A stretch of 64,000 nucleotides of DNA from Cellulosimicrobium sp. Marseille-Q4280 (GTDB lineage: Bacteria; Actinomycetota; Actinomycetes; Actinomycetales; Cellulomonadaceae), in the NCBI RefSeq assembly GCF_943181405.1, contig NZ_CALPBY010000008.1, forward strand, positions 62,001 through 126,000, written 5' to 3'. The position numbers were made by a program, and so were the translations under genes. Below the pieces are notes generated by a model. That model saw only the letters and a program-made list of their open reading frames with translations. It was not told the origin of the DNA and made no database searches. Within the stretch, counting starts at the first letter, position 1, and every line of letters starts with the position of its first letter. Below, piece after piece: positions 1 to 64,000 of this stretch.

Positions 1-1
1 G

Positions 2-415
2 ACGGACGACGACGTCGCGCTCGTCGAGCGGCTCCTCGCCTCGACCGGTCTCGTGGTGCGCGTCGCGGAGAAGGACCAGGACGCTGTCGGTGCGCTCTCG
101 GGGTCGGGACCCGCCTACGTGTTCTACGTCGTCGACGCGCTCGCCGAGGCGGGCGTGCTGCTCGGCCTGACGCGCGCGACCGCGCTCGAGCTGGCGACCG
201 CGACCGTGCACGGCGCGGCGACCATGCTGCGCGAGACGGGCGAGCACCCCGCGATCCTGCGCGAGCGCGTGTCGTCGCCCGGCGGGACGACCGTCGCGGC
301 GCTGCGGCAGCTCGACGCCGGGGGAGTGCGCGCCGCGTTCCTCGACGCGCTGGAGGCCGCGCGCGACCGCTCGGCCGAGCTCGCGGCGAGCCTCGCCGGG
401 GAGGCCGCGAAGTGA
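2..415 (+). CDS. proC: Pyrroline-5-carboxylate reductase, C-terminal part (cut by window edge)
   Basis: Only the last 137 codons are inside the window; the frame is open back to base 2. ProC reduces 1-pyrroline-5-carboxylate to L-proline with NAD(P)H in the cytosol, the last step of proline synthesis. The visible part is the helical dimerisation domain, with the family's hallmark stretches 'GALSGSGPAYVF' near the start of the fragment and 'VSSPGGTTVAALRQLD' further on. Its TGA overlaps the GTG start of the next regulator gene, so the two may be co-transcribed although their functions are unrelated. The call is secure; the N-terminal Rossmann domain lies outside the window. Confidence 0.93.
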   Translation, partial: TDDDVALVERLLASTGLVVRVAEKDQDAVGALSGSGPAYVFYVVDALAEAGVLLGLTRATALELATATVHGAATMLRETGEHPAILRERVSSPGGTTVAALRQLDAGGVRAAFLDALEAARDRSAELAASLAGEAAK

Positions 416-1527
416 CCGACACCGGGCCCTCCCCGCGCACGCGCCCGCCGGCGATGGCCGACGTCGCGCGCCTCGCGGGCGTGTCACACCAGACGGTCTC
501 GCGCGTCCTCAACGAGCACCCCAGCGTGCGGCCCGAGACGCGGGACCGCGTGCTCGACGCGATCGCGACGCTCGGCTACCGGCGCAACAGCGCGGCGCGC
601 GCGCTCGTGACGATGCGCTCGGGCACGGTCGGCGTGGTGACGACGGGATCGGCGCTGTACGGGCCGACGTCGACCCTCATCGCGGTCGAGGAGGCCGCGC
701 GCGAGCAGGGGTACTTCGTGAGCGTCGCGACGATCCGCCGCTACGACGCCGACACGATGCACCGCGTGCTCGAGCACTTCATGGACCAGGGCGTCGAGGG
801 CATCGTCGTCATCGCACCGCAGTCGGACGTCGCGGACGCGGTCGACTCGTTCCGCGCGCCGGTGCCCGTGATCATGATCGCGGCGCGCGACCACCCGGGC
901 GTCGAGGACGAGGCCCCGAGCGGCGAGAGCGGGACCCCCGCGGCACAGGACGCGCGGCGTCGTCCCGGTGCCGCGGGCCTCGTCCTGCCCATCGCGGTCG
1001 ACCAGCGGCTCGGGGCCCGCCTCGCGACGGAGCACCTGCTGGGCCTCGGCCACGCGACCGTCGTGCACCTGTCCGGACCGCTCGACTGGTTCGACGCGCG
1101 CGAGCGCGAGACCGGGTGGCGGCGTGCCCTCGAGGACCGCGGCGCGCCGGTCACCGAGCCGATCCGTGGCGACTGGTCCTCGGACCGCGGGTACGCCGTC
1201 GGGCGCGAGCTCGCGGCCGACCTGCGCGCGGGCAGGGGGCCGACGGCGGTCTTCGCCGGCAACGACCAGCTCGCGCTCGGCCTGCTGCGCGCGTTCTGGG
1301 AGTCGGGCGTGCGCGTGCCGCGGGACGTGTCGGTCGTGGGGTTCGACGACGTCGCGGGCGCCGGGCACTTCATCCCGCCCCTGACGACGGTGCGCCAGCC
1401 GTTCGCGGCGCTGGGGCGCCGCTGCATGGCGCTCATGCTCGACGCGTTCGCGGGCGCGCAGGTGCGCCCCGTCTCCATCCCGCCCGAGCTGGTCGTGCGC
1501 GAGAGCACCACGAGCCCTCGCGGCTGA
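412..1527 (+). CDS. LacI-family transcriptional regulator (regulator A)
   Basis: A 371-residue LacI/GalR-type repressor with an N-terminal helix-turn-helix (about residues 15-70; 'MADVARLAGVSHQTVSRVL') and a periplasmic-binding-protein-like sugar sensor domain. The start is GTG at 412, overlapping the proC stop; ATG at 454, right at the HTH, is an alternative. The recognition helix 'SHQTVSR' keeps the Gln and Arg that in E. coli LacI ('SYQTVSR') contact the lac operator. A matching site, TGTGAGCGCTAACA, lies 45 bases downstream in front of araB. It is therefore the likely arabinose-responsive repressor of the type A sites (inference). An unusual Pro/Gly/Glu-rich insert of about 25 residues sits near residues 160-185 of the sensor domain. 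The effector is not visible from sequence. Confidence 0.9.
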   Translation: MTDTGPSPRTRPPAMADVARLAGVSHQTVSRVLNEHPSVRPETRDRVLDAIATLGYRRNSAARALVTMRSGTVGVVTTGSALYGPTSTLIAVEEAAREQGYFVSVATIRRYDADTMHRVLEHFMDQGVEGIVVIAPQSDVADAVDSFRAPVPVIMIAARDHPGVEDEAPSGESGTPAAQDARRRPGAAGLVLPIAVDQRLGARLATEHLLGLGHATVVHLSGPLDWFDARERETGWRRALEDRGAPVTEPIRGDWSSDRGYAVGRELAADLRAGRGPTAVFAGNDQLALGLLRAFWESGVRVPRDVSVVGFDDVAGAGHFIPPLTTVRQPFAALGRRCMALMLDAFAGAQVRPVSIPPELVVRESTTSPRG

Positions 1528-1557
1528 GGAGCCGGTCGCCCCGTTTCGGCGAGGAGG

Positions 1558-1586
1558 TTGGCCTCTCGCCGTGTGAGCGCTAACAT
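1558..1586 (+). promoter_or_regulatory. araBDA promoter with type A LacI operator
   Basis: A -35-like TTGGCC (1558-1563) and a -10-like TAACAT (1581-1586) are separated by exactly 17 bases. The palindrome TGTGAGCGCTAACA (1572-1585) fills the spacer and overlaps the -10, so a bound LacI-type protein would exclude RNA polymerase. The same 14-base motif recurs at 21732, 21762, 27058, 27091, 41383 and 41397. The motif is seen directly; promoter activity is inferred. Confidence 0.7.
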
Positions 1587-1641
1587 TCACGACAACATGC
1601 ACGACGACCGAGGCGCGCCGCAGCGACGAGGAGCAGCAGCA

Positions 1642-3330
1642 ATGAGGCAGCAGGACGACGTCAGCGACCTTCGGGCCGCGGTCATCGCGGGGGAGACCGC
1701 GCTCGGCATCGAGCTCGGCTCGACGCGGATCAAGGCGTGCCTCGTGGCCGCCGACGGCACGCCGCTCGCGAGCGGGAGCCACGCGTGGGAGAACCAGCTC
1801 GAGGGGCGCACGTGGACGTACTCGCTCGACGCCGTCGAGGCGGGGATGCGCGAGTGCTACGCGCAGCTCGTCGCCGACGTCGAGGAGCGGTACGGCGTGC
1901 GGCCCACGACGTTCGGGGCGCTCGGGGTCTCGGCGATGATGCACGGCTACCTCGCGTTCGACGCGGACGACGCGCTCCTCGTCCCGTTCCGCACGTGGCG
2001 CAACACCTCGACGGGGACCGCGGCCGCGGAGCTCTCCGAGCTGTTCGGGTACAACATCCCGCTGCGCTGGTCTGTCGCGCACTGGTACCAGGCGGTCCTC
2101 GACGACGAGCCGCACGTGCCCGACGTCGCGTCCCTCACGACGCTCGCGGGCTACGTGCACCGGCGCCTGACCGGCCGGCACGTGCTCGGCGTCGGCGACG
2201 CGTCGGGCATGTTCCCCGTCGACCCGGAGACGCGCGGCTACGACCGCCGCCTGCTCGACCTGTTCGACGCGCGCCTCGCGACCCGCCGCGAGGCGCCGAA
2301 GCTCGAGGAGCTGCTCCCCGAGGTGCTCGTCGCCGGCCAGGAGGCCGGGCGCCTCACCGCCGACGGCGCCGCGTGGCTCGACCCGACCGGTGCGCTCCAG
2401 CCCGGGGTGCCGTTCTGCCCGCCCGAGGGCGACGCCGGGACCGGCATGGTGGCGACGAACGCCGTCGTGCCGCGCACCGGCAACGTCAGCGCGGGCACGA
2501 GCATCTTCGCGATGGTCGTGCTCGAACGACCGCTCGCGAGCGTGCACCACGAGCTCGACCTCGTGACGACCCCGACCGGTGACCTCGTCGCGATGGTCCA
2601 CTGCAACAACGGCGCGAGCGAGCTCAGCGCGTGGGCAGGGCTCTTCGGCGAGGTGGCGGCGGCGCTCGGGACGCCCGCCGCGGCCGACGACGTGTTCGGC
2701 GCGACCCTGCGCGCGGCGCTCGACGGGGACGCCGACGGCGGCGGGCTGCTCGCCTACAACTACCTCTCGGGCGAGCCGATCACGGGGCTCGACGAGGGGC
2801 GTCCGCTGTTCGTGCGCACGCCCGACAGTCGCCTCACGCTCGCGAACTTCATGCGGACCCAGGTCTACTCCGCGTTCGGCACGCTCGCGCTCGGCATGCG
2901 TGTGCTCGCCGGCGAGGGTGTCGGCATCGACGCGATGTTCGCCCACGGCGGGATCTTCCGGACCGAGGGCGTCGCGCAGCGGCTGCTCGCGGCGGCGATC
3001 GACGCACCGGTCACCGTGGGCCGTACCGCCGGGGAAGGCGGAGCGTGGGGCATCGCCGTGCTCGCCGCGTTCCTCCTCGCGCGGGGCGAGGACGCGACGA
3101 CCGGAGCGGCCGACGTGTCCGCACCGGCCGGCACGGGCCACGCGGGCGGGCTCGAGCTCGGCGCCTACCTGCGCGAGCGCGTGTTCGCGTCCGCCGAGCT
3201 GTCGACCGTCGACCCCGACCCTGCGGACGTCGCCGGGTTCGCCACCTACCTCGAGCGCTACGACGCCGGCCTCGCCGCCGAGCGTGCCGCCGTGGCGGCG
3301 CTCCAGCCCCGACGACAGGAGAACTCATGA
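1642..3330 (+). CDS. araB: L-ribulokinase (FGGY carbohydrate kinase)
   Basis: Phosphorylates L-ribulose to L-ribulose-5-phosphate with ATP in the cytosol. The 562-residue protein shows the FGGY fold: the N-terminal phosphate-binding motif 'GIELGSTRIKACLV' near residue 16, 'GVSAMMHGYLAFD' near residue 95, and a C-terminal ATPase lobe with 'MFAHGGIFRTEGVAQRLLAA' and 'GEGGAWGIAVLAAF'. ATG 1642 was chosen because GAGGAG lies 8 bases upstream; the open frame extends back to 1558, but that part overlaps the promoter. The stop overlaps araD (ATGA). The sequence belongs to the actinobacterial kinase group often labelled only 'FGGY kinase' or xylulokinase; direct linkage to araD and araA makes ribulokinase the best call. 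Confidence 0.88.
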   Translation: MRQQDDVSDLRAAVIAGETALGIELGSTRIKACLVAADGTPLASGSHAWENQLEGRTWTYSLDAVEAGMRECYAQLVADVEERYGVRPTTFGALGVSAMMHGYLAFDADDALLVPFRTWRNTSTGTAAAELSELFGYNIPLRWSVAHWYQAVLDDEPHVPDVASLTTLAGYVHRRLTGRHVLGVGDASGMFPVDPETRGYDRRLLDLFDARLATRREAPKLEELLPEVLVAGQEAGRLTADGAAWLDPTGALQPGVPFCPPEGDAGTGMVATNAVVPRTGNVSAGTSIFAMVVLERPLASVHHELDLVTTPTGDLVAMVHCNNGASELSAWAGLFGEVAAALGTPAAADDVFGATLRAALDGDADGGGLLAYNYLSGEPITGLDEGRPLFVRTPDSRLTLANFMRTQVYSAFGTLALGMRVLAGEGVGIDAMFAHGGIFRTEGVAQRLLAAAIDAPVTVGRTAGEGGAWGIAVLAAFLLARGEDATTGAADVSAPAGTGHAGGLELGAYLRERVFASAELSTVDPDPADVAGFATYLERYDAGLAAERAAVAALQPRRQENS

Positions 3331-4088
3331 GCACCGCACCCGAGACCGCCACCGCCGGGGCCACCGCCGCACCCGCCGTCGTCCCCGACGCCCTGCGCGC
3401 CGCCGTCGACGCGGCGAAGGAGCGCGTCGCCGCGCTGCACGCGGAGCTGCCGCGGTGGGAGCTCGTGGTCTGGACCGCGGGCAACGTCTCCGAACGCGTC
3501 CGTGGCGAGGCCGCCGACGGGAGCGACGACCTCCTCGTCATCAAGCCGTCCGGCGTCGCGTACGACGACATCACGCCTGAGGCGATGGTCGTGTGCGACC
3601 TCGACGCGACGCTCGTCGAGGGCGACCGGGCACCGTCGTCGGACACGGCGGCCCACGCGTACGTCTACCGCCACATGCCCGAGGTGGGCGGCGTCGTGCA
3701 CACGCACTCGACGTACGCGACGGCCTGGGCCGCGCGCGGCGAGGCCGTGCCGTGCGTGCTGACGATGATGGCCGACGAGTTCGGCGGCGACATCCCCGTC
3801 GGTCCGTTCGCGCTCATCGGCGACGACTCCATCGGCCGCGGCATCGTCGAGACGCTGCAGGGCTCGCGCAGCCCGGCGGTGCTCATGCGCAACCACGGGC
3901 CGTTCACGATCGGCAAGGACGCGCGCGCCGCCGTCAAGGCGGCCGTCATGTGCGAGGAGGTCGCGCGCACGGTGCACGTCAGCCGCCAGCTCGGCGAGCC
4001 GACGCGCATCGCGCAGTCCGACGTCGACTCGCTCTACGCGCGCTACCAGAACGTCTACGGGCAGCAGCCCTCGCCCGGCCAGCACTGA
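3327..4088 (+). CDS. araD: L-ribulose-5-phosphate 4-epimerase
   Basis: A class II aldolase/epimerase of 253 residues that converts L-ribulose-5-phosphate to D-xylulose-5-phosphate, the exit of the arabinose pathway into the pentose phosphate pathway. Visible family signatures are 'WTAGNVSERV' (phosphate site), the zinc-binding pair in 'VVHTHSTYATAWA', and 'LMRNHGPFTIG', which supplies the third zinc histidine. It starts with ATG at 3327 inside the araB stop, with AGGAG at 3317-3321, so translation is coupled. Length is slightly above the E. coli enzyme (231) because of an Ala/Thr/Pro-rich N-terminal tail of about 20 residues. Confidence 0.94.
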   Translation: MSTAPETATAGATAAPAVVPDALRAAVDAAKERVAALHAELPRWELVVWTAGNVSERVRGEAADGSDDLLVIKPSGVAYDDITPEAMVVCDLDATLVEGDRAPSSDTAAHAYVYRHMPEVGGVVHTHSTYATAWAARGEAVPCVLTMMADEFGGDIPVGPFALIGDDSIGRGIVETLQGSRSPAVLMRNHGPFTIGKDARAAVKAAVMCEEVARTVHVSRQLGEPTRIAQSDVDSLYARYQNVYGQQPSPGQH

Positions 4089-4116
4089 CGACACGCAGCC
4101 ACTGACGACACGCAGC
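4083..4116 (+). repeat. 17-bp tandem duplication spanning the araD stop
   Basis: CACTGACGACACGCAGC occurs twice head-to-tail (4083-4099 and 4100-4116). The first copy contains the araD stop codon, the second only duplicates it in the 105-base gap before araA. It looks like a recent slippage or duplication event; no function is evident. Confidence 0.75.
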
Positions 4117-4193
4117 ACCCGGCAGCACCAGCAGCAGGGTGGGGGACCGCACCGGTGCGGACCCCGCCCACGACACGAAAGATGTGGACCGAC

Positions 4194-5702
4194 ATGAGCA
4201 AGCCCTACGCGGACCGCGAGATCTGGTTCCTCACCGGGAGCCAGGACCTGTACGGCGAGGAGACGCTGCGGCAGGTCGCCGAGCAGTCGCAGGAGGTCGC
4301 GCGCGCCCTCGACGCGTCGTCCGACGTGCCCGCGAACGTCGTCTGGAAGCCCGTCCTCAAGGACGCCGTCTCGATCCGTCGCGCGATGCTCGACGCGAAC
4401 GCCGACGACCGCGTGCTCGGCGTCGTGACCTGGATGCACACGTTCAGCCCGGCCAAGATGTGGATCGGCGGGCTCGACCAGCTCCGCAAGCCGCTCCTGC
4501 ACCTGCACACGCAGGCGAACGTCGAGCTGCCGTGGGACACGATCGACTTCGACTTCATGAACCTCAACCAGGCCGCGCACGGCGACCGCGAGTACGCGTA
4601 CATCGCGACGCGCCTCGGGGTCGCGCGCACGACGGTGGTCGGGCACGTGTCGAACCCGGCCGTGAACGCGCGCGTCGGGGCCTGGGTCCGCGGCGCCGCG
4701 GGCTGGGCCGCGACGCACGAGCTGCGCCTGGCCCGGTTCGGCGACAACATGCGCAACGTCGCGGTGACCGAGGGTGACAAGACCGAGGCCGAGCTGCGCT
4801 TCGGTGTGAGCGTGAACACGTGGGGGGTCAACGACCTCGTCGCGGCGGTGGACGCCGTCTCGGAGGCCGACGTCGACGCGCTGGTCGCCGAGTACGAGAC
4901 CCTCTACGACGTCGTCCCCGAGCTGCGCAAGGACGGCGACCGTCACGAGTCGCTGCGCTACGCCGCGCGCCAGGAGATCGCGCTCGAGACCTTCCTCGAG
5001 TCGGTCGGGGCGAAGGCCTTCACGACGAACTTCGAGGACCTGGGCGACCTGCGTCAGCTCCCCGGCATCGCGGTGCAGCGCCTCATGTCCAAGGGCTACG
5101 GCTTCGGCGCCGAGGGCGACTGGAAGACGGCCGTGCTCGTGCGCGCCGCGAAGGTCATGGGCGAGGGGCTGCCCGGCGGCGCGTCGCTCATGGAGGACTA
5201 CACGTACGACCTCACGCCCGGCAGCGAGCGGATCCTCGGCGCGCACATGCTCGAGATCTGCCCGTCGCTGACCACGTCGAAGCCGCGCGTCGAGATCCAC
5301 CCGCTGGGCATCGGTGGCAAGGAGGACCCGGTCCGCATGGTGTTCGACGCGGACCCGGGCGTCGGCGTCGTCGTGTCGCTCGCCGACATGCGCGACCGGT
5401 TCCGCCTCACGGCCAACGTCGTGGACGTCGTCGCCCCGACGGCGCCGCTGCCGCACCTGCCCGTCGCGCGCGCCGTGTGGGAGCCGCGCCCCGACTTCGC
5501 GACGTCGGCCGAGGCGTGGCTGACCGCGGGCGGTGCCCACCACACCGTGATGTCGACGGCCGCCGGCATCGACGCGTTCGAGATCTTCGCCGACATCGCG
5601 GGCACCGAGCTGCTCGTCATCGACGAGGGCACGACGCGCCGCGGCTTCCGCGACCAGGTGCGCTGGAACCAGGTCTACTACCGCCTCGCCCAGGGTCTGT
5701 GA
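4194..5702 (+). CDS. araA: L-arabinose isomerase
   Basis: Interconverts L-arabinose and L-ribulose, a Mn2+-dependent cytosolic hexamer in characterised members. The 502-residue length matches the family (about 500). Signatures include '[13 protein letters not shown]' at the N-terminus, '[15 protein letters not shown]', '[22 protein letters not shown]', '[13 protein letters not shown]' with the metal-binding glutamate, '[13 protein letters not shown]' and 'GGAHHTV' near the C-terminus. ATG 4194 is chosen because homologues begin immediately before 'DREIWFLTG'; the frame is open from 4155 but has no better ribosome site. The stop overlaps the GTG start of a GH43 gene. Confidence 0.96.
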
Positions 5703-6697
5703 CCCAGGTCGACGCACCGCCCGCGAGCGCGGGCGAGCGGGAGCCGGACCGGGCCGCGCAGGCCCGGTTCGGCTACCTCCTCGTGCACTTCGTCGAGGAC
5801 CCGTACGGGCACGAGGAGAAGATCCACTACTCGCTGAGCCGCGGCGACGACCCGACGGCGTGGGACCGGCTGGGGGCCGTCGTCGAGTCCCGGCTCGGGA
5901 CCACCGGGCTGCGCGACCCGCACGTCGTGCGCTCGCCCGGCGGCGACGAGTTCTTCCTCGTCGCGACGGACCTGCGCGTGTTCGGGGGTGACGACGCGGG
6001 CTGGGACGCGTGGCAGCGGCACGGCAGCAGGTCCCTCGTCGTCGCGCGCTCGACGGACCTCGTGCAGTGGTCCGAGCCGCGGCTCGTCGAGGTGGCCCCG
6101 CCCGAGGCGGGCATGGCGTGGGCGCCCGAGGCGTTCTGGGACGCGCGCAGCGGGCACTACGTCGTGCACTGGTCGTCGACGCTCTACGACCCGGCGGACA
6201 CGCAGCACGCGGGCGAGTCGTACAGCCGGATCCTCTGCGCGACGACGACGGACTTCGTGACGTTCTCACCGGCGCGCGTGCTGCTCGACACGGGTCGCAC
6301 GACGATCGACACGACGATGATCGAGCACGACGGCCGCGTGTTCCGCTTCCACAAGGACAACAGCCCGGGCGGTCGCGAGCTCTACATGGACGTGGTGCCG
6401 CACGCGCTGTCCGACGACGCGGTCGTGCTCGCGGAGCGCATCGGCGCCGACCGCTTCGGCCAAGTCGAGGGCCCGCTCGTGTTCCGCGCCAACGACGCCG
6501 AGCGCTGGTACCTCTTCGTCGACCAGTACGGCGAGGCCGGTCAGGGCTACAGGCCCTTCGTCACCCACGACCTGGCCTCGGGTCGCTGGGCCCCCGTCGA
6601 CGGCTCGTTCGACCTGCCCGACCGCACCAAGCACGGCGTCGTGCTCCCGCTGTACGGCGACGAGTGGCACCGCCTCGCGGAGGCGTTCCCCGCCTGA
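5699..6697 (+). CDS. Cytosolic GH43-family glycosidase coupled to araA
   Basis: A 332-residue five-bladed beta-propeller glycosidase without signal peptide, starting at GTG 5699 in a GTGA overlap with araA. Catalytic-type motifs: '[11 protein letters not shown]' (base Asp), 'WAPEAFWD', and 'GQVEGPLVF' with the candidate acid Glu. It is the same GH43 type as the catalytic domains of the secreted proteins at 41478 (first domain) and 46641, which share 'LRDPF(I/V)(I/V)RSP', 'ATDLR(I/V)(Y/F)' and 'WAPEA'. Overlap with the isomerase gene implies equal expression with arabinose catabolism, so it probably releases arabinose from imported oligomers. The exact linkage cleaved cannot be read from sequence. 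Confidence 0.85.
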
Positions 6698-6721
6698 CCC
6701 CGACCCCCGAGGGCCGGGGTT
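6698..6721 (+). terminator. Possible weak terminator after the araBDA-GH43 operon
   Basis: The arms ACCCCG and CGGGGT, with an inner CCC/GGG pairing, form a short hairpin immediately after the stop, followed by TTCTTCG rather than a real T-run. It probably separates the ara operon from the next, differently regulated gene. Confidence 0.45.
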
Positions 6722-6735
6722 CTTCGTGGCCCATC

Positions 6736-6751
6736 TTTACAACGATGTAGA
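6736..6751 (+). promoter_or_regulatory. Type B LacI-family operator before secreted GH43
   Basis: TTTACAACGATGTAGA, a near-palindrome, ends 10 bases before the ATG at 6762 and abuts the ribosome site GAAGGG. The same motif occurs at 10232 (identical) and, with small changes, at 17420, 17498 and 17577. Bound repressor could act as a roadblock in the leader. Assignment to regulator B (10368) is inferred from its own copy of the site. Confidence 0.7.
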
Positions 6752-6761
6752 AGGGATCGAC

Positions 6762-8438
6762 ATGCATCGCACGTCCACCGCACCGACACGAGGGCGCGGG
6801 CTCCGCGCACTGCTCGCCGCCGCGTCCGCGCTCGCCGTCGGACTCACAGCGGCGCTCCTCGCGGGGCCGGCCGCTGCCGACGCCGGGCCCGCCGTCGAGC
6901 TGCCCACTGGTGGCCTGTCCGTCACGGGCGAGACGTCCCCGATCCACGACCCCGCGCTCGTCGTCGCCGACGACGGCACGTGGTACGTGTACTCGACCGG
7001 CCTCGTGAACCGCGAGAAGGGCGGCACCATCCAGGTCTGGTCGTCCGGCGACGACGGCGTCACGTGGGAGTCCGAGGGCACGGTCTGGGACGAGATCCCG
7101 GCCTGGATCGACGAGCACTTCGCCGACGGCGCGCTCCCCGACAACCTCTGGGCGCCCGAGGTCTACGAGCACGACGGCACGTACTACCTCTACTACTCGG
7201 CGTCGCGCTTCGGCACGAACACGTCCCTCACGGCGCTCGCCACCAACACGACGCTCGACCCCGACGACCCGGACTACGAGTGGGTCGACCAGGGCCTCGT
7301 CATCGAGTCGCCTCAGGACATCGCGGGCGCCAAGACGTTCAACGCGATCGACGCGGGGATCGTCGAGGACGCCGACGGCACGCCGTACATGGCGATCGGC
7401 TCCCACTGGTACGGGATCTTCCTCGTCGAGATCGCGTGGCCCAGCGGCAAGCCCGTCGCCGGCGCGGTCGCCGACGCCGTGCACCTCGTCGACCGGTTCG
7501 CCCCAGGCAACCGCGTCGAGGCGCCGTTCATCACCGAGCACGACGGCTGGTACTACCTGCTCGTGTCGTTCGACGCATGCTGCCAGGGCGCCGACAGCAC
7601 CTACCACGTGGCCGTCGGGCGCTCGCGCTCCGTCACCGGCCCGTACCTCGACGCCGAGGGCCGCGACATGGTCGGCGGCGGCGGGACGACGCTGCTCGAC
7701 ACGCACGGCGCCGTCGTCGGCCCCGGCGGGCAGTCGGTGTTCGACGACGTGCTCGCGTTCCACTACTACGACGCGTCGAACGCGCAGTTCCCCTACCTCC
7801 CCACGCTCGGCCTGCAGCGGCTCGCGTGGGTGGACGGTTGGCCGGTCGTGGACGCCACGGTCGAGGTCCCGGCCGTGCTCTCCGGGCCGCAGGACGCGGA
7901 CGTCGCCCTGGGCGACGCCGCGACGTTCGCGGTCGACGTGTCCGGCACGCCGACCCCCGTCGTCACGTGGGAGACGTCGCGCGACGGTGGCTCGACCTGG
8001 GAGCAGGCCGCGCCGGGGCGCCGCGCGGTGGACGGCTCGGCGTCGCTCGAGCTGCCCGCGGTCGGGGCCGACGACGACGGCCTGCTCGCGCGCGCAATCG
8101 TGCAGAACGCGCACGGGAGCGTCGTGAGCCCGACGGCGTCGCTCGCCGTGACGGAGGCCGTGGCCCTCGGCGACGTCGTCGCGCAGCCGCGGTGCCTCGG
8201 CGGGTCGGCCTACCTCGCGGTGCGCGCCACCTCGGCCAGCACGGAGCCGGTGACGATCGCGCTGTCCACGCCGTACGGCTCGCGCACGGTGGTGGGCGTC
8301 GCCCCTGGGCGCTCCGCCTACCAGGCGTTCGCCGTGCGCTCGTCCGAGGTCGCGGAGGGCAGCGTCACCGTGACGGCGACGGCGGGGGAGCGAGCGGTCT
8401 CGCGCACGGTCGAGCACGCGGCACTGACCTGCCCCTGA
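6762..8438 (+). CDS. Secreted arabinan endo-1,5-alpha-L-arabinosidase-like GH43 with C-terminal module
   Basis: A 558-residue exported enzyme expected to cut internal alpha-1,5 links of arabinan. The signal peptide covers roughly residues 1-43 (Arg-rich start, Ala/Leu core, 'GPAAADA'). The GH43 propeller (about 55-370) shows base Asp63 ('IHDPALV'), Asp197 ('FNAIDAG') and acid Glu253 ('RVEAPF'), plus 'LWAPEVYEHDGTYYLYYSAS' typical of endo-arabinanases. An Ig-like domain follows (about 370-465), then the recurrent module (about 466-558) with its two cysteines ('RCLGGSAYLAVRAT' and the terminal 'LTCP'). ATG 6762 is preferred over an in-frame GTG at 6726, which would be inside the operator. Its catalytic domain resembles the membrane-anchored protein at 20574. 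Confidence 0.87.
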   Translation: MHRTSTAPTRGRGLRALLAAASALAVGLTAALLAGPAAADAGPAVELPTGGLSVTGETSPIHDPALVVADDGTWYVYSTGLVNREKGGTIQVWSSGDDGVTWESEGTVWDEIPAWIDEHFADGALPDNLWAPEVYEHDGTYYLYYSASRFGTNTSLTALATNTTLDPDDPDYEWVDQGLVIESPQDIAGAKTFNAIDAGIVEDADGTPYMAIGSHWYGIFLVEIAWPSGKPVAGAVADAVHLVDRFAPGNRVEAPFITEHDGWYYLLVSFDACCQGADSTYHVAVGRSRSVTGPYLDAEGRDMVGGGGTTLLDTHGAVVGPGGQSVFDDVLAFHYYDASNAQFPYLPTLGLQRLAWVDGWPVVDATVEVPAVLSGPQDADVALGDAATFAVDVSGTPTPVVTWETSRDGGSTWEQAAPGRRAVDGSASLELPAVGADDDGLLARAIVQNAHGSVVSPTASLAVTEAVALGDVVAQPRCLGGSAYLAVRATSASTEPVTIALSTPYGSRTVVGVAPGRSAYQAFAVRSSEVAEGSVTVTATAGERAVSRTVEHAALTCP

Positions 8439-8467
8439 CGCCCCGCGCGTCCGCGTCACCTGATGTG

Positions 8468-8525
8468 CCGAACCCCGGGTTGCGCCCCCATCAGACCGTC
8501 GATGGGGGCGTAACCCGGGGTTCGG
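8468..8525. terminator. Strong bidirectional terminator hairpin
   Basis: A 58-base inverted repeat begins CCGAACCCCGGGTT and ends AACCCGGGGTTCGG, with inner arms GCCCCCATC and GATGGGGGC. It lies between convergent genes (GH43 on + and GH51 on -), which fits a terminator serving both. Confidence 0.85.
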
Positions 8526-8570
8526 CGTCGCGCTCGCCGGTGTGCAGGTGGCGATGCCCGACGGCGCGGG

Positions 8571-10124
8571 TCAGGCCGTGCGGACCGTCCCGGCCAGCGC
8601 GGTCCACGACTCGGGCGCGAGCAGGACCGTCGTCGTGCGGGAGCCGCTCCGACCCGTCGAGCTGCTCGCGACGTCGACCGCGAGGTCCACCGCCGACCAG
8701 CACGCGTCGACGACCTTGCGCGCGTGCGCGGGGCCCTCCACGGCGGCCTCGTGGTCGGCGACCATGCGCCAGCCCTCGGTGAGCTCGACGCCCAGGCCGA
8801 GGTGCTCGACGTCGACCTCGACCGGCTCGGCCGACCGGTTGGTGAGGAACAGCGCGAGCGCGCCGGTCTCCGGGTCGTGCGTCGCCGCCGCGGTGACCAG
8901 GGGTACCTCGCCGTGGCGCTTCGTCGTCGTGGTGGGGGAGGCCACGCGCACGTCGAGCGCCTCACCCTGCGCGAGGCGCGCCGTCGTGGCGAACGGGTGG
9001 AACGTCGGCTGGCGCCACGCCTCGCCGCCCGGCTCGGTCATGATCGGCGCGATGACGTTGACGAGCTGCGCGAGCGCCGCGACGGGCACGCGGTCCGCGT
9101 GGTTGAGCAGCGTGACGAGCAGGTCGCCCACGACGACGGCGTCGAGCGCCGAGTAGACGTCCTCGATGATGCGCGGCGCGTCGCGCTGGACCGGCAGGTT
9201 CGTCTCGCCCGGGAAGCGGGACTCGAGGTACCAGACGTTCCACTCGTCGAAGCTGATGGTGATCTTCTTGTCCGAGCGGCGGCGCGCGCCCACGGCGTCG
9301 GCGGACGCGACGACCCGGTCGATGAAGCGGTCCATCGCCGTGCCTGAGCCGAGGAACGACGCGCGGTCGCCGTCGAGCTCCTCGTAGTAGGCGTGCATCG
9401 AGACGTGGTCGACGACGTCGTACGTGTACGACAGGACCGTCTGCTCCCACTCGCCGAACGTGTCCATCTGCATCGACGACGACCCGCACACGACGAGCGA
9501 GATCGACGGGTCGACGAGCTTCATCGCCTTGCCGGCCTCGGCGGCGAGCTTGCCGTACTCGTGCGCGTCCTTGTGGCCGATCTGCCAGGGGCCGTCCATC
9601 TCGTTCCCCAGGCACCACAGGTGCACGCCGTAGGGCTCGGTGCGGCCGTGGGCGATGCGCAGGTCGGCCCAGCGGGTCCCGGCCTCGCCGTTGCAGTACT
9701 CGACGAGCGCCGCCGCGGCCTCGACGCCGCGCGTGCCGAGGTTGACGGCCATCATCGGCTCGAAGCCCTCGCGCTCGGCCCACTGCAGGAACTCGTCGGT
9801 GCCGACGAGGTTCGGCTCGACCGTCCGCCACGCGAGATCGAGGAACGGCTTGCGGTCCGAGACCGGGCCGACGCCGTCCTCCCAGCGGTAGTTCGAGACG
9901 AAGTTCCCGCCGGGGTAGCGCAGCATCGTCACGCCGAGCTCGCGCGTGAGGTCGGCGACGTCGCGGCGGAAGCCGTGCTCGTCGGCGGTGGCGTGGCCGG
10001 GCTCGTAGATGCCGGTGTAGACGGCGCGGCCGAGGTGCTCCACGAAGGAGCCGAACAGGCGGCGGTCGATCGGGCCGACCCGGAAGTCGGGGTGCAGCGC
10101 CACGCGGGCGCGGGGGTGCGTCAT
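8571..10124 (-). CDS. Cytosolic GH51 alpha-L-arabinofuranosidase (first copy)
   Basis: Removes non-reducing-end alpha-L-arabinofuranosyl residues with retention. The 517-residue protein has no signal peptide. The acid/base is Glu175 in 'LGNEMDG' and the nucleophile Glu294 in 'FDEWNVW', the same positions as in the well-studied Geobacillus AbfA. 'FGSFVEHLGRAVYTGIYEPGH' and 'RYPGGNFVSNY' are classic GH51 blocks. A C-terminal beta-domain completes the normal family length. It is transcribed away from regulator B, with a type B operator in the shared promoter region. It is similar throughout to the GH51 at 19066, so the island carries two cytosolic paralogues. Confidence 0.95.
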   Translation of the reverse strand: MTHPRARVALHPDFRVGPIDRRLFGSFVEHLGRAVYTGIYEPGHATADEHGFRRDVADLTRELGVTMLRYPGGNFVSNYRWEDGVGPVSDRKPFLDLAWRTVEPNLVGTDEFLQWAEREGFEPMMAVNLGTRGVEAAAALVEYCNGEAGTRWADLRIAHGRTEPYGVHLWCLGNEMDGPWQIGHKDAHEYGKLAAEAGKAMKLVDPSISLVVCGSSSMQMDTFGEWEQTVLSYTYDVVDHVSMHAYYEELDGDRASFLGSGTAMDRFIDRVVASADAVGARRRSDKKITISFDEWNVWYLESRFPGETNLPVQRDAPRIIEDVYSALDAVVVGDLLVTLLNHADRVPVAALAQLVNVIAPIMTEPGGEAWRQPTFHPFATTARLAQGEALDVRVASPTTTTKRHGEVPLVTAAATHDPETGALALFLTNRSAEPVEVDVEHLGLGVELTEGWRMVADHEAAVEGPAHARKVVDACWSAVDLAVDVASSSTGRSGSRTTTVLLAPESWTALAGTVRTA

Positions 10125-10231
10125 CGGGATCCTCGCTCGTGGTGGTCCGGCGGTGCGTCATGAGAGCCGGGGTGTCCGTCGCGCTGGCCCGGACCGATGG
10201 TCGAGCTGGTCCGGCAGGGCGACACTCTCAC

Positions 10232-10247
10232 TTTACAACGATGTAGA
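10232..10247 (+). promoter_or_regulatory. Type B operator between GH51 and regulator B
   Basis: TTTACAACGATGTAGA lies in the 243-base divergent region between the GH51 start (10124, - strand) and the regulator start (10368, + strand). It is identical over 16 bases to the site at 6736. The position allows control of GH51 and autoregulation by the regulator. Confidence 0.72.
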
Positions 10248-10367
10248 GTGTGCGTCGACGACGCTTCCAGCACGTCACCGTGCGAGCACACCCCGCCAGG
10301 GGTCACGCGTGGCACAGTTGACCCATCCCGGCCCGTGGGGGCGCGGAATCCCGAAGGAGTGAGCAGC

Positions 10368-11471
10368 TTGCCGGTGACGATGCACGACGTGGCGGCCCGC
10401 GCCGGTGTCTCGGTCAAGACGGTGTCGAACGTCGTCAACGCCTACCCGCACGTGCGGCCCGAGACGCGTCGGCGGGTCGAGGAGGCGATCGAGCACCTCG
10501 GCTACCGGATGAACGTCTCGGCGCGCAACCTGCGCACGCGGCGCACCGGGATGATCACGCTCGCGGTGCCCGAGCTGTCGCTGCCGTACTTCGCAGAGCT
10601 CGCCGACTCGGTCATCCGGGCCGCGGAGTCCCACGGGTACACGGTGCTCATCGAGCAGACGAACGCGACCCGCGAGCGCGAGGCGCAGGTGCTCTCCGGG
10701 CGCTACCAGGACATGACCGACGGCGTGATCTTCTCGCCGCTCGCCCTCGGACCGTCCGACCTGCCGCTGTTCGACGTCACGTTCCCCCTCGTGGTGCTCG
10801 GAGAGCGCGTCTTCGGCGCACCGGCGGACCACGTGACGATGAACAACGTCGCCGCCGCGCGCGCCGCGACCACGCACCTCGTCGCGCTCGGCCGGCGCCG
10901 CATCGCCGTCGTCGGTGCGCACGCGGGCGAGGCGGTCGGCTCGGCGGCCCTGCGTCTCGAGGGCTACCAGCAGGCGCTCGCGGTCGCGGGCATCGCGTTC
11001 GACCCCCGACTCGTCGGCGAGGCCGGCCTCTGGCACCGCGCGACCGGCGCCGAGACGATGGGCCGGCTCCTCGACTCGGGCGTCGAGATCGACGCCGTCT
11101 TCGCGCTCAACGACGCCATGGCCCTCGGCGCGCTGCACGCGCTCCACGCACGTCGCGTCGACGTCCCGGGCGACGTCGCGCTCATCGGCTTCGACGACGT
11201 CGACGACGTGCGCTACTCGGTGCCCACCATCTCGTCGGTCTCCCCGGGGCGGGAGCAGATCGCGGCCCGCGCCGTCGAGCTCCTCGTCGCCCGCATCGAC
11301 GCACGGGGCGCGGGCGAGCCGGCGCCGTTCCGCCGCGTCGTGCCCGACTCCTCGATCGTCGGCCGCGAGTCGACCGGCGACGTGCCCACCGGCGGCGGCG
11401 AGAAGGTCGTCGCCGTCCAGGAGGGTCGCGTCGAGACCGTCGAACCCGTCCGCGAGCAGATCGCCGGCTGA
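10368..11471 (+). CDS. LacI-family transcriptional regulator (regulator B)
   Basis: A LacI/GalR repressor of about 367 residues: HTH 'MHDVAARAGVSVKTVSNVVNAY', hinge 'MNVSARNLRTRRTG', then a sugar-binding domain ('VFALNDAMALGALHAL', 'IGFDDVDDVRYSVPTISSV'). TTG 10368 is chosen because AAGGAG (10354-10359) is 8 bases upstream; GTG 10374 and ATG 10380 are alternatives, and the open frame back to 10197 covers the operator. The recognition helix 'SVKTVSN' differs from regulator A's 'SHQTVSR', agreeing with a different operator. A type B site lies in its own upstream region, so it is the best candidate for the type B regulon. The C-terminal extension after residue 335 is poorly conserved-looking. 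Confidence 0.9.
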   Translation: MPVTMHDVAARAGVSVKTVSNVVNAYPHVRPETRRRVEEAIEHLGYRMNVSARNLRTRRTGMITLAVPELSLPYFAELADSVIRAAESHGYTVLIEQTNATREREAQVLSGRYQDMTDGVIFSPLALGPSDLPLFDVTFPLVVLGERVFGAPADHVTMNNVAAARAATTHLVALGRRRIAVVGAHAGEAVGSAALRLEGYQQALAVAGIAFDPRLVGEAGLWHRATGAETMGRLLDSGVEIDAVFALNDAMALGALHALHARRVDVPGDVALIGFDDVDDVRYSVPTISSVSPGREQIAARAVELLVARIDARGAGEPAPFRRVVPDSSIVGRESTGDVPTGGGEKVVAVQEGRVETVEPVREQIAG

Positions 11472-11509
11472 CGGTCGTCGCCGATCGGCGGACCGAGGTC
11501 ACCCTGGGT

Positions 11510-11611
11510 GGAGGGGCAGAGGGGGGGGCGCCGCGTCTACCATCCGCGGCCCTCGTCCCTCGGGCCGCTCCCGCCAGGCCCACCACGACGCGGCGCCCCC
11601 TCCGCCCCTCC
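11510..11611. terminator. Long inverted repeat after regulator B
   Basis: Arms 11510-11537 and 11587-11611 pair as GGAGGGGC(A/G)GAGGGGG with GCGCCGCGTC, imperfect by a 2-base bulge, around a loop of about 50 bases. It lies in the 469-base gene-free stretch between regulator B and the convergent YesL-like gene, so a transcription end for regulator B is the simplest reading. Confidence 0.5.
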
Positions 11612-11719
11612 CGGCGTCGCCTCGCCCTGGCCTTCGATCGCCACGGCGACACGACAGGCCGACGGCTGAGGGAGCCGGCGTCGTCCGGCGACCACGTCGG
11701 CCCGGACGGCTGAGCGGTG

Positions 11720-11745
11720 GGGGCGGGGTCGGATGCGAAGGGCGT
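11720..11745 (+). repeat. Dispersed 26-bp intergenic repeat, copy 1
   Basis: The reverse complement of this stretch matches 31158-31183 with a single mismatch (core CGGATGCGAAGGGCGT). Both copies are in gene-free DNA downstream of island genes. The role is unknown. Confidence 0.6.
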
Positions 11746-11796
11746 CAAGGCCGCGCTCCGAGAACCCACCGCCGAGAATCTGTGGTGACGGCGCGG

Positions 11797-11914
11797 CCAG
11801 CCCGAGCACCGACGCCGCGCCCACCGCGGACCCAGCCAGCCCGAGCACCGACGCCGCGCCCACCGCGGACCCAGCCAGCCCGAGCACCGAGGCCGCCCGC
11901 ACCACGAACCCAAC
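11797..11914 (+). repeat. 39-bp tandem repeat, about three copies
   Basis: A 39-base unit containing CCCGAGCACCGACGCCGC and ACCGCGGACCCAG is repeated twice almost perfectly, with a third degenerate copy. The multiple of three keeps a low-complexity frame open on both strands, but there is no ribosome site or homology, so it is treated as non-coding satellite-like DNA. The rest of 11472-11940 holds the inverted repeat and dispersed repeat listed separately and nothing else recognisable. Confidence 0.65.
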
Positions 11915-11940
11915 CCAGCCCGTGACGACCGGCCCGACGA

Positions 11941-12645
11941 CTACCGCGCGGCGGTGTCGAGCCGGTCGAGGCGCCCGTCGGCGAGCAGACCCGTCGCGAG
12001 CACGGGGACGCTGAGGCCCAGCAGCGGGCCGAGCACGGGCAGGTAGATCAGCACCACCGCGACGACGGCGCACGTGACGAGCATCGCGACGGCCACGAGC
12101 GGCCCGATCGCGGGGGACAGGACGAGGAAGCGCCACGTGGGGGCCCACGGTTCGTCGTAGCGGCGGGTCACGGCGGGAAGGTAGGCCGTCACGACGAGGA
12201 CCCAGAGCGCGACGACGACGCCGCCCGTGCGCAGCGCCGCGGCGGCGGGGCCGTCCATGACGCGCAGCACCTGGGCGTCGAGCAGGAGGACCAGCGCCGC
12301 GGCGACGACCGGGAGGCCGAGCAGCACCGTCCGGCGCCACGCGCCCGTCCAGGCACCCCAGAAGTCGCGCCACAGGTGGTCGGACGGGTCGCCGTCGACC
12401 AGGCGTGCGAGGAGCAGCCCGCCCGCGTGCAGGGCCGGCGCGAACCCGGCGACGACGAGCCCTGCCACGGTCCCGGCGAGCATCAGGAGGTTGATCGCGA
12501 CGAGCTGCGTGACGAACCGCAGCACGGTCATGACGCGCCCGGCCCAGCCGGGTACCTCGTCGCCGGACGGGCGACGCTCGTCGAGCGGCCGCCGGCTTCT
12601 CGTGTCGTCGGGGTCCGCGGTGCGGGGCCGGGCCGAGTCGGTCAT
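11941..12645 (-). CDS. YesL-like (DUF624) membrane protein
   Basis: A 234-residue protein with about five hydrophobic segments (near residues 45-65, 95-115, 125-145, 160-180 and 185-215 by eye) after a charged Pro/Arg/Asp-rich N-terminus. It resembles DUF624/YesL proteins, which are repeatedly found beside CUT1 sugar ABC transporters; the biochemical role is not established. ATG 12645 overlaps the upstream GH43 stop (ATGA), making it the last gene of the importer operon. Confidence 0.7.
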   Translation of the reverse strand: MTDSARPRTADPDDTRSRRPLDERRPSGDEVPGWAGRVMTVLRFVTQLVAINLLMLAGTVAGLVVAGFAPALHAGGLLLARLVDGDPSDHLWRDFWGAWTGAWRRTVLLGLPVVAAALVLLLDAQVLRVMDGPAAAALRTGGVVVALWVLVVTAYLPAVTRRYDEPWAPTWRFLVLSPAIGPLVAVAMLVTCAVVAVVLIYLPVLGPLLGLSVPVLATGLLADGRLDRLDTAAR

Positions 12646-14072
12646 GCGTCGATGGTCCCAGGGCCGGGGGCGTCGGTGCGCGTTCCCGCGACCACGCGCC
12701 CGTCGGACCCGATCGCGACGACCGACGGTGCCGGACGCCCGCGCACGGCGTCCCACGACGGGAAGACGACCGCGGAGATCGGGGTGCCGGTCGCCGTCGT
12801 CCAGGTGAAGCGGCCCTGGCCGAGCGCGCGTGCCGAGCCGGGGGCGACGTCGAGGCGACCGGACCGGGCGTCCTGCACGTCGTCCGGGCGGTCCGCCAGG
12901 TGGAGGAGCTCCCACGTGCCGTCCAGGACGTCGACGCTCGCGGGCCAGCGCGCGGCGTCGTCGTTCTCGCGGTCGGGACCGGCCCAGGGCTGCGGTGCGA
13001 CGAGCGGCCAGCCGTCGTGCGTCCACACGAGGCGGCGCACCTCGACGCGGTGCTGCGTCGGGTCCTCGGCCTCGCGCACGTGGTGCACGAGGAGCTGGCG
13101 GCCCGGTTCGGTGAGGACCGACGCGTGTCCCGGGGCGAGGAGGCCGGGGCCGCCGGGGAAGCGGTGACCGGCGAGCACCGCGGTGCCGACCTCGTCGGGC
13201 GGGGACTCGAGGTCGCGCAGGTCGTGGCCCGTGCGGTCGAGGTAGGGGCCGGTGACGGAGTCGGCCACCGCGACGCGCAGGTGGTACGTGGAGAAGAGCG
13301 AACCGTAGCTCACGAGCATCGCCCAGCCGCCGCCGGGACGCGGGAGGACGAACGCGCCCTCGATCGCCCCGTCGACCGAGCGGGGTCGGCGCGCGAGGAG
13401 CGTGCCCGGGGCGTCGTGCAGCGTGCCGGGCGCGGGCTCGTCGGCGACGAAGCCCGTCTCGGGGTCGAGCCGGAGCGCGTGGATCCCGGCGAAGAACGAC
13501 CCGTACACGAGCCACTGGCTCCCCTCCGCCTCCGTCACGACGTTCGCGTCGATCGCGTTCGGGTGCTCGAGCCCCTCGGGTGCGGGGACGTGCTCGCTCG
13601 CGACGACGACGCCCCAGTCGGCCCACGGGCCGCGGGGGTGCGGCGCCGTCGCGAGACCGATGGCGGACCGGCGGGAGCCGAAGCTCGACGCCGAGTAGTA
13701 CATGCGCCACTCGTCGTCGGCGCGCACGACCTCGGGCGCCCACAGGCCGGTCGCCCCGGACCACGCCGCCGCCGGCCCCGGGACGCCGGGCAGCGCCCAG
13801 CCGTGGAACTCCCACGTGACGAGGTCGGTCGAGCGGCGGACCTGGACGCCTCCCCGCACGGGCCCCTCGGCGGACGCGTCGGTCGAGAACAGCCAGTAGG
13901 TGCCGTCGTCGTCGACGACGGCCGTCGGGTCGTGCGCGTGGCGCGCGCCCCACGCGGACGTGTCGGGCGCGTCCGGCGCGTCCGGCGCGGCCGGCACGGT
14001 GGCCCGGGGGGTGTCGGGTGCGCCGAGGGAAGGCGCACCCGACACCGGGCCCGACGTGGTCGGGGCGGGCAC
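12642..14072 (-). CDS. Cytosolic GH43 arabinanase-like enzyme of the importer operon
   Basis: A 476-residue protein without signal peptide; the first 45 residues are Pro/Ala-rich. GH43 motifs: 'HAHDPTAVVDDDGTYWLF' (base Asp), 'GLWAPEVVRADDEWRMYYSASSFG', 'HPNAIDANVV', and 'DGAIEGAFVLP' (acid Glu). A C-terminal beta-rich domain (about 380-476) resembles the extra domain of bacterial endo-arabinanases. GTG 14072 is used because GAAGGG lies 6-7 bases upstream; it starts 2 bases after the permease stop. It probably degrades imported arabino-oligosaccharides, as the intracellular arabinanase AbnB does in Bacillus. Confidence 0.82.
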   Translation of the reverse strand: MPAPTTSGPVSGAPSLGAPDTPRATVPAAPDAPDAPDTSAWGARHAHDPTAVVDDDGTYWLFSTDASAEGPVRGGVQVRRSTDLVTWEFHGWALPGVPGPAAAWSGATGLWAPEVVRADDEWRMYYSASSFGSRRSAIGLATAPHPRGPWADWGVVVASEHVPAPEGLEHPNAIDANVVTEAEGSQWLVYGSFFAGIHALRLDPETGFVADEPAPGTLHDAPGTLLARRPRSVDGAIEGAFVLPRPGGGWAMLVSYGSLFSTYHLRVAVADSVTGPYLDRTGHDLRDLESPPDEVGTAVLAGHRFPGGPGLLAPGHASVLTEPGRQLLVHHVREAEDPTQHRVEVRRLVWTHDGWPLVAPQPWAGPDRENDDAARWPASVDVLDGTWELLHLADRPDDVQDARSGRLDVAPGSARALGQGRFTWTTATGTPISAVVFPSWDAVRGRPAPSVVAIGSDGRVVAGTRTDAPGPGTIDA

Positions 14073-14074
14073 GC

Positions 14075-14932
14075 TCAGCCCTTCGACCCGGTGAGGGCGA
14101 CGGACTCGATGATCTGACGCTGGAAGACCAGGAAGACCACGAGGATCGGCAGGAGCGCGACGAACGACGCACCCATGATCAGCGGGTAGTCGCGCTGCGT
14201 GGCGAACTCGACGTTGAGGTTGGCGATGACCACCTGGATGGTCTGCTTCTCCGGGGAGTTCAGGTACAGGATCGGCGCGAGGTAGTCGTTCCAGACCGTC
14301 ATGAACCAGAGGATGAACTGGGCGGCGATCGCCGGCCGGATCATCGGCATGATCATGACGCGGAAGACCTGGAAGTACGACGCGCCGTCGAGCTTCGCCG
14401 CCTCGACGAGGGAGTCGGGGACGGACTGCAGGTACTGGCGCAGGAAGAAGATCATCACGATGTTGCCGAAGAGCAGCGGCACGATGAGCGGCAGCAGGGT
14501 GTCGACCCAGTGCAGCCGCGAGAACATGACGAACTGCGGGATCATGACGGTCGGGAACGGGATCATGATGCCGGTGAGCAGCGCGATGAAGATCGCGTTC
14601 TTGCCCGGCAGCCGCATCTTCGCGAGCGCGAACGCCGCGAGCGCCGACGTGAACGACCCGACGACCGTGGCCGTGACGGACACGATGATGCTGTTCTTGA
14701 AGCCCGAGAGGATCGGCGCGTCCGACCACATCCGGACGTACGTGTCCCACTGCGGCTCCGACGGCCACCACACGGGCGGCAGCGCGAAGACCTCGGCCTT
14801 GGTCTTGATCGACGTGGTGAACATCCACAGCAGCGGCGCGATCATCACGACGGCGAAGATGCCCAGCACGACGAGCAGGACGATGTTGGTGACGCGGTAG
14901 CGCGTGGTGCCACCGGCGAGGGGGGTGCTCAT
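14075..14932 (-). CDS. CUT1 sugar ABC permease, MalG/AraQ type
   Basis: A 285-residue inner-membrane permease with six predicted helices and the EAA loop 'EAAKLDGASYFQVFRVMIMPMIRP' that docks the ATPase. The N-terminal 'PLLWMFTTSIKTKAEVF' and the C-terminal 'QRQIIESVALTGSKG' (the usual 'G(A/S)VKG' end) identify the MalG subgroup. It pairs with the permease at 14950 and the binding protein at 15999. No ATPase gene is in the operon; CUT1 systems commonly share a distant MsmX-like ATPase. Confidence 0.92.
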   Translation of the reverse strand: MSTPLAGGTTRYRVTNIVLLVVLGIFAVVMIAPLLWMFTTSIKTKAEVFALPPVWWPSEPQWDTYVRMWSDAPILSGFKNSIIVSVTATVVGSFTSALAAFALAKMRLPGKNAIFIALLTGIMIPFPTVMIPQFVMFSRLHWVDTLLPLIVPLLFGNIVMIFFLRQYLQSVPDSLVEAAKLDGASYFQVFRVMIMPMIRPAIAAQFILWFMTVWNDYLAPILYLNSPEKQTIQVVIANLNVEFATQRDYPLIMGASFVALLPILVVFLVFQRQIIESVALTGSKG

Positions 14933-14949
14933 GGTCGTGTCTCCTGCCC

Positions 14950-15918
14950 TCAGTCGATGCTGAAGCTGTTGCGCCGGTTGAGGCGGAACTGGATGAGCGT
15001 GATGACGAGGATGATCAGCCCGAGGACCACGGCCATCGCCGTCGCGTAGCCCATCTGCTGGTACTTGAAGGCCTTGCGCACGATGTACCAGACCACCGTC
15101 GCGGAGCTGAACTCCGGGCCGCCGTTCGGGGTCATGATGTTGACCTCGGTGAAGAGCTGGGCGCCGCCGATGACGTTCGTGACGACGATGAAGAACGTGA
15201 CGGGGCGGACCATCGGCAGCGTGATGGAGCGGAACTTCTGGAAACCGTTCGCGCCGTCGAGCGCCGCGGCCTCGTAGAGCGACGCGGGCACCGACTGGAT
15301 CGCCGCCAGGTACAGCAGCATCGAGTACCCGAGGCCCTTCCAGACGGCCATGATGATGATCGCCGGCTTCACGGTCGCGGTGTTCTGGAGCCAGTCCGGC
15401 CCGTCGATCCCGAACCACGACAGGACCTGGTTGATCAGGCCGAAGTCGCCGTTGTAGGCGAACTGCCACACGATCGCGATCGCGGCGAGCGACGAGATCA
15501 CGGGCACGTAGTAGACGGTGCGGAAGAACGTGCGCCCGGGGAGCCTGCGGTTCAGCGCGATGGCGAGCGCCAGCGCGAGGACGATCCCGATCGGGATGCC
15601 GATCATGTAGAAGAACGTGTTGAACAGGCTCTTGTGGAAGTACTCGTCGGTGAGGAGCGTCGAGTAGTTCTCGAGCCCGACGAAGCGCATCGGCCCGAGA
15701 CCGTTCCAGCTCGTGAAGGACGCGTAGATCGCGAACCCGAGCGGGTACAGCGTGAAGGCCAGGAAGCCGAGCACGGGCGCGGCGATGAACGCCAGGGCCC
15801 AGCGGTGCTCCGTGCGGTGCAGGTGCCGGCGCTGCTTCGCGCTGCGCAGAGCCGGGGACGGCGGGATCACGCCGGGCGGGCTCGTGGCGTCGTCGGTGAC
15901 GTCCGCGATCTGCGTCAT
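14950..15918 (-). CDS. CUT1 sugar ABC permease, MalF/AraP type
   Basis: A 322-residue permease with a cytosolic N-terminus of about 45 residues, six helices, and the EAA motif 'EAAALDGANGFQKFRSITLPMVRP'. 'LYPLGFAIYASFTSWNGLGP' and 'FVGLENYSTLL' are typical of the MalF subgroup. It lies 17 bases before the MalG-type partner, whose ribosome site is CAGGAG. Together they would import arabino-oligosaccharides (inferred from the neighbouring arabinanase and operators). Confidence 0.92.
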   Translation of the reverse strand: MTQIADVTDDATSPPGVIPPSPALRSAKQRRHLHRTEHRWALAFIAAPVLGFLAFTLYPLGFAIYASFTSWNGLGPMRFVGLENYSTLLTDEYFHKSLFNTFFYMIGIPIGIVLALALAIALNRRLPGRTFFRTVYYVPVISSLAAIAIVWQFAYNGDFGLINQVLSWFGIDGPDWLQNTATVKPAIIIMAVWKGLGYSMLLYLAAIQSVPASLYEAAALDGANGFQKFRSITLPMVRPVTFFIVVTNVIGGAQLFTEVNIMTPNGGPEFSSATVVWYIVRKAFKYQQMGYATAMAVVLGLIILVITLIQFRLNRRNSFSID

Positions 15919-15955
15919 CGGGGGTTCCTCTCGGTGCTGGTGCGGGTGCCGTCGA

Positions 15956-15990
15956 GCACGGTCGTCGGGGAGTCTGCCCGACGACCGTGC
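15956..15990 (-). promoter_or_regulatory. Intercistronic hairpin after the binding-protein gene
   Basis: Perfect 14-bp arms, GCACGGTCGTCGGG and its complement, with a 7-base loop lie between the binding-protein stop (15999) and the first permease. Such stems in ABC operons often terminate part of the transcripts or protect the upstream mRNA, giving excess binding protein. Confidence 0.75.
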
Positions 15991-15998
15991 CGGACGGG

Positions 15999-17333
15999 TC
16001 AGCTCCCGGCCGCGGCCTGCTCGGCGTTGGCGTTCGACTCGTCGAGCAGCGTCTGCATCTTCGGCTGCGTCTCGGCGAGGTAGTCGGCGGCCGTCGTCTT
16101 GCCGTCGAGGACGGGCTGGATGTTGACCCACAGCTCGTCGTACCACTCCGCGCCGTACGTGAAGGCGGCGGGCATCGCGCGACCGTAGTCCTCCACGATG
16201 TCGAGGAACTCCTGGCGGTTCGCCGGCTCGGCGTCGGGCGCGGCGGCCCACTCCTGCGCCATGTCCTTCAGGTTGGGCACCTGGATGTTCGCGTCGACGA
16301 GCGTCTGCTGCGCGTCGGGGTCGGTCGACAGGTAGGTCGCGAGCTTCACGGCGTTCTCGGCGTCCGACGTCGTCGCGGACACGCCGATGCCGAGCGACCC
16401 GATCCACGTGGCGCTCTCCTCGCCGCCCAGCGACGGCCAGGGGATGAGGTCGTAGTCGAACTCGAGGTCGTTGTAGACGCTGACGTCCCACGGCCCGACG
16501 GGGAAGAAGCCGATCTCGCCGGCCATCCAGCGCTGGTACGTGTCGAGCGTCGCGGCGTCGGACGCGGACGGCGTGACGCCCTCGACGTTGGTGAGGTCGG
16601 CGAACGCCTGGAGCGCCTCGGCGAACTCCGGCGTGTCGACCGTGACCTCGGTGCGGTCCTCGTTCGTCCAGTCGCCGCCGTTGCTCCACACCATCGACTG
16701 CAGGTTCCACTGCACGTTGAGGCCGGTGCCCCACTGGTCGACCGCGCCGTCGCCGTCGGTGTCCGTCGTCAGCTGCTTGCTGATCGCGACGAACTCGTCC
16801 CACGTCAGGGGGACGTCCTTGTCGGGCAGCGGGATGCCCGCGGCCTCGAGCATCGTCTTGTTGTACCCGAAGGCGAACGGGCCGACGTCCTTGGGCAGGC
16901 CGTAGAGGCGGCCGTCGGGCGTGCCCTGGAGCGTGCCGTCGAAGCGGTAGGAGTCGACGCCGTACTCCCAGATGTTGTCGAGGTCGACGCCCTGCTCCTC
17001 GACCTGGTCGGTGATGTCCATGAGCACGCCGGAGCCCACGTAGGACTGGAGGGTCGCCTGCTCGACGTAGAAGACGTCGGGCACGTTGTTGCCCGACACG
17101 GCCGCCTGCAGCTTCGTCGCGTACTGGTCGGCGTCGGTGACGATCATCTTCACCTCGACGCCGGTCTCCTCGGTGAACTTCGCGATCGCGGCCTCGTACG
17201 CCGCCTTCTCGTCCGGGCCGCCGCGGAACATGAACGTGAGCCCGTCGTCCCCGCCGGAGCCGCTGCTGCACGCCGCCGTGCTCGCGACGATGATCCCGGC
17301 CATGACGCCGGCCATGAGTCGTGACTTCCTCAT
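15999..17333 (-). CDS. CUT1 ABC solute-binding lipoprotein
   Basis: A 444-residue extracellular sugar-binding protein (family 1). A signal peptide of about 20 residues ends at 'STAACSSGSGG', where the Cys would be lipidated. 'GPDEKAAYEAAIAKFTEETGVEVKMIV' and 'AVSGNNVPDVFYVEQ' are typical for the family, with 'WMAGEIGFFPVGPWDV' further on. ATG 17333 was preferred to the GTG at 17336 because GAGAGGA is ideally spaced. It is first in the operon SBP-permease-permease-GH43-YesL. Type B operators at 17420 and 17498 lie upstream. The ligand is probably arabino-oligosaccharide. Confidence 0.9.
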   Translation of the reverse strand: MRKSRLMAGVMAGIIVASTAACSSGSGGDDGLTFMFRGGPDEKAAYEAAIAKFTEETGVEVKMIVTDADQYATKLQAAVSGNNVPDVFYVEQATLQSYVGSGVLMDITDQVEEQGVDLDNIWEYGVDSYRFDGTLQGTPDGRLYGLPKDVGPFAFGYNKTMLEAAGIPLPDKDVPLTWDEFVAISKQLTTDTDGDGAVDQWGTGLNVQWNLQSMVWSNGGDWTNEDRTEVTVDTPEFAEALQAFADLTNVEGVTPSASDAATLDTYQRWMAGEIGFFPVGPWDVSVYNDLEFDYDLIPWPSLGGEESATWIGSLGIGVSATTSDAENAVKLATYLSTDPDAQQTLVDANIQVPNLKDMAQEWAAAPDAEPANRQEFLDIVEDYGRAMPAAFTYGAEWYDELWVNIQPVLDGKTTAADYLAETQPKMQTLLDESNANAEQAAAGS

Positions 17334-17419
17334 CACGGTTCCTCTCGGTCCTGTGGTCGCAGGGGGCGACTGTCGGTGAGGCGGAACGTTCCGCCACGGA
17401 CGTCGTCGTCGACCTCTCG

Positions 17420-17435
17420 TTTACATCGATGAAAA
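17420..17435 (-). promoter_or_regulatory. Type B operator near CUT1 operon
   Basis: TTTACATCGATGAAAA, a variant of the type B motif with one conserved half-site, lies 87 bases upstream of the binding-protein ATG. It is one of three such sites in the 314-base divergent region 17334-17647, which otherwise holds no gene. Confidence 0.6.
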
Positions 17436-17497
17436 ATCTCGATGGGGAGCACGGTTGCACACTGCCCGCCGCACGGTCAAGCGCGGGTCGTCACGGA

Positions 17498-17513
17498 TTT
17501 GCAACGATGTAGA
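17498..17513. promoter_or_regulatory. Type B operator, centre of divergent region
   Basis: TTTGCAACGATGTAGA differs from the sites at 6736 and 10232 at one base. Its central position between the two divergent genes suits control of both. Confidence 0.65.
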
Positions 17514-17576
17514 ACCCGCTCGCCGCTCGGCGCGCACGGGCTTGACAAACCCCGGTCCCGACCTGCACCATCTCGA

Positions 17577-17592
17577 TCTACATCGTTGTAGA
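17577..17592 (+). promoter_or_regulatory. Type B operator before GH27
   Basis: TCTACATCGTTGTAGA is the most symmetric type B site (arms TCTACA / TGTAGA). A TTGACA at 17542-17547 could be the -35 of the GH27 promoter, but no convincing -10 is visible between them. Confidence 0.65.
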
Positions 17593-17647
17593 AGTCGCCT
17601 CGGTCATCGTCGAGAGGTGACCGTCCGCCCGAGAGGGGCCCGCACGC

Positions 17648-18973
17648 ATGCACCGCACCGCGTCCTTGACGCCCCCCATGGGGTGGAACTCCTGGGACAG
17701 CTTCGGCACCACCGTGACCGAGGCCGAGGTCCTGGACAACGCACGCTTCCTCGCCGAGCACATGGCGGGCGCCGGCTGGTCGACCGTCGTCGTCGACATC
17801 CAGTGGTACGAACCGACGGCGCGCGCGGGCGGCTACAACACCGCCGCACCGGTCCTGCTCGACGAGCTCGGCGTCCAGCGCCCGGTCCCCGCGCGGTTCC
17901 CCTCGGCCGCCGACGGCGCCGGCTTCGCGCCGCTCGCCCGCCAGGTCCACGACCTCGGTCTGCGGTTCGGGGTCCACCTCATGCGCGGCATCCCGCGGCG
18001 CGCGGTCGAGGCCGACCTCCCCGTCCCGGGCACCCCGTACCGCACCGGCGAGATCGCCGACCGCTCGAGCACGTGCTCGTGGAACGGCGACAACTACGGC
18101 CTCGACCTCGCCCATCCGGGTGCGCGGGCCTGGCTCGACGCCCAGGTGGGCCGCGTCGTCGGGTGGGGCGTGGACTTCCTCAAGGTCGACGACATGCTCG
18201 CGCCGTACCACGCGGGCGCCGTCGAGGCCCTCGCCGCCGCCGTCGCGCGCGCCGAGGACCGGCACGACCGTGAGGTCGTCCTGTCGCTCTCGCCCGGGAC
18301 CTCGCTGTCCCTCGCGCACCTCGACCACCTCCGCCGGCACGCCGACATGTGGCGCGTGAGCGACGACCTCTGGGACCGCTGGGACGACGTCGAGGCGCAG
18401 CTCGCGCGCCTGGCGCGCTGGGCCCCGCACCAGCGGCCCGGCGCGTGGGCCGACGCCGACATGCTCCCGCTCGGGCGGATCGGCGTGCGCGCCGAGCGCG
18501 GGGAGCCGCGCGACAGCCTCCTCACCGAGGCCGAGCGGCGCACGATGCTCTCGCTCTGGTGCCTCGCGCGCTCGCCGCTGTTCGTCGGCGGGCACCTGCC
18601 CGCGTCCGACGCCGCGACGATCGCCGACCTCACCCGGGCCGACGTGCTCGACGTCCTGAACCGGTCCACGGGCGGGCGCGAGCTGCTGCGCGAGGACGAC
18701 ACGGTCGTGTGGGGCGCCGCCGGCGACCGCACGCTCGACGGCGTCCGCTGGGCCGGGATCTTCTCGACCGCCGGGGCGCCGCGCCGTGTCGTCGTCCCGG
18801 CCGCGTCCGCGGGGCTCGCCGTGACCGCCGACGGCGCGTCCCCGGTCCTCGTGGACGTCTGGACCGGCGAGCGCGTCCCGCTCGTGCCCCCGAGCGCCGC
18901 GACCGGCGGCGACCACCTCGTCGACGTGGAGGTGCCCGCCCACGGCGTGCGCCTCCTGCGTCTCGACCCCTGA
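17648..18973 (+). CDS. GH27-family glycosidase (alpha-galactosidase or beta-L-arabinopyranosidase)
   Basis: A 441-residue cytosolic (beta/alpha)8 enzyme. It begins with the clan-D signature 'LTPPMGWNSWDSFG', has the nucleophile Asp181 in 'FLKVDD', and the candidate acid/base Asp239/240 in 'WRVSDDLWDRW'. 'HPGARAWLDAQVGRVVGWGVDFLK' is another GH27 block, and a C-terminal beta-domain follows. Known GH27 enzymes hydrolyse alpha-D-galactosides or beta-L-arabinopyranosides, which share stereochemistry. The arabinan setting and type B operator favour the second, or a dual activity, but this is inference. No signal peptide is present; the upstream ribosome site is GAGAGGGG. Confidence 0.78.
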   Translation: MHRTASLTPPMGWNSWDSFGTTVTEAEVLDNARFLAEHMAGAGWSTVVVDIQWYEPTARAGGYNTAAPVLLDELGVQRPVPARFPSAADGAGFAPLARQVHDLGLRFGVHLMRGIPRRAVEADLPVPGTPYRTGEIADRSSTCSWNGDNYGLDLAHPGARAWLDAQVGRVVGWGVDFLKVDDMLAPYHAGAVEALAAAVARAEDRHDREVVLSLSPGTSLSLAHLDHLRRHADMWRVSDDLWDRWDDVEAQLARLARWAPHQRPGAWADADMLPLGRIGVRAERGEPRDSLLTEAERRTMLSLWCLARSPLFVGGHLPASDAATIADLTRADVLDVLNRSTGGRELLREDDTVVWGAAGDRTLDGVRWAGIFSTAGAPRRVVVPAASAGLAVTADGASPVLVDVWTGERVPLVPPSAATGGDHLVDVEVPAHGVRLLRLDP

Positions 18974-19065
18974 CCCAGCACCCGACCACGGCGGGCCGTC
19001 ACGACGGGCCGTCACGACCGACACCCGCGACCGACCGTCGCGACCGCACCGTCCCGGAGGACCCC

Positions 19066-20577
19066 ATGCACGCCGCCACCGTCACGCTCGACCCGGCCTT
19101 CGTCGTCGGGCCCGTCCGCCCCCGGACCTTCGGCTCGTTCGTCGAGCACCTCGGCCGCTGCGTCTACACGGGCATCCACGACCCGGGCCACCCGACCGCC
19201 GACGCGGACGGGTTCCGCGGCGACGTCCTCGACCTCACGCGCGAGCTCGGCGTGACGACCGTGCGCTACCCGGGCGGCAACTTCGTGTCGGGCTACCGGT
19301 GGGAGGACGGCATCGGTCCGGTCGACGCCCGCCCGACGCGTCTCGACCTCGCGTGGCACTCGAGCGACCCGAACACCGTCGGCGTCGACGAGTTCATGCG
19401 GTGGGCCGCGAAGGCCGGCGTCGAGCCGATGATGGCCGTCAACCTCGGTACGCGCGGCGTGCAGGAGGCGCTCGACCTGCTCGAGTACTGCAACGTCCCG
19501 GGCGGCTCCTTCTGGTCGGACCGACGCCGCGCGAACGGGGTCGAGGAGCCCTACCGCATCCGCATGTGGTGCCTCGGCAACGAGATGGACGGCCCGTGGC
19601 AGATCGGGCACAAGACGCCGCAGGAGTACGGCCGGCTCGCGGCCGAGACCGCACGCGCGATGCGCATGATGGACCCGGGGGTGGAGCTCGTGGTCTGCGG
19701 CTCGTCGAGCTCCGACATGCCGACGTTCGGCGAGTGGGAGCGGGTCGTGCTCACGGAGGCGTACGAGCACGTCGACCACGTCTCGGCGCACGCCTACTAC
19801 TGGGAGGAGGACGGCGACCTCGCGTCGTTCCTCGCCTCGGCCGTGGACATGGACCACTTCGTGGAGTCCGTCGCCGCCACCGCCGACCAGGTGCGCGCCG
19901 CAGGCAAGCACACCAAGCGGATCACCATCTCGTTCGACGAGTGGAACGTCTGGTACCAGAAGCGCGCCGAGTCGCGGCCGCCGTCGGGCGACGACTGGCC
20001 CGTCGCACCCGTCCTGCTCGAGGACCGCTACAACGTCGCGGACGCGGTCGTCGTGGGCAACCTGCTCGTCTCGCTGCTGCGCAACACCGACCGGGTGCAC
20101 GCGGCGTCGCTCGCCCAGCTCGTCAACGTCATCGCGCCGATCATGACCGAGCCGGGCGGCCGGTCCTGGCGCCAGACGACGTTCCACCCGTTCGCCCTCA
20201 CCGCGCGCCACGCGGCCGGCGACGTGCTGCGCGTCGCGGTGCAGTCGCCCGCGGAGGAGACGGCCCGCTTCGGCGACGTCCCCGTGCTCGACGCCGTCGC
20301 GACGCACGACCCCGGGACCGGCGACGTCGTGCTGTTCGCGGTGAACCGCTCGACGACCCGCGCGGTCGACCTCGACGTCGACCTGCGCGGCTTCCCGGGC
20401 CTGCGCCTCGTCGAGGCGCTCACGCTCTCCAACCCGGACCACACGTGGCAGGCGACCGCCGACGACGCGACGAGCGTCGTCCCGGTCGTGAACACGTCGG
20501 CCAAGGTCGCGGACGACCGCGCCCGCGCCGAGCTCCCCGCCGTCTCGTGGTCCGTGCTGCGGCTGGCGCGCGCGTGA
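19066..20577 (+). CDS. Cytosolic GH51 alpha-L-arabinofuranosidase (second copy)
   Basis: A 503-residue enzyme with acid/base Glu173 ('LGNEMDG') and nucleophile Glu292 ('FDEWNVW'). 'FGSFVEHLGRCVYTGIHDPGHPTAD' and 'RYPGGNFVSGY' align it with the GH51 at 8571, a likely paralogue. ATG 19066 has GGAGG 5 bases upstream. It follows GH27 by 92 bases and overlaps the next GH43 gene (GTGA), so the three form one operon controlled from the type B region. No signal peptide; it would act on imported oligomers. Confidence 0.95.
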   Translation: MHAATVTLDPAFVVGPVRPRTFGSFVEHLGRCVYTGIHDPGHPTADADGFRGDVLDLTRELGVTTVRYPGGNFVSGYRWEDGIGPVDARPTRLDLAWHSSDPNTVGVDEFMRWAAKAGVEPMMAVNLGTRGVQEALDLLEYCNVPGGSFWSDRRRANGVEEPYRIRMWCLGNEMDGPWQIGHKTPQEYGRLAAETARAMRMMDPGVELVVCGSSSSDMPTFGEWERVVLTEAYEHVDHVSAHAYYWEEDGDLASFLASAVDMDHFVESVAATADQVRAAGKHTKRITISFDEWNVWYQKRAESRPPSGDDWPVAPVLLEDRYNVADAVVVGNLLVSLLRNTDRVHAASLAQLVNVIAPIMTEPGGRSWRQTTFHPFALTARHAAGDVLRVAVQSPAEETARFGDVPVLDAVATHDPGTGDVVLFAVNRSTTRAVDLDVDLRGFPGLRLVEALTLSNPDHTWQATADDATSVVPVVNTSAKVADDRARAELPAVSWSVLRLARA

Positions 20578-21647
20578 GCGGAGCCCGGGTGGCGCGGCGG
20601 CGCGCGCGACCGGCCGTCGTCGTGCCGGCGGTCGTCGTCGCCGTCGTGCTCGTGGTCGGCGCCGTGCTCGCCGTCGTGCGCCCGTGGGAGCCCGTGACGG
20701 GGACGGCGATCCCGGCGACGGGTGACGTGCGGGTGCACGACCCGGCGCTGGTCGCCGGCGCGGACGGCGAGCCCTGGTTCGTCTACTCGACGGGCGACGT
20801 GCGCGTGGGCTTCGGCTCCCCGCAGGTCCGCCGGTCCGACGACGCGGGGCGGACCTGGCAGGACGCGGGGACCGCGTGGGACGCGAGCGGCGACCCGCAG
20901 TGGGTGCGGGACGAGATCGACGGCGTCGAGAACTACTGGGCGCCGGAGGTCGTCGAGCACGACGGGACCTGGTACCTCTACTACTCGGCGTCGACGTTCG
21001 GGTCGAACAACTCGGCGATCGGCGTCGCGACCGGGTCGACGATCGACCCGGCGGACCCGGGCTACGGGTGGACGGACCAGGGCGTCGTCGTGCGGTCGCG
21101 GCCGGGCGAGGACGACTTCAACGCGATCGACCCGACGGTCGTCGAGGACGCGGACGGCGAGCCGTGGCTGTTCTTCGGCTCGTTCTGGGGCGGCATCCAG
21201 GCCGTGCCGATCGAGTGGCCGAGCGGCAAGCCCGCCGAGGGCGCGGAGCCGGTGACGGTCGCGTCGCGGTCGGGCGTGCCGGACAACGCGATCGAGGCGC
21301 CGGCGCTGCTCGAGCGGGACGGCTGGTACTACCTCTTCGTGTCGTGGGACTCGTGCTGCCGCGGGACGGACTCGACGTACCGGATCGCCGTCGGGCGCTC
21401 GCGCGACGTCTCCGGACCGTTCCTCGACGCCGAGGGGCAGGACATGGCCCTCGGAGGCGGGACCGAGCTCCTCGCGTCGGACGGCTGGGCGATCGGCCCG
21501 GGTGGGCAGTCGCTGTCTGCCGGAGGAGGGGCGGACGTGCTCGCGTTCCACTACTACGACGAGCGCGAGGGCGGTGACTTCCGGCTCGCCCTGCACGAGC
21601 TCGGCTGGACCGACGACGGCTGGCCCCGGGCGGCGCCGATCGGGTGA
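20574..21647 (+). CDS. Membrane-anchored arabinan endo-1,5-alpha-L-arabinosidase-like GH43
   Basis: A 357-residue protein starting at GTG 20574 inside the GH51 stop (GTG 20589 is an alternative). A positively charged N-terminus and a long uninterrupted Val/Ala segment (about residues 14-36) look like an uncleaved signal anchor, placing the enzyme on the outer face of the membrane. Base Asp56 ('VHDPALV'), 'YWAPEVVEHDGTWYLYYSASTFG', 'FNAIDPT' and acid Glu241 ('NAIEAPALL') identify an endo-arabinanase-like GH43, close to the secreted enzyme at 6762. It lacks the Ig-like domain and the C-terminal module of that protein. Confidence 0.85.
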   Translation: MSGARVARRRARPAVVVPAVVVAVVLVVGAVLAVVRPWEPVTGTAIPATGDVRVHDPALVAGADGEPWFVYSTGDVRVGFGSPQVRRSDDAGRTWQDAGTAWDASGDPQWVRDEIDGVENYWAPEVVEHDGTWYLYYSASTFGSNNSAIGVATGSTIDPADPGYGWTDQGVVVRSRPGEDDFNAIDPTVVEDADGEPWLFFGSFWGGIQAVPIEWPSGKPAEGAEPVTVASRSGVPDNAIEAPALLERDGWYYLFVSWDSCCRGTDSTYRIAVGRSRDVSGPFLDAEGQDMALGGGTELLASDGWAIGPGGQSLSAGGGADVLAFHYYDEREGGDFRLALHELGWTDDGWPRAAPIG

Positions 21648-21731
21648 ATTCGGGGCGCGTGACGGCACGTCAGGCGTGCCGCGGCACGGTCGTGATCCAA
21701 CCGTGACCGGAATGACTTTCCCCGGAGAGCG

Positions 21732-21775
21732 TGTGAGCGCTAACATCTCAGCCCAGGGGGGTGTTAGCGTTCACA
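21732..21775 (+). promoter_or_regulatory. Paired type A operators before the CUT2 importer
   Basis: TGTGAGCGCTAACA (21732-21745) and TGTTAGCGTTCACA (21762-21775) are centred 30 bases apart, about three helical turns, so two repressor dimers could sit on the same face. The first overlaps a -10-like TAACAT (21741). The intergenic region 21648-22025 holds only these sites and the promoter candidate listed next. Confidence 0.72.
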
Positions 21776-21887
21776 TTCGAGTCTGGCGAGCAGGGTGCTG
21801 GTTCGTCGGCGGGTCGCGTGGGCCGGAGAGTCGTCGGGTGGCCCGAAAGGGTTACCGAACGGTGATCCGACAGGCGGCCTCAGGGGC

Positions 21888-21916
21888 TTGCGGTGGGCTG
21901 GTGACACCGCTAGACA
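21888..21916 (+). promoter_or_regulatory. Candidate promoter for the CUT2 operon
   Basis: TTGCGG (21888-21893) and TAGACA (21911-21916) are separated by 17 bases, 110 bases before the binding-protein ATG. It lies downstream of the type A operators, so either these repress by roadblock from upstream or another promoter overlaps them. Confidence 0.4.
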
Positions 21917-22025
21917 TGGACACATCTGAACACGTACGAACAAGAGTCAACAGCCCGATGAAGGGCTGGCACGACAGAACGGGACCTCGGCACGGCGCCG
22001 GGGGCCGCATCTCAAGGAGGAGAGC

Positions 22026-23036
22026 ATGTTCAGCACGACGAAGGCGCGCACGCGCCTGACCGGAGTCCTCGCCGGCGCGGCGGTCCTCGCCCTCGCGGCG
22101 TGCAGCAGCGGCAGCGACACGGGCGACGACGGCACCGCGGACAGCGGGGGCGGCAGCGGCGACACGATCTCCGTCGGCTTCTCGCAGGTCGGCGCCGAGT
22201 CCGGCTGGCGCGCGGCGAACACCAAGTCCATCCAGGACACCCTCACCGCGGAGAACGGGTTCGACCTGAAGTTCTCCGACGCGCAGCAGAAGCAGGAGAA
22301 CCAGATCCAGGCGATCCGGTCCTACATCGCGCAGGGCGTCGACGTCATCGCGTTCTCCCCGGTCGTCGAGTCCGGCTGGGACTCGGTGCTCGAGGAGGCC
22401 AAGCAGGCCGGCATCCCCGTGGTCCTCACCGACCGCGCCGTGGACTCCGAGGACGAGACGCTCTACGAGTCGTTCATCGGGTCGGACTTCGTCCTCGAGG
22501 GCGAGATGGCCGGCGAGTGGGTCTCCGAGAACCTCGCCACCGAGCCGATCAACGTCGTCGAGCTCCAGGGCACGACGGGTGCCGCACCGGCGATCGACCG
22601 CAAGACCGGCTTCGAGGACGCCACGGCCGACAACCCCAACGTGACGATCATCGACTCCCAGACCGGCAACTTCACGCGTGCCGAGGGCAAGACGGTCATG
22701 GAGGGCTTCCTCCAGGCGCACGACGACATCGACCTCGTCTACGCGCACAACGACGACATGGGTCTCGGCGCCATCGAGGCCATCGAGGCCGCCGGCCTCG
22801 TGCCGGGCGAGGACATCAAGATCGTGACGATCGACGCGGTCAAGGACGGCATGCAGGCCCTCGCCGACGGCAAGATCAACTTCATCGTCGAGTGCAACCC
22901 GCTGCTCGGCCCGGACCTCGCCGACATCATCAAGAAGGTCGTCGCCGGCGAGGAGGTCGAGAAGCGCATCGTGGTCGAGGACCAGTCCTTCACGCAGGAG
23001 CAGGCGATCGAGGCCCTGCCGACCCGCGAGTACTGA
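22026..23036 (+). CDS. ytfQ: CUT2 ABC sugar-binding lipoprotein, YtfQ-like
   Basis: A 336-residue periplasmic-binding-protein fold (family 2). The signal peptide ends in a good lipobox, 'LALAACSSG', followed by an Asp/Gly/Ser linker. 'VGFSQVGAESGWRAANT' is the YtfQ hallmark; E. coli YtfQ binds galactofuranose. 'QIQAIRSYIAQGVDVIAFSPVVESGWD' and 'VYAHNDDMGLGAIEAIEAAG' are also characteristic. Start ATG 22026 follows AAGGAGGAGAGC. In this island the natural ligand may be L-arabinofuranose or L-arabinose rather than galactofuranose (inference). Type A operators lie upstream, matching araBDA. Confidence 0.88.
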   Translation: MFSTTKARTRLTGVLAGAAVLALAACSSGSDTGDDGTADSGGGSGDTISVGFSQVGAESGWRAANTKSIQDTLTAENGFDLKFSDAQQKQENQIQAIRSYIAQGVDVIAFSPVVESGWDSVLEEAKQAGIPVVLTDRAVDSEDETLYESFIGSDFVLEGEMAGEWVSENLATEPINVVELQGTTGAAPAIDRKTGFEDATADNPNVTIIDSQTGNFTRAEGKTVMEGFLQAHDDIDLVYAHNDDMGLGAIEAIEAAGLVPGEDIKIVTIDAVKDGMQALADGKINFIVECNPLLGPDLADIIKKVVAGEEVEKRIVVEDQSFTQEQAIEALPTREY

Positions 23037-23167
23037 TCCCGGCGGAGCGCGCGAGCCCTGCGGGGTTCCCGCCCCGGGGAGAGCGCGGTAGCGTTCCCCC
23101 ACCCCGAGGACCGGCTGCGCGCCGGGAGCCCACCGAGGCCCCGGCGCGCGGCCGCCCAACCAGGCCC

Positions 23168-23189
23168 GGCCGGTCGACGTCGACCGGCC
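23168..23189 (+). promoter_or_regulatory. 22-bp perfect palindrome between ytfQ and ytfR
   Basis: GGCCGGTCGACGTCGACCGG plus CC reads the same on both strands. In mRNA it could fold as a stem in the 179-base gap between binding-protein and ATPase genes, where partial termination or mRNA protection commonly raises binding-protein levels. Confidence 0.55.
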
Positions 23190-23215
23190 GCCGTCGACCG
23201 CACGGAAGGTCAGCG

Positions 23216-24757
23216 ATGACAACCCCCAGCCCGGACGGTCCGCCCGTCGTCGAGATGACCGGGATCTCCATCGAGTTCCCCGGCGTCAAGGCGCTCGACG
23301 GCGTGGACCTCACCCTGCGCCCCGGCGAGGTGCACGCCCTCATGGGCGAGAACGGCGCCGGCAAGTCCACGCTCATCAAGGCGCTCACCGGTGTCTACTC
23401 GATCGACTCCGGACGCATCGTCGTCGACGGTGTCGAGCACACGTTCTCCGGGCCGGGCGAGGCCCAGTCGGCGGGCGTCTCGCCGGTGTACCAGGAGGTC
23501 AACCTCTGCGAGAACCTCTCCGTCGCCGAGAACATCATGCTCGGCCACGAGGCTCGCCGGTTCGGGGCCATCGACTGGCGCGCGACGCGGCGCCGCGCGG
23601 GTGACATGCTGGCGCGGCTCAACCTCGGCATCGACCCCGCGTCGTCGCTCTCCGCGCACTCGCTCGCCGTGCAGCAGCTCGTCGCCATCTGCCGTGCCCT
23701 CGTCGTGGACGTGAAGGTGCTCATCCTCGACGAGCCGACGTCGAGCCTCGACGCGGACGAGGTCGCCCAGCTCTTCGCCGTCGTCCGGCGCCTGCGGGAC
23801 GAGGGCGTGGCGATCCTCTTCGTCTCGCACTTCCTCGAGCAGGTCTACGAGATCTCCGACCGCATGACGGTGCTGCGCAACGGAAAGCTCGTCGGCGAGT
23901 ACCGCACCGCAGAGCTCCCGCGGCTCGAGCTCGTGTCGAAGATGATCGGCACGTCCCTCGAGGTGCTGTCCGCGCTCGAGGAGACCCCCAAGCGCTCGGT
24001 CGCCGACAACGCCGACGTCACGCCCTTCGTCCAGGCCGTGGGTCTCGGCCGCAAGGGGTCCGTCCAGCCGTTCGACCTCGACGTCTACCCGGGCGAGGTC
24101 GTCGGGCTCGCGGGCCTGCTGGGCTCGGGGCGCACCGAGCTCGCGCGGCTCCTCGCCGGGGCCGACCACGCGGACACCGGGCAGACGGTCGTCGAGGGCT
24201 CGCCGGTGCGCCTTCGGACGCCGCGCGCCGCGATGCAGCGGAAGATCGCGTTCTCGTCGGAGCACCGCAAGGCCGAGGGCATCGTCGGCGACCTGACGAT
24301 CCGCGAGAACATCATCCTCGGCATCCAGGCCGAGCGCGGCTGGCTGCGACGGGTCCCCACGCGCCAGGCCGACGAGCTCGTGACGAAGTACATGGACGCG
24401 CTGTCCATCCGGCCCGCCAACCCGGACGCGCTGATCAAGAACCTGTCCGGCGGCAACCAGCAGAAGGTCCTGCTGGCGCGGTGGCTCGCGACGGCGCCGA
24501 GGCTGCTCATCCTCGACGAGCCCACGCGCGGCATCGACGTCGGCGCGAAGGCGGAGATCCAGAAGCTCGTGGCGCAGCTCGCGAGCGAGGGCATGTCGGT
24601 CGTGTTCATCTCGGCCGAGCTCGAGGAGGTGCTGCGGCTCAGCCACCGCATCGCCGTCCTGCGCGACCGCAGGAAGGTCGCGGAGATCACCAACGACGAC
24701 GACGTCACGGTCGAGGACGTCGTCGAGCTCATCGCGAGCGGAGGATCCGACTCATGA
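23216..24757 (+). CDS. ytfR: CUT2 ABC ATPase with two nucleotide-binding domains, YtfR-like
   Basis: A 513-residue tandem ATPase. Domain 1 has Walker A 'GENGAGKSTLIKAL' (about residue 44) and Walker B 'VLILDEPTSSLD'. Domain 2 has a degenerate Walker A 'GLLGSGRTELARLL', signature 'NLSGGNQQKVLLARW' and Walker B 'LLILDEPTRGIDVG'. As in other CUT2 ATPases, domain 1 lacks a standard LSGGQ ('LSAHSLAVQQLVAI') while domain 2 keeps it. ATG 23216 is preceded by GGAAGG. The stop overlaps the first permease (ATGA). Confidence 0.92.
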   Translation: MTTPSPDGPPVVEMTGISIEFPGVKALDGVDLTLRPGEVHALMGENGAGKSTLIKALTGVYSIDSGRIVVDGVEHTFSGPGEAQSAGVSPVYQEVNLCENLSVAENIMLGHEARRFGAIDWRATRRRAGDMLARLNLGIDPASSLSAHSLAVQQLVAICRALVVDVKVLILDEPTSSLDADEVAQLFAVVRRLRDEGVAILFVSHFLEQVYEISDRMTVLRNGKLVGEYRTAELPRLELVSKMIGTSLEVLSALEETPKRSVADNADVTPFVQAVGLGRKGSVQPFDLDVYPGEVVGLAGLLGSGRTELARLLAGADHADTGQTVVEGSPVRLRTPRAAMQRKIAFSSEHRKAEGIVGDLTIRENIILGIQAERGWLRRVPTRQADELVTKYMDALSIRPANPDALIKNLSGGNQQKVLLARWLATAPRLLILDEPTRGIDVGAKAEIQKLVAQLASEGMSVVFISAELEEVLRLSHRIAVLRDRRKVAEITNDDDVTVEDVVELIASGGSDS

Positions 24758-25812
24758 CCGCCACGACGCCCACCGTGCGCCGCGTCACCCAGCACCGCCT
24801 GTTCTGGCCGCTGGTCGCCCTGGCCGTGCTGCTCGTGGCCAACGCGATCAACCGGCCGAGCTTCCTGTCGGTCAGCGTCCGCGACGGTCACCTGGAGGGC
24901 TCCCTCGTCCTGCTGCTGAAGAACGGAGCGCCGCTCCTGCTCGTCGCCCTCGGGATGACGCTCGTCATCGCCACGCGCGGCATCGACCTGTCGGTCGGCG
25001 CGGTCGTCGCGATCTCGGGAGCGGTCGCGCTGACCTTCATCGCCTCGTCGCCCGACCCGGGCAGCGTCACGACCGTGCTCGTCGCCATGGGGCTCGCCCT
25101 GGCGCTGTCGTTCGTCCTCGGGCTCTGGAACGGGTTCCTCGTCGCGGTCGTCGGCATCCAGCCCATCATCGCGACGCTCGTCCTCATGATGGCGGGCCGT
25201 GGCATCGCGATGCTCATCACGGGCGGGCAGATCACCACCGTGACGAGCGCGCCGTTCAAGACGCTCGGCTCGGGCTTCTGGCTCGGCCTGCCGGTTGCCG
25301 TGCTCGTCGCCGGAGCGGTCTTCGCGGCCGTAGCGGTCCTCACCCGACGGACCGCGCTCGGGATGCTCATCGAGTCCGTCGGCATCAACCCGGCCGCGAG
25401 CCGCCTCGCGGGCGTGCGCTCGCGCAGCATCATCTGGACGGTCTACGCGGTGTGCTCGCTCTTCGCGGGGCTCGCCGGGCTCATGATCTCGTCCGGCACG
25501 ATGGCCGCCGACGCGAACAACGCCGGCCTGTTCATCGAGCTCGACGCGATCCTCGCCGTCGTCATCGGGGGCACGTCGCTGGCGGGCGGCAAGTTCTCGC
25601 TGTCGGGGACGCTCGTCGGCGTCCTCATCATCCAGACGCTGACCTTCACCGTGACGCTGCTCGGCATCTCCCCGTCCGTGACGCCGCTGTTCAAGGCCGT
25701 CGTGGTCATCGCCGTGTGCCTCGCGCAGTCCCCGGTGGTCCGCGACAAGCTCGCGGCACGCCGTCGGCGTGCCGCGCCGAACGCGGCCGTGGCCGCGGAG
25801 GTGGGTGCCTGA
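24754..25812 (+). CDS. ytfT: CUT2 ABC permease, YtfT-like
   Basis: A 352-residue inner-membrane permease with eight to ten hydrophobic segments. 'LVIATRGIDLSVGAVVAISGA' and 'LDAILAVVIGGTSLAGGKFSLSGT' are signatures of the BPD_transp_2 family. Translation is coupled to ytfR by an ATGA overlap. It forms the membrane pore with the protein at 25812. Order and similarity to YtfT suggest import of a pentofuranose or galactofuranose-like sugar. Confidence 0.9.
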   Translation: MTATTPTVRRVTQHRLFWPLVALAVLLVANAINRPSFLSVSVRDGHLEGSLVLLLKNGAPLLLVALGMTLVIATRGIDLSVGAVVAISGAVALTFIASSPDPGSVTTVLVAMGLALALSFVLGLWNGFLVAVVGIQPIIATLVLMMAGRGIAMLITGGQITTVTSAPFKTLGSGFWLGLPVAVLVAGAVFAAVAVLTRRTALGMLIESVGINPAASRLAGVRSRSIIWTVYAVCSLFAGLAGLMISSGTMAADANNAGLFIELDAILAVVIGGTSLAGGKFSLSGTLVGVLIIQTLTFTVTLLGISPSVTPLFKAVVVIAVCLAQSPVVRDKLAARRRRAAPNAAVAAEVGA

Positions 25813-26870
25813 TGGCCGCCGTCCAGACTCCTGCTCCGACCTCGTCGTCCGGCCCTCGGGGTACCGGACCAGCCACCACCGGAGGCCGCCCGACCATGGC
25901 AGCGCGACTCGGTCGGTTCCGCCTGGACCGGCGCTACCTGCCGGTCCTCGGAACGCTCGTCGTCCTCGTCCTCATGCTCGTCGTGGGCGGCAGCCGCTAC
26001 GAGAACTTCCTCTCGGCGCGCGTGATCTCGAACCTGTTCATCAACAACTCGTTCCTCATCGTGCTCGCCGTCGGCATGACCTTCGTGATCCTCACGGGTG
26101 GCATCGACCTGTCCGTCGGCGCGGTCGTCGCGCTCTCGGGCATCACGACGGCGTCGCTCCTGCAGAGCGGCTGGCCCGTCGCGGTCGTCATCGCGATCTC
26201 GGTGCTGATCGGCACCGTCCTCGGCCTCGTGGTCGGGCTCATGGTGCACGTGTTCGAGATCCAACCATTCATCGCCACGCTGGCCGCGATGTTCCTCGCG
26301 CGCGGCCTGTGCTACGTCATCAGCCTCCAGTCCATCCCCATCACGGACGAGTCGTTCGTCGCGCTCGCGAGCTGGAGCCGCGAGTTCGGCGACGGCTGGC
26401 GGATCACGACGGCCGTCGTCATCGCGCTGCTCGTCGTGGCGATCGCCTTCTACGTCCTGCACTACACGCAGTTCGGCCGCACGGTCTACGCGATCGGCGG
26501 CGGCGAGCAGTCGGCGATGCTCATGGGTCTTCCCGTCGCGCGCACGAAGGTGCTCGTGTACGTGGTGAGCGGCACGTGCGCCGGCATCGGCGGCCTGCTG
26601 TTCGCGATGTTCTCCCGGTCGGGCTACTCGCTGACCGGTGTGGGCATGGAGCTCGACGCGATCGCCGCCGTGGTCATCGGCGGCACGCTCCTCACGGGCG
26701 GTACCGGCTTCGTGCTCGGCTCCGTCCTCGGCGTGCTCGTGCTCGGTCTGATCCAGACGATCATCACCTTCGAGGGCACGCTGTCCTCCTGGTGGACGAA
26801 GATCGTCATCGGCGTGCTGCTCCTGGTCTTCGTGATCCTGCAGCGCGTGCTCGTCGTCAGACGGCGGTGA
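25812..26870 (+). CDS. yjfF: CUT2 ABC permease, YjfF-like
   Basis: A 352-residue permease and partner of the preceding gene, with which it overlaps by one base (TGATG). About 35 polar residues precede the first helix. 'VILTGGIDLSVGAVVALSGIT' and 'LDAIAAVVIGGTLLTGGTGFVLG' are family signatures, along with 'IQPFIATLAAMFLARGLCYV', typical of YjfF. It is the last gene of the four-gene importer operon. The 276 bases after it hold no clear terminator but carry the operators for the next gene. Confidence 0.9.
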   Translation: MAAVQTPAPTSSSGPRGTGPATTGGRPTMAARLGRFRLDRRYLPVLGTLVVLVLMLVVGGSRYENFLSARVISNLFINNSFLIVLAVGMTFVILTGGIDLSVGAVVALSGITTASLLQSGWPVAVVIAISVLIGTVLGLVVGLMVHVFEIQPFIATLAAMFLARGLCYVISLQSIPITDESFVALASWSREFGDGWRITTAVVIALLVVAIAFYVLHYTQFGRTVYAIGGGEQSAMLMGLPVARTKVLVYVVSGTCAGIGGLLFAMFSRSGYSLTGVGMELDAIAAVVIGGTLLTGGTGFVLGSVLGVLVLGLIQTIITFEGTLSSWWTKIVIGVLLLVFVILQRVLVVRRR

Positions 26871-27049
26871 GCGCGGGCGCCGGGTCCGTCCCGCCGCGTG
26901 CCGGCCTGTGCCGGTGCGTGGCGCGGCGGCCCGGCGCCGCGCCCGTCTGACCCTCCGGTCGTCCGGAGGCACCGCAGAGCTGGACGGGGCCGGCACCCCG
27001 GGTCGCGTGGGCACGCCCGTGCCCGACGCGTCGACCCCGACGAGGACCC

Positions 27050-27104
27050 TTGTCAGATGTGAACGCTCACACTACGGTGGGCCGCGAGCCTGTTAACGCT
27101 CACA
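27050..27104 (+). promoter_or_regulatory. Promoter and paired type A operators for the large GH51 gene
   Basis: TTGTCA (27050-27055) and TACGGT (27073-27078) have a 17-base spacer filled by the operator TGTGAACGCTCACA (27058-27071). A second site, TGTTAACGCTCACA (27091-27104), lies 33 bases further on, just before the ribosome site. The arrangement fits repression of initiation plus a roadblock. Confidence 0.7.
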
Positions 27105-27146
27105 CGGATGGCACGGACCACGTCTCTCAACGAGGAGAGGAAGGCC

Positions 27147-30100
27147 ATGGATCACCCCGAGGACCCCCTGAGCACCCGGACGCGGAGGTGGCGCCGGACG
27201 GTCGCCGTCGCGCTCGCGGGCGGACTGGTCGGCACCGTCGCGCTCGCGTCGTCGCTGCCGGCGTCCGCCGCGGAGCCCGACCTGCCCGACGGTGCGTGGG
27301 TCGACACGTTCGACGGCACCGCGCTCGGCGCGGACTGGACCGTCGTCAACCCGGTGCCCGAGGCGCTCACCGTCGCCGACGGCGCGCTGACCCTCCGTTC
27401 GCAGCCGGGCGACACGTGGCAGACGAACAACACCGCCAAGAACGTCGTCGTGCTCGACGTGCCCGACGGCGATTTCACGGTCGTCACCCACGTCGAGGCT
27501 CCGGTCGACCGCGTCTACCAGGGCGCGGGCCTCATCGCGTGGCAGGACATGGACAACTACGTCCGCTCGGGGCTGACCTTCGTCGGCGACCTGTCGCCGT
27601 CGGGCCGCGCCATCGAGAACGACGTCGAGTCGGGCGGCGTGTTCGCCGCCGACTCGTTCACCGACCGGCCCGGCTCCACGGGCGAGACGCTGCGCATGCA
27701 GCGGGCGGGCGACACGATCACCACGTCGTACTGGGACGGGACGGCCTGGCAGCCGACCGGGTCCGTCGACGTCGACTTCCCGACCACGCAGGTCGGGCTC
27801 TACGCGCTCGCCGCGCAGGACGGCACGTCGCACACCGCGGTCTTCGACTACGTGGCGCTGACGGCGGCGGAGGGCGAGGACCAGGTGCCCGACGGCGCGT
27901 TCACGCTCGCCGGACCGGGCGACGCCCGGTACCTCGTCGCGACCGACGACGGGCTCGCGCTCGACGACGAGCGTCCCGCGACGACCGTCGCGCTCGAGGC
28001 GACCGCCGTCGACGGCGCACCCGGCACGTCGCCGGTGACGCTCGCGGTCGGTGACCGTCCCGTCGTCGTCACCGGAGACCCGGAGCCCCGCCTCGCCCTC
28101 GGAGGCGCGGGCACGGACGGCACGGCGCTGCGGATCACCGACGCGGGCGGCGGGAAGGTCTGGCTGCGCAGCGCCGCCGACCCCGAGCAGCACGCCGGCG
28201 TGCGTGCGGAGGACGGCGCGCTCGTCCTCGGCCCGCGCGACGCGGCGACGCCGCTGACGCTCACGCCGACGTCGAGCGCCGAGCACGAGCTCACGGTCGA
28301 CCTCGCGGGCGAGCGGACCGAGATGAGCGACGAGCTCTACGGCATCTTCTACGAGGACATCAACTACGCCGCGGACGGCGGGCTCTACGCGGAGCTCGTG
28401 CGCAACCGGTCGTTCGAGTTCAACAACCAGGACAACGGGTCGTTCACGGGCCTCACCGCCTGGGCCGCCGCGAACCGCGGCGGCGCCACGGCCACGACCC
28501 AGGTCGTGAACGACGCCGGCCGGCTCAACGCCACGAACCGGAACTACCTCAACCTGACCACGACGGCGGCGGGTGCCGGCGTGCGCAACGCGGGCTACAA
28601 CACGGGCCTGTTCGTCGAGGAGGGGGAGTCGTACGACTTCTCCGTCTGGGCACGGTCGGCCACGGCACAGACCGTCACGGTCCGCGTCGAGGACGAGGCC
28701 GGGACGACCGCCTACGCGACCGGTCAGGTCGCTGTCGACGGCTCGAACACGTGGAAGAAGTACGACGTCACGCTCGCCGCGACCGGCACGACGAACGCCG
28801 GCCGGCTCGCGCTGCTCTCCGGCGCGGCCGGGACGCTCGCCGTCGACCAGGTGTCGCTCTTCCCGCAGGACACGTGGGTCGGCCCGGTGAACGGTCAGTC
28901 CGTGCTCCGCAGGGACCTCGCCGAGAAGATCGAGGCGCTCGACCCGCAGTTCCTGCGCTTCCCGGGCGGGTGCGTGACGAACGTCGGCACGTTCCGCACG
29001 TACGAGGAGTCCGGCTTCACGGACCGCCGTCGCACGTACCAGTGGAAGGAGACCATCGGTCCGGTCGAGGAGCGCGCGACCAACTGGAACTTCTGGGGCT
29101 ACAACCAGTCGTACGGCATCGGGTACCTCGAGTACTTCCTCTTCGCCGAGGACCTCGGCGCGACCCCGCTGCCCGTGGTGTCCGTCGGGGCCAACGGCTG
29201 CGGCAGCACCATCCCGGAGATGACCGACCCCGCGCAGATCCAGCGCTGGGTGCAGGACACGGTCGACCTGATCGAGTTCGCCAACGGCGACGTCACGACC
29301 GAGTGGGGCGCGGTGCGCGCCGAGCTCGGCCACCCGGAGCCGTTCGACCTCAAGTACATCGGGCTCGGCAACGAGGAGAACACGAAGACGTTCGAGGCGA
29401 ACTTCCCGGCCTTCCGGGATGCCATCGCGGCGGAGTACCCGGACATCGAGATCATCTCCAACTCCGGCCCCGACGACACCGGCGCGCGCTTCGACGAGCT
29501 CTGGGAGTTCAACCGCGAGCAGGGCGTCGACATGGTCGACGAGCACTACTACAACGACCCGTCGTGGTTCCTCGAGAACGACGAGCGCTACGACTCCTAC
29601 GACCGCGAGGGCCCGCAGGTCTTCCTCGGGGAGTACGCGTCGCGCGGCAACACGTTCGCCAACGCGCTGTCCGAGGCGGCGTTCATGACGGGCCTCGAGC
29701 GCAACTCCGACGTCGTGCGGCTCGCGTCGTACGCGCCGCTGCTCGCCAACGAGTCGTACGTGCAGTGGTCGCCCGACGCGATCTGGTTCGACAACGACGA
29801 GTCGTGGGGCTCGGTCAACTACTACGTGCAGCAGATGTTCTCCGCGAACGTCGGCGACCAGGTGGTCCCGAGCACGCACACCGGCCCGCCCGCCGAGGGT
29901 GCGACGGTGGACGGCGGGGTCTTCCTGTCGACGTGGAGCACCGCCGCGCAGTACGACAACGTGCGCGTGACGGACAACGCGAGCGGCGACGTCCTGTTCT
30001 CCGACGACTTCGAGTCCGGGGCCGACCAGTGGGAGCCGCAGTCGGGCACGTGGGCCGCGCAGGACGGCGCGTACGTGCAGTCGGCGACGAACGTCACCGA

Positions 30101-31034
30101 CGCGCGCTCGATCATCGAGGGCGCGTACGCGAAGGACTGGTCGAGCTACACGCTCGAGCTCGACGCGCGCAAGACGTCCGGGTCGGAGGGCTTCCTCGTC
30201 GGCTTCGCCGCCGGCGGCCCGAACGACTACTACTGGTGGAACCTCGGCGGCTGGAACAACACGCGCCAGGCCCTCCAGCGGGCCGACGGCGGGAGCGCCA
30301 ACGAGGTGAAGGCGGTCGAGAACCACAGCATCGAGTCCGGCCAGCCGTACCACGTGAAGATCGTGGTCGAGGGCTCGACGATCGAGCTGTACCTCGACGG
30401 CGAGCTCCAGATGTCGTACGAGCAGCCGACCAGGAAGTCGCTCTACCAGGTCGTCACGCGGGACGACGACACGGGCGACGTGGTGGTCAAGGTCGTCAAC
30501 CCGACCGAGACCGCGGCGCGGACCCAGGTGCACGTGGACGGGCTGGAGGACGCGACCGGCATCGCCTCGGAAGCGACCGTCACCGAGATGGTGGGTGCGC
30601 CGTCGGACACCAACACCAAGGCCGACCCCGAGCTCCTGGTGCCGGTCGAGCGGACGATCACCGGCGTGGGCGAGGACTTCTCGTACGAGTTCCCCGCGCA
30701 CTCGATCACGTTCGTCCGGCTCCACGCGAGCGAGGCCGCGCCGGAGCTCGACCTCGACGTGACCGCGCAGGCGCGCTGCCTCGCCGGCAAGACCTACGTC
30801 GCGGTGCGGGCCACGAACGGGGAGGACGTCGCCGTGGACGTCACGCTCGCCACGCCGTTCGGCACCAAGGCGTTCGCGGACGTCGCGCCGGGCAAGAACG
30901 CGTACCAGTCGTTCGCGACGCGCGCGGTCTCCGTCCCCGCGGGTTCCGCGACCGTCACGGGCACGGCCGTGGTCGACGGCGAGGAGGTCACCTCGACCGT
31001 CGACGTCGCCTACGACGCGCTCGGCTGCGGCTGA
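27147..31034 (+). CDS. Secreted multidomain GH51 alpha-L-arabinofuranosidase
   Basis: A 1295-residue exported enzyme. Signal peptide about 1-42. A concanavalin-like N-terminal domain (about 48-245) and a beta-rich linker domain (about 248-378) precede GH51 (from about 381). The acid/base is Glu743 ('LGNEENTKTF') and the nucleophile Glu829 ('FLGEYASRG'). A CBM4/9-like jelly-roll is inserted early in GH51 (about 410-580), and a second concanavalin/DUF1080-like domain (about 917-1098) interrupts the C-terminal beta-domain. The recurrent Cys module (about 1200-1295) ends the protein. ATG 27147 has GAGGAGAGGAAGG upstream; a start at 27108 would leave no room after the operator. It heads the block of large secreted enzymes and is controlled by type A sites. 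Confidence 0.88.
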   Translation: MDHPEDPLSTRTRRWRRTVAVALAGGLVGTVALASSLPASAAEPDLPDGAWVDTFDGTALGADWTVVNPVPEALTVADGALTLRSQPGDTWQTNNTAKNVVVLDVPDGDFTVVTHVEAPVDRVYQGAGLIAWQDMDNYVRSGLTFVGDLSPSGRAIENDVESGGVFAADSFTDRPGSTGETLRMQRAGDTITTSYWDGTAWQPTGSVDVDFPTTQVGLYALAAQDGTSHTAVFDYVALTAAEGEDQVPDGAFTLAGPGDARYLVATDDGLALDDERPATTVALEATAVDGAPGTSPVTLAVGDRPVVVTGDPEPRLALGGAGTDGTALRITDAGGGKVWLRSAADPEQHAGVRAEDGALVLGPRDAATPLTLTPTSSAEHELTVDLAGERTEMSDELYGIFYEDINYAADGGLYAELVRNRSFEFNNQDNGSFTGLTAWAAANRGGATATTQVVNDAGRLNATNRNYLNLTTTAAGAGVRNAGYNTGLFVEEGESYDFSVWARSATAQTVTVRVEDEAGTTAYATGQVAVDGSNTWKKYDVTLAATGTTNAGRLALLSGAAGTLAVDQVSLFPQDTWVGPVNGQSVLRRDLAEKIEALDPQFLRFPGGCVTNVGTFRTYEESGFTDRRRTYQWKETIGPVEERATNWNFWGYNQSYGIGYLEYFLFAEDLGATPLPVVSVGANGCGSTIPEMTDPAQIQRWVQDTVDLIEFANGDVTTEWGAVRAELGHPEPFDLKYIGLGNEENTKTFEANFPAFRDAIAAEYPDIEIISNSGPDDTGARFDELWEFNREQGVDMVDEHYYNDPSWFLENDERYDSYDREGPQVFLGEYASRGNTFANALSEAAFMTGLERNSDVVRLASYAPLLANESYVQWSPDAIWFDNDESWGSVNYYVQQMFSANVGDQVVPSTHTGPPAEGATVDGGVFLSTWSTAAQYDNVRVTDNASGDVLFSDDFESGADQWEPQSGTWAAQDGAYVQSATNVTDARSIIEGAYAKDWSSYTLELDARKTSGSEGFLVGFAAGGPNDYYWWNLGGWNNTRQALQRADGGSANEVKAVENHSIESGQPYHVKIVVEGSTIELYLDGELQMSYEQPTRKSLYQVVTRDDDTGDVVVKVVNPTETAARTQVHVDGLEDATGIASEATVTEMVGAPSDTNTKADPELLVPVERTITGVGEDFSYEFPAHSITFVRLHASEAAPELDLDVTAQARCLAGKTYVAVRATNGEDVAVDVTLATPFGTKAFADVAPGKNAYQSFATRAVSVPAGSATVTGTAVVDGEEVTSTVDVAYDALGCG

Positions 31035-31049
31035 ACACCGTGAGGTAGA

Positions 31050-31106
31050 GCCCGGGTACCGACGGCCGCCCCGCCTCCGCGGGCGGGGCGGCCTCGGTGC
31101 TCGGGC
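31050..31106 (+). terminator. Terminator hairpin after the large GH51 gene
   Basis: GGCCGCCCCGCC pairs with GGCGGGGCGGCC around a TCCGC-type loop, extended by CCGGGTACCGA and TCGGTGCTCGGG with few mismatches. It begins 15 bases after the stop and is preceded by TGAGGTAGAGCC, a degenerate relative of the palindromic intergenic element. The rest of 31035-31340 contains only a dispersed repeat. Confidence 0.75.
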
Positions 31107-31157
31107 TGCCGCGCCGTCACCTCGGGCGTTCGGCCGGCGGTCTCCGCGCGCGGCTCT

Positions 31158-31183
31158 ACGCCCTTCGCATCCGACGCCGCCCC
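31158..31183 (-). repeat. Dispersed 26-bp intergenic repeat, copy 2
   Basis: ACGCCCTTCGCATCCGAC followed by GCCGCCCC matches the reverse complement of 11720-11745 with one mismatch. Gene-free surroundings in both places argue against coding conservation. Confidence 0.6.
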
Positions 31184-31340
31184 GCCCGCTCGACCGTCAG
31201 GTCGCCACGGCGGTGGCGGCCTAGGGCTCGACCTGGCAGCCCGCTTCCCTCGTGGCCGGTCCGACAGGCCACGAGGGTCACCACCCCGACCGCACGACGT
31301 CGCCGGGCACCGCAGCCCGCGCGTGACCCGAGGAGCAACG

Positions 31341-34300
31341 ATGCATCCGAGAACGACCGACGGCGTGCGCCGTCGACCCGGTGGGCCGGCGCGGCTCGCC
31401 GCCGTCGCCGCCGCCACCGCGCTGGCCCTGACCACCTGGGCGCCCACCGCCGTCGCGGTCGAGCCCGCGCTGTCCGACCCCGTCCTCGACCTCGCGTTCG
31501 AGGGCGACGTCACCGACTCCGGCCCGCTCGCGCACCCCGTGTCGCTGCGCGGCCACGCCGGGTCCGCGCCCACCGGCTACGCGTACGTGGACGGCGTCGT
31601 CCCCGGGACCCAGGCCCTGCGCCTGACCGGGAACACGTACCTCGACCTCGGCACGTCCACGGAGCTGCAGCCCGAGGACCTCACGCTCTCCTTCTGGATC
31701 GAGCCGAGCGGGAGGCTCGCCGGCGAGCACCTCGTCACGTGGAACAAGCGCGCCTACAACTCCGACGGCTGGTACCTGTCGTCGGAGTCCGACACGGTTC
31801 CGCTCGCGCTGTCGATCGGCCCCGCGTCCGGCCAGCCGTACAAGGTGCGCGTCGCGAGCTCCGACCGCGCGTCGTTCTTCCCCGCGGACGAGTGGACGCA
31901 CGTCGTCGTCACGTACGACCGCACGACGAAGGACGTCGCGTTCTACCGCAACGGCGAGAAGGTGCCGTCCACGGTGGCCACCGCGGTCGGCGGCGACGCG
32001 ACCGGCGTGCTCGGCTCCGACCCGGCGCTGCCCAAGACCATCGGCTTCAACGGCCCGCAGTACAACGGCGGCTACCTCCGGGCGGCGCTCGACCAGTACC
32101 GGCTGTACGACGGCGTCGCGAACCTCGCGGACGTCGTCGGGCTCTACGAGGAGTCGGGGCAGGTGATCGACCGCGACGCCGTCGCGCGCGACGACGCCGA
32201 CGGCCTGACGCTGCCCGAGCGCGCCACCGTCGCGCTCGTGCTGCCCGACACCGCGTCGCGCGGCTCGACGGTGACGTGGCGGTCCTCCGACCCCGACGTC
32301 ATCGGGACCGACGGCGCGGTGAACCGGCCCGCGCTCGGCGAGGACGACGCGCACGTGACCCTCACCGCGAGCGTCCGCTACCTCGACGGCGAGCCGGTCA
32401 CGCGGGAGTTCGAGGTGCTCGTGCCCGCGGTCGTCGACGAGACGCCGCTCGAGGACACGGCGTTGCCCTCGGTGCTGCTCTCCGACGACTTCCTGCAGAA
32501 CGCGGCGTCGAAGGAGCACGAGTACCTGCTCAGCCTCGACGCGGAGACGTTCCTCTACGAGTTCTACAAGGTCGGGGGGCTGACCCCGACGACCGCGGCG
32601 GGGTACGGCGGCTGGGAGCGCAGCAACGCGGTGAACTTCCGCGGGCACGCGTTCGGCCACTACCTGTCGGCCCTCTCGATGTCGTGGTCGTCGACTCCCG
32701 ACCAGGCCACGAAGGACGCGCTCTTCACGGAGATCGAGCAGGCCGTGGGAGGGCTCTCGCGCGTCCAGGACGCCTACGCGGCGTCGCACCCGGGCTCGGC
32801 GGGCTACGTGTCCGCGTTCCGCGAGTCGATCCTCGACGAGGTGCAGGGCACGGGGTCGTCCGACGAGAACGTCATCGTGCCCTGGTACAACCTGCACAAG
32901 GTGCTCGCCGGGCTGCTCGACGTCGCCGAGTACGTCGACGGGCCCGTCGGCGACGAGGCGCTCGCGGTCGCGACCGACTTCGGGGTCTACGTGCAGGGTC
33001 GCGTGTCGAGGCTCCCGAGCACCGACGTCATGCTGCGCACCGAGTACGGCGGCATGAACGAGGCGCTGTACGAGCTCTTCGAGATCACGGGCGACGAGCG
33101 GATCAAGGACGCGGCGGAGGCGTTCGACGAGGTGTCGTTGTTCCGCCAGCTCGCCGCGGGCCAGGACGTCCTGCCGGGCAAGCACGCCAACACGCAGATC
33201 CCCAAGCTCCTCGGGGCGCTCAAGCGCTACCGCGTCTTCACGCAGAACCCCGAGTACTACGCGCTCCTCACGCAGGCGGAGAAGGACGAGCTGCCGATGT
33301 ACCTCGCGGCGGCGGAGAACTTCTTCGACATCGTCGTGCGCGACCACACCTACGTGACCGGGGCGAACAGCCAGGCGGAGCACTTCCACGAGCCCGGCTC
33401 GCTGCACGAGCACGCCGACGAGCAGGGCGACGCGCGCAACGCCGAGACGGCCGAGACGTGCAACGAGTACAACATGCTCAAGCTGTCGCGCGAGCTCTTC
33501 AAGCTCAGCAAGGACGTGCGGTACGCGGACTACTACGAGAACGCGTTCATCAACACGATCCTGTCGTCGCAGAACCCCGAGACCGGCACGACGACGTACT
33601 TCAACCCCATGGGCTCGGGCTACCACAAGGTGTTCAACCTGCCGTTCACGGAGTTCTGGTGCTGCACCGGGACCGGCATGGAGAACTTCTCCAAGCTCGG
33701 TGACTCGATCTACTTCACGGGCCAGGGCTCCGTGTGGGTGAACATGTTCTTCTCGTCGACGTTCGACCACGCGGCGCAGAACCTGCGCGTGGAGCAGGAG
33801 GCGAACCTGCCGAACGACGACACCGTGACGTTCCACGTCGCGGCGCTCGACGGCGGTGCGGTCGCCGAGGACGCGACGCTGCGCCTGCGCGTGCCGTCGT
33901 GGGCCGCGGGCGACGTGTCGCTCGAGGTGAACGGCGCCGTCGTCGAACCGGACGTGTCGCGCGGGTACGTCGTGCTGCCTGTCGCCGCCGGCGACGTGGT
34001 CCGGTACACGATGCCGATGGAGGTCTCCGTCGTCGACACCCCGGACAACCCGTACTTCGTCGCGTTCCGCTACGGGCCCGTGGTGCTGTCCGCCGACCTC
34101 GGCGCGGTCCCCGAGCCCGCGTGGCAGGGCACCGGCATCCTCGTGCGCTCGTCGACGCGCGACGAGGACGCCCAGACGACGATCACCGCGGCCGGGATGG
34201 GCGCGGACGAGTGGAAGGAGCGCATCACCGAGAACCTCGTGCGCGTCGAGGACGCGGCCGACGGACGGGTCCAGCTCCGCCTGCGCAGCACCGCCGACGC

Positions 34301-35540
34301 CGACGGGCTCGTCTTCACGCCCCACCACACCAACTGGGACGTGACGTACGGCCTGTACCTGAACCTCGACGAGCCCGACTCGGCGGCGTCGCAGGAGCGC
34401 ATCCTGCGCGCCAAGGAGGAGCTGCGGGACGCCGACCGCACGGTCGACGAGCTGACGAGCTTCGACAACAACAACTTCGAGAACGCGAAGAACCTGAAGC
34501 AGAGCGGGTCCTCGGTCGGCGCGTTCAGCGGTCGGCAGTTCCGGCACGCGAACGGCACCGGGTGGTTCAGCTACGACCTCATGATCGACCCGGCCTCCGC
34601 GACCAACCATCTGGGCGTCACCCTCTACTCGGGCGACCAGGGGCGGACGTTCGACGTCTACGTGAACGACGAGAAGCTGAAGACCATCACCACGGTCGCG
34701 AACGCTCCGGGCAAGGACGAGCAGGGCTTCTACGTCGACACGACCCAGCTCCCGGCGAAGTACCTGGAGCTCGGGGAGGCCACGCGCTGGAAGGTCGACA
34801 GCGCGGGAGAGCTGGTCCTCGACGAGGACGGGGAACGCATCCCCGTCGTGACCGTGCGGTTCCAGGCGACCGGCGGGTGGGCCGGCGGCGTCTTCGGTGT
34901 GGGTGTCGACCGGGCGGCGTCGTACGACGCGACGCCGGGCCTGTCGGCGCTCGAGTTCGACACCGGGACGCTCGCGCCCGCGTTCGACCCGGCGACGACG
35001 GCCTACACGCTGACGGTTCCGGAGGGCACGGCGAGCGTCGTGCTCGACGCCGACCCGCACGTGCCGAGCGGGCTCGTCCGCGTCGACGGCGTGCTGGTCG
35101 ACGACACGCGAGGGCGGCTCGTGACGCTGCCCGAGGACGGCTCGGGACGCACGCTCGAGGTCGTCGGCGTCGCGCAGGACCACACGACGTCGACGACCTA
35201 CACGGTCGAGATCGTGCCCGGCGAGGTGACGCCGGAGCCCGAGGTCGAGCTGGTCGTCGAGGCGACAGCACGGTGCCTCGCCGGGAAGGCGTACGTCGCG
35301 GTGCGGGCGACGAACGCGGGCGACGTGCCGGCGGACGTCACGCTGGTGACGCCGTTCGGGACGAAGGCGTTCGCCGGCGTCGCGCCCGGCAAGGCGGCCT
35401 ACCAGTCGTTCGCGGTGCGGGCGTCGTCGGTGGCGGGGGGCACGGCGACGGTCACGGGCACCGCGGTCCTCGACACCTCCGACGGTCCGCAGCCCGTCAC
35501 CACGGAGCACGACGCCGCGTTCGACGCGGCCACGTGCTGA
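31341..35540 (+). CDS. Secreted GH127-type beta-L-arabinofuranosidase with LamG, Ig-like and C-terminal module
   Basis: A 1399-residue exported protein: signal peptide about 1-36, LamG-like domain (47-270), atypical Ig-like domain (277-367), GH127/DUF1680 catalytic domain (372-1000), a beta-sandwich (about 1034-1192), a cadherin-like domain (about 1194-1295) and the recurrent Cys module. The GH127 zinc site, three Cys and one Glu in Bifidobacterium HypBA1, is matched by Glu705 and Cys707 ('ETCNEYNM') and Cys774/Cys775 ('FWCCTGTGMEN'); one of these Cys is the nucleophile in the characterised enzyme. The likely substrate is beta-linked arabinofuranose as in extensin-type glycans, but the family has other activities. 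ATG 31341 has GAGGAG 8 bases upstream. Confidence 0.85.
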   Translation: MHPRTTDGVRRRPGGPARLAAVAAATALALTTWAPTAVAVEPALSDPVLDLAFEGDVTDSGPLAHPVSLRGHAGSAPTGYAYVDGVVPGTQALRLTGNTYLDLGTSTELQPEDLTLSFWIEPSGRLAGEHLVTWNKRAYNSDGWYLSSESDTVPLALSIGPASGQPYKVRVASSDRASFFPADEWTHVVVTYDRTTKDVAFYRNGEKVPSTVATAVGGDATGVLGSDPALPKTIGFNGPQYNGGYLRAALDQYRLYDGVANLADVVGLYEESGQVIDRDAVARDDADGLTLPERATVALVLPDTASRGSTVTWRSSDPDVIGTDGAVNRPALGEDDAHVTLTASVRYLDGEPVTREFEVLVPAVVDETPLEDTALPSVLLSDDFLQNAASKEHEYLLSLDAETFLYEFYKVGGLTPTTAAGYGGWERSNAVNFRGHAFGHYLSALSMSWSSTPDQATKDALFTEIEQAVGGLSRVQDAYAASHPGSAGYVSAFRESILDEVQGTGSSDENVIVPWYNLHKVLAGLLDVAEYVDGPVGDEALAVATDFGVYVQGRVSRLPSTDVMLRTEYGGMNEALYELFEITGDERIKDAAEAFDEVSLFRQLAAGQDVLPGKHANTQIPKLLGALKRYRVFTQNPEYYALLTQAEKDELPMYLAAAENFFDIVVRDHTYVTGANSQAEHFHEPGSLHEHADEQGDARNAETAETCNEYNMLKLSRELFKLSKDVRYADYYENAFINTILSSQNPETGTTTYFNPMGSGYHKVFNLPFTEFWCCTGTGMENFSKLGDSIYFTGQGSVWVNMFFSSTFDHAAQNLRVEQEANLPNDDTVTFHVAALDGGAVAEDATLRLRVPSWAAGDVSLEVNGAVVEPDVSRGYVVLPVAAGDVVRYTMPMEVSVVDTPDNPYFVAFRYGPVVLSADLGAVPEPAWQGTGILVRSSTRDEDAQTTITAAGMGADEWKERITENLVRVEDAADGRVQLRLRSTADADGLVFTPHHTNWDVTYGLYLNLDEPDSAASQERILRAKEELRDADRTVDELTSFDNNNFENAKNLKQSGSSVGAFSGRQFRHANGTGWFSYDLMIDPASATNHLGVTLYSGDQGRTFDVYVNDEKLKTITTVANAPGKDEQGFYVDTTQLPAKYLELGEATRWKVDSAGELVLDEDGERIPVVTVRFQATGGWAGGVFGVGVDRAASYDATPGLSALEFDTGTLAPAFDPATTAYTLTVPEGTASVVLDADPHVPSGLVRVDGVLVDDTRGRLVTLPEDGSGRTLEVVGVAQDHTTSTTYTVEIVPGEVTPEPEVELVVEATARCLAGKAYVAVRATNAGDVPADVTLVTPFGTKAFAGVAPGKAAYQSFAVRASSVAGGTATVTGTAVLDTSDGPQPVTTEHDAAFDAATC

Positions 35541-35541
35541 C

Positions 35542-35614
35542 CGCGAGGTAGAACCGCAGGTCGCGAGACAGAACCCGCCGGGTTCTCTCTCGCGACCGGA
35601 GGTTCTACCTCGCG
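35542..35614. repeat. Palindromic intergenic element (GAGGTAGAACC family)
   Basis: Nested inverted repeats: outer arms CGCGAGGTAGAACC (35542-35555) and GGTTCTACCTCGCG (35601-35614), inner arms GGTCGCGAGACAGAACCC and its near-complement. It starts two bases after the GH127 stop. Relatives lie at 41151 and 46528, with degenerate ones at 31042 and 49267. Likely a terminator or a mobile palindromic repeat. Confidence 0.75.
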
Positions 35615-35685
35615 ACGTCTGTCGTTCTCGATATCGATGACGACACCGATACCACCCGCAGCACGACCTCAAGGAGGAGGACGGG

Positions 35686-38574
35686 ATGACAGCACGTACG
35701 CACGACCGGCGCGGCAGAGCAGGCGCGGTGGCGGTCGCGGGCGCGCTCGCGCTCGGATCGGTCACGTCAGGAGCAGCGAGCGCCGCGGACGACCCGGGAA
35801 CGACGATCACAGGACTGACCACGACCGACAACGGCGACGGGACCTACGGCGTCCCGCTGCTGAGCAGCGACGTCCCCGACATCAGCGTGACGCGCGTCCC
35901 GGCTGCGGAGAACGACGAGGGCCGTGACGTCTACTACATGATCAGCACGACGATGCACCTCGCCCCGGGCGCCCCGATCATGAAGTCGTACGACCTCGTG
36001 AGCTGGGAGATCGTCGGCTACGTGTACGACCGTCTCGGGGTCGGCGACGTCTCGTCGCTGCGCAACGGGCAGAACGGGTACGGGAACGGTCAGTGGGCGT
36101 CGTCGCTGCGCTATCACGACGGCACGTTCTACGTGGTGTTCAACACCAACGACCTGGGCGGGTCGTTCCTCTTCCGCACGGACGACGTCGAGGACGGCGC
36201 CTGGGAGCGCACGCCGCTCGGCCGTGGGCTCCACGACCCGTCGCTGTTCTTCGACGAGGCGGACGGCGGGACGCCCTACATCTTCTACGGTTCGGGTGCG
36301 ACGAGCGCGGTCCGGCTGGACGACGACCTCACCACGATCGTGGCGGACTACCCGGACATCTTCCGCGCGAGCGACTACGCCGGGCAGCCGTTCATCGGCG
36401 GGCTCTTCGAGGGTGCGCAGGTGCACTACGTCGACGGTGAGTACTACGTCGCGATCATCACGTGGCCGAGCGGCCAGAACCGTCAGGAGGTGCTGTTCCG
36501 CTCGCCGCACCTGCTCGGCCGCTACCAGACCGAGGACGGGTCCAACCCCTACGAGGCGCGCAGCGCGCTGAACTCGGACGGGTTCGCGCAGGGCGGCCTC
36601 GTCGAGGTGCCCGACGGCGAGGGCGGGTACGAGTGGTGGGGCATGTTCTTCCGCGACACGTACCCGCTCGGACGGATCCCGGCGCTCATCCCCGCGACGT
36701 GGCAGGACGGCTGGCCGACGTTCGGCGACGACGGCGTGGTCCGGGTGGGCGACGTGTTCACCAAGCCGATCGTGCTCGACGAGGCGACCGAGCGGCGCGA
36801 GCGGCTCAAGAGCATCGTCGCTTCGGACGACTTCGCGAACGACGCGGAGCACCGCGCCTTCAGCGACACCGTCTGGGAGATCCCGGAGGCGCCGGTCTAC
36901 GACGAGTCGCTGCTCGGGGTCGAGCTCGTGACGAACCCCGGGTTCGAGGACGCGACGACCGCACCCTGGGGCGCCCAGTACGGGGCGAGCGTCTCCCGCA
37001 TGACGGCGGACGCGGCGTCGGGCACCGCGGCCCTGGAGGTGAGCGACCGCACGCTCAACGGCTCCGGGCCGAACCAGCAGCTCGGCGGGAAGATCCAGGC
37101 GGGCGTGACGTACGAGGTGTCGGCGCGCGTGAAGTACGCCGACGGCCCGGACCAGGTGCGGTTCAACCTCGTCGGCGACTGGGGCGGCGGCGTCAAGACC
37201 CTCGCGTGGGCGAACGCGACGCCGGGGGAGTGGGCGACGGTCAGCGGCACCTACACGGTCCCGAGCGGCACCGACGTGTCCGCCTTCAAGCTCGCGGTCG
37301 AGACGCCGTGGGCGAACCCGCAGCCGCCGTCGTCGAGGGTCGAGTACCTGCTCGACGACGTGTCGGTCGTGGGTCTGACCCCGGAGGTCGAGCACCCCAC
37401 GCTCGCGGAGGTGTCGTACGACGGGTCCGACCTCGACCTCGCCTGGCAGTGGAACCACGCCCCCGACAACCGCTACTGGTCCCTCACCGAGCGGGAGGGC
37501 TGGCTGCGCCTGACCAACGGCCACGTCGTCACGGGCGAGGCCGAGTACACGAAGGCGCCCGGGCGCGACCTCACGTACCTGGAGGAGGCCCGCAACACGC
37601 TCGGCCAGCGCACGTTCGGGCCCACCTCCTCGGCGGAGACCCGCCTCGACGTCTCGGGCATGCGGGACGGCGACGTGGCGGGCCTCGCGGTCTACGGTCG
37701 CAGCTTCGCGTACGCGGGGATCCAGCAGGTGGACGGCGAGCGCACCCTCGGGCTCGTCACCCGCCTGCAGCCGTTCACCGAGACCATCGACCGTGACGCG
37801 GTGGAGTCGTTCGTCGCGGGGTCGCAGGTGCCGCTCGGCGACCGCACCGACGTCCACGTCAAGGCCGACGCCGACTTCGCGTCGCCGAACGGCCAGCTCT
37901 GGGTGCAGTACTCGTACAGCCTCGACGGGCAGACGTGGCAGCCGCTCGGCGCACGTCAGGGACCGCTCGTCATGGACTGGAGCCTGTCGCACTTCATGGG
38001 CTACCGGTTCGGGCTCTTCTCCTACGCCAAGGAGCAGACGGGCGGCCACGTGGACGTCGACCACTTCCTCCTGAGCGACGTGCTCGACGCCGACGGAGGC
38101 GCGGACCGGACCGCGCTCGACGCCGTCGTCGCCGAGGCCGAGGCGCTCGACCCGGCGGCGTTCACGCCCGAGTCGTGGGCCGCCGTCGAGAAGGGGCTCG
38201 CCTGGGCGCGCGCGACGACTGCGCCCTCGACCCAGAACCAGGCCGACGCACCGGCGCGGGCCCTCGCGCTGGCGGTCGCGTCGCTCGCCGAGGCCGAGGC
38301 TCCCGCGGTGGCGTTCACGGCCGAGGCGAGCGTTCGCGCGATGGCCGGCAGGGACTACGTGGCCGTCCGCGTGACGAACGACGAGGACGTCCCCGTCGAC
38401 GTCGTCGTGTCGACGCCCTACGGCAGCCGCACCTTCGCCGGCGTCGCGCCCGGGTCGAACGCCTACCAGGCGTTCGCGACCCGCCTCGCGGACGCGCCCG
38501 CCGGGGAGGCGACCGCCGCCGTCACGCGCCCGACCGACGGCGCGTCGGCCTCCCGCACGGTCGCCTACGGCTGA
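35686..38574 (+). CDS. Secreted GH43 enzyme with CBM, concanavalin, FIVAR domains and Cys-less module
   Basis: A 962-residue exported enzyme. Signal peptide about 1-36. The GH43 domain (about 45-395) has base Asp65 ('VPDISVTRVP') and acid Glu242 ('GGLFEGAQVHY'), a pattern typical of GH43 beta-xylosidase/arabinofuranosidase enzymes with a C-terminal concanavalin domain. Here a CBM4/9-like jelly-roll (407-563) is inserted before that concanavalin domain (570-798). A FIVAR-like helical repeat (805-870) follows, then the recurrent module (874-962). This copy uniquely lacks both conserved cysteines ('VRAMAGRDYVAVRVTN' and a terminal 'AYG'). ATG 35686 follows AAGGAGGAGGA. No type A or B operator is seen in front of it. 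Confidence 0.83.
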   Translation: MTARTHDRRGRAGAVAVAGALALGSVTSGAASAADDPGTTITGLTTTDNGDGTYGVPLLSSDVPDISVTRVPAAENDEGRDVYYMISTTMHLAPGAPIMKSYDLVSWEIVGYVYDRLGVGDVSSLRNGQNGYGNGQWASSLRYHDGTFYVVFNTNDLGGSFLFRTDDVEDGAWERTPLGRGLHDPSLFFDEADGGTPYIFYGSGATSAVRLDDDLTTIVADYPDIFRASDYAGQPFIGGLFEGAQVHYVDGEYYVAIITWPSGQNRQEVLFRSPHLLGRYQTEDGSNPYEARSALNSDGFAQGGLVEVPDGEGGYEWWGMFFRDTYPLGRIPALIPATWQDGWPTFGDDGVVRVGDVFTKPIVLDEATERRERLKSIVASDDFANDAEHRAFSDTVWEIPEAPVYDESLLGVELVTNPGFEDATTAPWGAQYGASVSRMTADAASGTAALEVSDRTLNGSGPNQQLGGKIQAGVTYEVSARVKYADGPDQVRFNLVGDWGGGVKTLAWANATPGEWATVSGTYTVPSGTDVSAFKLAVETPWANPQPPSSRVEYLLDDVSVVGLTPEVEHPTLAEVSYDGSDLDLAWQWNHAPDNRYWSLTEREGWLRLTNGHVVTGEAEYTKAPGRDLTYLEEARNTLGQRTFGPTSSAETRLDVSGMRDGDVAGLAVYGRSFAYAGIQQVDGERTLGLVTRLQPFTETIDRDAVESFVAGSQVPLGDRTDVHVKADADFASPNGQLWVQYSYSLDGQTWQPLGARQGPLVMDWSLSHFMGYRFGLFSYAKEQTGGHVDVDHFLLSDVLDADGGADRTALDAVVAEAEALDPAAFTPESWAAVEKGLAWARATTAPSTQNQADAPARALALAVASLAEAEAPAVAFTAEASVRAMAGRDYVAVRVTNDEDVPVDVVVSTPYGSRTFAGVAPGSNAYQAFATRLADAPAGEATAAVTRPTDGASASRTVAYG

Positions 38575-38726
38575 CCGACGGCGCCCGGCCGGTCGTGCAG
38601 ACCCGGCCGGCCGGGCGTCGTCCGCTCGAGGAGGGGGGTACGACGACGGCACGGGTCGCCGTCGCGCACGACCCGTCCCGCGCACCGCGGGGACGGGAAC
38701 AGCAGGACATCGATCGAGGAGGATCC

Positions 38727-41147
38727 ATGGACACGCACCACCGCAGACGACGCCGCGTGCGCGGCGCACTCGCCGGGGCGGCACTCGTGACGCTGCTCTC
38801 GGCGTCGTTCGCCGCGCTGCCCTCGCAGGCCGCGGACGAGGAGCTGGTCGTGAACGGCGGCTTCGAGGACGGCACCACCGGATGGTTCGTCAACGACGGG
38901 AACGCGACCGACGAGGCCGTGCTGTCGACGACGGACGGCGCGTTCTCGGGCGCCGCCGCCGCGCTCACGACCGAGCGCGCGACGACGGGCTCGGGCCCGA
39001 TGCAGGACCTCAGCGGGAAGGTCCAGGCCGGTCAGACCTACGAGCTGACCGCCAGGATCCGGTACGACGCCGCGGACGCGCCGCCGACCAAGCAGTTCTT
39101 CGCCACCATGCACTACGGCGGCGGGACGTACACGAACCTCGTGAGCGTCACCGCGACCAAGGGCCAGTGGGCGACGTTCGACGGCACGTTCACGATCCCG
39201 GCGAGCCAGGGAGTCGGCACCGCGCGGCTGTTCTTCGAGACGCCGTGGACGTCCGACCCGGCCGCCGATCCGGCCACCCACCTCATGGACTTCGTCCTCG
39301 ACGACGTGTCGGTCGTCGGGGCGCCGCCGCCCAAGCCGCCGTCGAGGACGATCGAGGTCGTCGGCAAGCTCCCCGGCGAGCACAACCCGCTGATCTCCCA
39401 CAAGTTCGGGGCCGACGGGTTCGGGTTCGTCGAGGACGGGCGCGTGTACATGTACCTGACGAACGACACGCAGGGGTACGCCCCCGACCCGGTGACCGGT
39501 GTCTCCCCGCAGATCAACTACGGGAACATCAACCAGATCACCGTCATCTCGTCCGAGGACCTCGTGAACTGGACGGACCACGGGGAGATCCAGGTCGCGG
39601 GGCCGAACGGCGTCGCGCCGTTCACGAACAACTCGTGGGCGCCCGGCATGGCGAAGAAGGTCGTCGACGGGGTCGAGAAGTACTTCCTCTACTACGCCAA
39701 CGGCGGCGGCTCCTCGAACGTCATCACGGGTGAGTCCCCGGTGGGGCCCTGGACGAGCGAGCGCGACAGCACCCTCATCGACGGCCGGACCCCGGGCGCC
39801 GAGGCGGTGGCGTGGAAGTTCGACCCGGCCCCGCTCGTCACCGACGACGGCGACGCGTACCTCTACTTCGGTGGCGGTCCCGCGTCGACGTCGATGCCGG
39901 CGGCGGAGCGCTTCAACAACCCGAAGAACATCCGGGTCATCGAGCTGGGCGACGACATGGTCTCGACGCAGGGCACGGCGGCCGTCGTGGACGCGCCCGT
40001 CGCGTTCGAGGCGGCGCAGGTGTTCGAGCGCGAGGGCACGTACTACCTGTCGTACTCCTCCCACTTCGGCGGCAACGACTTCGGCGGCAACCAGACACCG
40101 CTGCCGGGCTACCCGGGGGGCGGCCAGATCGGCTACATGATGTCCGACGACCCGATGTCGTTCCCCAAGGAGACGTACGCGGGCGTCCTGTTCCCCAACC
40201 AGTCGCAGTTCTTCGGCGCGGGCACCGGCGGGAACAACCACCAGTCCGTGTTCGAGCTCGACGGGAAGTACTACTTCACGTACCACGCGCCGACGCTCAA
40301 CAAGCGCATCAACGGGAGCACGACGCAGGGGTACCGCAGCCCGCACATCCAGGAGCTGGGGTTCAACGCCGACGGCACGATCCAGCAGGTGGTCGGGACG
40401 TACGCGGGCCCGGAGCAGGTCAAGGACCTCGACCCGTTCCAGGTCCTCGAGGCCGAGACGTTCGCGTGGCAGCAGGGCCTCGCGACCGCGAAGGTCGACG
40501 GCGGGTCCGCGCAGTTCGGCGAGGACGCCCCGAACCTCGTCGTGCGCGACGTGGACGACGGCGACTGGTCGGCGCTCTCGGCGGTCGACTTCGGCGACGG
40601 TGCCGCGAGCGTCACCGCGCGCGTGAAGCCGCTCGTCGAGGGTGGTCAGGTCGAGGTGCGCCTCGACGACCGTACCGGTCCCGTCGTGGGGACGATCGCC
40701 CTCGACGCGCAGGTGGGCGAGTGGTCCGAGGTCACGGCCGAGCTCGCCGGCGTCAGCGGGGTGCACGACGTGTACCTCACCTTCGCCGGCCCGGAGGGCC
40801 AGGACCTGGCGGAGGTCGACACGTGGGAGTTCTCCCCGGCAGAGGTCGCGCCGGAGCTCGCGCTCGACGTGTCCGCGCAGGCGCGTTGCCTCGCCGGCAA
40901 GACCTACGTCGCGGTGCGGGCCACGAACGGGGAGGACGTCGCCGTGGACGTCACGCTCGCCACGCCGTTCGGCACGAAGACGGTCGCGGACGTCGCGCCG
41001 GGCAAGAACGCGTACCAGTCGTTCGCGACGCGCGCGGTCTCCGCCCCGGCCGGCACGGCGACCGTCACGGGCACGGCGATGCTCGACGGCGACGAGGTCA
41101 CGTCGAGCGTCGACGTCGCGTACGACCCGGCCACCTGCGGCGGCTGA
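38727..41147 (+). CDS. Secreted GH43 enzyme with N-terminal CBM4/9-like and CBM6-like domains
   Basis: An 806-residue exported enzyme. Signal peptide 1-36 ('LPSQAADEE'). A CBM4/9-like domain (38-198, 'NGGFEDGTTGW' to 'LDDVSVVG') is related to the internal CBM of the preceding gene. The GH43 domain (about 209-568) contains 'EHNPLISHKFGADGFGFVEDGRVYMYLT', 'NNSWAPGMAKK' and 'EAAQVFEREGTYYLSYS'. A CBM6-like domain (570-704, 'EAETFAWQQG') and the recurrent module follow. The last 290 bases are nearly identical and gap-free with the 3' end of the GH51 gene at 27147. ATG 38727 has GAGGAGG upstream. Likely arabinofuranosidase or arabinoxylan-type activity; the specificity is not certain. Confidence 0.84.
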   Translation: MDTHHRRRRRVRGALAGAALVTLLSASFAALPSQAADEELVVNGGFEDGTTGWFVNDGNATDEAVLSTTDGAFSGAAAALTTERATTGSGPMQDLSGKVQAGQTYELTARIRYDAADAPPTKQFFATMHYGGGTYTNLVSVTATKGQWATFDGTFTIPASQGVGTARLFFETPWTSDPAADPATHLMDFVLDDVSVVGAPPPKPPSRTIEVVGKLPGEHNPLISHKFGADGFGFVEDGRVYMYLTNDTQGYAPDPVTGVSPQINYGNINQITVISSEDLVNWTDHGEIQVAGPNGVAPFTNNSWAPGMAKKVVDGVEKYFLYYANGGGSSNVITGESPVGPWTSERDSTLIDGRTPGAEAVAWKFDPAPLVTDDGDAYLYFGGGPASTSMPAAERFNNPKNIRVIELGDDMVSTQGTAAVVDAPVAFEAAQVFEREGTYYLSYSSHFGGNDFGGNQTPLPGYPGGGQIGYMMSDDPMSFPKETYAGVLFPNQSQFFGAGTGGNNHQSVFELDGKYYFTYHAPTLNKRINGSTTQGYRSPHIQELGFNADGTIQQVVGTYAGPEQVKDLDPFQVLEAETFAWQQGLATAKVDGGSAQFGEDAPNLVVRDVDDGDWSALSAVDFGDGAASVTARVKPLVEGGQVEVRLDDRTGPVVGTIALDAQVGEWSEVTAELAGVSGVHDVYLTFAGPEGQDLAEVDTWEFSPAEVAPELALDVSAQARCLAGKTYVAVRATNGEDVAVDVTLATPFGTKTVADVAPGKNAYQSFATRAVSAPAGTATVTGTAMLDGDEVTSSVDVAYDPATCGG

Positions 41148-41150
41148 CAG

Positions 41151-41292
41151 CCGCGAGGTAGTACCGCAGTCCACTGAAGGAGTACCGGGGTCCGCCGAAG
41201 TAGTACCGGGGTGCGGACCCCGGTACTACTTCGGGGACCGGGGGCAGGGCAGACCGCGGTACTACCTCGGCCGGCCCGGGTACTACCTCGGC
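41151..41292. repeat. Palindromic intergenic element, long version
   Basis: CCGCGAGGTAGTACCGC (41151-41167) pairs with GCGGTACTACCTCGG (41256-41270). Inside is a perfect 17-bp stem, CGAAGTAGTACCGGGGT (41196-41212) with loop GCGG and its complement to 41233. More half-copies (GGAGTACCGG, GGTACTACCTCGGCGG) are interspersed. It starts 4 bases after the stop of the GH43 gene. The 330-base gap 41148-41477 otherwise holds only the operators below. Confidence 0.78.
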
Positions 41293-41382
41293 GGGTCGGG
41301 ATCCTTCTCGACGGGCTGCGGAGGCTCCCGCGGTCGGGTGGGGGCGGTTCGAACGTGATCGTCTGAGCGCTCGCCCTATTCA

Positions 41383-41410
41383 TGTTCGCGCTCACATGTT
41401 AGCGTTCACA
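41383..41410 (+). promoter_or_regulatory. Adjacent type A operators before the double GH43 gene
   Basis: TGTTCGCGCTCACA (41383-41396) and TGTTAGCGTTCACA (41397-41410) abut with no gap. A CTATTC (41376-41381) just before could serve as a -10, which would put the operators over the transcription start. Confidence 0.68.
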
Positions 41411-41477
41411 CGCGCTCGTCCGACGACGGACGGGCCGCCCGGCGGTGCCGCCGGGGCACGACGACGAGGAGTCATCG

Positions 41478-44400
41478 ATGACCTCACGCCACGTACGAGA
41501 CAGCTCTCGAACGACATCGAGAGGGACCGCCGGCACGTCCGACACGCCGCCGGCCGGCCACCGCTCCGCGACCGCCCCGCACCCGCGCACGTCCGGCACG
41601 CGTCCGTCCGACACGCGTGCCGGACGGCGTGCGCTCGCCGCGCTCGTCGGGCTCGCCCTGGTGGGCCCGCTCGCGCCTGCCGCGGCGGCCGCAGCCCCCG
41701 CCGCTCCTGGGCCCACGGCCCTCGAGCCGACGTCGGCGACGGCGCTCGCCGCGCCGGCCACCGAGGGCCTCCAGCTGTGGCTCCCGCTCGACGAGACCGA
41801 GGGCACCGTCGCGCACGACGCGTCCGGCAACGGCCTCGACGCGACCCTCGCGGGGCAGGGCGGTGGCTGGAGCGAGGGCCAGGGCCTGGTGTTCGGCGGC
41901 TCGAACCACGTCGACCTGCCCGACGACCTGCTCGCCGGGATGGACGCCGTGACCGTCAGCGCCGACGTCTGGATCGACACGTCCCTCAGCGGCAACTACT
42001 TCTTCTACACCCTGGGCAACACCGCCGTCGGGACGCCGCAGTCCGGGAACGGCTACCTCTTCTCGACGGGCAACGCGAACTACCGTGCGACGATCTCCGA
42101 TCTCGCGTGGGGTCGTGAGCAGAACACCGCGAAGGCCCCGGCCGGCGCGCTCGCGCGCGGTGTCTGGAAGACGGTCACCTACACGCTCGGTGGCGGCACC
42201 GCGCGCCTCTACGAGGACGGCACACAGGTCGGGCAGAACACCGCGGTGACGATCACCCCGGGTGCGATCGGCGGCGGCGTGACCACCGCGAACTTCCTGG
42301 GGAAGTCCGCGTACGCCGCGGACAACCTCTTCAAGGGCCGCATGAAGGACTTCCGGCTCTACGACCGCGCGCTCACCGCGCAGGAGGTCGCCGACATCTC
42401 GGCCGACGCCGCGCAGGACGCGGTCACCGCCGACGCCGCGGCCCTCGACCTCGGCGACACGAGCGCCGTCGTCACCGACCTCGACCTCCCGGCGCAGGGC
42501 GTCGGCGGCACGGCGGTCACGTGGGCCACGTCCGACGACGGCGTCGTCGGAGCGGACGGCACCGTGACCCGCCCGGCCGCGGGCGAGGAGCCCGCGACCG
42601 CCACGCTCACCGCGACCGTCGCGCTGCGCGGGGCGACCGAGTCCCGCACGTTCGACGTCACGGTCCTCCCCGGCGACGGCGACCAGGCGAAGGCGGACGC
42701 CGCGGCGGCCGCGCTCGAGGTCCCGAACCTCGACGACGTGCGTGGCAACCTCACCCTTCCCACCACCGGGCTGCACGGTGCGAGCGTGAGCTGGGCGTCG
42801 TCGTCGGGCGCGATCACGCCCACCGGCGAGGTCACCCGGCCCGCGCACGGCGAGGACGCGGAGACGGTCACGCTCACCGCGACCGCCACGGTCGGCGCGG
42901 CCACCGCGACGCGCGAGCTCGGCGCGACCGTCCCGCCGCTGCCGGAGCAGGAGGACCTCGAGGGCTACCTGTTCTCCTACTTCGTCGGCGAGGGCACGGC
43001 CACCGGCGAGCAGGTCTACTTCGGCCTGAGCCAGGGCAACGACGCGCTGAACTACCAGAACCTCAACGACAACCAGCCGGTCCTGACCTCCGAGCTGGGG
43101 GAGAAGGGCCTGCGCGACCCGTTCATCATCCGCTCGCCCGAGGGCGACAAGTTCTACCAGATCGCCACCGACCTGCGGATCTACGACGGCAACGGGTGGG
43201 ACGCCGCGCAGCGGCAGGGCTCGAAGTCGATCATGGTGTGGGAGTCCACGGACCTCGTGACCTGGACCGACCAGCGCCTCGTGCAGGTCTCGCCGGACAC
43301 CGCGGGCAACACGTGGGCGCCCGAGGCGTACTACGACGAGAGCCTCGGCGCGTACGTGGTGTTCTGGGCGTCGAAGCTCTACGCCGAGGACGACCCGGGC
43401 CACACGGGGAACAGCTACAACCGCATGATGTACGCCACGACGCGCGACTTCGTGACGTTCTCCGAGGCGAAGGTCTGGGTCGACCCGGGCTACTCCGTCA
43501 TCGACTCGACGGTCGCGCAGGACGACGACGGCACGTTCTACCGCTTCACGAAGGACGAGCGGAACAACACCTCGACGACGCCGTGCTCGAAGTTCATCCT
43601 CGCGGAGAAGTCCGACGAGCTGCTGTCGACCGACTGGGACTACGTCACCGACTGCATCGGCAAGGCGAGCTCGGCCGGCCCGGGCATCAACCAGGGCGAG
43701 GGCCCGACGATCTTCCGGTCGAACACCGAGGACAAGTGGTACCTCTTCATCGACGAGTTCGGCGGCCGCGGCTACGTGCCGTTCGAGTCGACGTCGCTCG
43801 ACGCCACCGAGTGGACCATGTCGACCGACTACGAGATGCCGTCGCGCCCGCGCCACGGCACGGTGCTCCCCGTGACGCAGGCCGAGTACGACCGCCTGCT
43901 GCGCACGTACCAGCCCGACGCGTTCGTCGAGTCCGTCGAGGACGTCGCGGTGACGGTCCAGACGGGCACGGCGCCCGTGCTGCCGGCGCAGGTCACCGCA
44001 CGCTTCGCCGACGGGACCTCGGGTCCGGCGGACGTCACGTGGGACGCGGTCGACCCGGCGTCGTACGCCCAGGAGGGCGAGTTCGTCGTCGAGGGCAGCC
44101 TGGGCGGCGGGGTGAGCGTGCGGGCCCGCGCGGTCGTCACCGTGACCGACGACGTCGTGCCGGTCGAGGGCCTGAGCGTCACCCCGGCGTCGGTCCAGGT
44201 GGGCGTCGCGGGGACGCGGCAGCTCACCGCGACCGTCACACCGGCCAACGCGAGCGCCCGCGCGATCACCTGGGCGTCCGACGACGAGTCCGTCGCCACG
44301 GTCTCGGCCGAGGGCGTCGTGACCGGCGTCGGCGAGGGCCACGCGATGGTCACCGCGACCACCGCGGACGGGTCGCGCACCGCCTACGTCGCGGTCGAGG

Positions 44401-46523
44401 TGACCTCCGACGTGCCGGGTCTCGTGGTGCGGTACGCGCTCGACGAGACGAGCGGCACGACGGCGGCCAACTCGGCGCCGGACGCGACGATCGGCGCGGC
44501 GACGCTCACGGGCGGCGCAGCCTTCAGCGGGACCGGCGAGGGCGTGACCCTGGACGGGACGAACGACTACGTCGACCTGCCCGACAACCTGCTCGCCGGC
44601 CTCACGGACGTGACGGTGAGCCTCGACGTGAAAATCGCCACGGACCAGGCCACGCCGTACTTCATCTACGGCCTCGGCAACACGAGCGGGACGGCCGGCA
44701 ACGGCTACCTGTTCACGACCGGCAACGCCTACCGGACGTCGATCGCGACGGGCAACTGGACCACGGAGCAGACGGTGAGCAAGAACGCCGACCTGCAGCG
44801 CGGCGTCTGGAAGCACCTGACGTACACGCTCGAGGGCACGACCGCCGTGCTCTACGAGGACGGCGTCGAGGTCGGGCGCCAGACCGGCGTGACGATCGAC
44901 CCGAAGGACATCGGCAACGGGTCCACGCTCGCGAACTACATCGGCCGCTCGGTCTACCCGGGCGACCGCTACCTCAAGGGCTCGGTGCGCGACTTCCGGG
45001 TCTACGACCGCGCGCTGACCGCCGACGAGGTGTTCCAGCTCGGCGCCGACCACACGGCCGTCACGGGCGCCGAGCTCGACGAGCTGAAGGTCCCGGCGAT
45101 CGTCGACGGCGCGAGCTCCACGGTCACGCTCCCGGTCGAGCCGGGGACGGACCTCACGGCGCTCTCGCCCGTGCTCGCCGTCTCGCCCCGGGCCACGGTC
45201 TCGCCGTCGAACGGGTCCGCGCAGGACTTCTCGGAGCCCGTCGAGTACACGGTGACCGGGCCGGACGGGTCGTCGCGAACGTGGACGGTCCAGGCGAAGG
45301 AGATGAACAGCCCGGTGCTGCCGGGGCGGTACGCCGACCCGAACATCGCGCAGTTCGGCGACACGTTCTACCTCTACGCGACGACGGACGGCACGCCCGG
45401 CTGGGGCGGCAAGGACTTCTACGTCTGGAAGTCCTCCGACCTCGTCGAGTGGGAGCGCTCGGAGGAGCCGTTCCTCACGCTCGACGGCGCGAACGGCAAC
45501 GTCCCGTGGGCGACGGGCAACGCGTGGGCGCCGACGATCATCGAGCGGGACGGGAAGTACTACTTCTACTTCTCGGGCCACAACCCGACGTACGACCGCA
45601 AGACGATCGGCGTCGCGGTGGCCGACAGCCCCGAGGGACCGTTCACCGCGGAGCCCACGGCGATGATCACCAACGGCGAGGCCGTCACTTCCGGCCAGGC
45701 CATCGACCCGGCCGCGTTCCACGACCCGCAGACCGGCAAGTACTGGCTCCTGTGGGGCAACGGCGGCCCGTCGAACGGCCCGGTCATGGCCGAGCTGTCC
45801 GACGACATGACGTCGATCGAGCAGGACACGCTGCGGCGCATCCCGGGGCTGACGGACTTCCGCGAGGGCCTGTTCGTCAACTTCCGCGACGGGATCTACC
45901 ACCTCACGTACTCGATCGACGACACCGGGTCGCCGAACTACCGCGTCGGGTACGCGACCGCGACGAGCTTGGACGGCCCGTGGACCTACCGCGGCGTCAT
46001 CCTCGAGAAGGACGCGTCGCAGGGGATCCTCGGGACCGGGCACAGCTCGATCCTCAACGTCGAGGGCACGGACGACTGGTACATCGCGTACCACCGCTTC
46101 GCGATCCCCGGCGGCAACGGCACCAACCGCGAGACGACGATCGACCGTCTCACGTTCGGCGAGGACGGCCTCATCCAGAAGGTCACGCCCACGCTCGAGA
46201 GCGTGGACCCGGTCGACGTCGCACCGCAGCCCGAGGTCGAGCTGACCGTCGAGGCCACCCCCCGGTGCCTCGCGGGCAAGGCCTACCTCGCGGTCCGCGC
46301 GACGAACGCGGGCGACGTTCCCGCCGACGTCACGCTCGCGACGCCGTTCGGCCAGAAGGTGGTCGCCGACGTCGCGCCCGGCAAGGCGGCGTACCAGTCG
46401 TTCGCGGTGCGGGCGACGTCCGTGGCCGCGGGGACGGCGACGGTCACGGGCACCGCGGTCCTCGACGGCGAACCCGTCACCACGGAGCACGAGGTCGCGT
46501 ACGACGCCGCTACGTGCGGCTGA
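41478..46523 (+). CDS. Giant secreted enzyme with two GH43 catalytic domains and two LamG domains
   Basis: A 1681-residue exported protein. A long charged N-terminus precedes a signal peptide ending near residue 75. Order by eye: LamG-1 (97-300), two atypical Ig-like domains (315-395, 405-490), GH43-1 (493-814, 'KGLRDPFIIRSP', 'TWAPEAYYDES'), Big_4-like (818-891), Big_2-like (896-976), LamG-2 (980-1193), an E-set linker (1195-1275), GH43-2 (1278-1580, 'RYADPNIAQFGDTFYLYATT', 'NAWAPTIIERDGKYYFYFSG', 'REGLFVNFRDGIYHL') and the recurrent Cys module. The two catalytic domains are only distantly related and probably attack different linkages of one polymer. ATG 41478 has GAGGAG upstream. Type A operators control it. 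Confidence 0.85.
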   Translation: MTSRHVRDSSRTTSRGTAGTSDTPPAGHRSATAPHPRTSGTRPSDTRAGRRALAALVGLALVGPLAPAAAAAAPAAPGPTALEPTSATALAAPATEGLQLWLPLDETEGTVAHDASGNGLDATLAGQGGGWSEGQGLVFGGSNHVDLPDDLLAGMDAVTVSADVWIDTSLSGNYFFYTLGNTAVGTPQSGNGYLFSTGNANYRATISDLAWGREQNTAKAPAGALARGVWKTVTYTLGGGTARLYEDGTQVGQNTAVTITPGAIGGGVTTANFLGKSAYAADNLFKGRMKDFRLYDRALTAQEVADISADAAQDAVTADAAALDLGDTSAVVTDLDLPAQGVGGTAVTWATSDDGVVGADGTVTRPAAGEEPATATLTATVALRGATESRTFDVTVLPGDGDQAKADAAAAALEVPNLDDVRGNLTLPTTGLHGASVSWASSSGAITPTGEVTRPAHGEDAETVTLTATATVGAATATRELGATVPPLPEQEDLEGYLFSYFVGEGTATGEQVYFGLSQGNDALNYQNLNDNQPVLTSELGEKGLRDPFIIRSPEGDKFYQIATDLRIYDGNGWDAAQRQGSKSIMVWESTDLVTWTDQRLVQVSPDTAGNTWAPEAYYDESLGAYVVFWASKLYAEDDPGHTGNSYNRMMYATTRDFVTFSEAKVWVDPGYSVIDSTVAQDDDGTFYRFTKDERNNTSTTPCSKFILAEKSDELLSTDWDYVTDCIGKASSAGPGINQGEGPTIFRSNTEDKWYLFIDEFGGRGYVPFESTSLDATEWTMSTDYEMPSRPRHGTVLPVTQAEYDRLLRTYQPDAFVESVEDVAVTVQTGTAPVLPAQVTARFADGTSGPADVTWDAVDPASYAQEGEFVVEGSLGGGVSVRARAVVTVTDDVVPVEGLSVTPASVQVGVAGTRQLTATVTPANASARAITWASDDESVATVSAEGVVTGVGEGHAMVTATTADGSRTAYVAVEVTSDVPGLVVRYALDETSGTTAANSAPDATIGAATLTGGAAFSGTGEGVTLDGTNDYVDLPDNLLAGLTDVTVSLDVKIATDQATPYFIYGLGNTSGTAGNGYLFTTGNAYRTSIATGNWTTEQTVSKNADLQRGVWKHLTYTLEGTTAVLYEDGVEVGRQTGVTIDPKDIGNGSTLANYIGRSVYPGDRYLKGSVRDFRVYDRALTADEVFQLGADHTAVTGAELDELKVPAIVDGASSTVTLPVEPGTDLTALSPVLAVSPRATVSPSNGSAQDFSEPVEYTVTGPDGSSRTWTVQAKEMNSPVLPGRYADPNIAQFGDTFYLYATTDGTPGWGGKDFYVWKSSDLVEWERSEEPFLTLDGANGNVPWATGNAWAPTIIERDGKYYFYFSGHNPTYDRKTIGVAVADSPEGPFTAEPTAMITNGEAVTSGQAIDPAAFHDPQTGKYWLLWGNGGPSNGPVMAELSDDMTSIEQDTLRRIPGLTDFREGLFVNFRDGIYHLTYSIDDTGSPNYRVGYATATSLDGPWTYRGVILEKDASQGILGTGHSSILNVEGTDDWYIAYHRFAIPGGNGTNRETTIDRLTFGEDGLIQKVTPTLESVDPVDVAPQPEVELTVEATPRCLAGKAYLAVRATNAGDVPADVTLATPFGQKVVADVAPGKAAYQSFAVRATSVAAGTATVTGTAVLDGEPVTTEHEVAYDAATCG

Positions 46524-46527
46524 CATC

Positions 46528-46600
46528 CGCGAGGTAGAACCGCAGGTCGCGAGGTAGATCCCCCGGGGTTCTACCTCGCGACCGCGGGTACTACCTCGGC
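46528..46600. repeat. Palindromic intergenic element, third clear copy
   Basis: CGCGAGGTAGAACCGC begins 5 bases after the stop. The inner stem GGTCGCGAGGTAGATCCCCC / GGGGTTCTACCTCGCGACC (46545-46583) is almost perfect, followed by GGTACTACCTCGG. The element leaves only 40 bases to the next ATG, so it could also affect expression of that gene. Confidence 0.75.
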
Positions 46601-46640
46601 AGGTGCTTCACGTTTCATCTCGACGAGGAGAAGGACGACC

Positions 46641-49262
46641 ATGACAGGACTCAGGACGCGCGGCCCGCGTCGCCGGGCGGCGGGCATCGCCGTCGGGCTC
46701 GTCGGCGCGCTCACCGCGACGCTGCTCGGGACGGCCGGGGCCACGGCGGCCCCCGTCGCCGCCCCGGTCGGCACCGCCGCGGCCAGCGGGGCCGGCAGCG
46801 CTGACGACGCCGGGCTCGTCGCCTGGTACCCGCTCGACGCGGCCAGCACCACCGGCGGCACGACGGCGAACCTCGCCGCGGGCTCGACGTTCGGCCCGGC
46901 CACGGTGCACGGCGCGACGGCGACCCCCGACGGTCTCGCGCTCGACGGCACGGACGACTACGTCGACCTGCCCGACCACCTGCTCGCCGGCCTCACCGAC
47001 GCGACGGTGAGCCTCGACGTGCTGGTGGACGCCACGCAGGCGACGCCGTACTTCATCTACGGGCTCGGGAACTCGAGCGGGACGGCCGGCAACGGCTACC
47101 TCTTCACGACCGGCAACGCGTACCGGACGTCGATCGCGACGGGCAGCTGGACCACCGAGCAGACCGTCACCAAGGGGTCCAACCTGACGCGCGGCGTCTG
47201 GAAGACCTTGACGTACACGCTCACCGGCACGACCGCGACGCTCTACGAGGACGGCGTCCAGGTCAAGCAGGCGACGAACGTCACGACCGACCCCGGCCAG
47301 ATCGGCGGCGGGCAGACGACGGCGAACTACGTCGGTCGCTCGCTGTACTCCGGCGACCGGTACCTCAAGGGGCAGGTCCGCGACTTCCGGATCTACGACC
47401 GGGCCGTCACGGCGGCCGAGGCGGCCGAGCTCGCGCTCGAGACGTCGGCCGCCGCGGCCGACGCCGACCTCGCAGCGCTCGACCTCGGCGACACGAGCGC
47501 CGTCACCGCCGACCTCGCGCTCCCGACGGCTGCCGCCCAGGGCTCGCTCGTCACGTGGTCGTCGTCCGACCCCGCGGTCGTCTCGGCGACCGGCAAGGTC
47601 ACACGTCCCGCAGCCGGCGAGGACGACGCGACGGTCACCCTGACCGCCGCCGTGACGCGCGGCGCCGTCGCGCGGACCGCGACGTTCGAGGTCACGGTCC
47701 TCGCGCAGCTCCTGCCCGCCGAGGCGGCGCAGTGGGACGCCGAGCACGTGACGGTCCCGCACCTCGACGACGTGCGCGGCAACCTCACGCTCCCCGTGAC
47801 CGGCGCGAACGGCTCGTCGCTCACGTGGGTCACCTCCGACCCCGCCACGATCTCGCCCACGGGCGACGTGACGCGCCCCGCGCACGGCGAGGAGGCCGCC
47901 GTCGTGCAGCTCACCGTCACGGCGTCGAAGGACGGCGCGACGGCCACGCACACCTACGACGCGACGGTCCGGCCGCTGCCGGCCGCCGCGGACTACGAGG
48001 GCTACTTCTTCCCGTACTTCGAGGGCGAGAGCACGCCCGACGGCGAGTCGGTCTACTTCAGCGTGAGCGACGGCAACGACCCGCTCGACTGGGTCGAGCT
48101 CAACGACGCCGAGCCCGTCCTCACGTCGGAGCTCGGCGAGAAGGGTCTGCGCGACCCGTTCATCATCCGCTCGCCCGAGGGCGACCGGTTCTTCCTGCTC
48201 GCCACCGACCTGCGCATCTACGGCGGGAACAACTTCGGCAACGCCCAGGAGCGCGGCTCGCGCGCCCTCATGATCTGGGAGTCGACGGACCTCGTGAGCT
48301 GGTCCGAGCAGCGCTCGGTGACGGTCTCGAGCGAGTACGCGGGCAACACGTGGGCGCCCGAGGCGTTCTACGACGCGCAGCGCGGCGAGTACATCGTCTA
48401 CTGGGCCTCGGCGCTGTACCCGACGACCGACACGTCCAACCGGCGCATCGCCGACTCGTACCAGCGCATGATGTACGCCACGACGCGCGACTTCGTGACG
48501 TTCAGCGAGCCGCAGGTGTGGATCGACGAGAAGCGCGGCAACGGCCTCGGCATGATCGACTCCTCGATCGTCGAGCACGAGGGCACGTACTACCGGTTCA
48601 CCAAGGACGAGGCGTACATGATCCCGCGCCTCGAGAAGTCGACGGACCTGCGCTCGACCGACTGGGACCTCGTCGCCGAGAGGATCGGGTACGGCCAGCC
48701 GAACCCCTGGGGCGGCACGCTCACGGCGGGCGAGGGCCCGACGGTGTTCAAGTCGAACACCGAGGAGAAGTGGTACCTCTTCGTCGACCAGCCGAGCTAC
48801 CACGGCGGCCAGGGCTACCTGCCGCTCGAGTCCACCGACCTCGACTCGGGCGTGTGGACGTCCGTCGACGCGGACCTGCCGAGCAGCCCGCGCCACGGGA
48901 CCGTCCTGCCGATCACGGCCGCCGAGCAGGCCGCGCTCCTCGCCGCGTACGGCGACGAGCCGCCCGCGCCCGAGCTCGACCTCGCGGTCGACGTCTCGCC
49001 GCGGTGCCTCGCGGGGAAGGCGTACGTCGCCGTGCGCGCGACGAACGGCGAGGACGTGCCCGCCGACGTGACCCTCACGACGCCGTACGGAACGAAGGCG
49101 TTCCGCGACGTCGCGGCCGGCAAGGCGGCGTACCAGTCGTTCGCGGTCCGCGCGACGAGCGTCCCGGACGGGACCGTCACCGTCACCGGTGTCGCGACCC
49201 TCGACGGCAAGGAGGTGACGACCACGCTGGAGGCGCCGGTCGAAGCACTCGACTGCGCCTGA
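46641..49262 (+). CDS. Secreted GH43 enzyme with LamG and two Ig-like domains
   Basis: An 873-residue exported protein: signal peptide about 1-38, LamG (59-260), two atypical Ig-like domains (274-355, 365-445), GH43 (452-772; 'KGLRDPFIIRSP', 'LATDLRIYGG', 'TWAPEAFYDAQ', 'GEGPTVFKSN') and the recurrent Cys module. The layout equals the first 800 residues of the gene before it, so a tandem duplication is likely. Its LamG, however, matches LamG-2 of that protein much better than LamG-1 ('YFIYGLGN(T/S)SGTAGNGYLF'). ATG 46641 follows GAGGAGAAGG. Its GH43 is the same type as the cytosolic enzyme coupled to araA. Confidence 0.86.
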   Translation: MTGLRTRGPRRRAAGIAVGLVGALTATLLGTAGATAAPVAAPVGTAAASGAGSADDAGLVAWYPLDAASTTGGTTANLAAGSTFGPATVHGATATPDGLALDGTDDYVDLPDHLLAGLTDATVSLDVLVDATQATPYFIYGLGNSSGTAGNGYLFTTGNAYRTSIATGSWTTEQTVTKGSNLTRGVWKTLTYTLTGTTATLYEDGVQVKQATNVTTDPGQIGGGQTTANYVGRSLYSGDRYLKGQVRDFRIYDRAVTAAEAAELALETSAAAADADLAALDLGDTSAVTADLALPTAAAQGSLVTWSSSDPAVVSATGKVTRPAAGEDDATVTLTAAVTRGAVARTATFEVTVLAQLLPAEAAQWDAEHVTVPHLDDVRGNLTLPVTGANGSSLTWVTSDPATISPTGDVTRPAHGEEAAVVQLTVTASKDGATATHTYDATVRPLPAAADYEGYFFPYFEGESTPDGESVYFSVSDGNDPLDWVELNDAEPVLTSELGEKGLRDPFIIRSPEGDRFFLLATDLRIYGGNNFGNAQERGSRALMIWESTDLVSWSEQRSVTVSSEYAGNTWAPEAFYDAQRGEYIVYWASALYPTTDTSNRRIADSYQRMMYATTRDFVTFSEPQVWIDEKRGNGLGMIDSSIVEHEGTYYRFTKDEAYMIPRLEKSTDLRSTDWDLVAERIGYGQPNPWGGTLTAGEGPTVFKSNTEEKWYLFVDQPSYHGGQGYLPLESTDLDSGVWTSVDADLPSSPRHGTVLPITAAEQAALLAAYGDEPPAPELDLAVDVSPRCLAGKAYVAVRATNGEDVPADVTLTTPYGTKAFRDVAAGKAAYQSFAVRATSVPDGTVTVTGVATLDGKEVTTTLEAPVEALDCA

Positions 49263-49283
49263 TCCTCGCGAGGTCGAGCCGTC

Positions 49284-49320
49284 GCGCCGAGGGAGAGGGA
49301 GTGCCCCTCTCCCTCGGCGC
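49284..49320 (+). terminator. Strong terminator hairpin after the LamG-GH43 gene
   Basis: Perfect 16-bp arms GCGCCGAGGGAGAGGG and its complement with a 5-base loop, 22 bases after the stop. No T-run follows, as is usual in such GC-rich genomes. CTCGCGAGGTCGAGCC just before it resembles the start of the palindromic intergenic element. Confidence 0.85.
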
Positions 49321-49435
49321 GCGGCCTGCACCTCGCACCCACGACCCTGCACGAGCGTCGGAACGCGGGACTTCCCTCCTTGCCGCCGACGACGCTTCCA
49401 CCACTCGACGACGAGTGAGAAGGAGCGAAGCAGAC

Positions 49436-51685
49436 ATGCCTGTGCACGACTCGACCTATTCGCGCCGGTCCGTCCTGCGGTTCGGCGCGCTGGCCGCCGG
49501 CGCGACCGCCGGTGCGGTCGCCCTCGCCGGGGGCGCCGCCGCCGCACCACCGGCCGTCCCCGCCACGTTCGTCCCGACGAGGCCACCCGTGAGCCGCGGC
49601 TTCCTGCGGTCCCTCGACCGGTCGATCACGCTCGACGGCTGGGCCGCCGAGCCGTTCTCGATGTCCGACGTGACGCTCGCGCCGAGCGTCGCGACCCGGT
49701 CCCAGGACCAGATGCTGCACCTCGCCCGCGTGTACCCGGTCGACCGCGTCCTCGCGGTCTTCCGGCGCAACGCGGGGCTCGACACGAAGGGCGCGAGCGC
49801 GCCCGGCGGCTGGGAGGGCTTCGGCCACGCCAACGAGCAGGCGTGGGGACCCGACGACTACCCGGGCCGCGCGAACACCCAGACCGCCAACCTCCTGCGC
49901 GGCCACTACGGCGGGCACTTCCTGTCCATGGTGTCGCTCGCGTTCGCGAGCACGGGGGAGACCGTGTTCCAGGACAAGGTGGACCAGATCGTCGCCGGCC
50001 TCGGCGAGGTCCAGACGGCGCTCGCGGCCATGGGGCGGTTCAGCCACCCGGGCTTCCTCGCCGCCTACGGCGAGTGGCAGTTCAGCCAGCTCGAGAAGTA
50101 CGCGCCGTACGGCGAGATCTGGGCGCCGTACTACACGTGCCACAAGATCATGGCGGGGCTCCTGGAGGCCTACCGCCTCGCGGGATCCGACCAGGCGCTC
50201 GAGATCGCGACCTCGATGGCGGACTGGGTGCACAGCCGGCTCTCCGTGCTGCCGCAGGCCCAGCTCGACCGGATGTGGGGCATCTACATCGCGGGCGAGT
50301 ACGGCGGCATGAACGAGGTGCTCGCCGACATCGCGTCGATCACGGGCGACGACACGTACGTCGCCACGGCCCGCCTGTTCGACCTCAACACGCTCGTCGA
50401 CGCGAGCGCGGCGGGCACCGACACGCTCAACGGCAAGCACGCGAACCAGCACATCCCGCAGTTCCCCGGCTACCTCAAGGTCCACGACCTCACGGGGGAG
50501 CAGCGGTACCTCGACGCCGTCGAGGGGTTCTGGGGCATGGTCGTCCCCGGGCGCACCTATGCGCACGGCGGCCACGGCGAGGGGGAGCTCTTCGGTCCGC
50601 CGAACACGGTCGCGGGCGACATCGGCGCGCGCAACGCCGAGACGTGCGGCACGTACAACATGCTCAAGCTGAGCCGCCTGCTGTTCTTCCACACGCTCGA
50701 CCCGAAGTACATGGAGTACTACGAGCGGGGCCTGCTCAACCAGGTCGTCGGCTCGAAGAAGAACACGCAGTCGGACACGAACCCGGACGTCACGTACATG
50801 TACGGCGTCAACCCCGGCACGCGCCGCGAGTACGGGAACACGGGGACGTGCTGCGGCGGGACCGGGCTCGAGAACCACGTGAAGTACCGGGACTCGATCT
50901 ACTTCCGGACCGTCGACGGCAGCGCGCTGTACGTCAACCTCTACCTCGCCTCGACGCTGACCTGGGAGGAGAAGGGCTTCGAGGTCGTCCAGGAGACGCA
51001 GTACCCGAAGGTCGGGTCGAGCAGGCTCACGGTGAACGGGTCGGGGCAGCTCGACCTCCGTCTGCGCGTGCCCGGCTGGGTGCGCAAGGGCTTCACGGTC
51101 CGGGTCAACGGCGCGGTGCAGGACATCGACGCCGTCCCCGGGACCTCCGTGAGCGTCGCGCGCTCGTGGTCGCCCGGCGACGTCGTCGAGATCGACATGC
51201 CGCTGAGCATCCGCGCGGTGCCGACGATCGACAACCCCGCGATCCAGAGCATCGAGAACGGGCCGACCGTGCTCCTCGCGCGCAGCGCCTCGCGGGAGTA
51301 CCTCAAGCTGTCGCTCTACGCCCACATGGGTCTGGACGGCACGCTCGAGGGCGCGTTCACGGACCTCGGCGACGGGTACTTCCGGCTCGGGAGCACCACG
51401 TTCGAGCCCGCGTGGTCGGGTGACGACACCCAGTACCACATGTACGTCGAGCGGTCCGAGCCGCGCGTCGTCTTCGCGGGCCTGGACAGCGGCGTGACGA
51501 ACGCCCGCCGCCAGAACGGCACGTCGTTCCTCGACGTCGTGTGGGGCGACGGCGGCTTCGCGGACCGTGCGGCCTTCCTCGCGAAGGTGCAGCGCACGGT
51601 CGAGCAGTTCACCGCGGACGGCCTCCTGAGCCGCCGCGACGGGCAGAGGGTCCTGGTCACGGCGGGGAAGGCGAGGCTGGCATGA
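49436..51685 (+). CDS. Tat-exported GH127-type beta-L-arabinofuranosidase
   Basis: A 749-residue enzyme with a twin-arginine signal ('SRRSVLRFGALAAG' then an Ala/Gly core to about residue 40), suggesting export in folded, metal-loaded form. The GH127 catalytic domain fills most of the rest. The zinc/nucleophile set is Glu402 and Cys404 ('ETCGTYNM') and Cys472/Cys473 ('TCCGGTGLEN'). Unlike the GH127 at 31341 it has no accessory domain and no Cys module; the next gene, overlapping by ATGA, supplies such domains as a separate protein. ATG 49436 has AAGGAG upstream. The substrate is likely beta-linked L-arabinofuranose, as for the family. Confidence 0.85.
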   Translation: MPVHDSTYSRRSVLRFGALAAGATAGAVALAGGAAAAPPAVPATFVPTRPPVSRGFLRSLDRSITLDGWAAEPFSMSDVTLAPSVATRSQDQMLHLARVYPVDRVLAVFRRNAGLDTKGASAPGGWEGFGHANEQAWGPDDYPGRANTQTANLLRGHYGGHFLSMVSLAFASTGETVFQDKVDQIVAGLGEVQTALAAMGRFSHPGFLAAYGEWQFSQLEKYAPYGEIWAPYYTCHKIMAGLLEAYRLAGSDQALEIATSMADWVHSRLSVLPQAQLDRMWGIYIAGEYGGMNEVLADIASITGDDTYVATARLFDLNTLVDASAAGTDTLNGKHANQHIPQFPGYLKVHDLTGEQRYLDAVEGFWGMVVPGRTYAHGGHGEGELFGPPNTVAGDIGARNAETCGTYNMLKLSRLLFFHTLDPKYMEYYERGLLNQVVGSKKNTQSDTNPDVTYMYGVNPGTRREYGNTGTCCGGTGLENHVKYRDSIYFRTVDGSALYVNLYLASTLTWEEKGFEVVQETQYPKVGSSRLTVNGSGQLDLRLRVPGWVRKGFTVRVNGAVQDIDAVPGTSVSVARSWSPGDVVEIDMPLSIRAVPTIDNPAIQSIENGPTVLLARSASREYLKLSLYAHMGLDGTLEGAFTDLGDGYFRLGSTTFEPAWSGDDTQYHMYVERSEPRVVFAGLDSGVTNARRQNGTSFLDVVWGDGGFADRAAFLAKVQRTVEQFTADGLLSRRDGQRVLVTAGKARLA

Positions 51686-53697
51686 GCGCGCGAGGAAGCA
51701 TCACGTCGCAGGGGAGCGGCGGCACCGTGCTCGTCCCGCTGGACGGTCAGGACGGGAGCGGCCACCCTGCGCGGGTCCGACGCCGCGTGGTCGCCACCGT
51801 CGCGGCGCTGGCCCTCGCGGTCACCGGCGCAGGCGTCGGCGCGTGGGCGGCGACCGGGGAGAGCGCCGACGGCCTCGTCGCCGCGGCAGAGGCCGAGCCG
51901 TCGAACGTCGCGCTCCTCGGGACCCCCGAGGCGAGCTACACGGCGTCGTGGAACAAGGTCGAGGCCGTGAACGACGGCTCCGGCGTGAGCACCGGCGGGG
52001 CGCACGACGCGACGTGGGCGACGTGGAGCGGGGACCGCCCCGCGACGCAGTGGCTCGAGTACTCGTGGCCGGCGCCGGTCACCGTGGACCGCTCGGTCAT
52101 CCGGTTCTGGTCCGACGGCACCGACGCCAACGGCGACAACGTGCGCGTCCCGGCGTCCTGGACGATCCAGTACTGGGACGAGGACGCGGGTGCGTTCGTC
52201 GACCTCCCGAACCCCAGCGGGTTCCCGACGGCGCGCCTGGAGACCAACGCGACGACGTTCGACGCGGTGACGACGACGCGCGTCCGGGCGACGTTCCAGG
52301 CGCTGCGCGGCACGACCGCGACGAGCTACTCCGCCGTCGGAGTCTCGGAGTGGGAGCTGTGGGGCACGGGCGGCGTCGAGGAGCCGGACCCCGTCGACCC
52401 GAACGGACCGATCGACCACTCGCCGGTGCACATCCCGACCGACGTCGGCGTGCTGCCCGATCTCCCTGCGGAGATCGACGCGGTCTTCACCGACGGTCGC
52501 GTGGAGACGGTCGAGGTCGACTGGGAGGACGTCACGGCCGAGGACGTGGCCGCGCCCGGCGCGTTCGACGTGACGGGCACGTCGCCCGAGCTCGTCGAGC
52601 CCGTGAGCGGGACCGTGCACGTGCGCGACGGCGACCCGGGCGAGATCGCGGCGGTCGACTACGTGAGCGTCGTGACGCTCGCGGGGACGGCGCCGGTCCT
52701 CCCGGCGACGGTGACCGCCGAGTACGAGGACGCGTCGAAGGACAGCCGCGTGCCGGTGACGTGGGAGGCCGTCGACCCGGCGGACTACGCCGAGCCGGGC
52801 GGCCTGTTCTTCGTGGCCGGGGACGTCGACGGGACGGACCTCGTGGCCGAGGCCACGGTGTTCGTGGTCGCGCCCGACACGGGCGAGGACGTCACCCCTC
52901 CGACGGTGAACGTCTCGGCCCAGCCGGGCCCCGCGACGTCGGGCTGGTACGTGGGCACCCCGACGGTCACGGTCGTCGCGACGGACAACCGCGACACGGC
53001 ACCCGTCGTGGAGGTCGCGGTGGACGGCGGCGAGTGGGCCGCCTACGACGGCCCGTTCACGCTCGACGACGGTCAGCACACCGTCGCCGCCCGGGCCACG
53101 GACGCGGCGGGCAACGTGGGCGAGGGCTCGCGCGACCTGCGCGTGGACACCGTCGCGCCGGTCACGACCGCGACGGTGCGCGACCTCGGCACGAGCGTCG
53201 AGATCACGCTCACGGCGGTCGACGCGGGTTCGGGCGTGGACAAGATCCAGTGGGAGGGCCCGGGCACGTTCTGGGGCACCTACTCGGAGCCGTTCACGCG
53301 CGCGCTCACCGAGGAGGAGCAGGTCATCGAGTACGCGGCGACCGACGCGGCGGGCAACGAGGAGGCGCGCGGGCAGGTCGTCCTGCCGGCGCTGGGCGCG
53401 GAACCGTCGCTCGACCTCGTCGTCGAGGCGTCGCCGCGGTGCCTCGCGGGCACGGCCTACGTGGCCGTGCGGGCCACCAACGGCGAGGACGTGCCCGTCG
53501 ACGTGACCCTGTCGAGCCCGTACGGCCAGAAGGCGTTCGCCGACGTCGCGGCGGGACGGGCGGCCTACCAGTCGTTCGCGGTGCGGGCGGCGTCCGCCCC
53601 CGCAGGCATCGTCACGGTGACGGGCAGCGCGACGGTCGACGGCGAGGAGGTGACCTCGACCTCGACGGCCGCGTTCGACGCGCTCGACTGCGGCTGA
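51682..53697 (+). CDS. Secreted non-catalytic carbohydrate-binding partner protein with C-terminal module
   Basis: A 671-residue protein with no recognisable catalytic domain. An N-terminal hydrophobic segment (about 39-65) after 'RVRRR' acts as signal peptide or anchor. Then an F5/8-type-C (CBM32-like) discoidin domain (72-229), two Big_4-like domains (243-320, 322-396), an Ig/OmpL47-like pair (403-570, 'YDGPFTLDDGQHTVAARATD') and the recurrent Cys module (573-671). These are the domains that usually trail a GH127 in longer polypeptides. ATG 51682 overlaps the GH127 stop, so the two are coupled. Probably tethers or targets that enzyme (inference). Confidence 0.75.
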   Translation: MSARGSITSQGSGGTVLVPLDGQDGSGHPARVRRRVVATVAALALAVTGAGVGAWAATGESADGLVAAAEAEPSNVALLGTPEASYTASWNKVEAVNDGSGVSTGGAHDATWATWSGDRPATQWLEYSWPAPVTVDRSVIRFWSDGTDANGDNVRVPASWTIQYWDEDAGAFVDLPNPSGFPTARLETNATTFDAVTTTRVRATFQALRGTTATSYSAVGVSEWELWGTGGVEEPDPVDPNGPIDHSPVHIPTDVGVLPDLPAEIDAVFTDGRVETVEVDWEDVTAEDVAAPGAFDVTGTSPELVEPVSGTVHVRDGDPGEIAAVDYVSVVTLAGTAPVLPATVTAEYEDASKDSRVPVTWEAVDPADYAEPGGLFFVAGDVDGTDLVAEATVFVVAPDTGEDVTPPTVNVSAQPGPATSGWYVGTPTVTVVATDNRDTAPVVEVAVDGGEWAAYDGPFTLDDGQHTVAARATDAAGNVGEGSRDLRVDTVAPVTTATVRDLGTSVEITLTAVDAGSGVDKIQWEGPGTFWGTYSEPFTRALTEEEQVIEYAATDAAGNEEARGQVVLPALGAEPSLDLVVEASPRCLAGTAYVAVRATNGEDVPVDVTLSSPYGQKAFADVAAGRAAYQSFAVRAASAPAGIVTVTGSATVDGEEVTSTSTAAFDALDCG

Positions 53698-53715
53698 CGC
53701 GATCCGCCACAGACC

Positions 53716-53743
53716 CCCGGGCGGCGTGCCGGCGCCGCCCGGG
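53716..53743 (+). terminator. Terminator hairpin at the end of the arabinan island
   Basis: CCCGGGCGGCG and CGCCGCCCGGG form an 11-bp perfect stem 19 bases after the stop of the last island gene. Confidence 0.75.
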
Positions 53744-53830
53744 TCCCTGCCCGGCCCGTGCCCCCTCGGGGGTGCGGGCCGGGTCTCGTCGTGCGCCCTG
53801 CCCGACGGCTGCCCGACCGCTGCCGAACCG

Positions 53831-54727
53831 CTACCCGACGGCTGCACGGCGGCGCTCGACGAGCGCGAGAGTGTCGTCGTAGAGCCGCCGCGCGACCTCC
53901 TCGTCCCGGCTCGCGACGGAGGACGCCACGACCCGCCCGCCGCTGACGTACACGCCGGTCGGGACGTCCCGGCTGCCGTCGGCGAGCGCGGCGAGGTGCC
54001 GGGAGGACGCGGCGGGCGTCGTGACGCGCGGGAGCACGGCGAGCAGCGGGCCGAGGCCGCGCCACACCGTCCGGAACCACGTCGGCTGGTGCCGGACCAG
54101 GCCGGTGCCGGGCATGAGCCCGGGGTCGTACGCGACGACGGTGGTGCGCGGCGAGCGACGTGCGATCTCGTACGCCGTGAGGACGTTCGCGAGCTTCGAC
54201 GTGGGATACCGCTGCAGGGACGCCGTGATGCCGGGCGCCGGGGGCCGCACCAGGTCGTCCAGCACCATGGGGAGCGGCTCGGGCATCCCGGTGCGCTGCG
54301 CCGGGTCGTGCGTCCCGGACGAGGTGATGACGAGACGGTCGACGAGGGCTGCGGCACGCAGGCGTTCCCACAGCTGGACGTGCCCTACGTGGTTGACCGC
54401 GATCGTGATCTCGAGCCCGTCGGGCGTGGCCGTCGGCGCGGAGACCTGGGTGCCGGCGTTGAGGAGCACCGCCCCGAGCCGGCCGCCGGTGCGCGCGAGG
54501 ATCTCGTCCGCCGCGCGATCGACGGAGGCGGGCGAGGCGAGGTCGAGGACGACCCCGGTGGCGCCGGTGGCGTCGGCAGCGCGTGCGACCCCCGTCGGTC
54601 GGGTCCCGGTGAGGACGACGTGGTGCCCCGCCCGCACGAGCCGGCCGGCCGTACGGAGGCCGACGCCGCTCGTGCCGCCGGTGAGCACGACGGGTGCGGG
54701 TTCCGAGAACGTGGCATCGAGTGTCAT
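53831..54727 (-). CDS. Short-chain dehydrogenase/reductase
   Basis: A 298-residue Rossmann-fold oxidoreductase with the NAD(P) motif 'LTGGTSGVGLRTAGRL', 'LNAGTQVSA' and 'NHVGHVQLW', a Ser in 'VITSSGTHD' and the catalytic pair in 'YPTSKLANVL' (YxxxK). It resembles the retinol-dehydrogenase-like/WW-domain oxidoreductase SDR group; the substrate is unknown. It is divergent from a TetR regulator with overlapping palindromes at its start codon, a common arrangement in which the regulator controls the SDR. No link to arabinan is evident. Confidence 0.85.
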   Translation of the reverse strand: MTLDATFSEPAPVVLTGGTSGVGLRTAGRLVRAGHHVVLTGTRPTGVARAADATGATGVVLDLASPASVDRAADEILARTGGRLGAVLLNAGTQVSAPTATPDGLEITIAVNHVGHVQLWERLRAAALVDRLVITSSGTHDPAQRTGMPEPLPMVLDDLVRPPAPGITASLQRYPTSKLANVLTAYEIARRSPRTTVVAYDPGLMPGTGLVRHQPTWFRTVWRGLGPLLAVLPRVTTPAASSRHLAALADGSRDVPTGVYVSGGRVVASSVASRDEEVARRLYDDTLALVERRRAAVG

Positions 54728-54762
54728 GTGGCACACAGTGCCATATGGCTCGCTGTGCCACA
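54727..54762. promoter_or_regulatory. Nested palindromic operator between SDR and TetR genes
   Basis: TGTGGCACA (54727-54735) and TGTGCCACA (54754-54762) are inverted arms around the perfect 10-bp palindrome GCCATATGGC (54740-54749). The site covers the SDR start codon and lies 8 bases before the TetR ATG, well placed for autoregulation. Confidence 0.7.
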
Positions 54763-54770
54763 ATGCCTCC

Positions 54771-55370
54771 ATGAGCGAGACCGACGACGTGGCGCCCGAC
54801 TCGCTGCGCGCCCGCAAGCTCGCTCGCAGCCGCGAGGAGGTGGCCGACGCCGCCTGGCGGCTGTTCCTCGAACGCGGGTACGACACCGTGACGGTCGCCG
54901 ACATCGCCGACGCCGCGGGCGTCGCGCGGCGGACGGTGCACCGGTACGTCGCGGTGAAGTCGGACCTCGTCTTCGGGCACGAAGGGGCGATCCTCGCCGT
55001 CGTCGACGACGTCGTCTCGGCGGCCTCGCCCGACGAGCCTCCGCGCGACGTCCTGGTCCGCGCGCTGCGCGCCCTCGCCGAGCGGTGGCCGACGAGCCGC
55101 ACCGAGGCCGCGGCCCGGGCGCAGGTGATCGCCGGGTCGGCCGAGCTCGTGGAGCGCGATCTCGCGAAACGTGCCCGGATGCGGGAGCTCGTCGCGGACA
55201 CGCTCCGACGCGCGCTGCCCGACGTCGGGCATCTCGAGGCGGCCTTCTGGTCCGAGGTCGGGATCGCCACCTTCTACCTCGCCCACGACGAGTGGGTGGC
55301 CGGGCGGGCGAGCCTGCCGGGTGCGCTCGCGATCGTTCTCGAGCTCCTGGGGGTCCCCGCGGGTGAATGA
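54771..55370 (+). CDS. TetR-family transcriptional regulator
   Basis: A 199-residue regulator: N-terminal HTH ('VADIADAAGVARRTVHRYVAVKSDLVF', about residues 35-65) and an all-helical ligand/dimer domain, the normal TetR size. ATG 54771 is the first start after the operator. 'RTVHRYVAVKSDLVF' groups it with TetR proteins next to oxidoreductases. It probably represses the divergent SDR gene and itself. Confidence 0.88.
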   Translation: MSETDDVAPDSLRARKLARSREEVADAAWRLFLERGYDTVTVADIADAAGVARRTVHRYVAVKSDLVFGHEGAILAVVDDVVSAASPDEPPRDVLVRALRALAERWPTSRTEAAARAQVIAGSAELVERDLAKRARMRELVADTLRRALPDVGHLEAAFWSEVGIATFYLAHDEWVAGRASLPGALAIVLELLGVPAGE

Positions 55371-55427
55371 AGCGCGCGCGGCCTGGACGGGTGTTCAGGT
55401 TTGCGGCGCGAGATGGCAGGATGGGCG

Positions 55428-55449
55428 CGACTGGACGTTCGTCCAGTCG
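55428..55449. promoter_or_regulatory. 22-bp palindrome upstream of the LATTG protein
   Basis: CGACTGGACG and CGTCCAGTCG flank two T bases in the 132-base gap between the TetR gene and the surface protein gene. It could be the TetR gene's terminator stem or an operator; the sequence alone does not decide. Confidence 0.55.
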
Positions 55450-55502
55450 GGTTCGGGGGGACCCAGGTCGCCCTCCCGGGCCGGACGAAGAGGTTCACCG
55501 CG

Positions 55503-56117
55503 TTGACGACGACCCGACGGCGGATCGCCGCCGTGCTGCTCGGTGCCGCCCTGGCGGTCACCGGCGCGACAGGCGCTGCCGCATCGACCGCCCTTCCTCC
55601 CGACGGGACGAGCGACGGCGTGCGCGTCACCGTGGAGATCCGGGACCGGTTGTCCCCGCACGTCGTCGTGGTGGGGGAGGGACCGTTCGTCGCCGGCGAG
55701 CAGCTGGTCGTGCGGGGCGGGGACCTGCCGTCGAACGCCGTCCTCGAGGTCTGGCTCCACAGCGACCCCCGGCTCCTGGACGGCGTCACCACCGACGCCG
55801 ACGGCGACTTCGAGCTCACGACCACGCTGCCCGCCGACACCGCACCCGGCGAGCACCGGATCCGTGCCGTCGCGCCGGCGCTCGGCGTCGAGGTGGCCTC
55901 TGAGCCGTTCGAGGTGGTCGCGGCGCCGGGCGCGGGCGGCCCGGCGGACCCGGACGACCCGGCCGACGGGACCCCGGGCGGGGGCGGCGCGTCCGCCTCG
56001 CCGCGCCCCGGCGGGCTCGCGACGACCGGAGCAGGCCTCGCCGGTGCAGCCGTCGTCGCGGCCCTCGCCGTCGCGACCGGCGTCGCGCTCCGTCGCCGCG
56101 CCGTGCGCAGCGCCTAG
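55503..56117 (+). CDS. Secreted cell-wall protein with LATTG sorting signal
   Basis: A protein of about 204 residues. TTG 55503 is chosen because GAAGAGG lies upstream and it places 'TTTRRRIAAVLLGAALAV' as an ordinary signal peptide; the open frame begins at 55401. The middle is one beta-rich domain (about 35-140, 'VVVGEGPFVAGEQLVVRGGDLPS'), resembling Ig-like surface domains. A Pro/Gly/Asp-rich linker leads to 'LATTGAG', a hydrophobic helix and 'RRR', the layout of a class E sortase substrate (LAxTG). It is therefore probably anchored to peptidoglycan. Function unknown. Confidence 0.72.
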   Translation: MTTTRRRIAAVLLGAALAVTGATGAAASTALPPDGTSDGVRVTVEIRDRLSPHVVVVGEGPFVAGEQLVVRGGDLPSNAVLEVWLHSDPRLLDGVTTDADGDFELTTTLPADTAPGEHRIRAVAPALGVEVASEPFEVVAAPGAGGPADPDDPADGTPGGGGASASPRPGGLATTGAGLAGAAVVAALAVATGVALRRRAVRSA

Positions 56118-56181
56118 CGAGGCGCGCAGGCGTCGCCGTGCTCGGTCCCGCACGCGTCGAGGAACGGCGTGGGCCCGACCG

Positions 56182-56952
56182 TCACGGACGCGCGGCGAAC
56201 CGCTCGAGCAGCTCCGCGTGGCCGGACACGATGAGCAGGTCGTTGGCGCTGATCCGCGTCTCGGGCGTGGCGTAGAGGAACTCCTCGCCGGGCGACTTCA
56301 CGCCGATCACGGTGACGCCGTAGCGTTCGCGCACCTTGGACTGGACCAGCGTGAATCCCTGCACCTCCTTCGGGGGGCGCATCTTGACGATCGTGAAGCC
56401 GTCCTCGACCTCGATGTAGTCGAGGAGCTTGCCGGAGACGAGGTGCGCGACGCGCGCACCGGCGTCCGCCTCGGGGAAGACGACGTGGTGCGCGCCGATG
56501 CGCTGGAGGATGCGACCGTGCTCGGCCGAGATCGCCTTGGCCCAGATCTGCGGCGTCCCCATGTCGACGAGGTTTCCGGTGATGAGGACGCTCGCCTCGA
56601 GCGACGTCCCGACACCCACCACCGCCACCGGGAAGTCCCGCGCGCCGAGCTGATCGAGCGCGACGGGGTTCGACGCGTCGGCCTCGACGAGCGGGATCTG
56701 GCCGCTCCACTGCGCCACGAGGTCGGCGTCGCGCTCCACGGCGAGCACGTCCTGGCCGAGCCGGTCGAGGGTCACCGCGATCGCGGTGCCGAACCGGCCG
56801 AGGCCCACGACGAGCACGCCGGCGTCCTTGCGCGGCGCCCTCGCCTCGTCGCGGCGTGCTCGCTCGGAGCGACCGCGCTCCACGATGCGCCGGGCGACGG
56901 GGTCGGCCGGGAGCCGTTCGTCGCCGGTCGCGGGGAAGAGGGGGTCGGTCAC
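56182..56952 (-). CDS. trkA: Potassium uptake regulatory subunit, TrkA/KtrA type
   Basis: A 256-residue cytosolic RCK protein that gates the membrane subunit. The NAD-binding 'VLVVGLGRFGTAIAVTLDRLG' begins near residue 44, an acidic residue ends strand 2 ('AVERDADLV'), and a TrkA_C domain follows (about 175-250, 'ISANDLLIVSGHAELLERF'). GTG 56952 is chosen (AGGAAGG upstream); the frame is open to 57036. It lies 80 bases downstream of trkH on the same strand. Confidence 0.9.
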   Translation of the reverse strand: MTDPLFPATGDERLPADPVARRIVERGRSERARRDEARAPRKDAGVLVVGLGRFGTAIAVTLDRLGQDVLAVERDADLVAQWSGQIPLVEADASNPVALDQLGARDFPVAVVGVGTSLEASVLITGNLVDMGTPQIWAKAISAEHGRILQRIGAHHVVFPEADAGARVAHLVSGKLLDYIEVEDGFTIVKMRPPKEVQGFTLVQSKVRERYGVTVIGVKSPGEEFLYATPETRISANDLLIVSGHAELLERFAARP

Positions 56953-57032
56953 GGGGTGGGGCCTTCCTGGGGTCGGTGTCGTCGTCGAAGGGTAGGCGTC
57001 CAGCGGGCCGGTCGCTCTACCCGATGGGTCGA

Positions 57033-58409
57033 TCACCCGATGATCGGGCGCTCCTCGGGGTAGCGCACGATGCGGCGCCGGTCCCGCAGCGCGAGCGCGG
57101 CGGCGAAGGTGATCGTCCCGGTGCGGCCGATGAACATCAGCGCGACGAGCACGTACTTCCCGGCGTCGGGGAGGGTCGGGGTGATCCCGGTGGTGAGGCC
57201 GACGGTCGCGAACGCCGAGATCGTCTCGAAGAGGATGACGTCGAGCGTCTCACCCGTGATCTCCAGCAGGAGCAGGCTCGAGACGAGGACCGCCGTCGCG
57301 CCGACGAAGGACACGGCGACCGCGAGGCGGAGCGTCTCGCGCGGGATGCGTCGTCCGAAGGCCTCCATGTCGCGGTCGCCCCGGGCCTCCGAGACGATGG
57401 CGATGAGCATGACGGCGAGCGTCGTGACCTTGATGCCGCCCGCGGTCGACGCGGACCCGCCGCCGACGAACATCAGCGCGTCGGTGATCAGCCAGCTCGA
57501 CTCGCGCATCTCCGCGGTGTCGACGGTCGAGAACCCGCCCGACCGGGGCATGACGCCCGCGAAGAGGGACGCGAGCAGCTTCTCCCCGACGGAGAGCGGC
57601 CCGAGCGTCCCCTCGTTGCCCCACTCGAAGGCCGCGAACAGCACCGTGCCGACAACCACCAGAGCCGCGCTCATCGTCAGCGTGAGCTTGGTGTGCAGGC
57701 TCCACTTCGCGGCGCGGCGACGGTTGCGCAGGACGTTGAGGATCACGGGGAAGCCGAGCGAGCCGATGAACACGCCGAGGATGATCGGCAGGCACAGCAT
57801 CCAGTCCCCGACGTAGGGCATGAGGCCTTGCTCGGTCGGGATGAACCCCGCGTTGTTGAACGCCGAGATGCCGTAGAAGATCCCGTGCCACGCCGCCTCG
57901 CCGAACGTCTCCTCGAGCACGATGAACCGTGGCAGGAGCAGGAGGGCGATGAGCAGCTCGAGCGATGTCGAGGTGATGATGACGACCCGCACGAGCGAGC
58001 CGACCTCGCCGAGCCGCGTCGTCTTCGTCTCCGACGCGGTGAGGAGCTTCTGCGTCAGGCCGATGCGGCGCGAGACGGCCATGCCGAGGATCGACGCGAG
58101 GGTCATGACCCCGAGGCCGCCGACCTTGATCCCGACGAGGATGACCACCTGGCCGTAGAACGACCAGTACGTCCCGGTCGGCACGACCACCAGACCCGTG
58201 ACGCACACCGCGGACGTCGCGGTGAAGAGCGCGTCGACGAACGACGCGGAGCGGCCCGACGCCGTCGCCCACGGCGCGAGCAGGAGCGCCGTGAACAGCG
58301 CGATGACCGCCGCGAAGACCGTCACGGCGAGCCGGGCGGGGGACTGGCGGGCGAGACGGTCGACGATCTCGCGCCCCTTGAAGAGGCGACCGGTCAGCCC
58401 TGACGGCAT
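57033..58409 (-). CDS. Potassium uptake membrane subunit, TrkH/KtrB type
   Basis: A 458-residue membrane protein with four pore repeats; the selectivity-filter glycines are visible in 'TSAVCVTGLVVV', 'SAFNNAGFIPT', 'GGGSASTAGGIKV' and 'SAFATVGLTTGI'. The compact length and absence of the extra TrkH N-terminal helices favour the KtrB branch. ATG 58409 is followed by a basic N-terminus before the first helix. It forms a K+ uptake system with the RCK protein downstream. Confidence 0.92.
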   Translation of the reverse strand: MPSGLTGRLFKGREIVDRLARQSPARLAVTVFAAVIALFTALLLAPWATASGRSASFVDALFTATSAVCVTGLVVVPTGTYWSFYGQVVILVGIKVGGLGVMTLASILGMAVSRRIGLTQKLLTASETKTTRLGEVGSLVRVVIITSTSLELLIALLLLPRFIVLEETFGEAAWHGIFYGISAFNNAGFIPTEQGLMPYVGDWMLCLPIILGVFIGSLGFPVILNVLRNRRRAAKWSLHTKLTLTMSAALVVVGTVLFAAFEWGNEGTLGPLSVGEKLLASLFAGVMPRSGGFSTVDTAEMRESSWLITDALMFVGGGSASTAGGIKVTTLAVMLIAIVSEARGDRDMEAFGRRIPRETLRLAVAVSFVGATAVLVSSLLLLEITGETLDVILFETISAFATVGLTTGITPTLPDAGKYVLVALMFIGRTGTITFAAALALRDRRRIVRYPEERPIIG

Positions 58410-58505
58410 CGGTCCCCCCACGCAGGCTTCGGTCGCACCACGAGCGCAACTCTGCCACGCGACCCGGGGTGCGTCATGTCGCCCCACCGGGCGATACCGT
58501 GAGCC

Positions 58506-59732
58506 ATGCCCAGCACCGAGCCGACGCCGCGAGCCGCGGAGGCGCTCGCCGACGCCGGACCCCGCCGTGCGCACGTCGTCTGGGGGCCCGAGCTGCTCGG
58601 GTACGACTTCGGCCCCGGCCACCCCATGGCGCCGACCCGCCTCGACCTGACGATGCGCCTCGTGCGCGACCTCGGTCTCCTCGACGGGGCGGAGGTCGAC
58701 GTGGTCGGTCCGGCACCCGCCGACGACGCCGTGCTCGCGCTCGTCCACGACGCCGCGTACGTCGCCGCGGTCCGGGCGGCGTCGGACCACGGCACCACCG
58801 ACCCGCACCGCGGGCTCGGCACGGAGGACGACCCGGTCTTCCCGGGGATGCACGAGGCGGCGGCGCGGATCGTCGGCGGCTCCTGCGCCGCTGCCGACGC
58901 GATCGCGTCGGGGGCCGCCGTGCACGCCGTCAACGTCGCGGGCGGAATGCACCACGCGAAGCCCGGCGCGGCGTCGGGGTTCTGCGTGTACAACGACGCC
59001 GCGGTCGCGATCCGGCGCCTGCTCGCCGACGGCGTCGAGCGCGTCGCGTACGTCGACCTCGACGCGCACCACGGGGACGGCGTCGAGGAGGTGTTCTGGG
59101 ACGACCCGCGCGTCCTCACCGTGTCGGTGCACCAGAGCGGCGCGACGCTGTTCCCGGGGACCGGCCACGCGACCGACGTCGGTGGTCCGGGAGCCGAGGG
59201 CACCGCGGTCAACGTCGCGCTCCCGCGCCGGACCGACGGCACCCGGTGGCTGCGTGCGGTGGACGCCGTCGTGCCACCGGTGCTCCGCGCGTTCCACCCC
59301 GACGTGCTCGTCACGCAGCACGGGTGCGACGCGCACGGTGACGACCCGCTGTCCGACCTCGACGTGTCCGTCGCCGCGCAGCGCACGGCGGCGGCCCGGA
59401 TGCACCAGCTCGCGCACGAGCTGACGGACGGGCGGTGGCTCGCGCTCGGCGGCGGCGGGTACGCGATCGCGCGCGTCGTTCCCCTCGTGTGGTCGGCGGT
59501 CGTGGGGGAGGTGGTCCACGCCCCCGTGTCGGCCGACCGCGAGCTGCCGGAGCCGTGGCGCGAGCTCGTCGCCGACATCGCGGGCTACGACGCACCGCCG
59601 TCGTTCGGGCCCGACGTCGAGTGGCGTCCTTGGAGCGCCGGCTTCGACCCGGACGACGCGGTCGACCGCGCGGTCCTCGCGACGCGTCGGGCCGCCTTCC
59701 CGCACCTGGGCCTCGACCCCCACTTCGACTGA
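58506..59732 (+). CDS. AcuC-like histone-deacetylase-family protein
   Basis: A 408-residue zinc hydrolase of the HDAC/AcuC/AphA family. Active-site residues are visible: the His pair in 'AGGMHHAKPG', the zinc ligands in 'YVDLDAHHGDGVEEVFW' and 'HGCDAHGDDPL', and 'ALGGGGYAIARVV' with the catalytic-loop Tyr. Characterised AcuC proteins deacetylate acetyl-CoA synthetase; acetylpolyamine amidohydrolases have the same fold. It diverges from trkH by 96 bases. About 25 extra residues precede the fold and a 60-residue tail follows it. Confidence 0.85.
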   Translation: MPSTEPTPRAAEALADAGPRRAHVVWGPELLGYDFGPGHPMAPTRLDLTMRLVRDLGLLDGAEVDVVGPAPADDAVLALVHDAAYVAAVRAASDHGTTDPHRGLGTEDDPVFPGMHEAAARIVGGSCAAADAIASGAAVHAVNVAGGMHHAKPGAASGFCVYNDAAVAIRRLLADGVERVAYVDLDAHHGDGVEEVFWDDPRVLTVSVHQSGATLFPGTGHATDVGGPGAEGTAVNVALPRRTDGTRWLRAVDAVVPPVLRAFHPDVLVTQHGCDAHGDDPLSDLDVSVAAQRTAAARMHQLAHELTDGRWLALGGGGYAIARVVPLVWSAVVGEVVHAPVSADRELPEPWRELVADIAGYDAPPSFGPDVEWRPWSAGFDPDDAVDRAVLATRRAAFPHLGLDPHFD

Positions 59733-59797
59733 GCGCGCGGGGGACCTGGACGCGACGCGCCCCCGCGGACCGCTCGACCGGGCAGGGCACCGCCGCG

Positions 59798-59892
59798 TTC
59801 GAGGCCACCGGCGCGAGCAGGTAGGCTAAGGGGCGGATTTCTCTCGTGTTGGTCGGCTCGTGGTCCACGAAACCTGATCAACCGTGGACCAC
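59798..59892 (+). promoter_or_regulatory. bS22 promoter and structured leader
   Basis: TTCGAG (59798-59803) and TAGGCT (59822-59827) are 18 bases apart, giving a leader of about 150 bases. In it GTGGTCCACG (59860-59869) and CGTGGACCAC (59883-59892) form a perfect 10-bp stem with a 13-base loop. The remainder of 59733-59987 shows nothing else. Confidence 0.55.
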
Positions 59893-59987
59893 ACGGCAGT
59901 CGCTCGACCGGTTCGGACCGTTCCGTCGCCGGCCGCCGACCAGCCGATCAGCTGCCGAACAGCACCGACAAGCATTGCGAGGACCGT

Positions 59988-60086
59988 ATGGGCTCCGTCA
60001 TCAAGAAGCGCCGCAAGCGTATGGCCAAGAAGAAGCACCGCAAGCTGCTTCGCAAGACGCGCCACCAGCGTCGTAACAAGAAGTGA
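59988..60086 (+). CDS. Small ribosomal subunit protein bS22 (AURKAIP1/COX24 domain)
   Basis: A 32-residue very basic protein, 'MGSVIKKRRKRMAKKKH' followed by 'RKLLRKTRHQRRNKK', with 19 Lys/Arg. This is the near-invariant actinobacterial AURKAIP1/COX24-domain peptide identified in mycobacterial ribosomes as bS22. ATG 59988 has a ribosome site GCGAGGA 6 bases upstream. It is a single gene with its own promoter and terminator. Length and sequence match the family exactly. Confidence 0.95.
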   Translation: MGSVIKKRRKRMAKKKHRKLLRKTRHQRRNKK

Positions 60087-60117
60087 CGTCGCGCGCGTCC
60101 TGACGCGCACCGACCGC

Positions 60118-60153
60118 CGAGCCCGGCACCCCGACGAGGGGTGACCGGGCTCG
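60118..60153. terminator. Bidirectional terminator between bS22 and HAD genes
   Basis: CGAGCCCGG (60118-60126) pairs with CCGGGCTCG (60145-60153), with inner ACCCC/GGGGT. It lies between two convergent genes. Confidence 0.8.
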
Positions 60154-60240
60154 CTGCGTACCACCGGCTGTCCGGGTGGTGCCGTCGGCGCACACCCCCA
60201 CGCCGGCCCCGGTGGTGACCCCGGACGCGCGACGACCAGG

Positions 60241-61056
60241 TCAGAGCCGCGCGATGCGCCGGTCGACCGCGCGGCGGACCGACCGCAGCACGAGCGCGCC
60301 CGCCCACACGGCGCCCGCCCAGCTCGCGGTGCGGACGCCGCTGCGGGCGACGCGCCGTCGTCGGCCGCGGAACTCGCGGATGGGCCAGCCGACGTCCTGC
60401 GCGTGCCGGCGCAGCCGCGCGTCGGGGTTGATGGGGCACGGGTGCCCGACCTCGTTCATCATCGCGACGTCGTTGAGCGAGTCGCCGTAGGCGTAGGAGG
60501 CCTCGAGGTCGATGCCCTCGCGCTCGGCGAGGGCGCGCACGGCGTCGGCTTTCGCGCGCCCGTGCATGAGGTCGCCGACGAGCCGGCCGGTGTAGAAGCC
60601 GTCCTCGTGCTCCGCGATGGTCCCGAGGGCCCCGGTGGTGCCGAGCCGGCGCGCGATGAGCTCGCCGATCTCGACGGGGGTCGCGGACACGAGCCACACC
60701 TGGTTGCCCGCGGCGAGGTGCTCGTCGAGGAGTCGTCGCGTGCCGGGGTAGATGCGCAGCGAGAGGACGGTGTCGTAGACCTCCTCGCCGATCGCGGTGA
60801 TCTCGGCGACGGAGCGCCCGGCGATGAGGTCGAGCGCGCGGGACCGGATGCGGTCGATCTGCTTGCGGCTCTCGCCGAGGAGGAGGTAGCGCGCCTGGTG
60901 CGCGGCGAACCGGACGAGGTCCGTGGTGGAGAAGAACTCGCGGCGGTAGAGCGCCTGCGCGAGGTGGAAGGACGACGCGCCGCGGATGATCGTGTTGTCG
61001 ACGTCGAAGAACGCCGCCGTGCGGCGGGCGGGCGGCTGCCCGGGGGACGTCGGCAT
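60241..61056 (-). CDS. HAD-superfamily phosphatase, subfamily IB
   Basis: A 271-residue HAD-IB hydrolase. Motif I 'AAFFDVDNTIIRG' (nucleophile Asp), motif II 'VWLVSATP', and motif III/IV 'YAYGDSLNDVAMMNEVGHPCPINPDARL' are all intact. The group includes phosphoserine-phosphatase-like enzymes; the natural substrate here is unknown. A C-terminal hydrophobic stretch ('TASWAGAVWAGALVL') may be a membrane contact. It is a usual neighbour of the glutaredoxin-like and rex genes in actinobacteria. Confidence 0.9.
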   Translation of the reverse strand: MPTSPGQPPARRTAAFFDVDNTIIRGASSFHLAQALYRREFFSTTDLVRFAAHQARYLLLGESRKQIDRIRSRALDLIAGRSVAEITAIGEEVYDTVLSLRIYPGTRRLLDEHLAAGNQVWLVSATPVEIGELIARRLGTTGALGTIAEHEDGFYTGRLVGDLMHGRAKADAVRALAEREGIDLEASYAYGDSLNDVAMMNEVGHPCPINPDARLRRHAQDVGWPIREFRGRRRRVARSGVRTASWAGAVWAGALVLRSVRRAVDRRIARL

Positions 61057-61104
61057 GCCGTCCACTCTATCGGCGCCCGTGGGACGTGCCTCTACCCTGG
61101 GACC

Positions 61105-61413
61105 GTGAGTGCCGCTCAGCCGCCCGTGCCGTCCGTGCCGTCCGTGCCCGTCCTGCTGTACGGCCGCGCCGGGTGCCACCTGTGCGACGACGCGCGGACC
61201 GTCGTCGCGCAGGTGTGCGGCGACGCGGGCGTGGCGTGGGCGGAGGTGGACCTCGACGACCCGGCGACGGCCCCGGCCGTCCGCGAGCAGTACGGCGAGT
61301 ACGTCCCTGTCGTCACGGTCGCCGGGGTGCAGCAGGGGTTCTGGCGCGTCGACGCGCGTCGCCTGGCGCGCGCGGTGGGACGGATTTCGGGCGGGCGCCC
61401 GGACCTGGGATGA
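61105..61413 (+). CDS. Glutaredoxin-like (DUF836) redox protein
   Basis: A 102-residue thioredoxin-fold protein with the CxxC motif 'GRAGCHLCDDA', 'WAEVDLDD' and the cis-Pro 'YVPVVTVAG'. GTG 61105 is the start; the first dozen residues are Pro/Ser/Val repeats (SVPSVPV). It lies 63 bases before rex and is probably co-transcribed with it. A general disulphide reductase role is assumed. Confidence 0.87.
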   Translation: MSAAQPPVPSVPSVPVLLYGRAGCHLCDDARTVVAQVCGDAGVAWAEVDLDDPATAPAVREQYGEYVPVVTVAGVQQGFWRVDARRLARAVGRISGGRPDLG

Positions 61414-61476
61414 TCGGCACCGGGTACGCACGAGCGACCGTCGACGAGGACGGTCCCGGGACGACGGTGGTGGCAG

Positions 61477-62520
61477 GTGGCTGAGCAGTTTGTCGGTGAG
61501 GTGACGGTCCCGGGGATCCCGAGCGCCACGGTGGCGCGGCTCCCCTCCTACCTGCGTGCGCTGCGCGACCTCGTCGCACGCGGGGTGACGACGACGTCGT
61601 CGGTCGAGCTCGCGGAGCTGTCGGGCGTGGGTCCGGCGCAGCTGCGCAAGGACCTGTCGTTCCTCGGCTCGTTCGGCACGCGCGGCGTGGGCTACGACGT
61701 CGACTCGCTCGCGCAGTACATCACCGAGGCGCTGGGGCTCGTCGACGAGCACCGGATCGCCATCGTCGGGATCGGCAACCTCGGGCACGCGCTCGCGAAC
61801 TACTCGGGCTACGAGCAGCGTGGTTTCCACGTCGCGGCCCTGCTGGACGCCTCGCCCGAGGTGGTGGGCACGCGTGCGGCGGGGATCGTCGTCGAGCACG
61901 TGGACGCCCTCGAGGACGTGGTGGCCCGGGAGCACGTGACGATTGTCGTCCTCGCCACGCCGGCCGCGCACGCGCAGGCCGTGACGGACCGCGTCGTCGC
62001 CGCGGGCGTCAAGGAGATCCTCAACTTCGCGCCGCGCGCGCTGCAGGTGCCGGCGGACGTCGACGTGCGCGGGGTGGACGTGGGCAGCGAGCTGCAGATC
62101 CTCGCGTTCCACTCCCAGGCGCGCGCGCTCGCAGCGGCCGACCGCCGACGGCGTCCCCGGACCTGGCTCCGCCATGACGAGAGGCCGCGTGCGGGGAGCA
62201 CGCGGCTCTCGCGCCGCCCCGGGGCGGCCGAACCGCTGCCGGCCGGGCGGGGGCGGGCCGGCAGCGGCGGTCGGTCGGGTCAGGCCTGCTTGATGGCCGA
62301 GACGTCGAGCGTGATCTTGATCTTGTCGCCGACGAGCACTCCGCCGGTCTCGAGCGCGGCGTTCCAGGTGAGGTCGAACTCCTTGCGGGAGATCTCCGTC
62401 TTCGCCTCGAAGCCGGCGCGCGCGTTGCCGAACGGGTCGGTCGCGGTGCCCGCGAACTCGGCCTCGAGCTCGACCGGCTTGGTCACGCCGTTGATGGTGA
62501 GGTCACCGGTGATGACGTAG
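61477..62520 (+). CDS. rex: Redox-sensing repressor Rex, with an anomalous C-terminal extension
   Basis: Rex senses the NADH/NAD+ ratio and represses respiratory and fermentation genes. The winged-helix domain ('ATVARLPSYLRALRDL', 'GVGPAQLRKDLSFLGSFGTRGVGY') and the Rossmann domain ('IAIVGIGNLGHAL', 'APRALQVPADVDVRGVDVGSELQILAFH') are complete by about residue 215. The frame then runs on to 347 residues, crossing a hairpin (62179-62210) and 241 bases of the convergent YceI gene. A one-base shift just before would give a stop at 62175-62177 and a normal length of about 232. The true end is thus probably near 62177. Start GTG 61477. Confidence 0.88.
   Translation: MAEQFVGEVTVPGIPSATVARLPSYLRALRDLVARGVTTTSSVELAELSGVGPAQLRKDLSFLGSFGTRGVGYDVDSLAQYITEALGLVDEHRIAIVGIGNLGHALANYSGYEQRGFHVAALLDASPEVVGTRAAGIVVEHVDALEDVVAREHVTIVVLATPAAHAQAVTDRVVAAGVKEILNFAPRALQVPADVDVRGVDVGSELQILAFHSQARALAAADRRRRPRTWLRHDERPRAGSTRLSRRPGAAEPLPAGRGRAGSGGRSGQACLMAETSSVILILSPTSTPPVSSAAFQVRSNSLREISVFASKPARALPNGSVAVPANSASSSTGLVTPLMVRSPVMT
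62179..62210. terminator. Terminator hairpin after the expected end of rex
   Basis: GAGAGGCCGCGTGC pairs with GCACGCGGCTCTC (one bulged G) around GGGGA. It lies 2 bases after the out-of-frame TGA at 62175-62177, where rex would be expected to stop. Confidence 0.7.
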
Positions 62521-62831
62521 TCGTCGCCGTCGCCCTGGATGCTGCGCGACGCGAAGGTCCACGTCGGCTTGCTCTCCGCGTCCCAGAAGTCGGCGCTGCG
62601 AAGGTGGTTGTCGCGGTTCGCGTCGCCGGTGCTCACCGACGCGGCGTCGAGCTCGGCGGAGACCGCCGAGGAGTCGAGGTCGTCGCCGACCGCGATCGTC
62701 CCGCCGGTGATCGCGAGGGTGCCGCGCACCTTCGAGATGCCGGCGTGGCGGACGGTGAACGCGGCCTGCGAGTGCGAGGCGTCGATGGCGTAGGTGCCGG
62801 CGGTGAGGCCGGTGGGCAGCGGCGTGGCCAT
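62280..62831 (-). CDS. YceI-family lipid-binding-like protein
   Basis: A 183-residue YceI-domain beta-barrel. 'YAIDASHSQAAFTVRHAGISKVRGT' at the start and 'GNARAGFEAKTEISRKEFDLTWN' near the end are the family's hallmark blocks. Family members bind long-chain isoprenoid-type lipids. ATG 62831 has AGGAG 5 bases upstream; no signal peptide is seen, so it is cytosolic, as in many actinobacteria. It is divergent from a MarR gene with a perfect palindrome between them. Confidence 0.9.
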   Translation of the reverse strand: MATPLPTGLTAGTYAIDASHSQAAFTVRHAGISKVRGTLAITGGTIAVGDDLDSSAVSAELDAASVSTGDANRDNHLRSADFWDAESKPTWTFASRSIQGDGDDYVITGDLTINGVTKPVELEAEFAGTATDPFGNARAGFEAKTEISRKEFDLTWNAALETGGVLVGDKIKITLDVSAIKQA

Positions 62832-62890
62832 GGTGGCTCCTTCAGATCGGTGTCGTGCGGTGGCTCGCGGTGGTCCCGCGAGAAGTCCAT

Positions 62891-62908
62891 TGGTTGAAGA
62901 TTCAACCA
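62891..62908. promoter_or_regulatory. MarR-type operator between yceI and marR
   Basis: TGGTTGAAGATTCAACCA: perfect 8-bp arms with a 2-base centre, the usual form of MarR-family sites with TTGAA/TTCAA half-sites. It lies 60 bases upstream of the YceI start and 114 bases upstream of the MarR start. Confidence 0.8.
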
Positions 62909-63021
62909 CAGTCGCACGTATCAACGCGACCCCCTGCACGGTCTATTCCCGGTGGATGGAAGAATCGTCCCGACGCCCCACCGACCCAACCCGAGGACCG
63001 GATGCACAACCCGAGGACCGC

Positions 63022-63525
63022 ATGAGCAGCCAGAACGTCTCCAGCGCCGCCGCGACCCGGCTCGAGCCGCGCTGGCTCGACGCCGAGCAGCAGAGGCAGT
63101 GGCGCGCCTACCTCGACGGCACGGTGCGCTTCATCGAGGCGCTGAGCCGCGACCACGAGGAGCGGTCCACGGTCTCGCTCAACGAGTACGAGCTCCTCGT
63201 CCGGCTCTCGGAGAGCCCCGAGCACACGCTGCGCATGTCCGCGCTCGCCGACGGCCTCGCGCGCTCCAGGAGCCGCGTGACCCACACCGTCGCCCGCATG
63301 GAGGCGCGCGGTCTCGTGCGCCGGTCGGCGAGCGTCGGCGACCGGCGGGGGGTGAACTGCGCGATGACGCCCGAGGGCTACGACGCGCTCGTGGCCGCCG
63401 CGCCCGCGCACGTCGCCGCCGTGCGCCGGTACATGGTGGACGTGCTGACGCCCGAGCAGTTCCGCGCGCTCGGAGAGGCGATGGCGTCGGTCGCCGAGGC
63501 CTGCAAGGCGGACGACGACGACTGA
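63022..63525 (+). CDS. MarR-family transcriptional regulator
   Basis: A 167-residue winged-helix regulator: 'SLNEYELLVRLSES', 'RMSALADGLARSRSRVTHTVARMEARGLVRR' (recognition helix) and wing 'GDRRGVNCAMTPEG'. ATG 63022 has GAGGA about 7 bases upstream. The segment ACCCGAGGACCG(G/C)ATG is duplicated in tandem 20 bases apart (from 62989 and 63009); only the second ATG is in frame. It probably controls yceI and itself through the palindrome at 62891. Confidence 0.88.
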   Translation: MSSQNVSSAAATRLEPRWLDAEQQRQWRAYLDGTVRFIEALSRDHEERSTVSLNEYELLVRLSESPEHTLRMSALADGLARSRSRVTHTVARMEARGLVRRSASVGDRRGVNCAMTPEGYDALVAAAPAHVAAVRRYMVDVLTPEQFRALGEAMASVAEACKADDDD

Positions 63526-63571
63526 GGCCCGGCTGAGACGCACAGGGCCGGGCGTCGCCGATACTGGACCC

Positions 63572-64000
63572 ATGGTCTCCACAACCGTCCACCTGCTGCG
63601 TCACGGCGAGGTCCACAACCCCGACGGCGTCCTGTACGGCCGCATCGCCGGCTACCACCTGTCCGAGCGTGGGCACGAGATGGCCCGGCGCGTCGCCACG
63701 CACCTCGCGGGCGAGCCCGGGCCCGACGGCGCGTCCCGGCCGCGCGCCGACGTCACCGTCGTCGTCGCGTCCCCGCTCCAGCGGGCCCAGGAGACGGCGA
63801 CGCCCGCGGCGGAGGCGTTCGGCGTCGAGCTCGGGACGGACGACCGGCTCATCGAGGCCGCGAACCACTTCGAGGGCATGACGTTCGGCGTCGGCGACGG
63901 CTCGCTGCGCCACCCCCAGCACTGGCGGTACCTCTGGAACCCCCTGCGGCCGTCGTGGGGCGAGCCGTACGTCGAGCAGGTCGCGCGCATGCGCGCCGCG
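63572..64000 (+). CDS. Histidine phosphatase (phosphoglycerate-mutase-like), N-terminal part
   Basis: 143 codons to the window edge with no stop. 'VHLLRHGEVHNPDGVLYGR' carries the phosphorylated His of the RHG motif, 'YHLSERGHEMARRVA' and 'VVASPLQRAQETATP' the second arginine region, and 'LIEAANHFEGM' a downstream acidic residue. ATG 63572 is placed so that the protein begins 'MVSTTVHLLRHGE', as in homologues. In actinobacteria such a gene often precedes a TlpA-CcdA-ResB-CcsB cytochrome c maturation cluster, which may follow outside the window. Confidence 0.88.
   Translation, partial: MVSTTVHLLRHGEVHNPDGVLYGRIAGYHLSERGHEMARRVATHLAGEPGPDGASRPRADVTVVVASPLQRAQETATPAAEAFGVELGTDDRLIEAANHFEGMTFGVGDGSLRHPQHWRYLWNPLRPSWGEPYVEQVARMRAA

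Follow-up and report, generated by a model that had tools for sequence, protein, structure and literature searches.

Eight proteins encoded in the window (the whole stretch of DNA analysed, 64,000 nucleotides) end in copies of one module of ~95 residues. What does such a terminal domain do for proteins whose other domains differ so widely? We located the copies, followed the module through the genome and its relatives, and compared it with known terminal domains.

Eight proteins of the window end in one module

The eight copies lie where the first-pass annotation had placed them, with agreement within a few bases. The carriers, the module copy that ends each of them (coordinates without stop codons) and one module-free neighbour are as follows.

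Carrier 1: 6762..8438, + strand; signal-like N-terminus, GH43, I-set Ig, C-terminal module (copy 1, 8154..8435, two Cys)
Carrier 2: 27147..31034 (possible start 27108), + strand; signal-like N-terminus, DUF1349/ConA-like, CBM4_9, GH51, C-terminal module (copy 2, 30738..31031, two Cys)
Carrier 3: 31341..35540 (possible start 31323), + strand; signal-like N-terminus, LamG, aBig_2, GH127, DUF6805, cadherin-like, C-terminal module (copy 3, 35235..35537, two Cys)
Carrier 4: 35686..38574, + strand; signal-like N-terminus, GH43, CBM4_9, GH43_C2, C-terminal module (copy 4, 38299..38571, both Cys absent)
Carrier 5: 38727..41147, + strand; signal-like N-terminus, CBM4_9, GH43, CBM6, C-terminal module (copy 5, 40848..41144, two Cys)
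Carrier 6: 41478..46523 (possible start 41445), + strand; signal-like N-terminus, LamG, aBig_2, two GH43, Big_4, Big_2, C-terminal module (copy 6, 46227..46520, two Cys)
Carrier 7: 46641..49262, + strand; signal-like N-terminus, LamG, aBig_2, GH43 (below the Pfam cut-off), C-terminal module (copy 7, 48966..49259, two Cys)
Carrier 8: 51682..53697, + strand; signal-like N-terminus, Big domains, weak F5/8-like match, C-terminal module (copy 8, 53401..53694, two Cys)
Module-free exported GH127: 49436..51685, + strand; Tat-type signal SRRSVLRFGALAAG, ends KARLA

Compared with the first aligned copy (30738-31031), the others show 47-87% identity. The earlier description of a two-cysteine module fits seven of the eight copies and fails for copy 4, which has no cysteine, reads RAMAG at the first Cys site and ends in AYG. 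The module moves between unrelated catalytic domains; copy 2, on a GH51 carrier, and copy 5, on a GH43 carrier, are 91.5% identical in DNA, and copies 3 and 6 are 87.3% identical.

No catalytic domain was found in carrier 8, whose ATG overlaps the stop codon of the Tat-type GH127 (ATGA); the module is on this coupled partner, as first described. A profile search also confirmed that the module is missing from GH51 8574-10124 (- strand), GH43 12645-14828 (- strand) and GH51 18349-20574, whose cytosolic status was judged by eye only, and from GH43 19299-21644, which has an N-terminal hydrophobic stretch.

The module is absent from the domain libraries searched and widespread in the genome

The module is absent from the libraries searched, and the C-terminal region is blank in Pfam and NCBIfam. 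The first-pass annotation had recognised no named carbohydrate-binding module (CBM), and neither a CBM nor a cell-wall family emerged by sequence match in Pfam, NCBIfam or the PDB. With the eight window copies, Pfam-A gave nothing above gathering score (five families, one copy each, E 0.03-0.22) and NCBIfam nothing above cut-off (one match, E 0.092), while Pfam on the eight full proteins placed no family over the module except DUF3869 in one (E 0.015). Profiles of 8, 44 and 34 copies found natural PDB chains at E 0.19-0.7 at best. The solved structure of CcMan5 (2xsg, 4aq0) aligns with residues 99-878 of carrier L043 (1754 aa), short of the module. There was no profile similarity to another two-Cys terminal repeat from other genera, and none of the titles and abstract openings listed in literature searches describes such a domain.

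We then searched the genome with a profile built from the eight window copies (E 0.001). It matched 49 times in 48 ORFs, indicating that the window copies are not due to chance, and the module formed the C-terminal end in 46 of these ORFs. More than 20 enzyme families are represented among the hosts, which beyond arabinan degraders include peptidases, phosphatases, a 5'-nucleotidase, PhoD, mannosidases, a pullulanase and a xylanase. Because the hosts are spread genome-wide and unrelated in function, we rejected the earlier view of the module as a mark of arabinan degraders, and their variety also speaks against targeting of one substrate. An export signal was recognised in 41 of 44 intact carriers (hydropathy and inspection by eye). 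The module is a terminal domain common to dozens of unrelated, mostly exported proteins. Copies less than 50 kb apart were slightly more alike (median identity 50 vs 47%), and outside contig C8 closeness had no effect (median 47%, 17 pairs).

The two cysteines probably pair in an Ig-like fold

In 44 intact genomic copies, the two cysteines were both present in 40, both absent in four and discordant in none; other, overlapping sets of 69 (66/3) and 34 copies (31/3) likewise had no discordant copy. No further cysteine occurs inside the module in the copies aligned. Since the two are kept or lost together, they probably pair, and for the same reason covalent attachment through a free C-terminal cysteine is disfavoured. 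Cys-free copies stand in three places of the module tree, which is poorly resolved and allows one origin. The module is probably a small Ig-like beta-sandwich; the designed Ig domains 8bl3 and 8bl6 were weakly matched by the profiles of 44 and 34 copies (E 0.0016-0.05). The disulfide would join the first strand (RC..G) to the last (..C at the end) and would form after export.

Other domains take the module's place in some relatives

Among relatives, the module was C-terminal in 88 of 88 distinct copies (75 loci, the best-matching of 254); one extra-genus copy (L196) is internal, with CBM5/12 after it. For four carriers we took 93 homologues from outside the genus, sorted their C-terminal ends by regular expressions and found the module in 15, SLH in 9, an LPXTG-like motif in 7 and CBM5/12 in 3. 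The remaining 59 have another tail, none or an unseen one, including 28 classed as 'other/none', in which, by eye, the tails of L216, L231, L257 and L271 resemble Ig or similar repeats and that of L239 the short two-Cys tail, and 9 that run off the fetched flank. L321, L326, L327 and L334 also extend beyond the flank yet were counted in their class; L321 and L326 make up two of the seven LPXTG-like tails, and in L334 further sequence follows SLH. Pfam found SLH in 3/3 and CBM5/12 in 2/2 tails checked, and Gram_pos_anchor in 1/3 LPXTG-like tails, below cut-off, so that this class rests on the motif. The one tail tested of those we labelled 'FG-GAP-like' (L250) matched no Pfam family.

Known wall anchors (SLH and LPXTG-like) thus occupy the module's site in a minority of homologues, only 16 of 93. 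CBM5/12 and Ig repeats at this site equally suit substrate binding or spacing. Between genomes, mutual exclusion of SLH and module was not significant (SLH in 1/16 module-rich vs 6/20 other genomes, Fisher 0.10), and sortase was uninformative because it is present in 36/36 genomes.

A retention role is favoured over four rival explanations

We lean towards the module being a general non-covalent C-terminal retention domain for exported proteins of this actinobacterial group. A non-catalytic retention or sorting role had been proposed before; it fits the exported hosts, and the retention at the surface is suggested by the homologues' tails, since other domains replace the module in some of them. 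A carrier would be exported via its Sec-like or Tat-like signal, the disulfide would then form, and the module would attach the enzyme, by non-covalent binding, to an extracellular partner that the carriers share. Varied hydrolases would in this way stay close to one another, either on the cell surface or in particles that are shed. The partner could be a glycopolymer of the wall, a different glycan of the surface, or a scaffold; no gene for it was found.

It is unlikely, though worth weighing first, that the module is a dockerin-like assembly domain, which would build a multi-enzyme particle by binding to a protein scaffold or to further copies of itself. The 'hemicellulosome' of C. cellulans F16 is a 17.9 MDa complex of at least 26 subunits, mostly hemicellulases with peptidases and laccases also listed, for which no cohesin or dockerin was reported and assembly is unexplained (PMC4562250). 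It was obtained from cell-free supernatant (PMC4562250), which counts against the retention reading. Its key subunit is full-length in the complex, and free monomers lack ~500 C-terminal residues (PMC4562250), which speaks for retention as well as for docking. Carrier L062 has the same domain order as this subunit; its orthologues were found in 16 of 17 genus genomes (own included), 15 with an intact module at the end and one with a frame-broken copy, and L060 and L065, the other two ThuA/GSDH carriers, also bear the module. By analogy, the module would lie in the residues lost from the F16 subunit; in L062, with a mature mass of 174.2 kDa (assumed signal cleavage), removal of 526 residues leaves 118.3 kDa. 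However, the lost part includes two ConA-like domains as well, the F16 subunit ran at ~200 kDa on gels, and no laccase occurs among 47 carriers scanned. Nor was a scaffold found, and the module showed no profile similarity to the genome's one cohesin protein. This cohesin match sits beside an amidase, dockerin-like by eye.

A new CBM with broad targets (plant polysaccharide, chitin, fungal wall), bringing enzymes to their substrates, is quite improbable. Carbohydrate-active proteins are most of the identified hosts, and CBM5/12 shares the site in the three homologues above and follows the module in L196, but peptidases, phosphatases, the 5'-nucleotidase and PhoD carry it too, several carriers already have ordinary internal CBMs, and the module is nearly always terminal whereas named CBMs are internal in the same proteins. 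Less probable again is a passive, disulfide-closed cap that shields multidomain exoenzymes against unfolding and attack by exoproteases without binding anything. The terminal position suits it, as does a last cysteine 0-2 residues from the end in the seven Cys-bearing window copies; yet four genomic copies, and copies in other species, lack both cysteines, and a cap would suit most secretomes, whereas the module has a patchy distribution inside a single order. A signal for export or sorting by dedicated machinery, perhaps cleaved, is very improbable: many terminal copies on unrelated exported proteins would fit, but the carriers already have ordinary Sec-like or Tat-like signals, the copies examined have neither membrane segment nor sortase motif, no machinery was identified, and this bacterium presumably has a Gram-positive wall, unlike the bacteria in which such signals serve type IX secretion.

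The retention reading, if true, would explain how dozens of unrelated exoenzymes are kept together in a genus that is known for its yeast-lytic and hemicellulose enzymes. It would annotate a C-terminal region blank in both libraries, and the module could serve as a small, portable tag in enzyme display. Taken further, the module might be the missing docking domain of a cohesin-free actinobacterial 'hemicellulosome', a rather unlikely reading: dozens of hydrolases, peptidases and phosphatases would be joined into a surface-born particle by means of this terminal, disulfide-clamped domain, and in related genera SLH or sortase anchors would do the job for these enzymes. The 2015 question of particle assembly without cohesin and dockerin (PMC4562250) would become testable with one domain.

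Comparison with known systems

One window copy of eight matched DUF4232 (PF14016), below cut-off and non-significantly (E 0.06). Type IX secretion C-terminal domains are terminal, Ig-like and numerous per genome, and they belong to bacteria with an outer membrane. SLH domains (PF00395), which attach proteins non-covalently to the wall, occupy the C-terminal position in homologues of three of the four carriers, but are ~44-residue repeats of different sequence, found in none of the 47 carriers scanned and nowhere in this genome. The motif of LPXTG sortase signals (PF00746) occurs in that position among the homologues of each of the four carriers, whereas motif, membrane segment and basic tail were all missing, by eye, from the module copies inspected. 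The dockerins of cellulosomes, too, are small domains shared by many enzymes that are otherwise unrelated, and the genus has a comparable particle (PMC4562250); no dockerin match occurred in the 47 carriers, and the cohesin match is dissimilar to the module. By sequence it is none of these, but the module would act in the manner of an SLH domain, a sortase signal or a dockerin.

Distribution of the module and its cysteine pair

Eight proteins encoded in the window end in a common module of about 95 residues, and the coordinates and motifs assigned to it in the first-pass annotation were correct. Its description as a two-cysteine module held for seven of the eight copies but failed for the GH43 protein at 35686-38574, which has neither cysteine. 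A profile search and reading of the ORFs also bore out the reported absence of the module from the Tat-type exported GH127 (49436-51685, forward strand) and from the other named GH43 and GH51 enzymes. The annotation had not recognised the module as a named CBM, and the eight window copies gave no significant match in Pfam or NCBIfam. With three profiles, PDB sequences yielded no significant match beyond designed Ig domains; a putative Ig-like fold is suggested by a strand-like pattern together with this weak match by profile.

At E 0.001, the profile built from the eight copies matched the 4.86-Mb genome of the window 49 times. The matches lay in 48 ORFs, and on reading and recounting the module formed the C-terminal end of 46, with a strong, intact, terminal copy in 44. 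An asparaginase (L048) carries a divergent terminal copy, a 97-aa ORF (L046) is module over nearly its whole length, L045 (contig C8:46885) holds a half copy with its frame lost, and L047 holds divergent internal copies. In both L045 and another locus, L279, the reading frame breaks off midway through the module. The module is a real, abundant C-terminal domain missing from the libraries searched.

The L047 ORF (L047:757-6000, at about 284 kb on contig C1) begins, by eye, like an ECF sigma factor; a stretch rich in Gly and Ala, a linker rich in Pro and repeats of extracellular appearance follow. Three of the repeats are distantly module-like, the terminus lies near a CBM5/12-like stretch, and the protein is possibly a membrane-spanning, glycan-sensing sigma factor. 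A well-conserved internal module copy at L196:1620-2201 is followed by CBM5/12.

The cysteines were counted, omitting the half copy of L045 (one), the divergent repeats of L047 (0, 0 and 2), and L046 and L048 (two each). In overlapping alignments of 44, 69 and 34 copies, both, none or one was present in 40/4/0, 66/3/0 and 31/3/0 copies, and none of these alignments contained a further cysteine inside the module. Among relatives, the 75 best-matching loci of 254 gave 88 distinct copies, all 88 terminal, with counts of 84/4/0. A tree of 80 copies, which is poorly resolved, placed the cysteine-free ones at three positions; they could still share a single origin. One cysteine-free host is PhoD, which has a Tat-type signal (SRRVFLG). 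Folding in the cytoplasm would leave such a protein without the bond at that stage, which agrees with a putative disulfide but does not prove one.

Host proteins, export and spread

The Pfam scan covered 47 of the 48 ORFs (L047 lay outside it, and L049 and L033 were scanned in part). Carrier glycosidases belonged to GH2, GH10, GH13, GH30, GH43, GH51, GH59, GH76, GH92, GH97 and GH127. Further domains were polysaccharide deacetylase, ThuA, GSDH, 3-keto-disaccharide hydrolase and xylose-isomerase-like barrels, along with alpha/beta hydrolase, peptidases S8 and M28, purple acid phosphatase, metallophosphatase, PhoD, 5'-nucleotidase and asparaginase. Some scanned carriers had no enzyme domain. The module had been proposed to mark arabinan-degrading proteins; this tie is excluded, as hosts span many unrelated enzyme families genome-wide. 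Of the 44 intact carriers, 41 show an export signal by hydropathy scan and by-eye reading, without a dedicated predictor; the exceptions were L042, where none was seen, and L049 and L033, which are truncated where the fetched stretch or the contig stops.

Within the family, 72 of 150 genomes contain the module, including all 17 of the genus, each with at least 27 copies; at E 1e-5 it occurs in 52 of 396 genomes of the order. In the phylum sample it occurred in 6 of 396 genomes, all six of the same order as the window's genome, and this sample gives no count of genomes from outside the order. Five loci (L071, L088, L104, L110, L115) of QAPD01, titled Sphaerisporangium cinnabarinum ATCC 31213, carry copies that reach 83% identity to those of the window; they would fall outside the order if the title were right, and we suspect that the label is wrong. 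Copy number also differs inside genera, from 0 to 19 in one (g24) and from 1 to at least 12 in another (g45). Modules have moved from one host protein to another: the window GH51 and a window GH43 have modules with 91.5% DNA identity, and for the window GH127 and the two-GH43 protein the value is 87.3%.

C-termini of homologues

Homologues of four carriers (GH127, 5'-nucleotidase, GH43 and L062, a ThuA/GSDH protein) were searched in other genomes, and C-termini were read in the best-matching loci, at most 30 per search. By our own sequence patterns, 15 of the 93 extra-genus C-termini were module, 9 SLH, 7 LPXTG-like and 3 CBM5/12. Eight were short two-Cys tails, 7 belonged to another two-Cys repeat, 4 were FG-GAP-like and 3 were Ig repeats; 28 were classed as other or none, and 9 were open, running off the fetched flank. 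At 33-41% identity, some of the GH127 loci are distant and possibly paralogous. Pfam agreed for SLH (3/3), CBM5/12 (2/2) and Big_3_5 (1/1) among ten chosen tails. Of three sortase-like tails, one matched Gram_pos_anchor below cut-off (E 0.0033), one had a single unrelated hit, in a DG-rich stretch, and one had no Pfam match, as was the case for the one FG-GAP-like tail among the ten. Retention finds its strongest support in the wall anchors that take the module's place, yet at 16 of 93 they are not a general rule.

In 5'-nucleotidase homologues of family f6 (L236, L237, L239, L243, L247, L248, L252, L255, L256), the C-terminus is a different short two-Cys tail, perhaps another undescribed C-terminal device. 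ThuA/GSDH homologues L310-L315 and L328 (genera g21, g14, g24, g68) end in another two-Cys repeat, which showed no similarity to the module by profile.

Comparison with the F16 particle and known retention domains

A report on Cellulosimicrobium cellulans F16 (PMC4562250) describes an extracellular particle of 17.9 MDa with at least 26 subunits, in which no cohesin or dockerin was found and whose assembly was left unexplained. Its key subunit has the domain order ThuA, GSDH, PKD, CBM6, PKD; the full-length form (about 200 kDa on gels) sits in the particle, while the free form and the one released by protease (118.5 and 118.3 kDa) lack about 500 C-terminal residues (PMC4562250). L062 has the same order and then adds ConA-like domains and the module. 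Assuming signal cleavage, we compute 174.2 kDa for mature L062; a fragment of 118.3 kDa would be 526 residues shorter. Orthologues occur in 16 of the 17 genus genomes, own included; 15 have an intact terminal module and one, from an 83%-complete genome, a frame-broken copy. We infer that the F16 key subunit would bear the module.

At about 585 kb on contig C2 of the window's genome, L308:1273-2157 encodes a lone cohesin protein (E 1.9e-13) with a signal peptide and an LASTG sortase-like tail. Read by eye, the next ORF downstream looks like a secreted amidase that bears dockerin-like repeats. The two genes perhaps form a cohesin/dockerin pair, in a genus whose strain F16 was reported to have neither.

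The module is best read as a putative non-covalent retention device: it would act like SLH or dockerin, while being neither.
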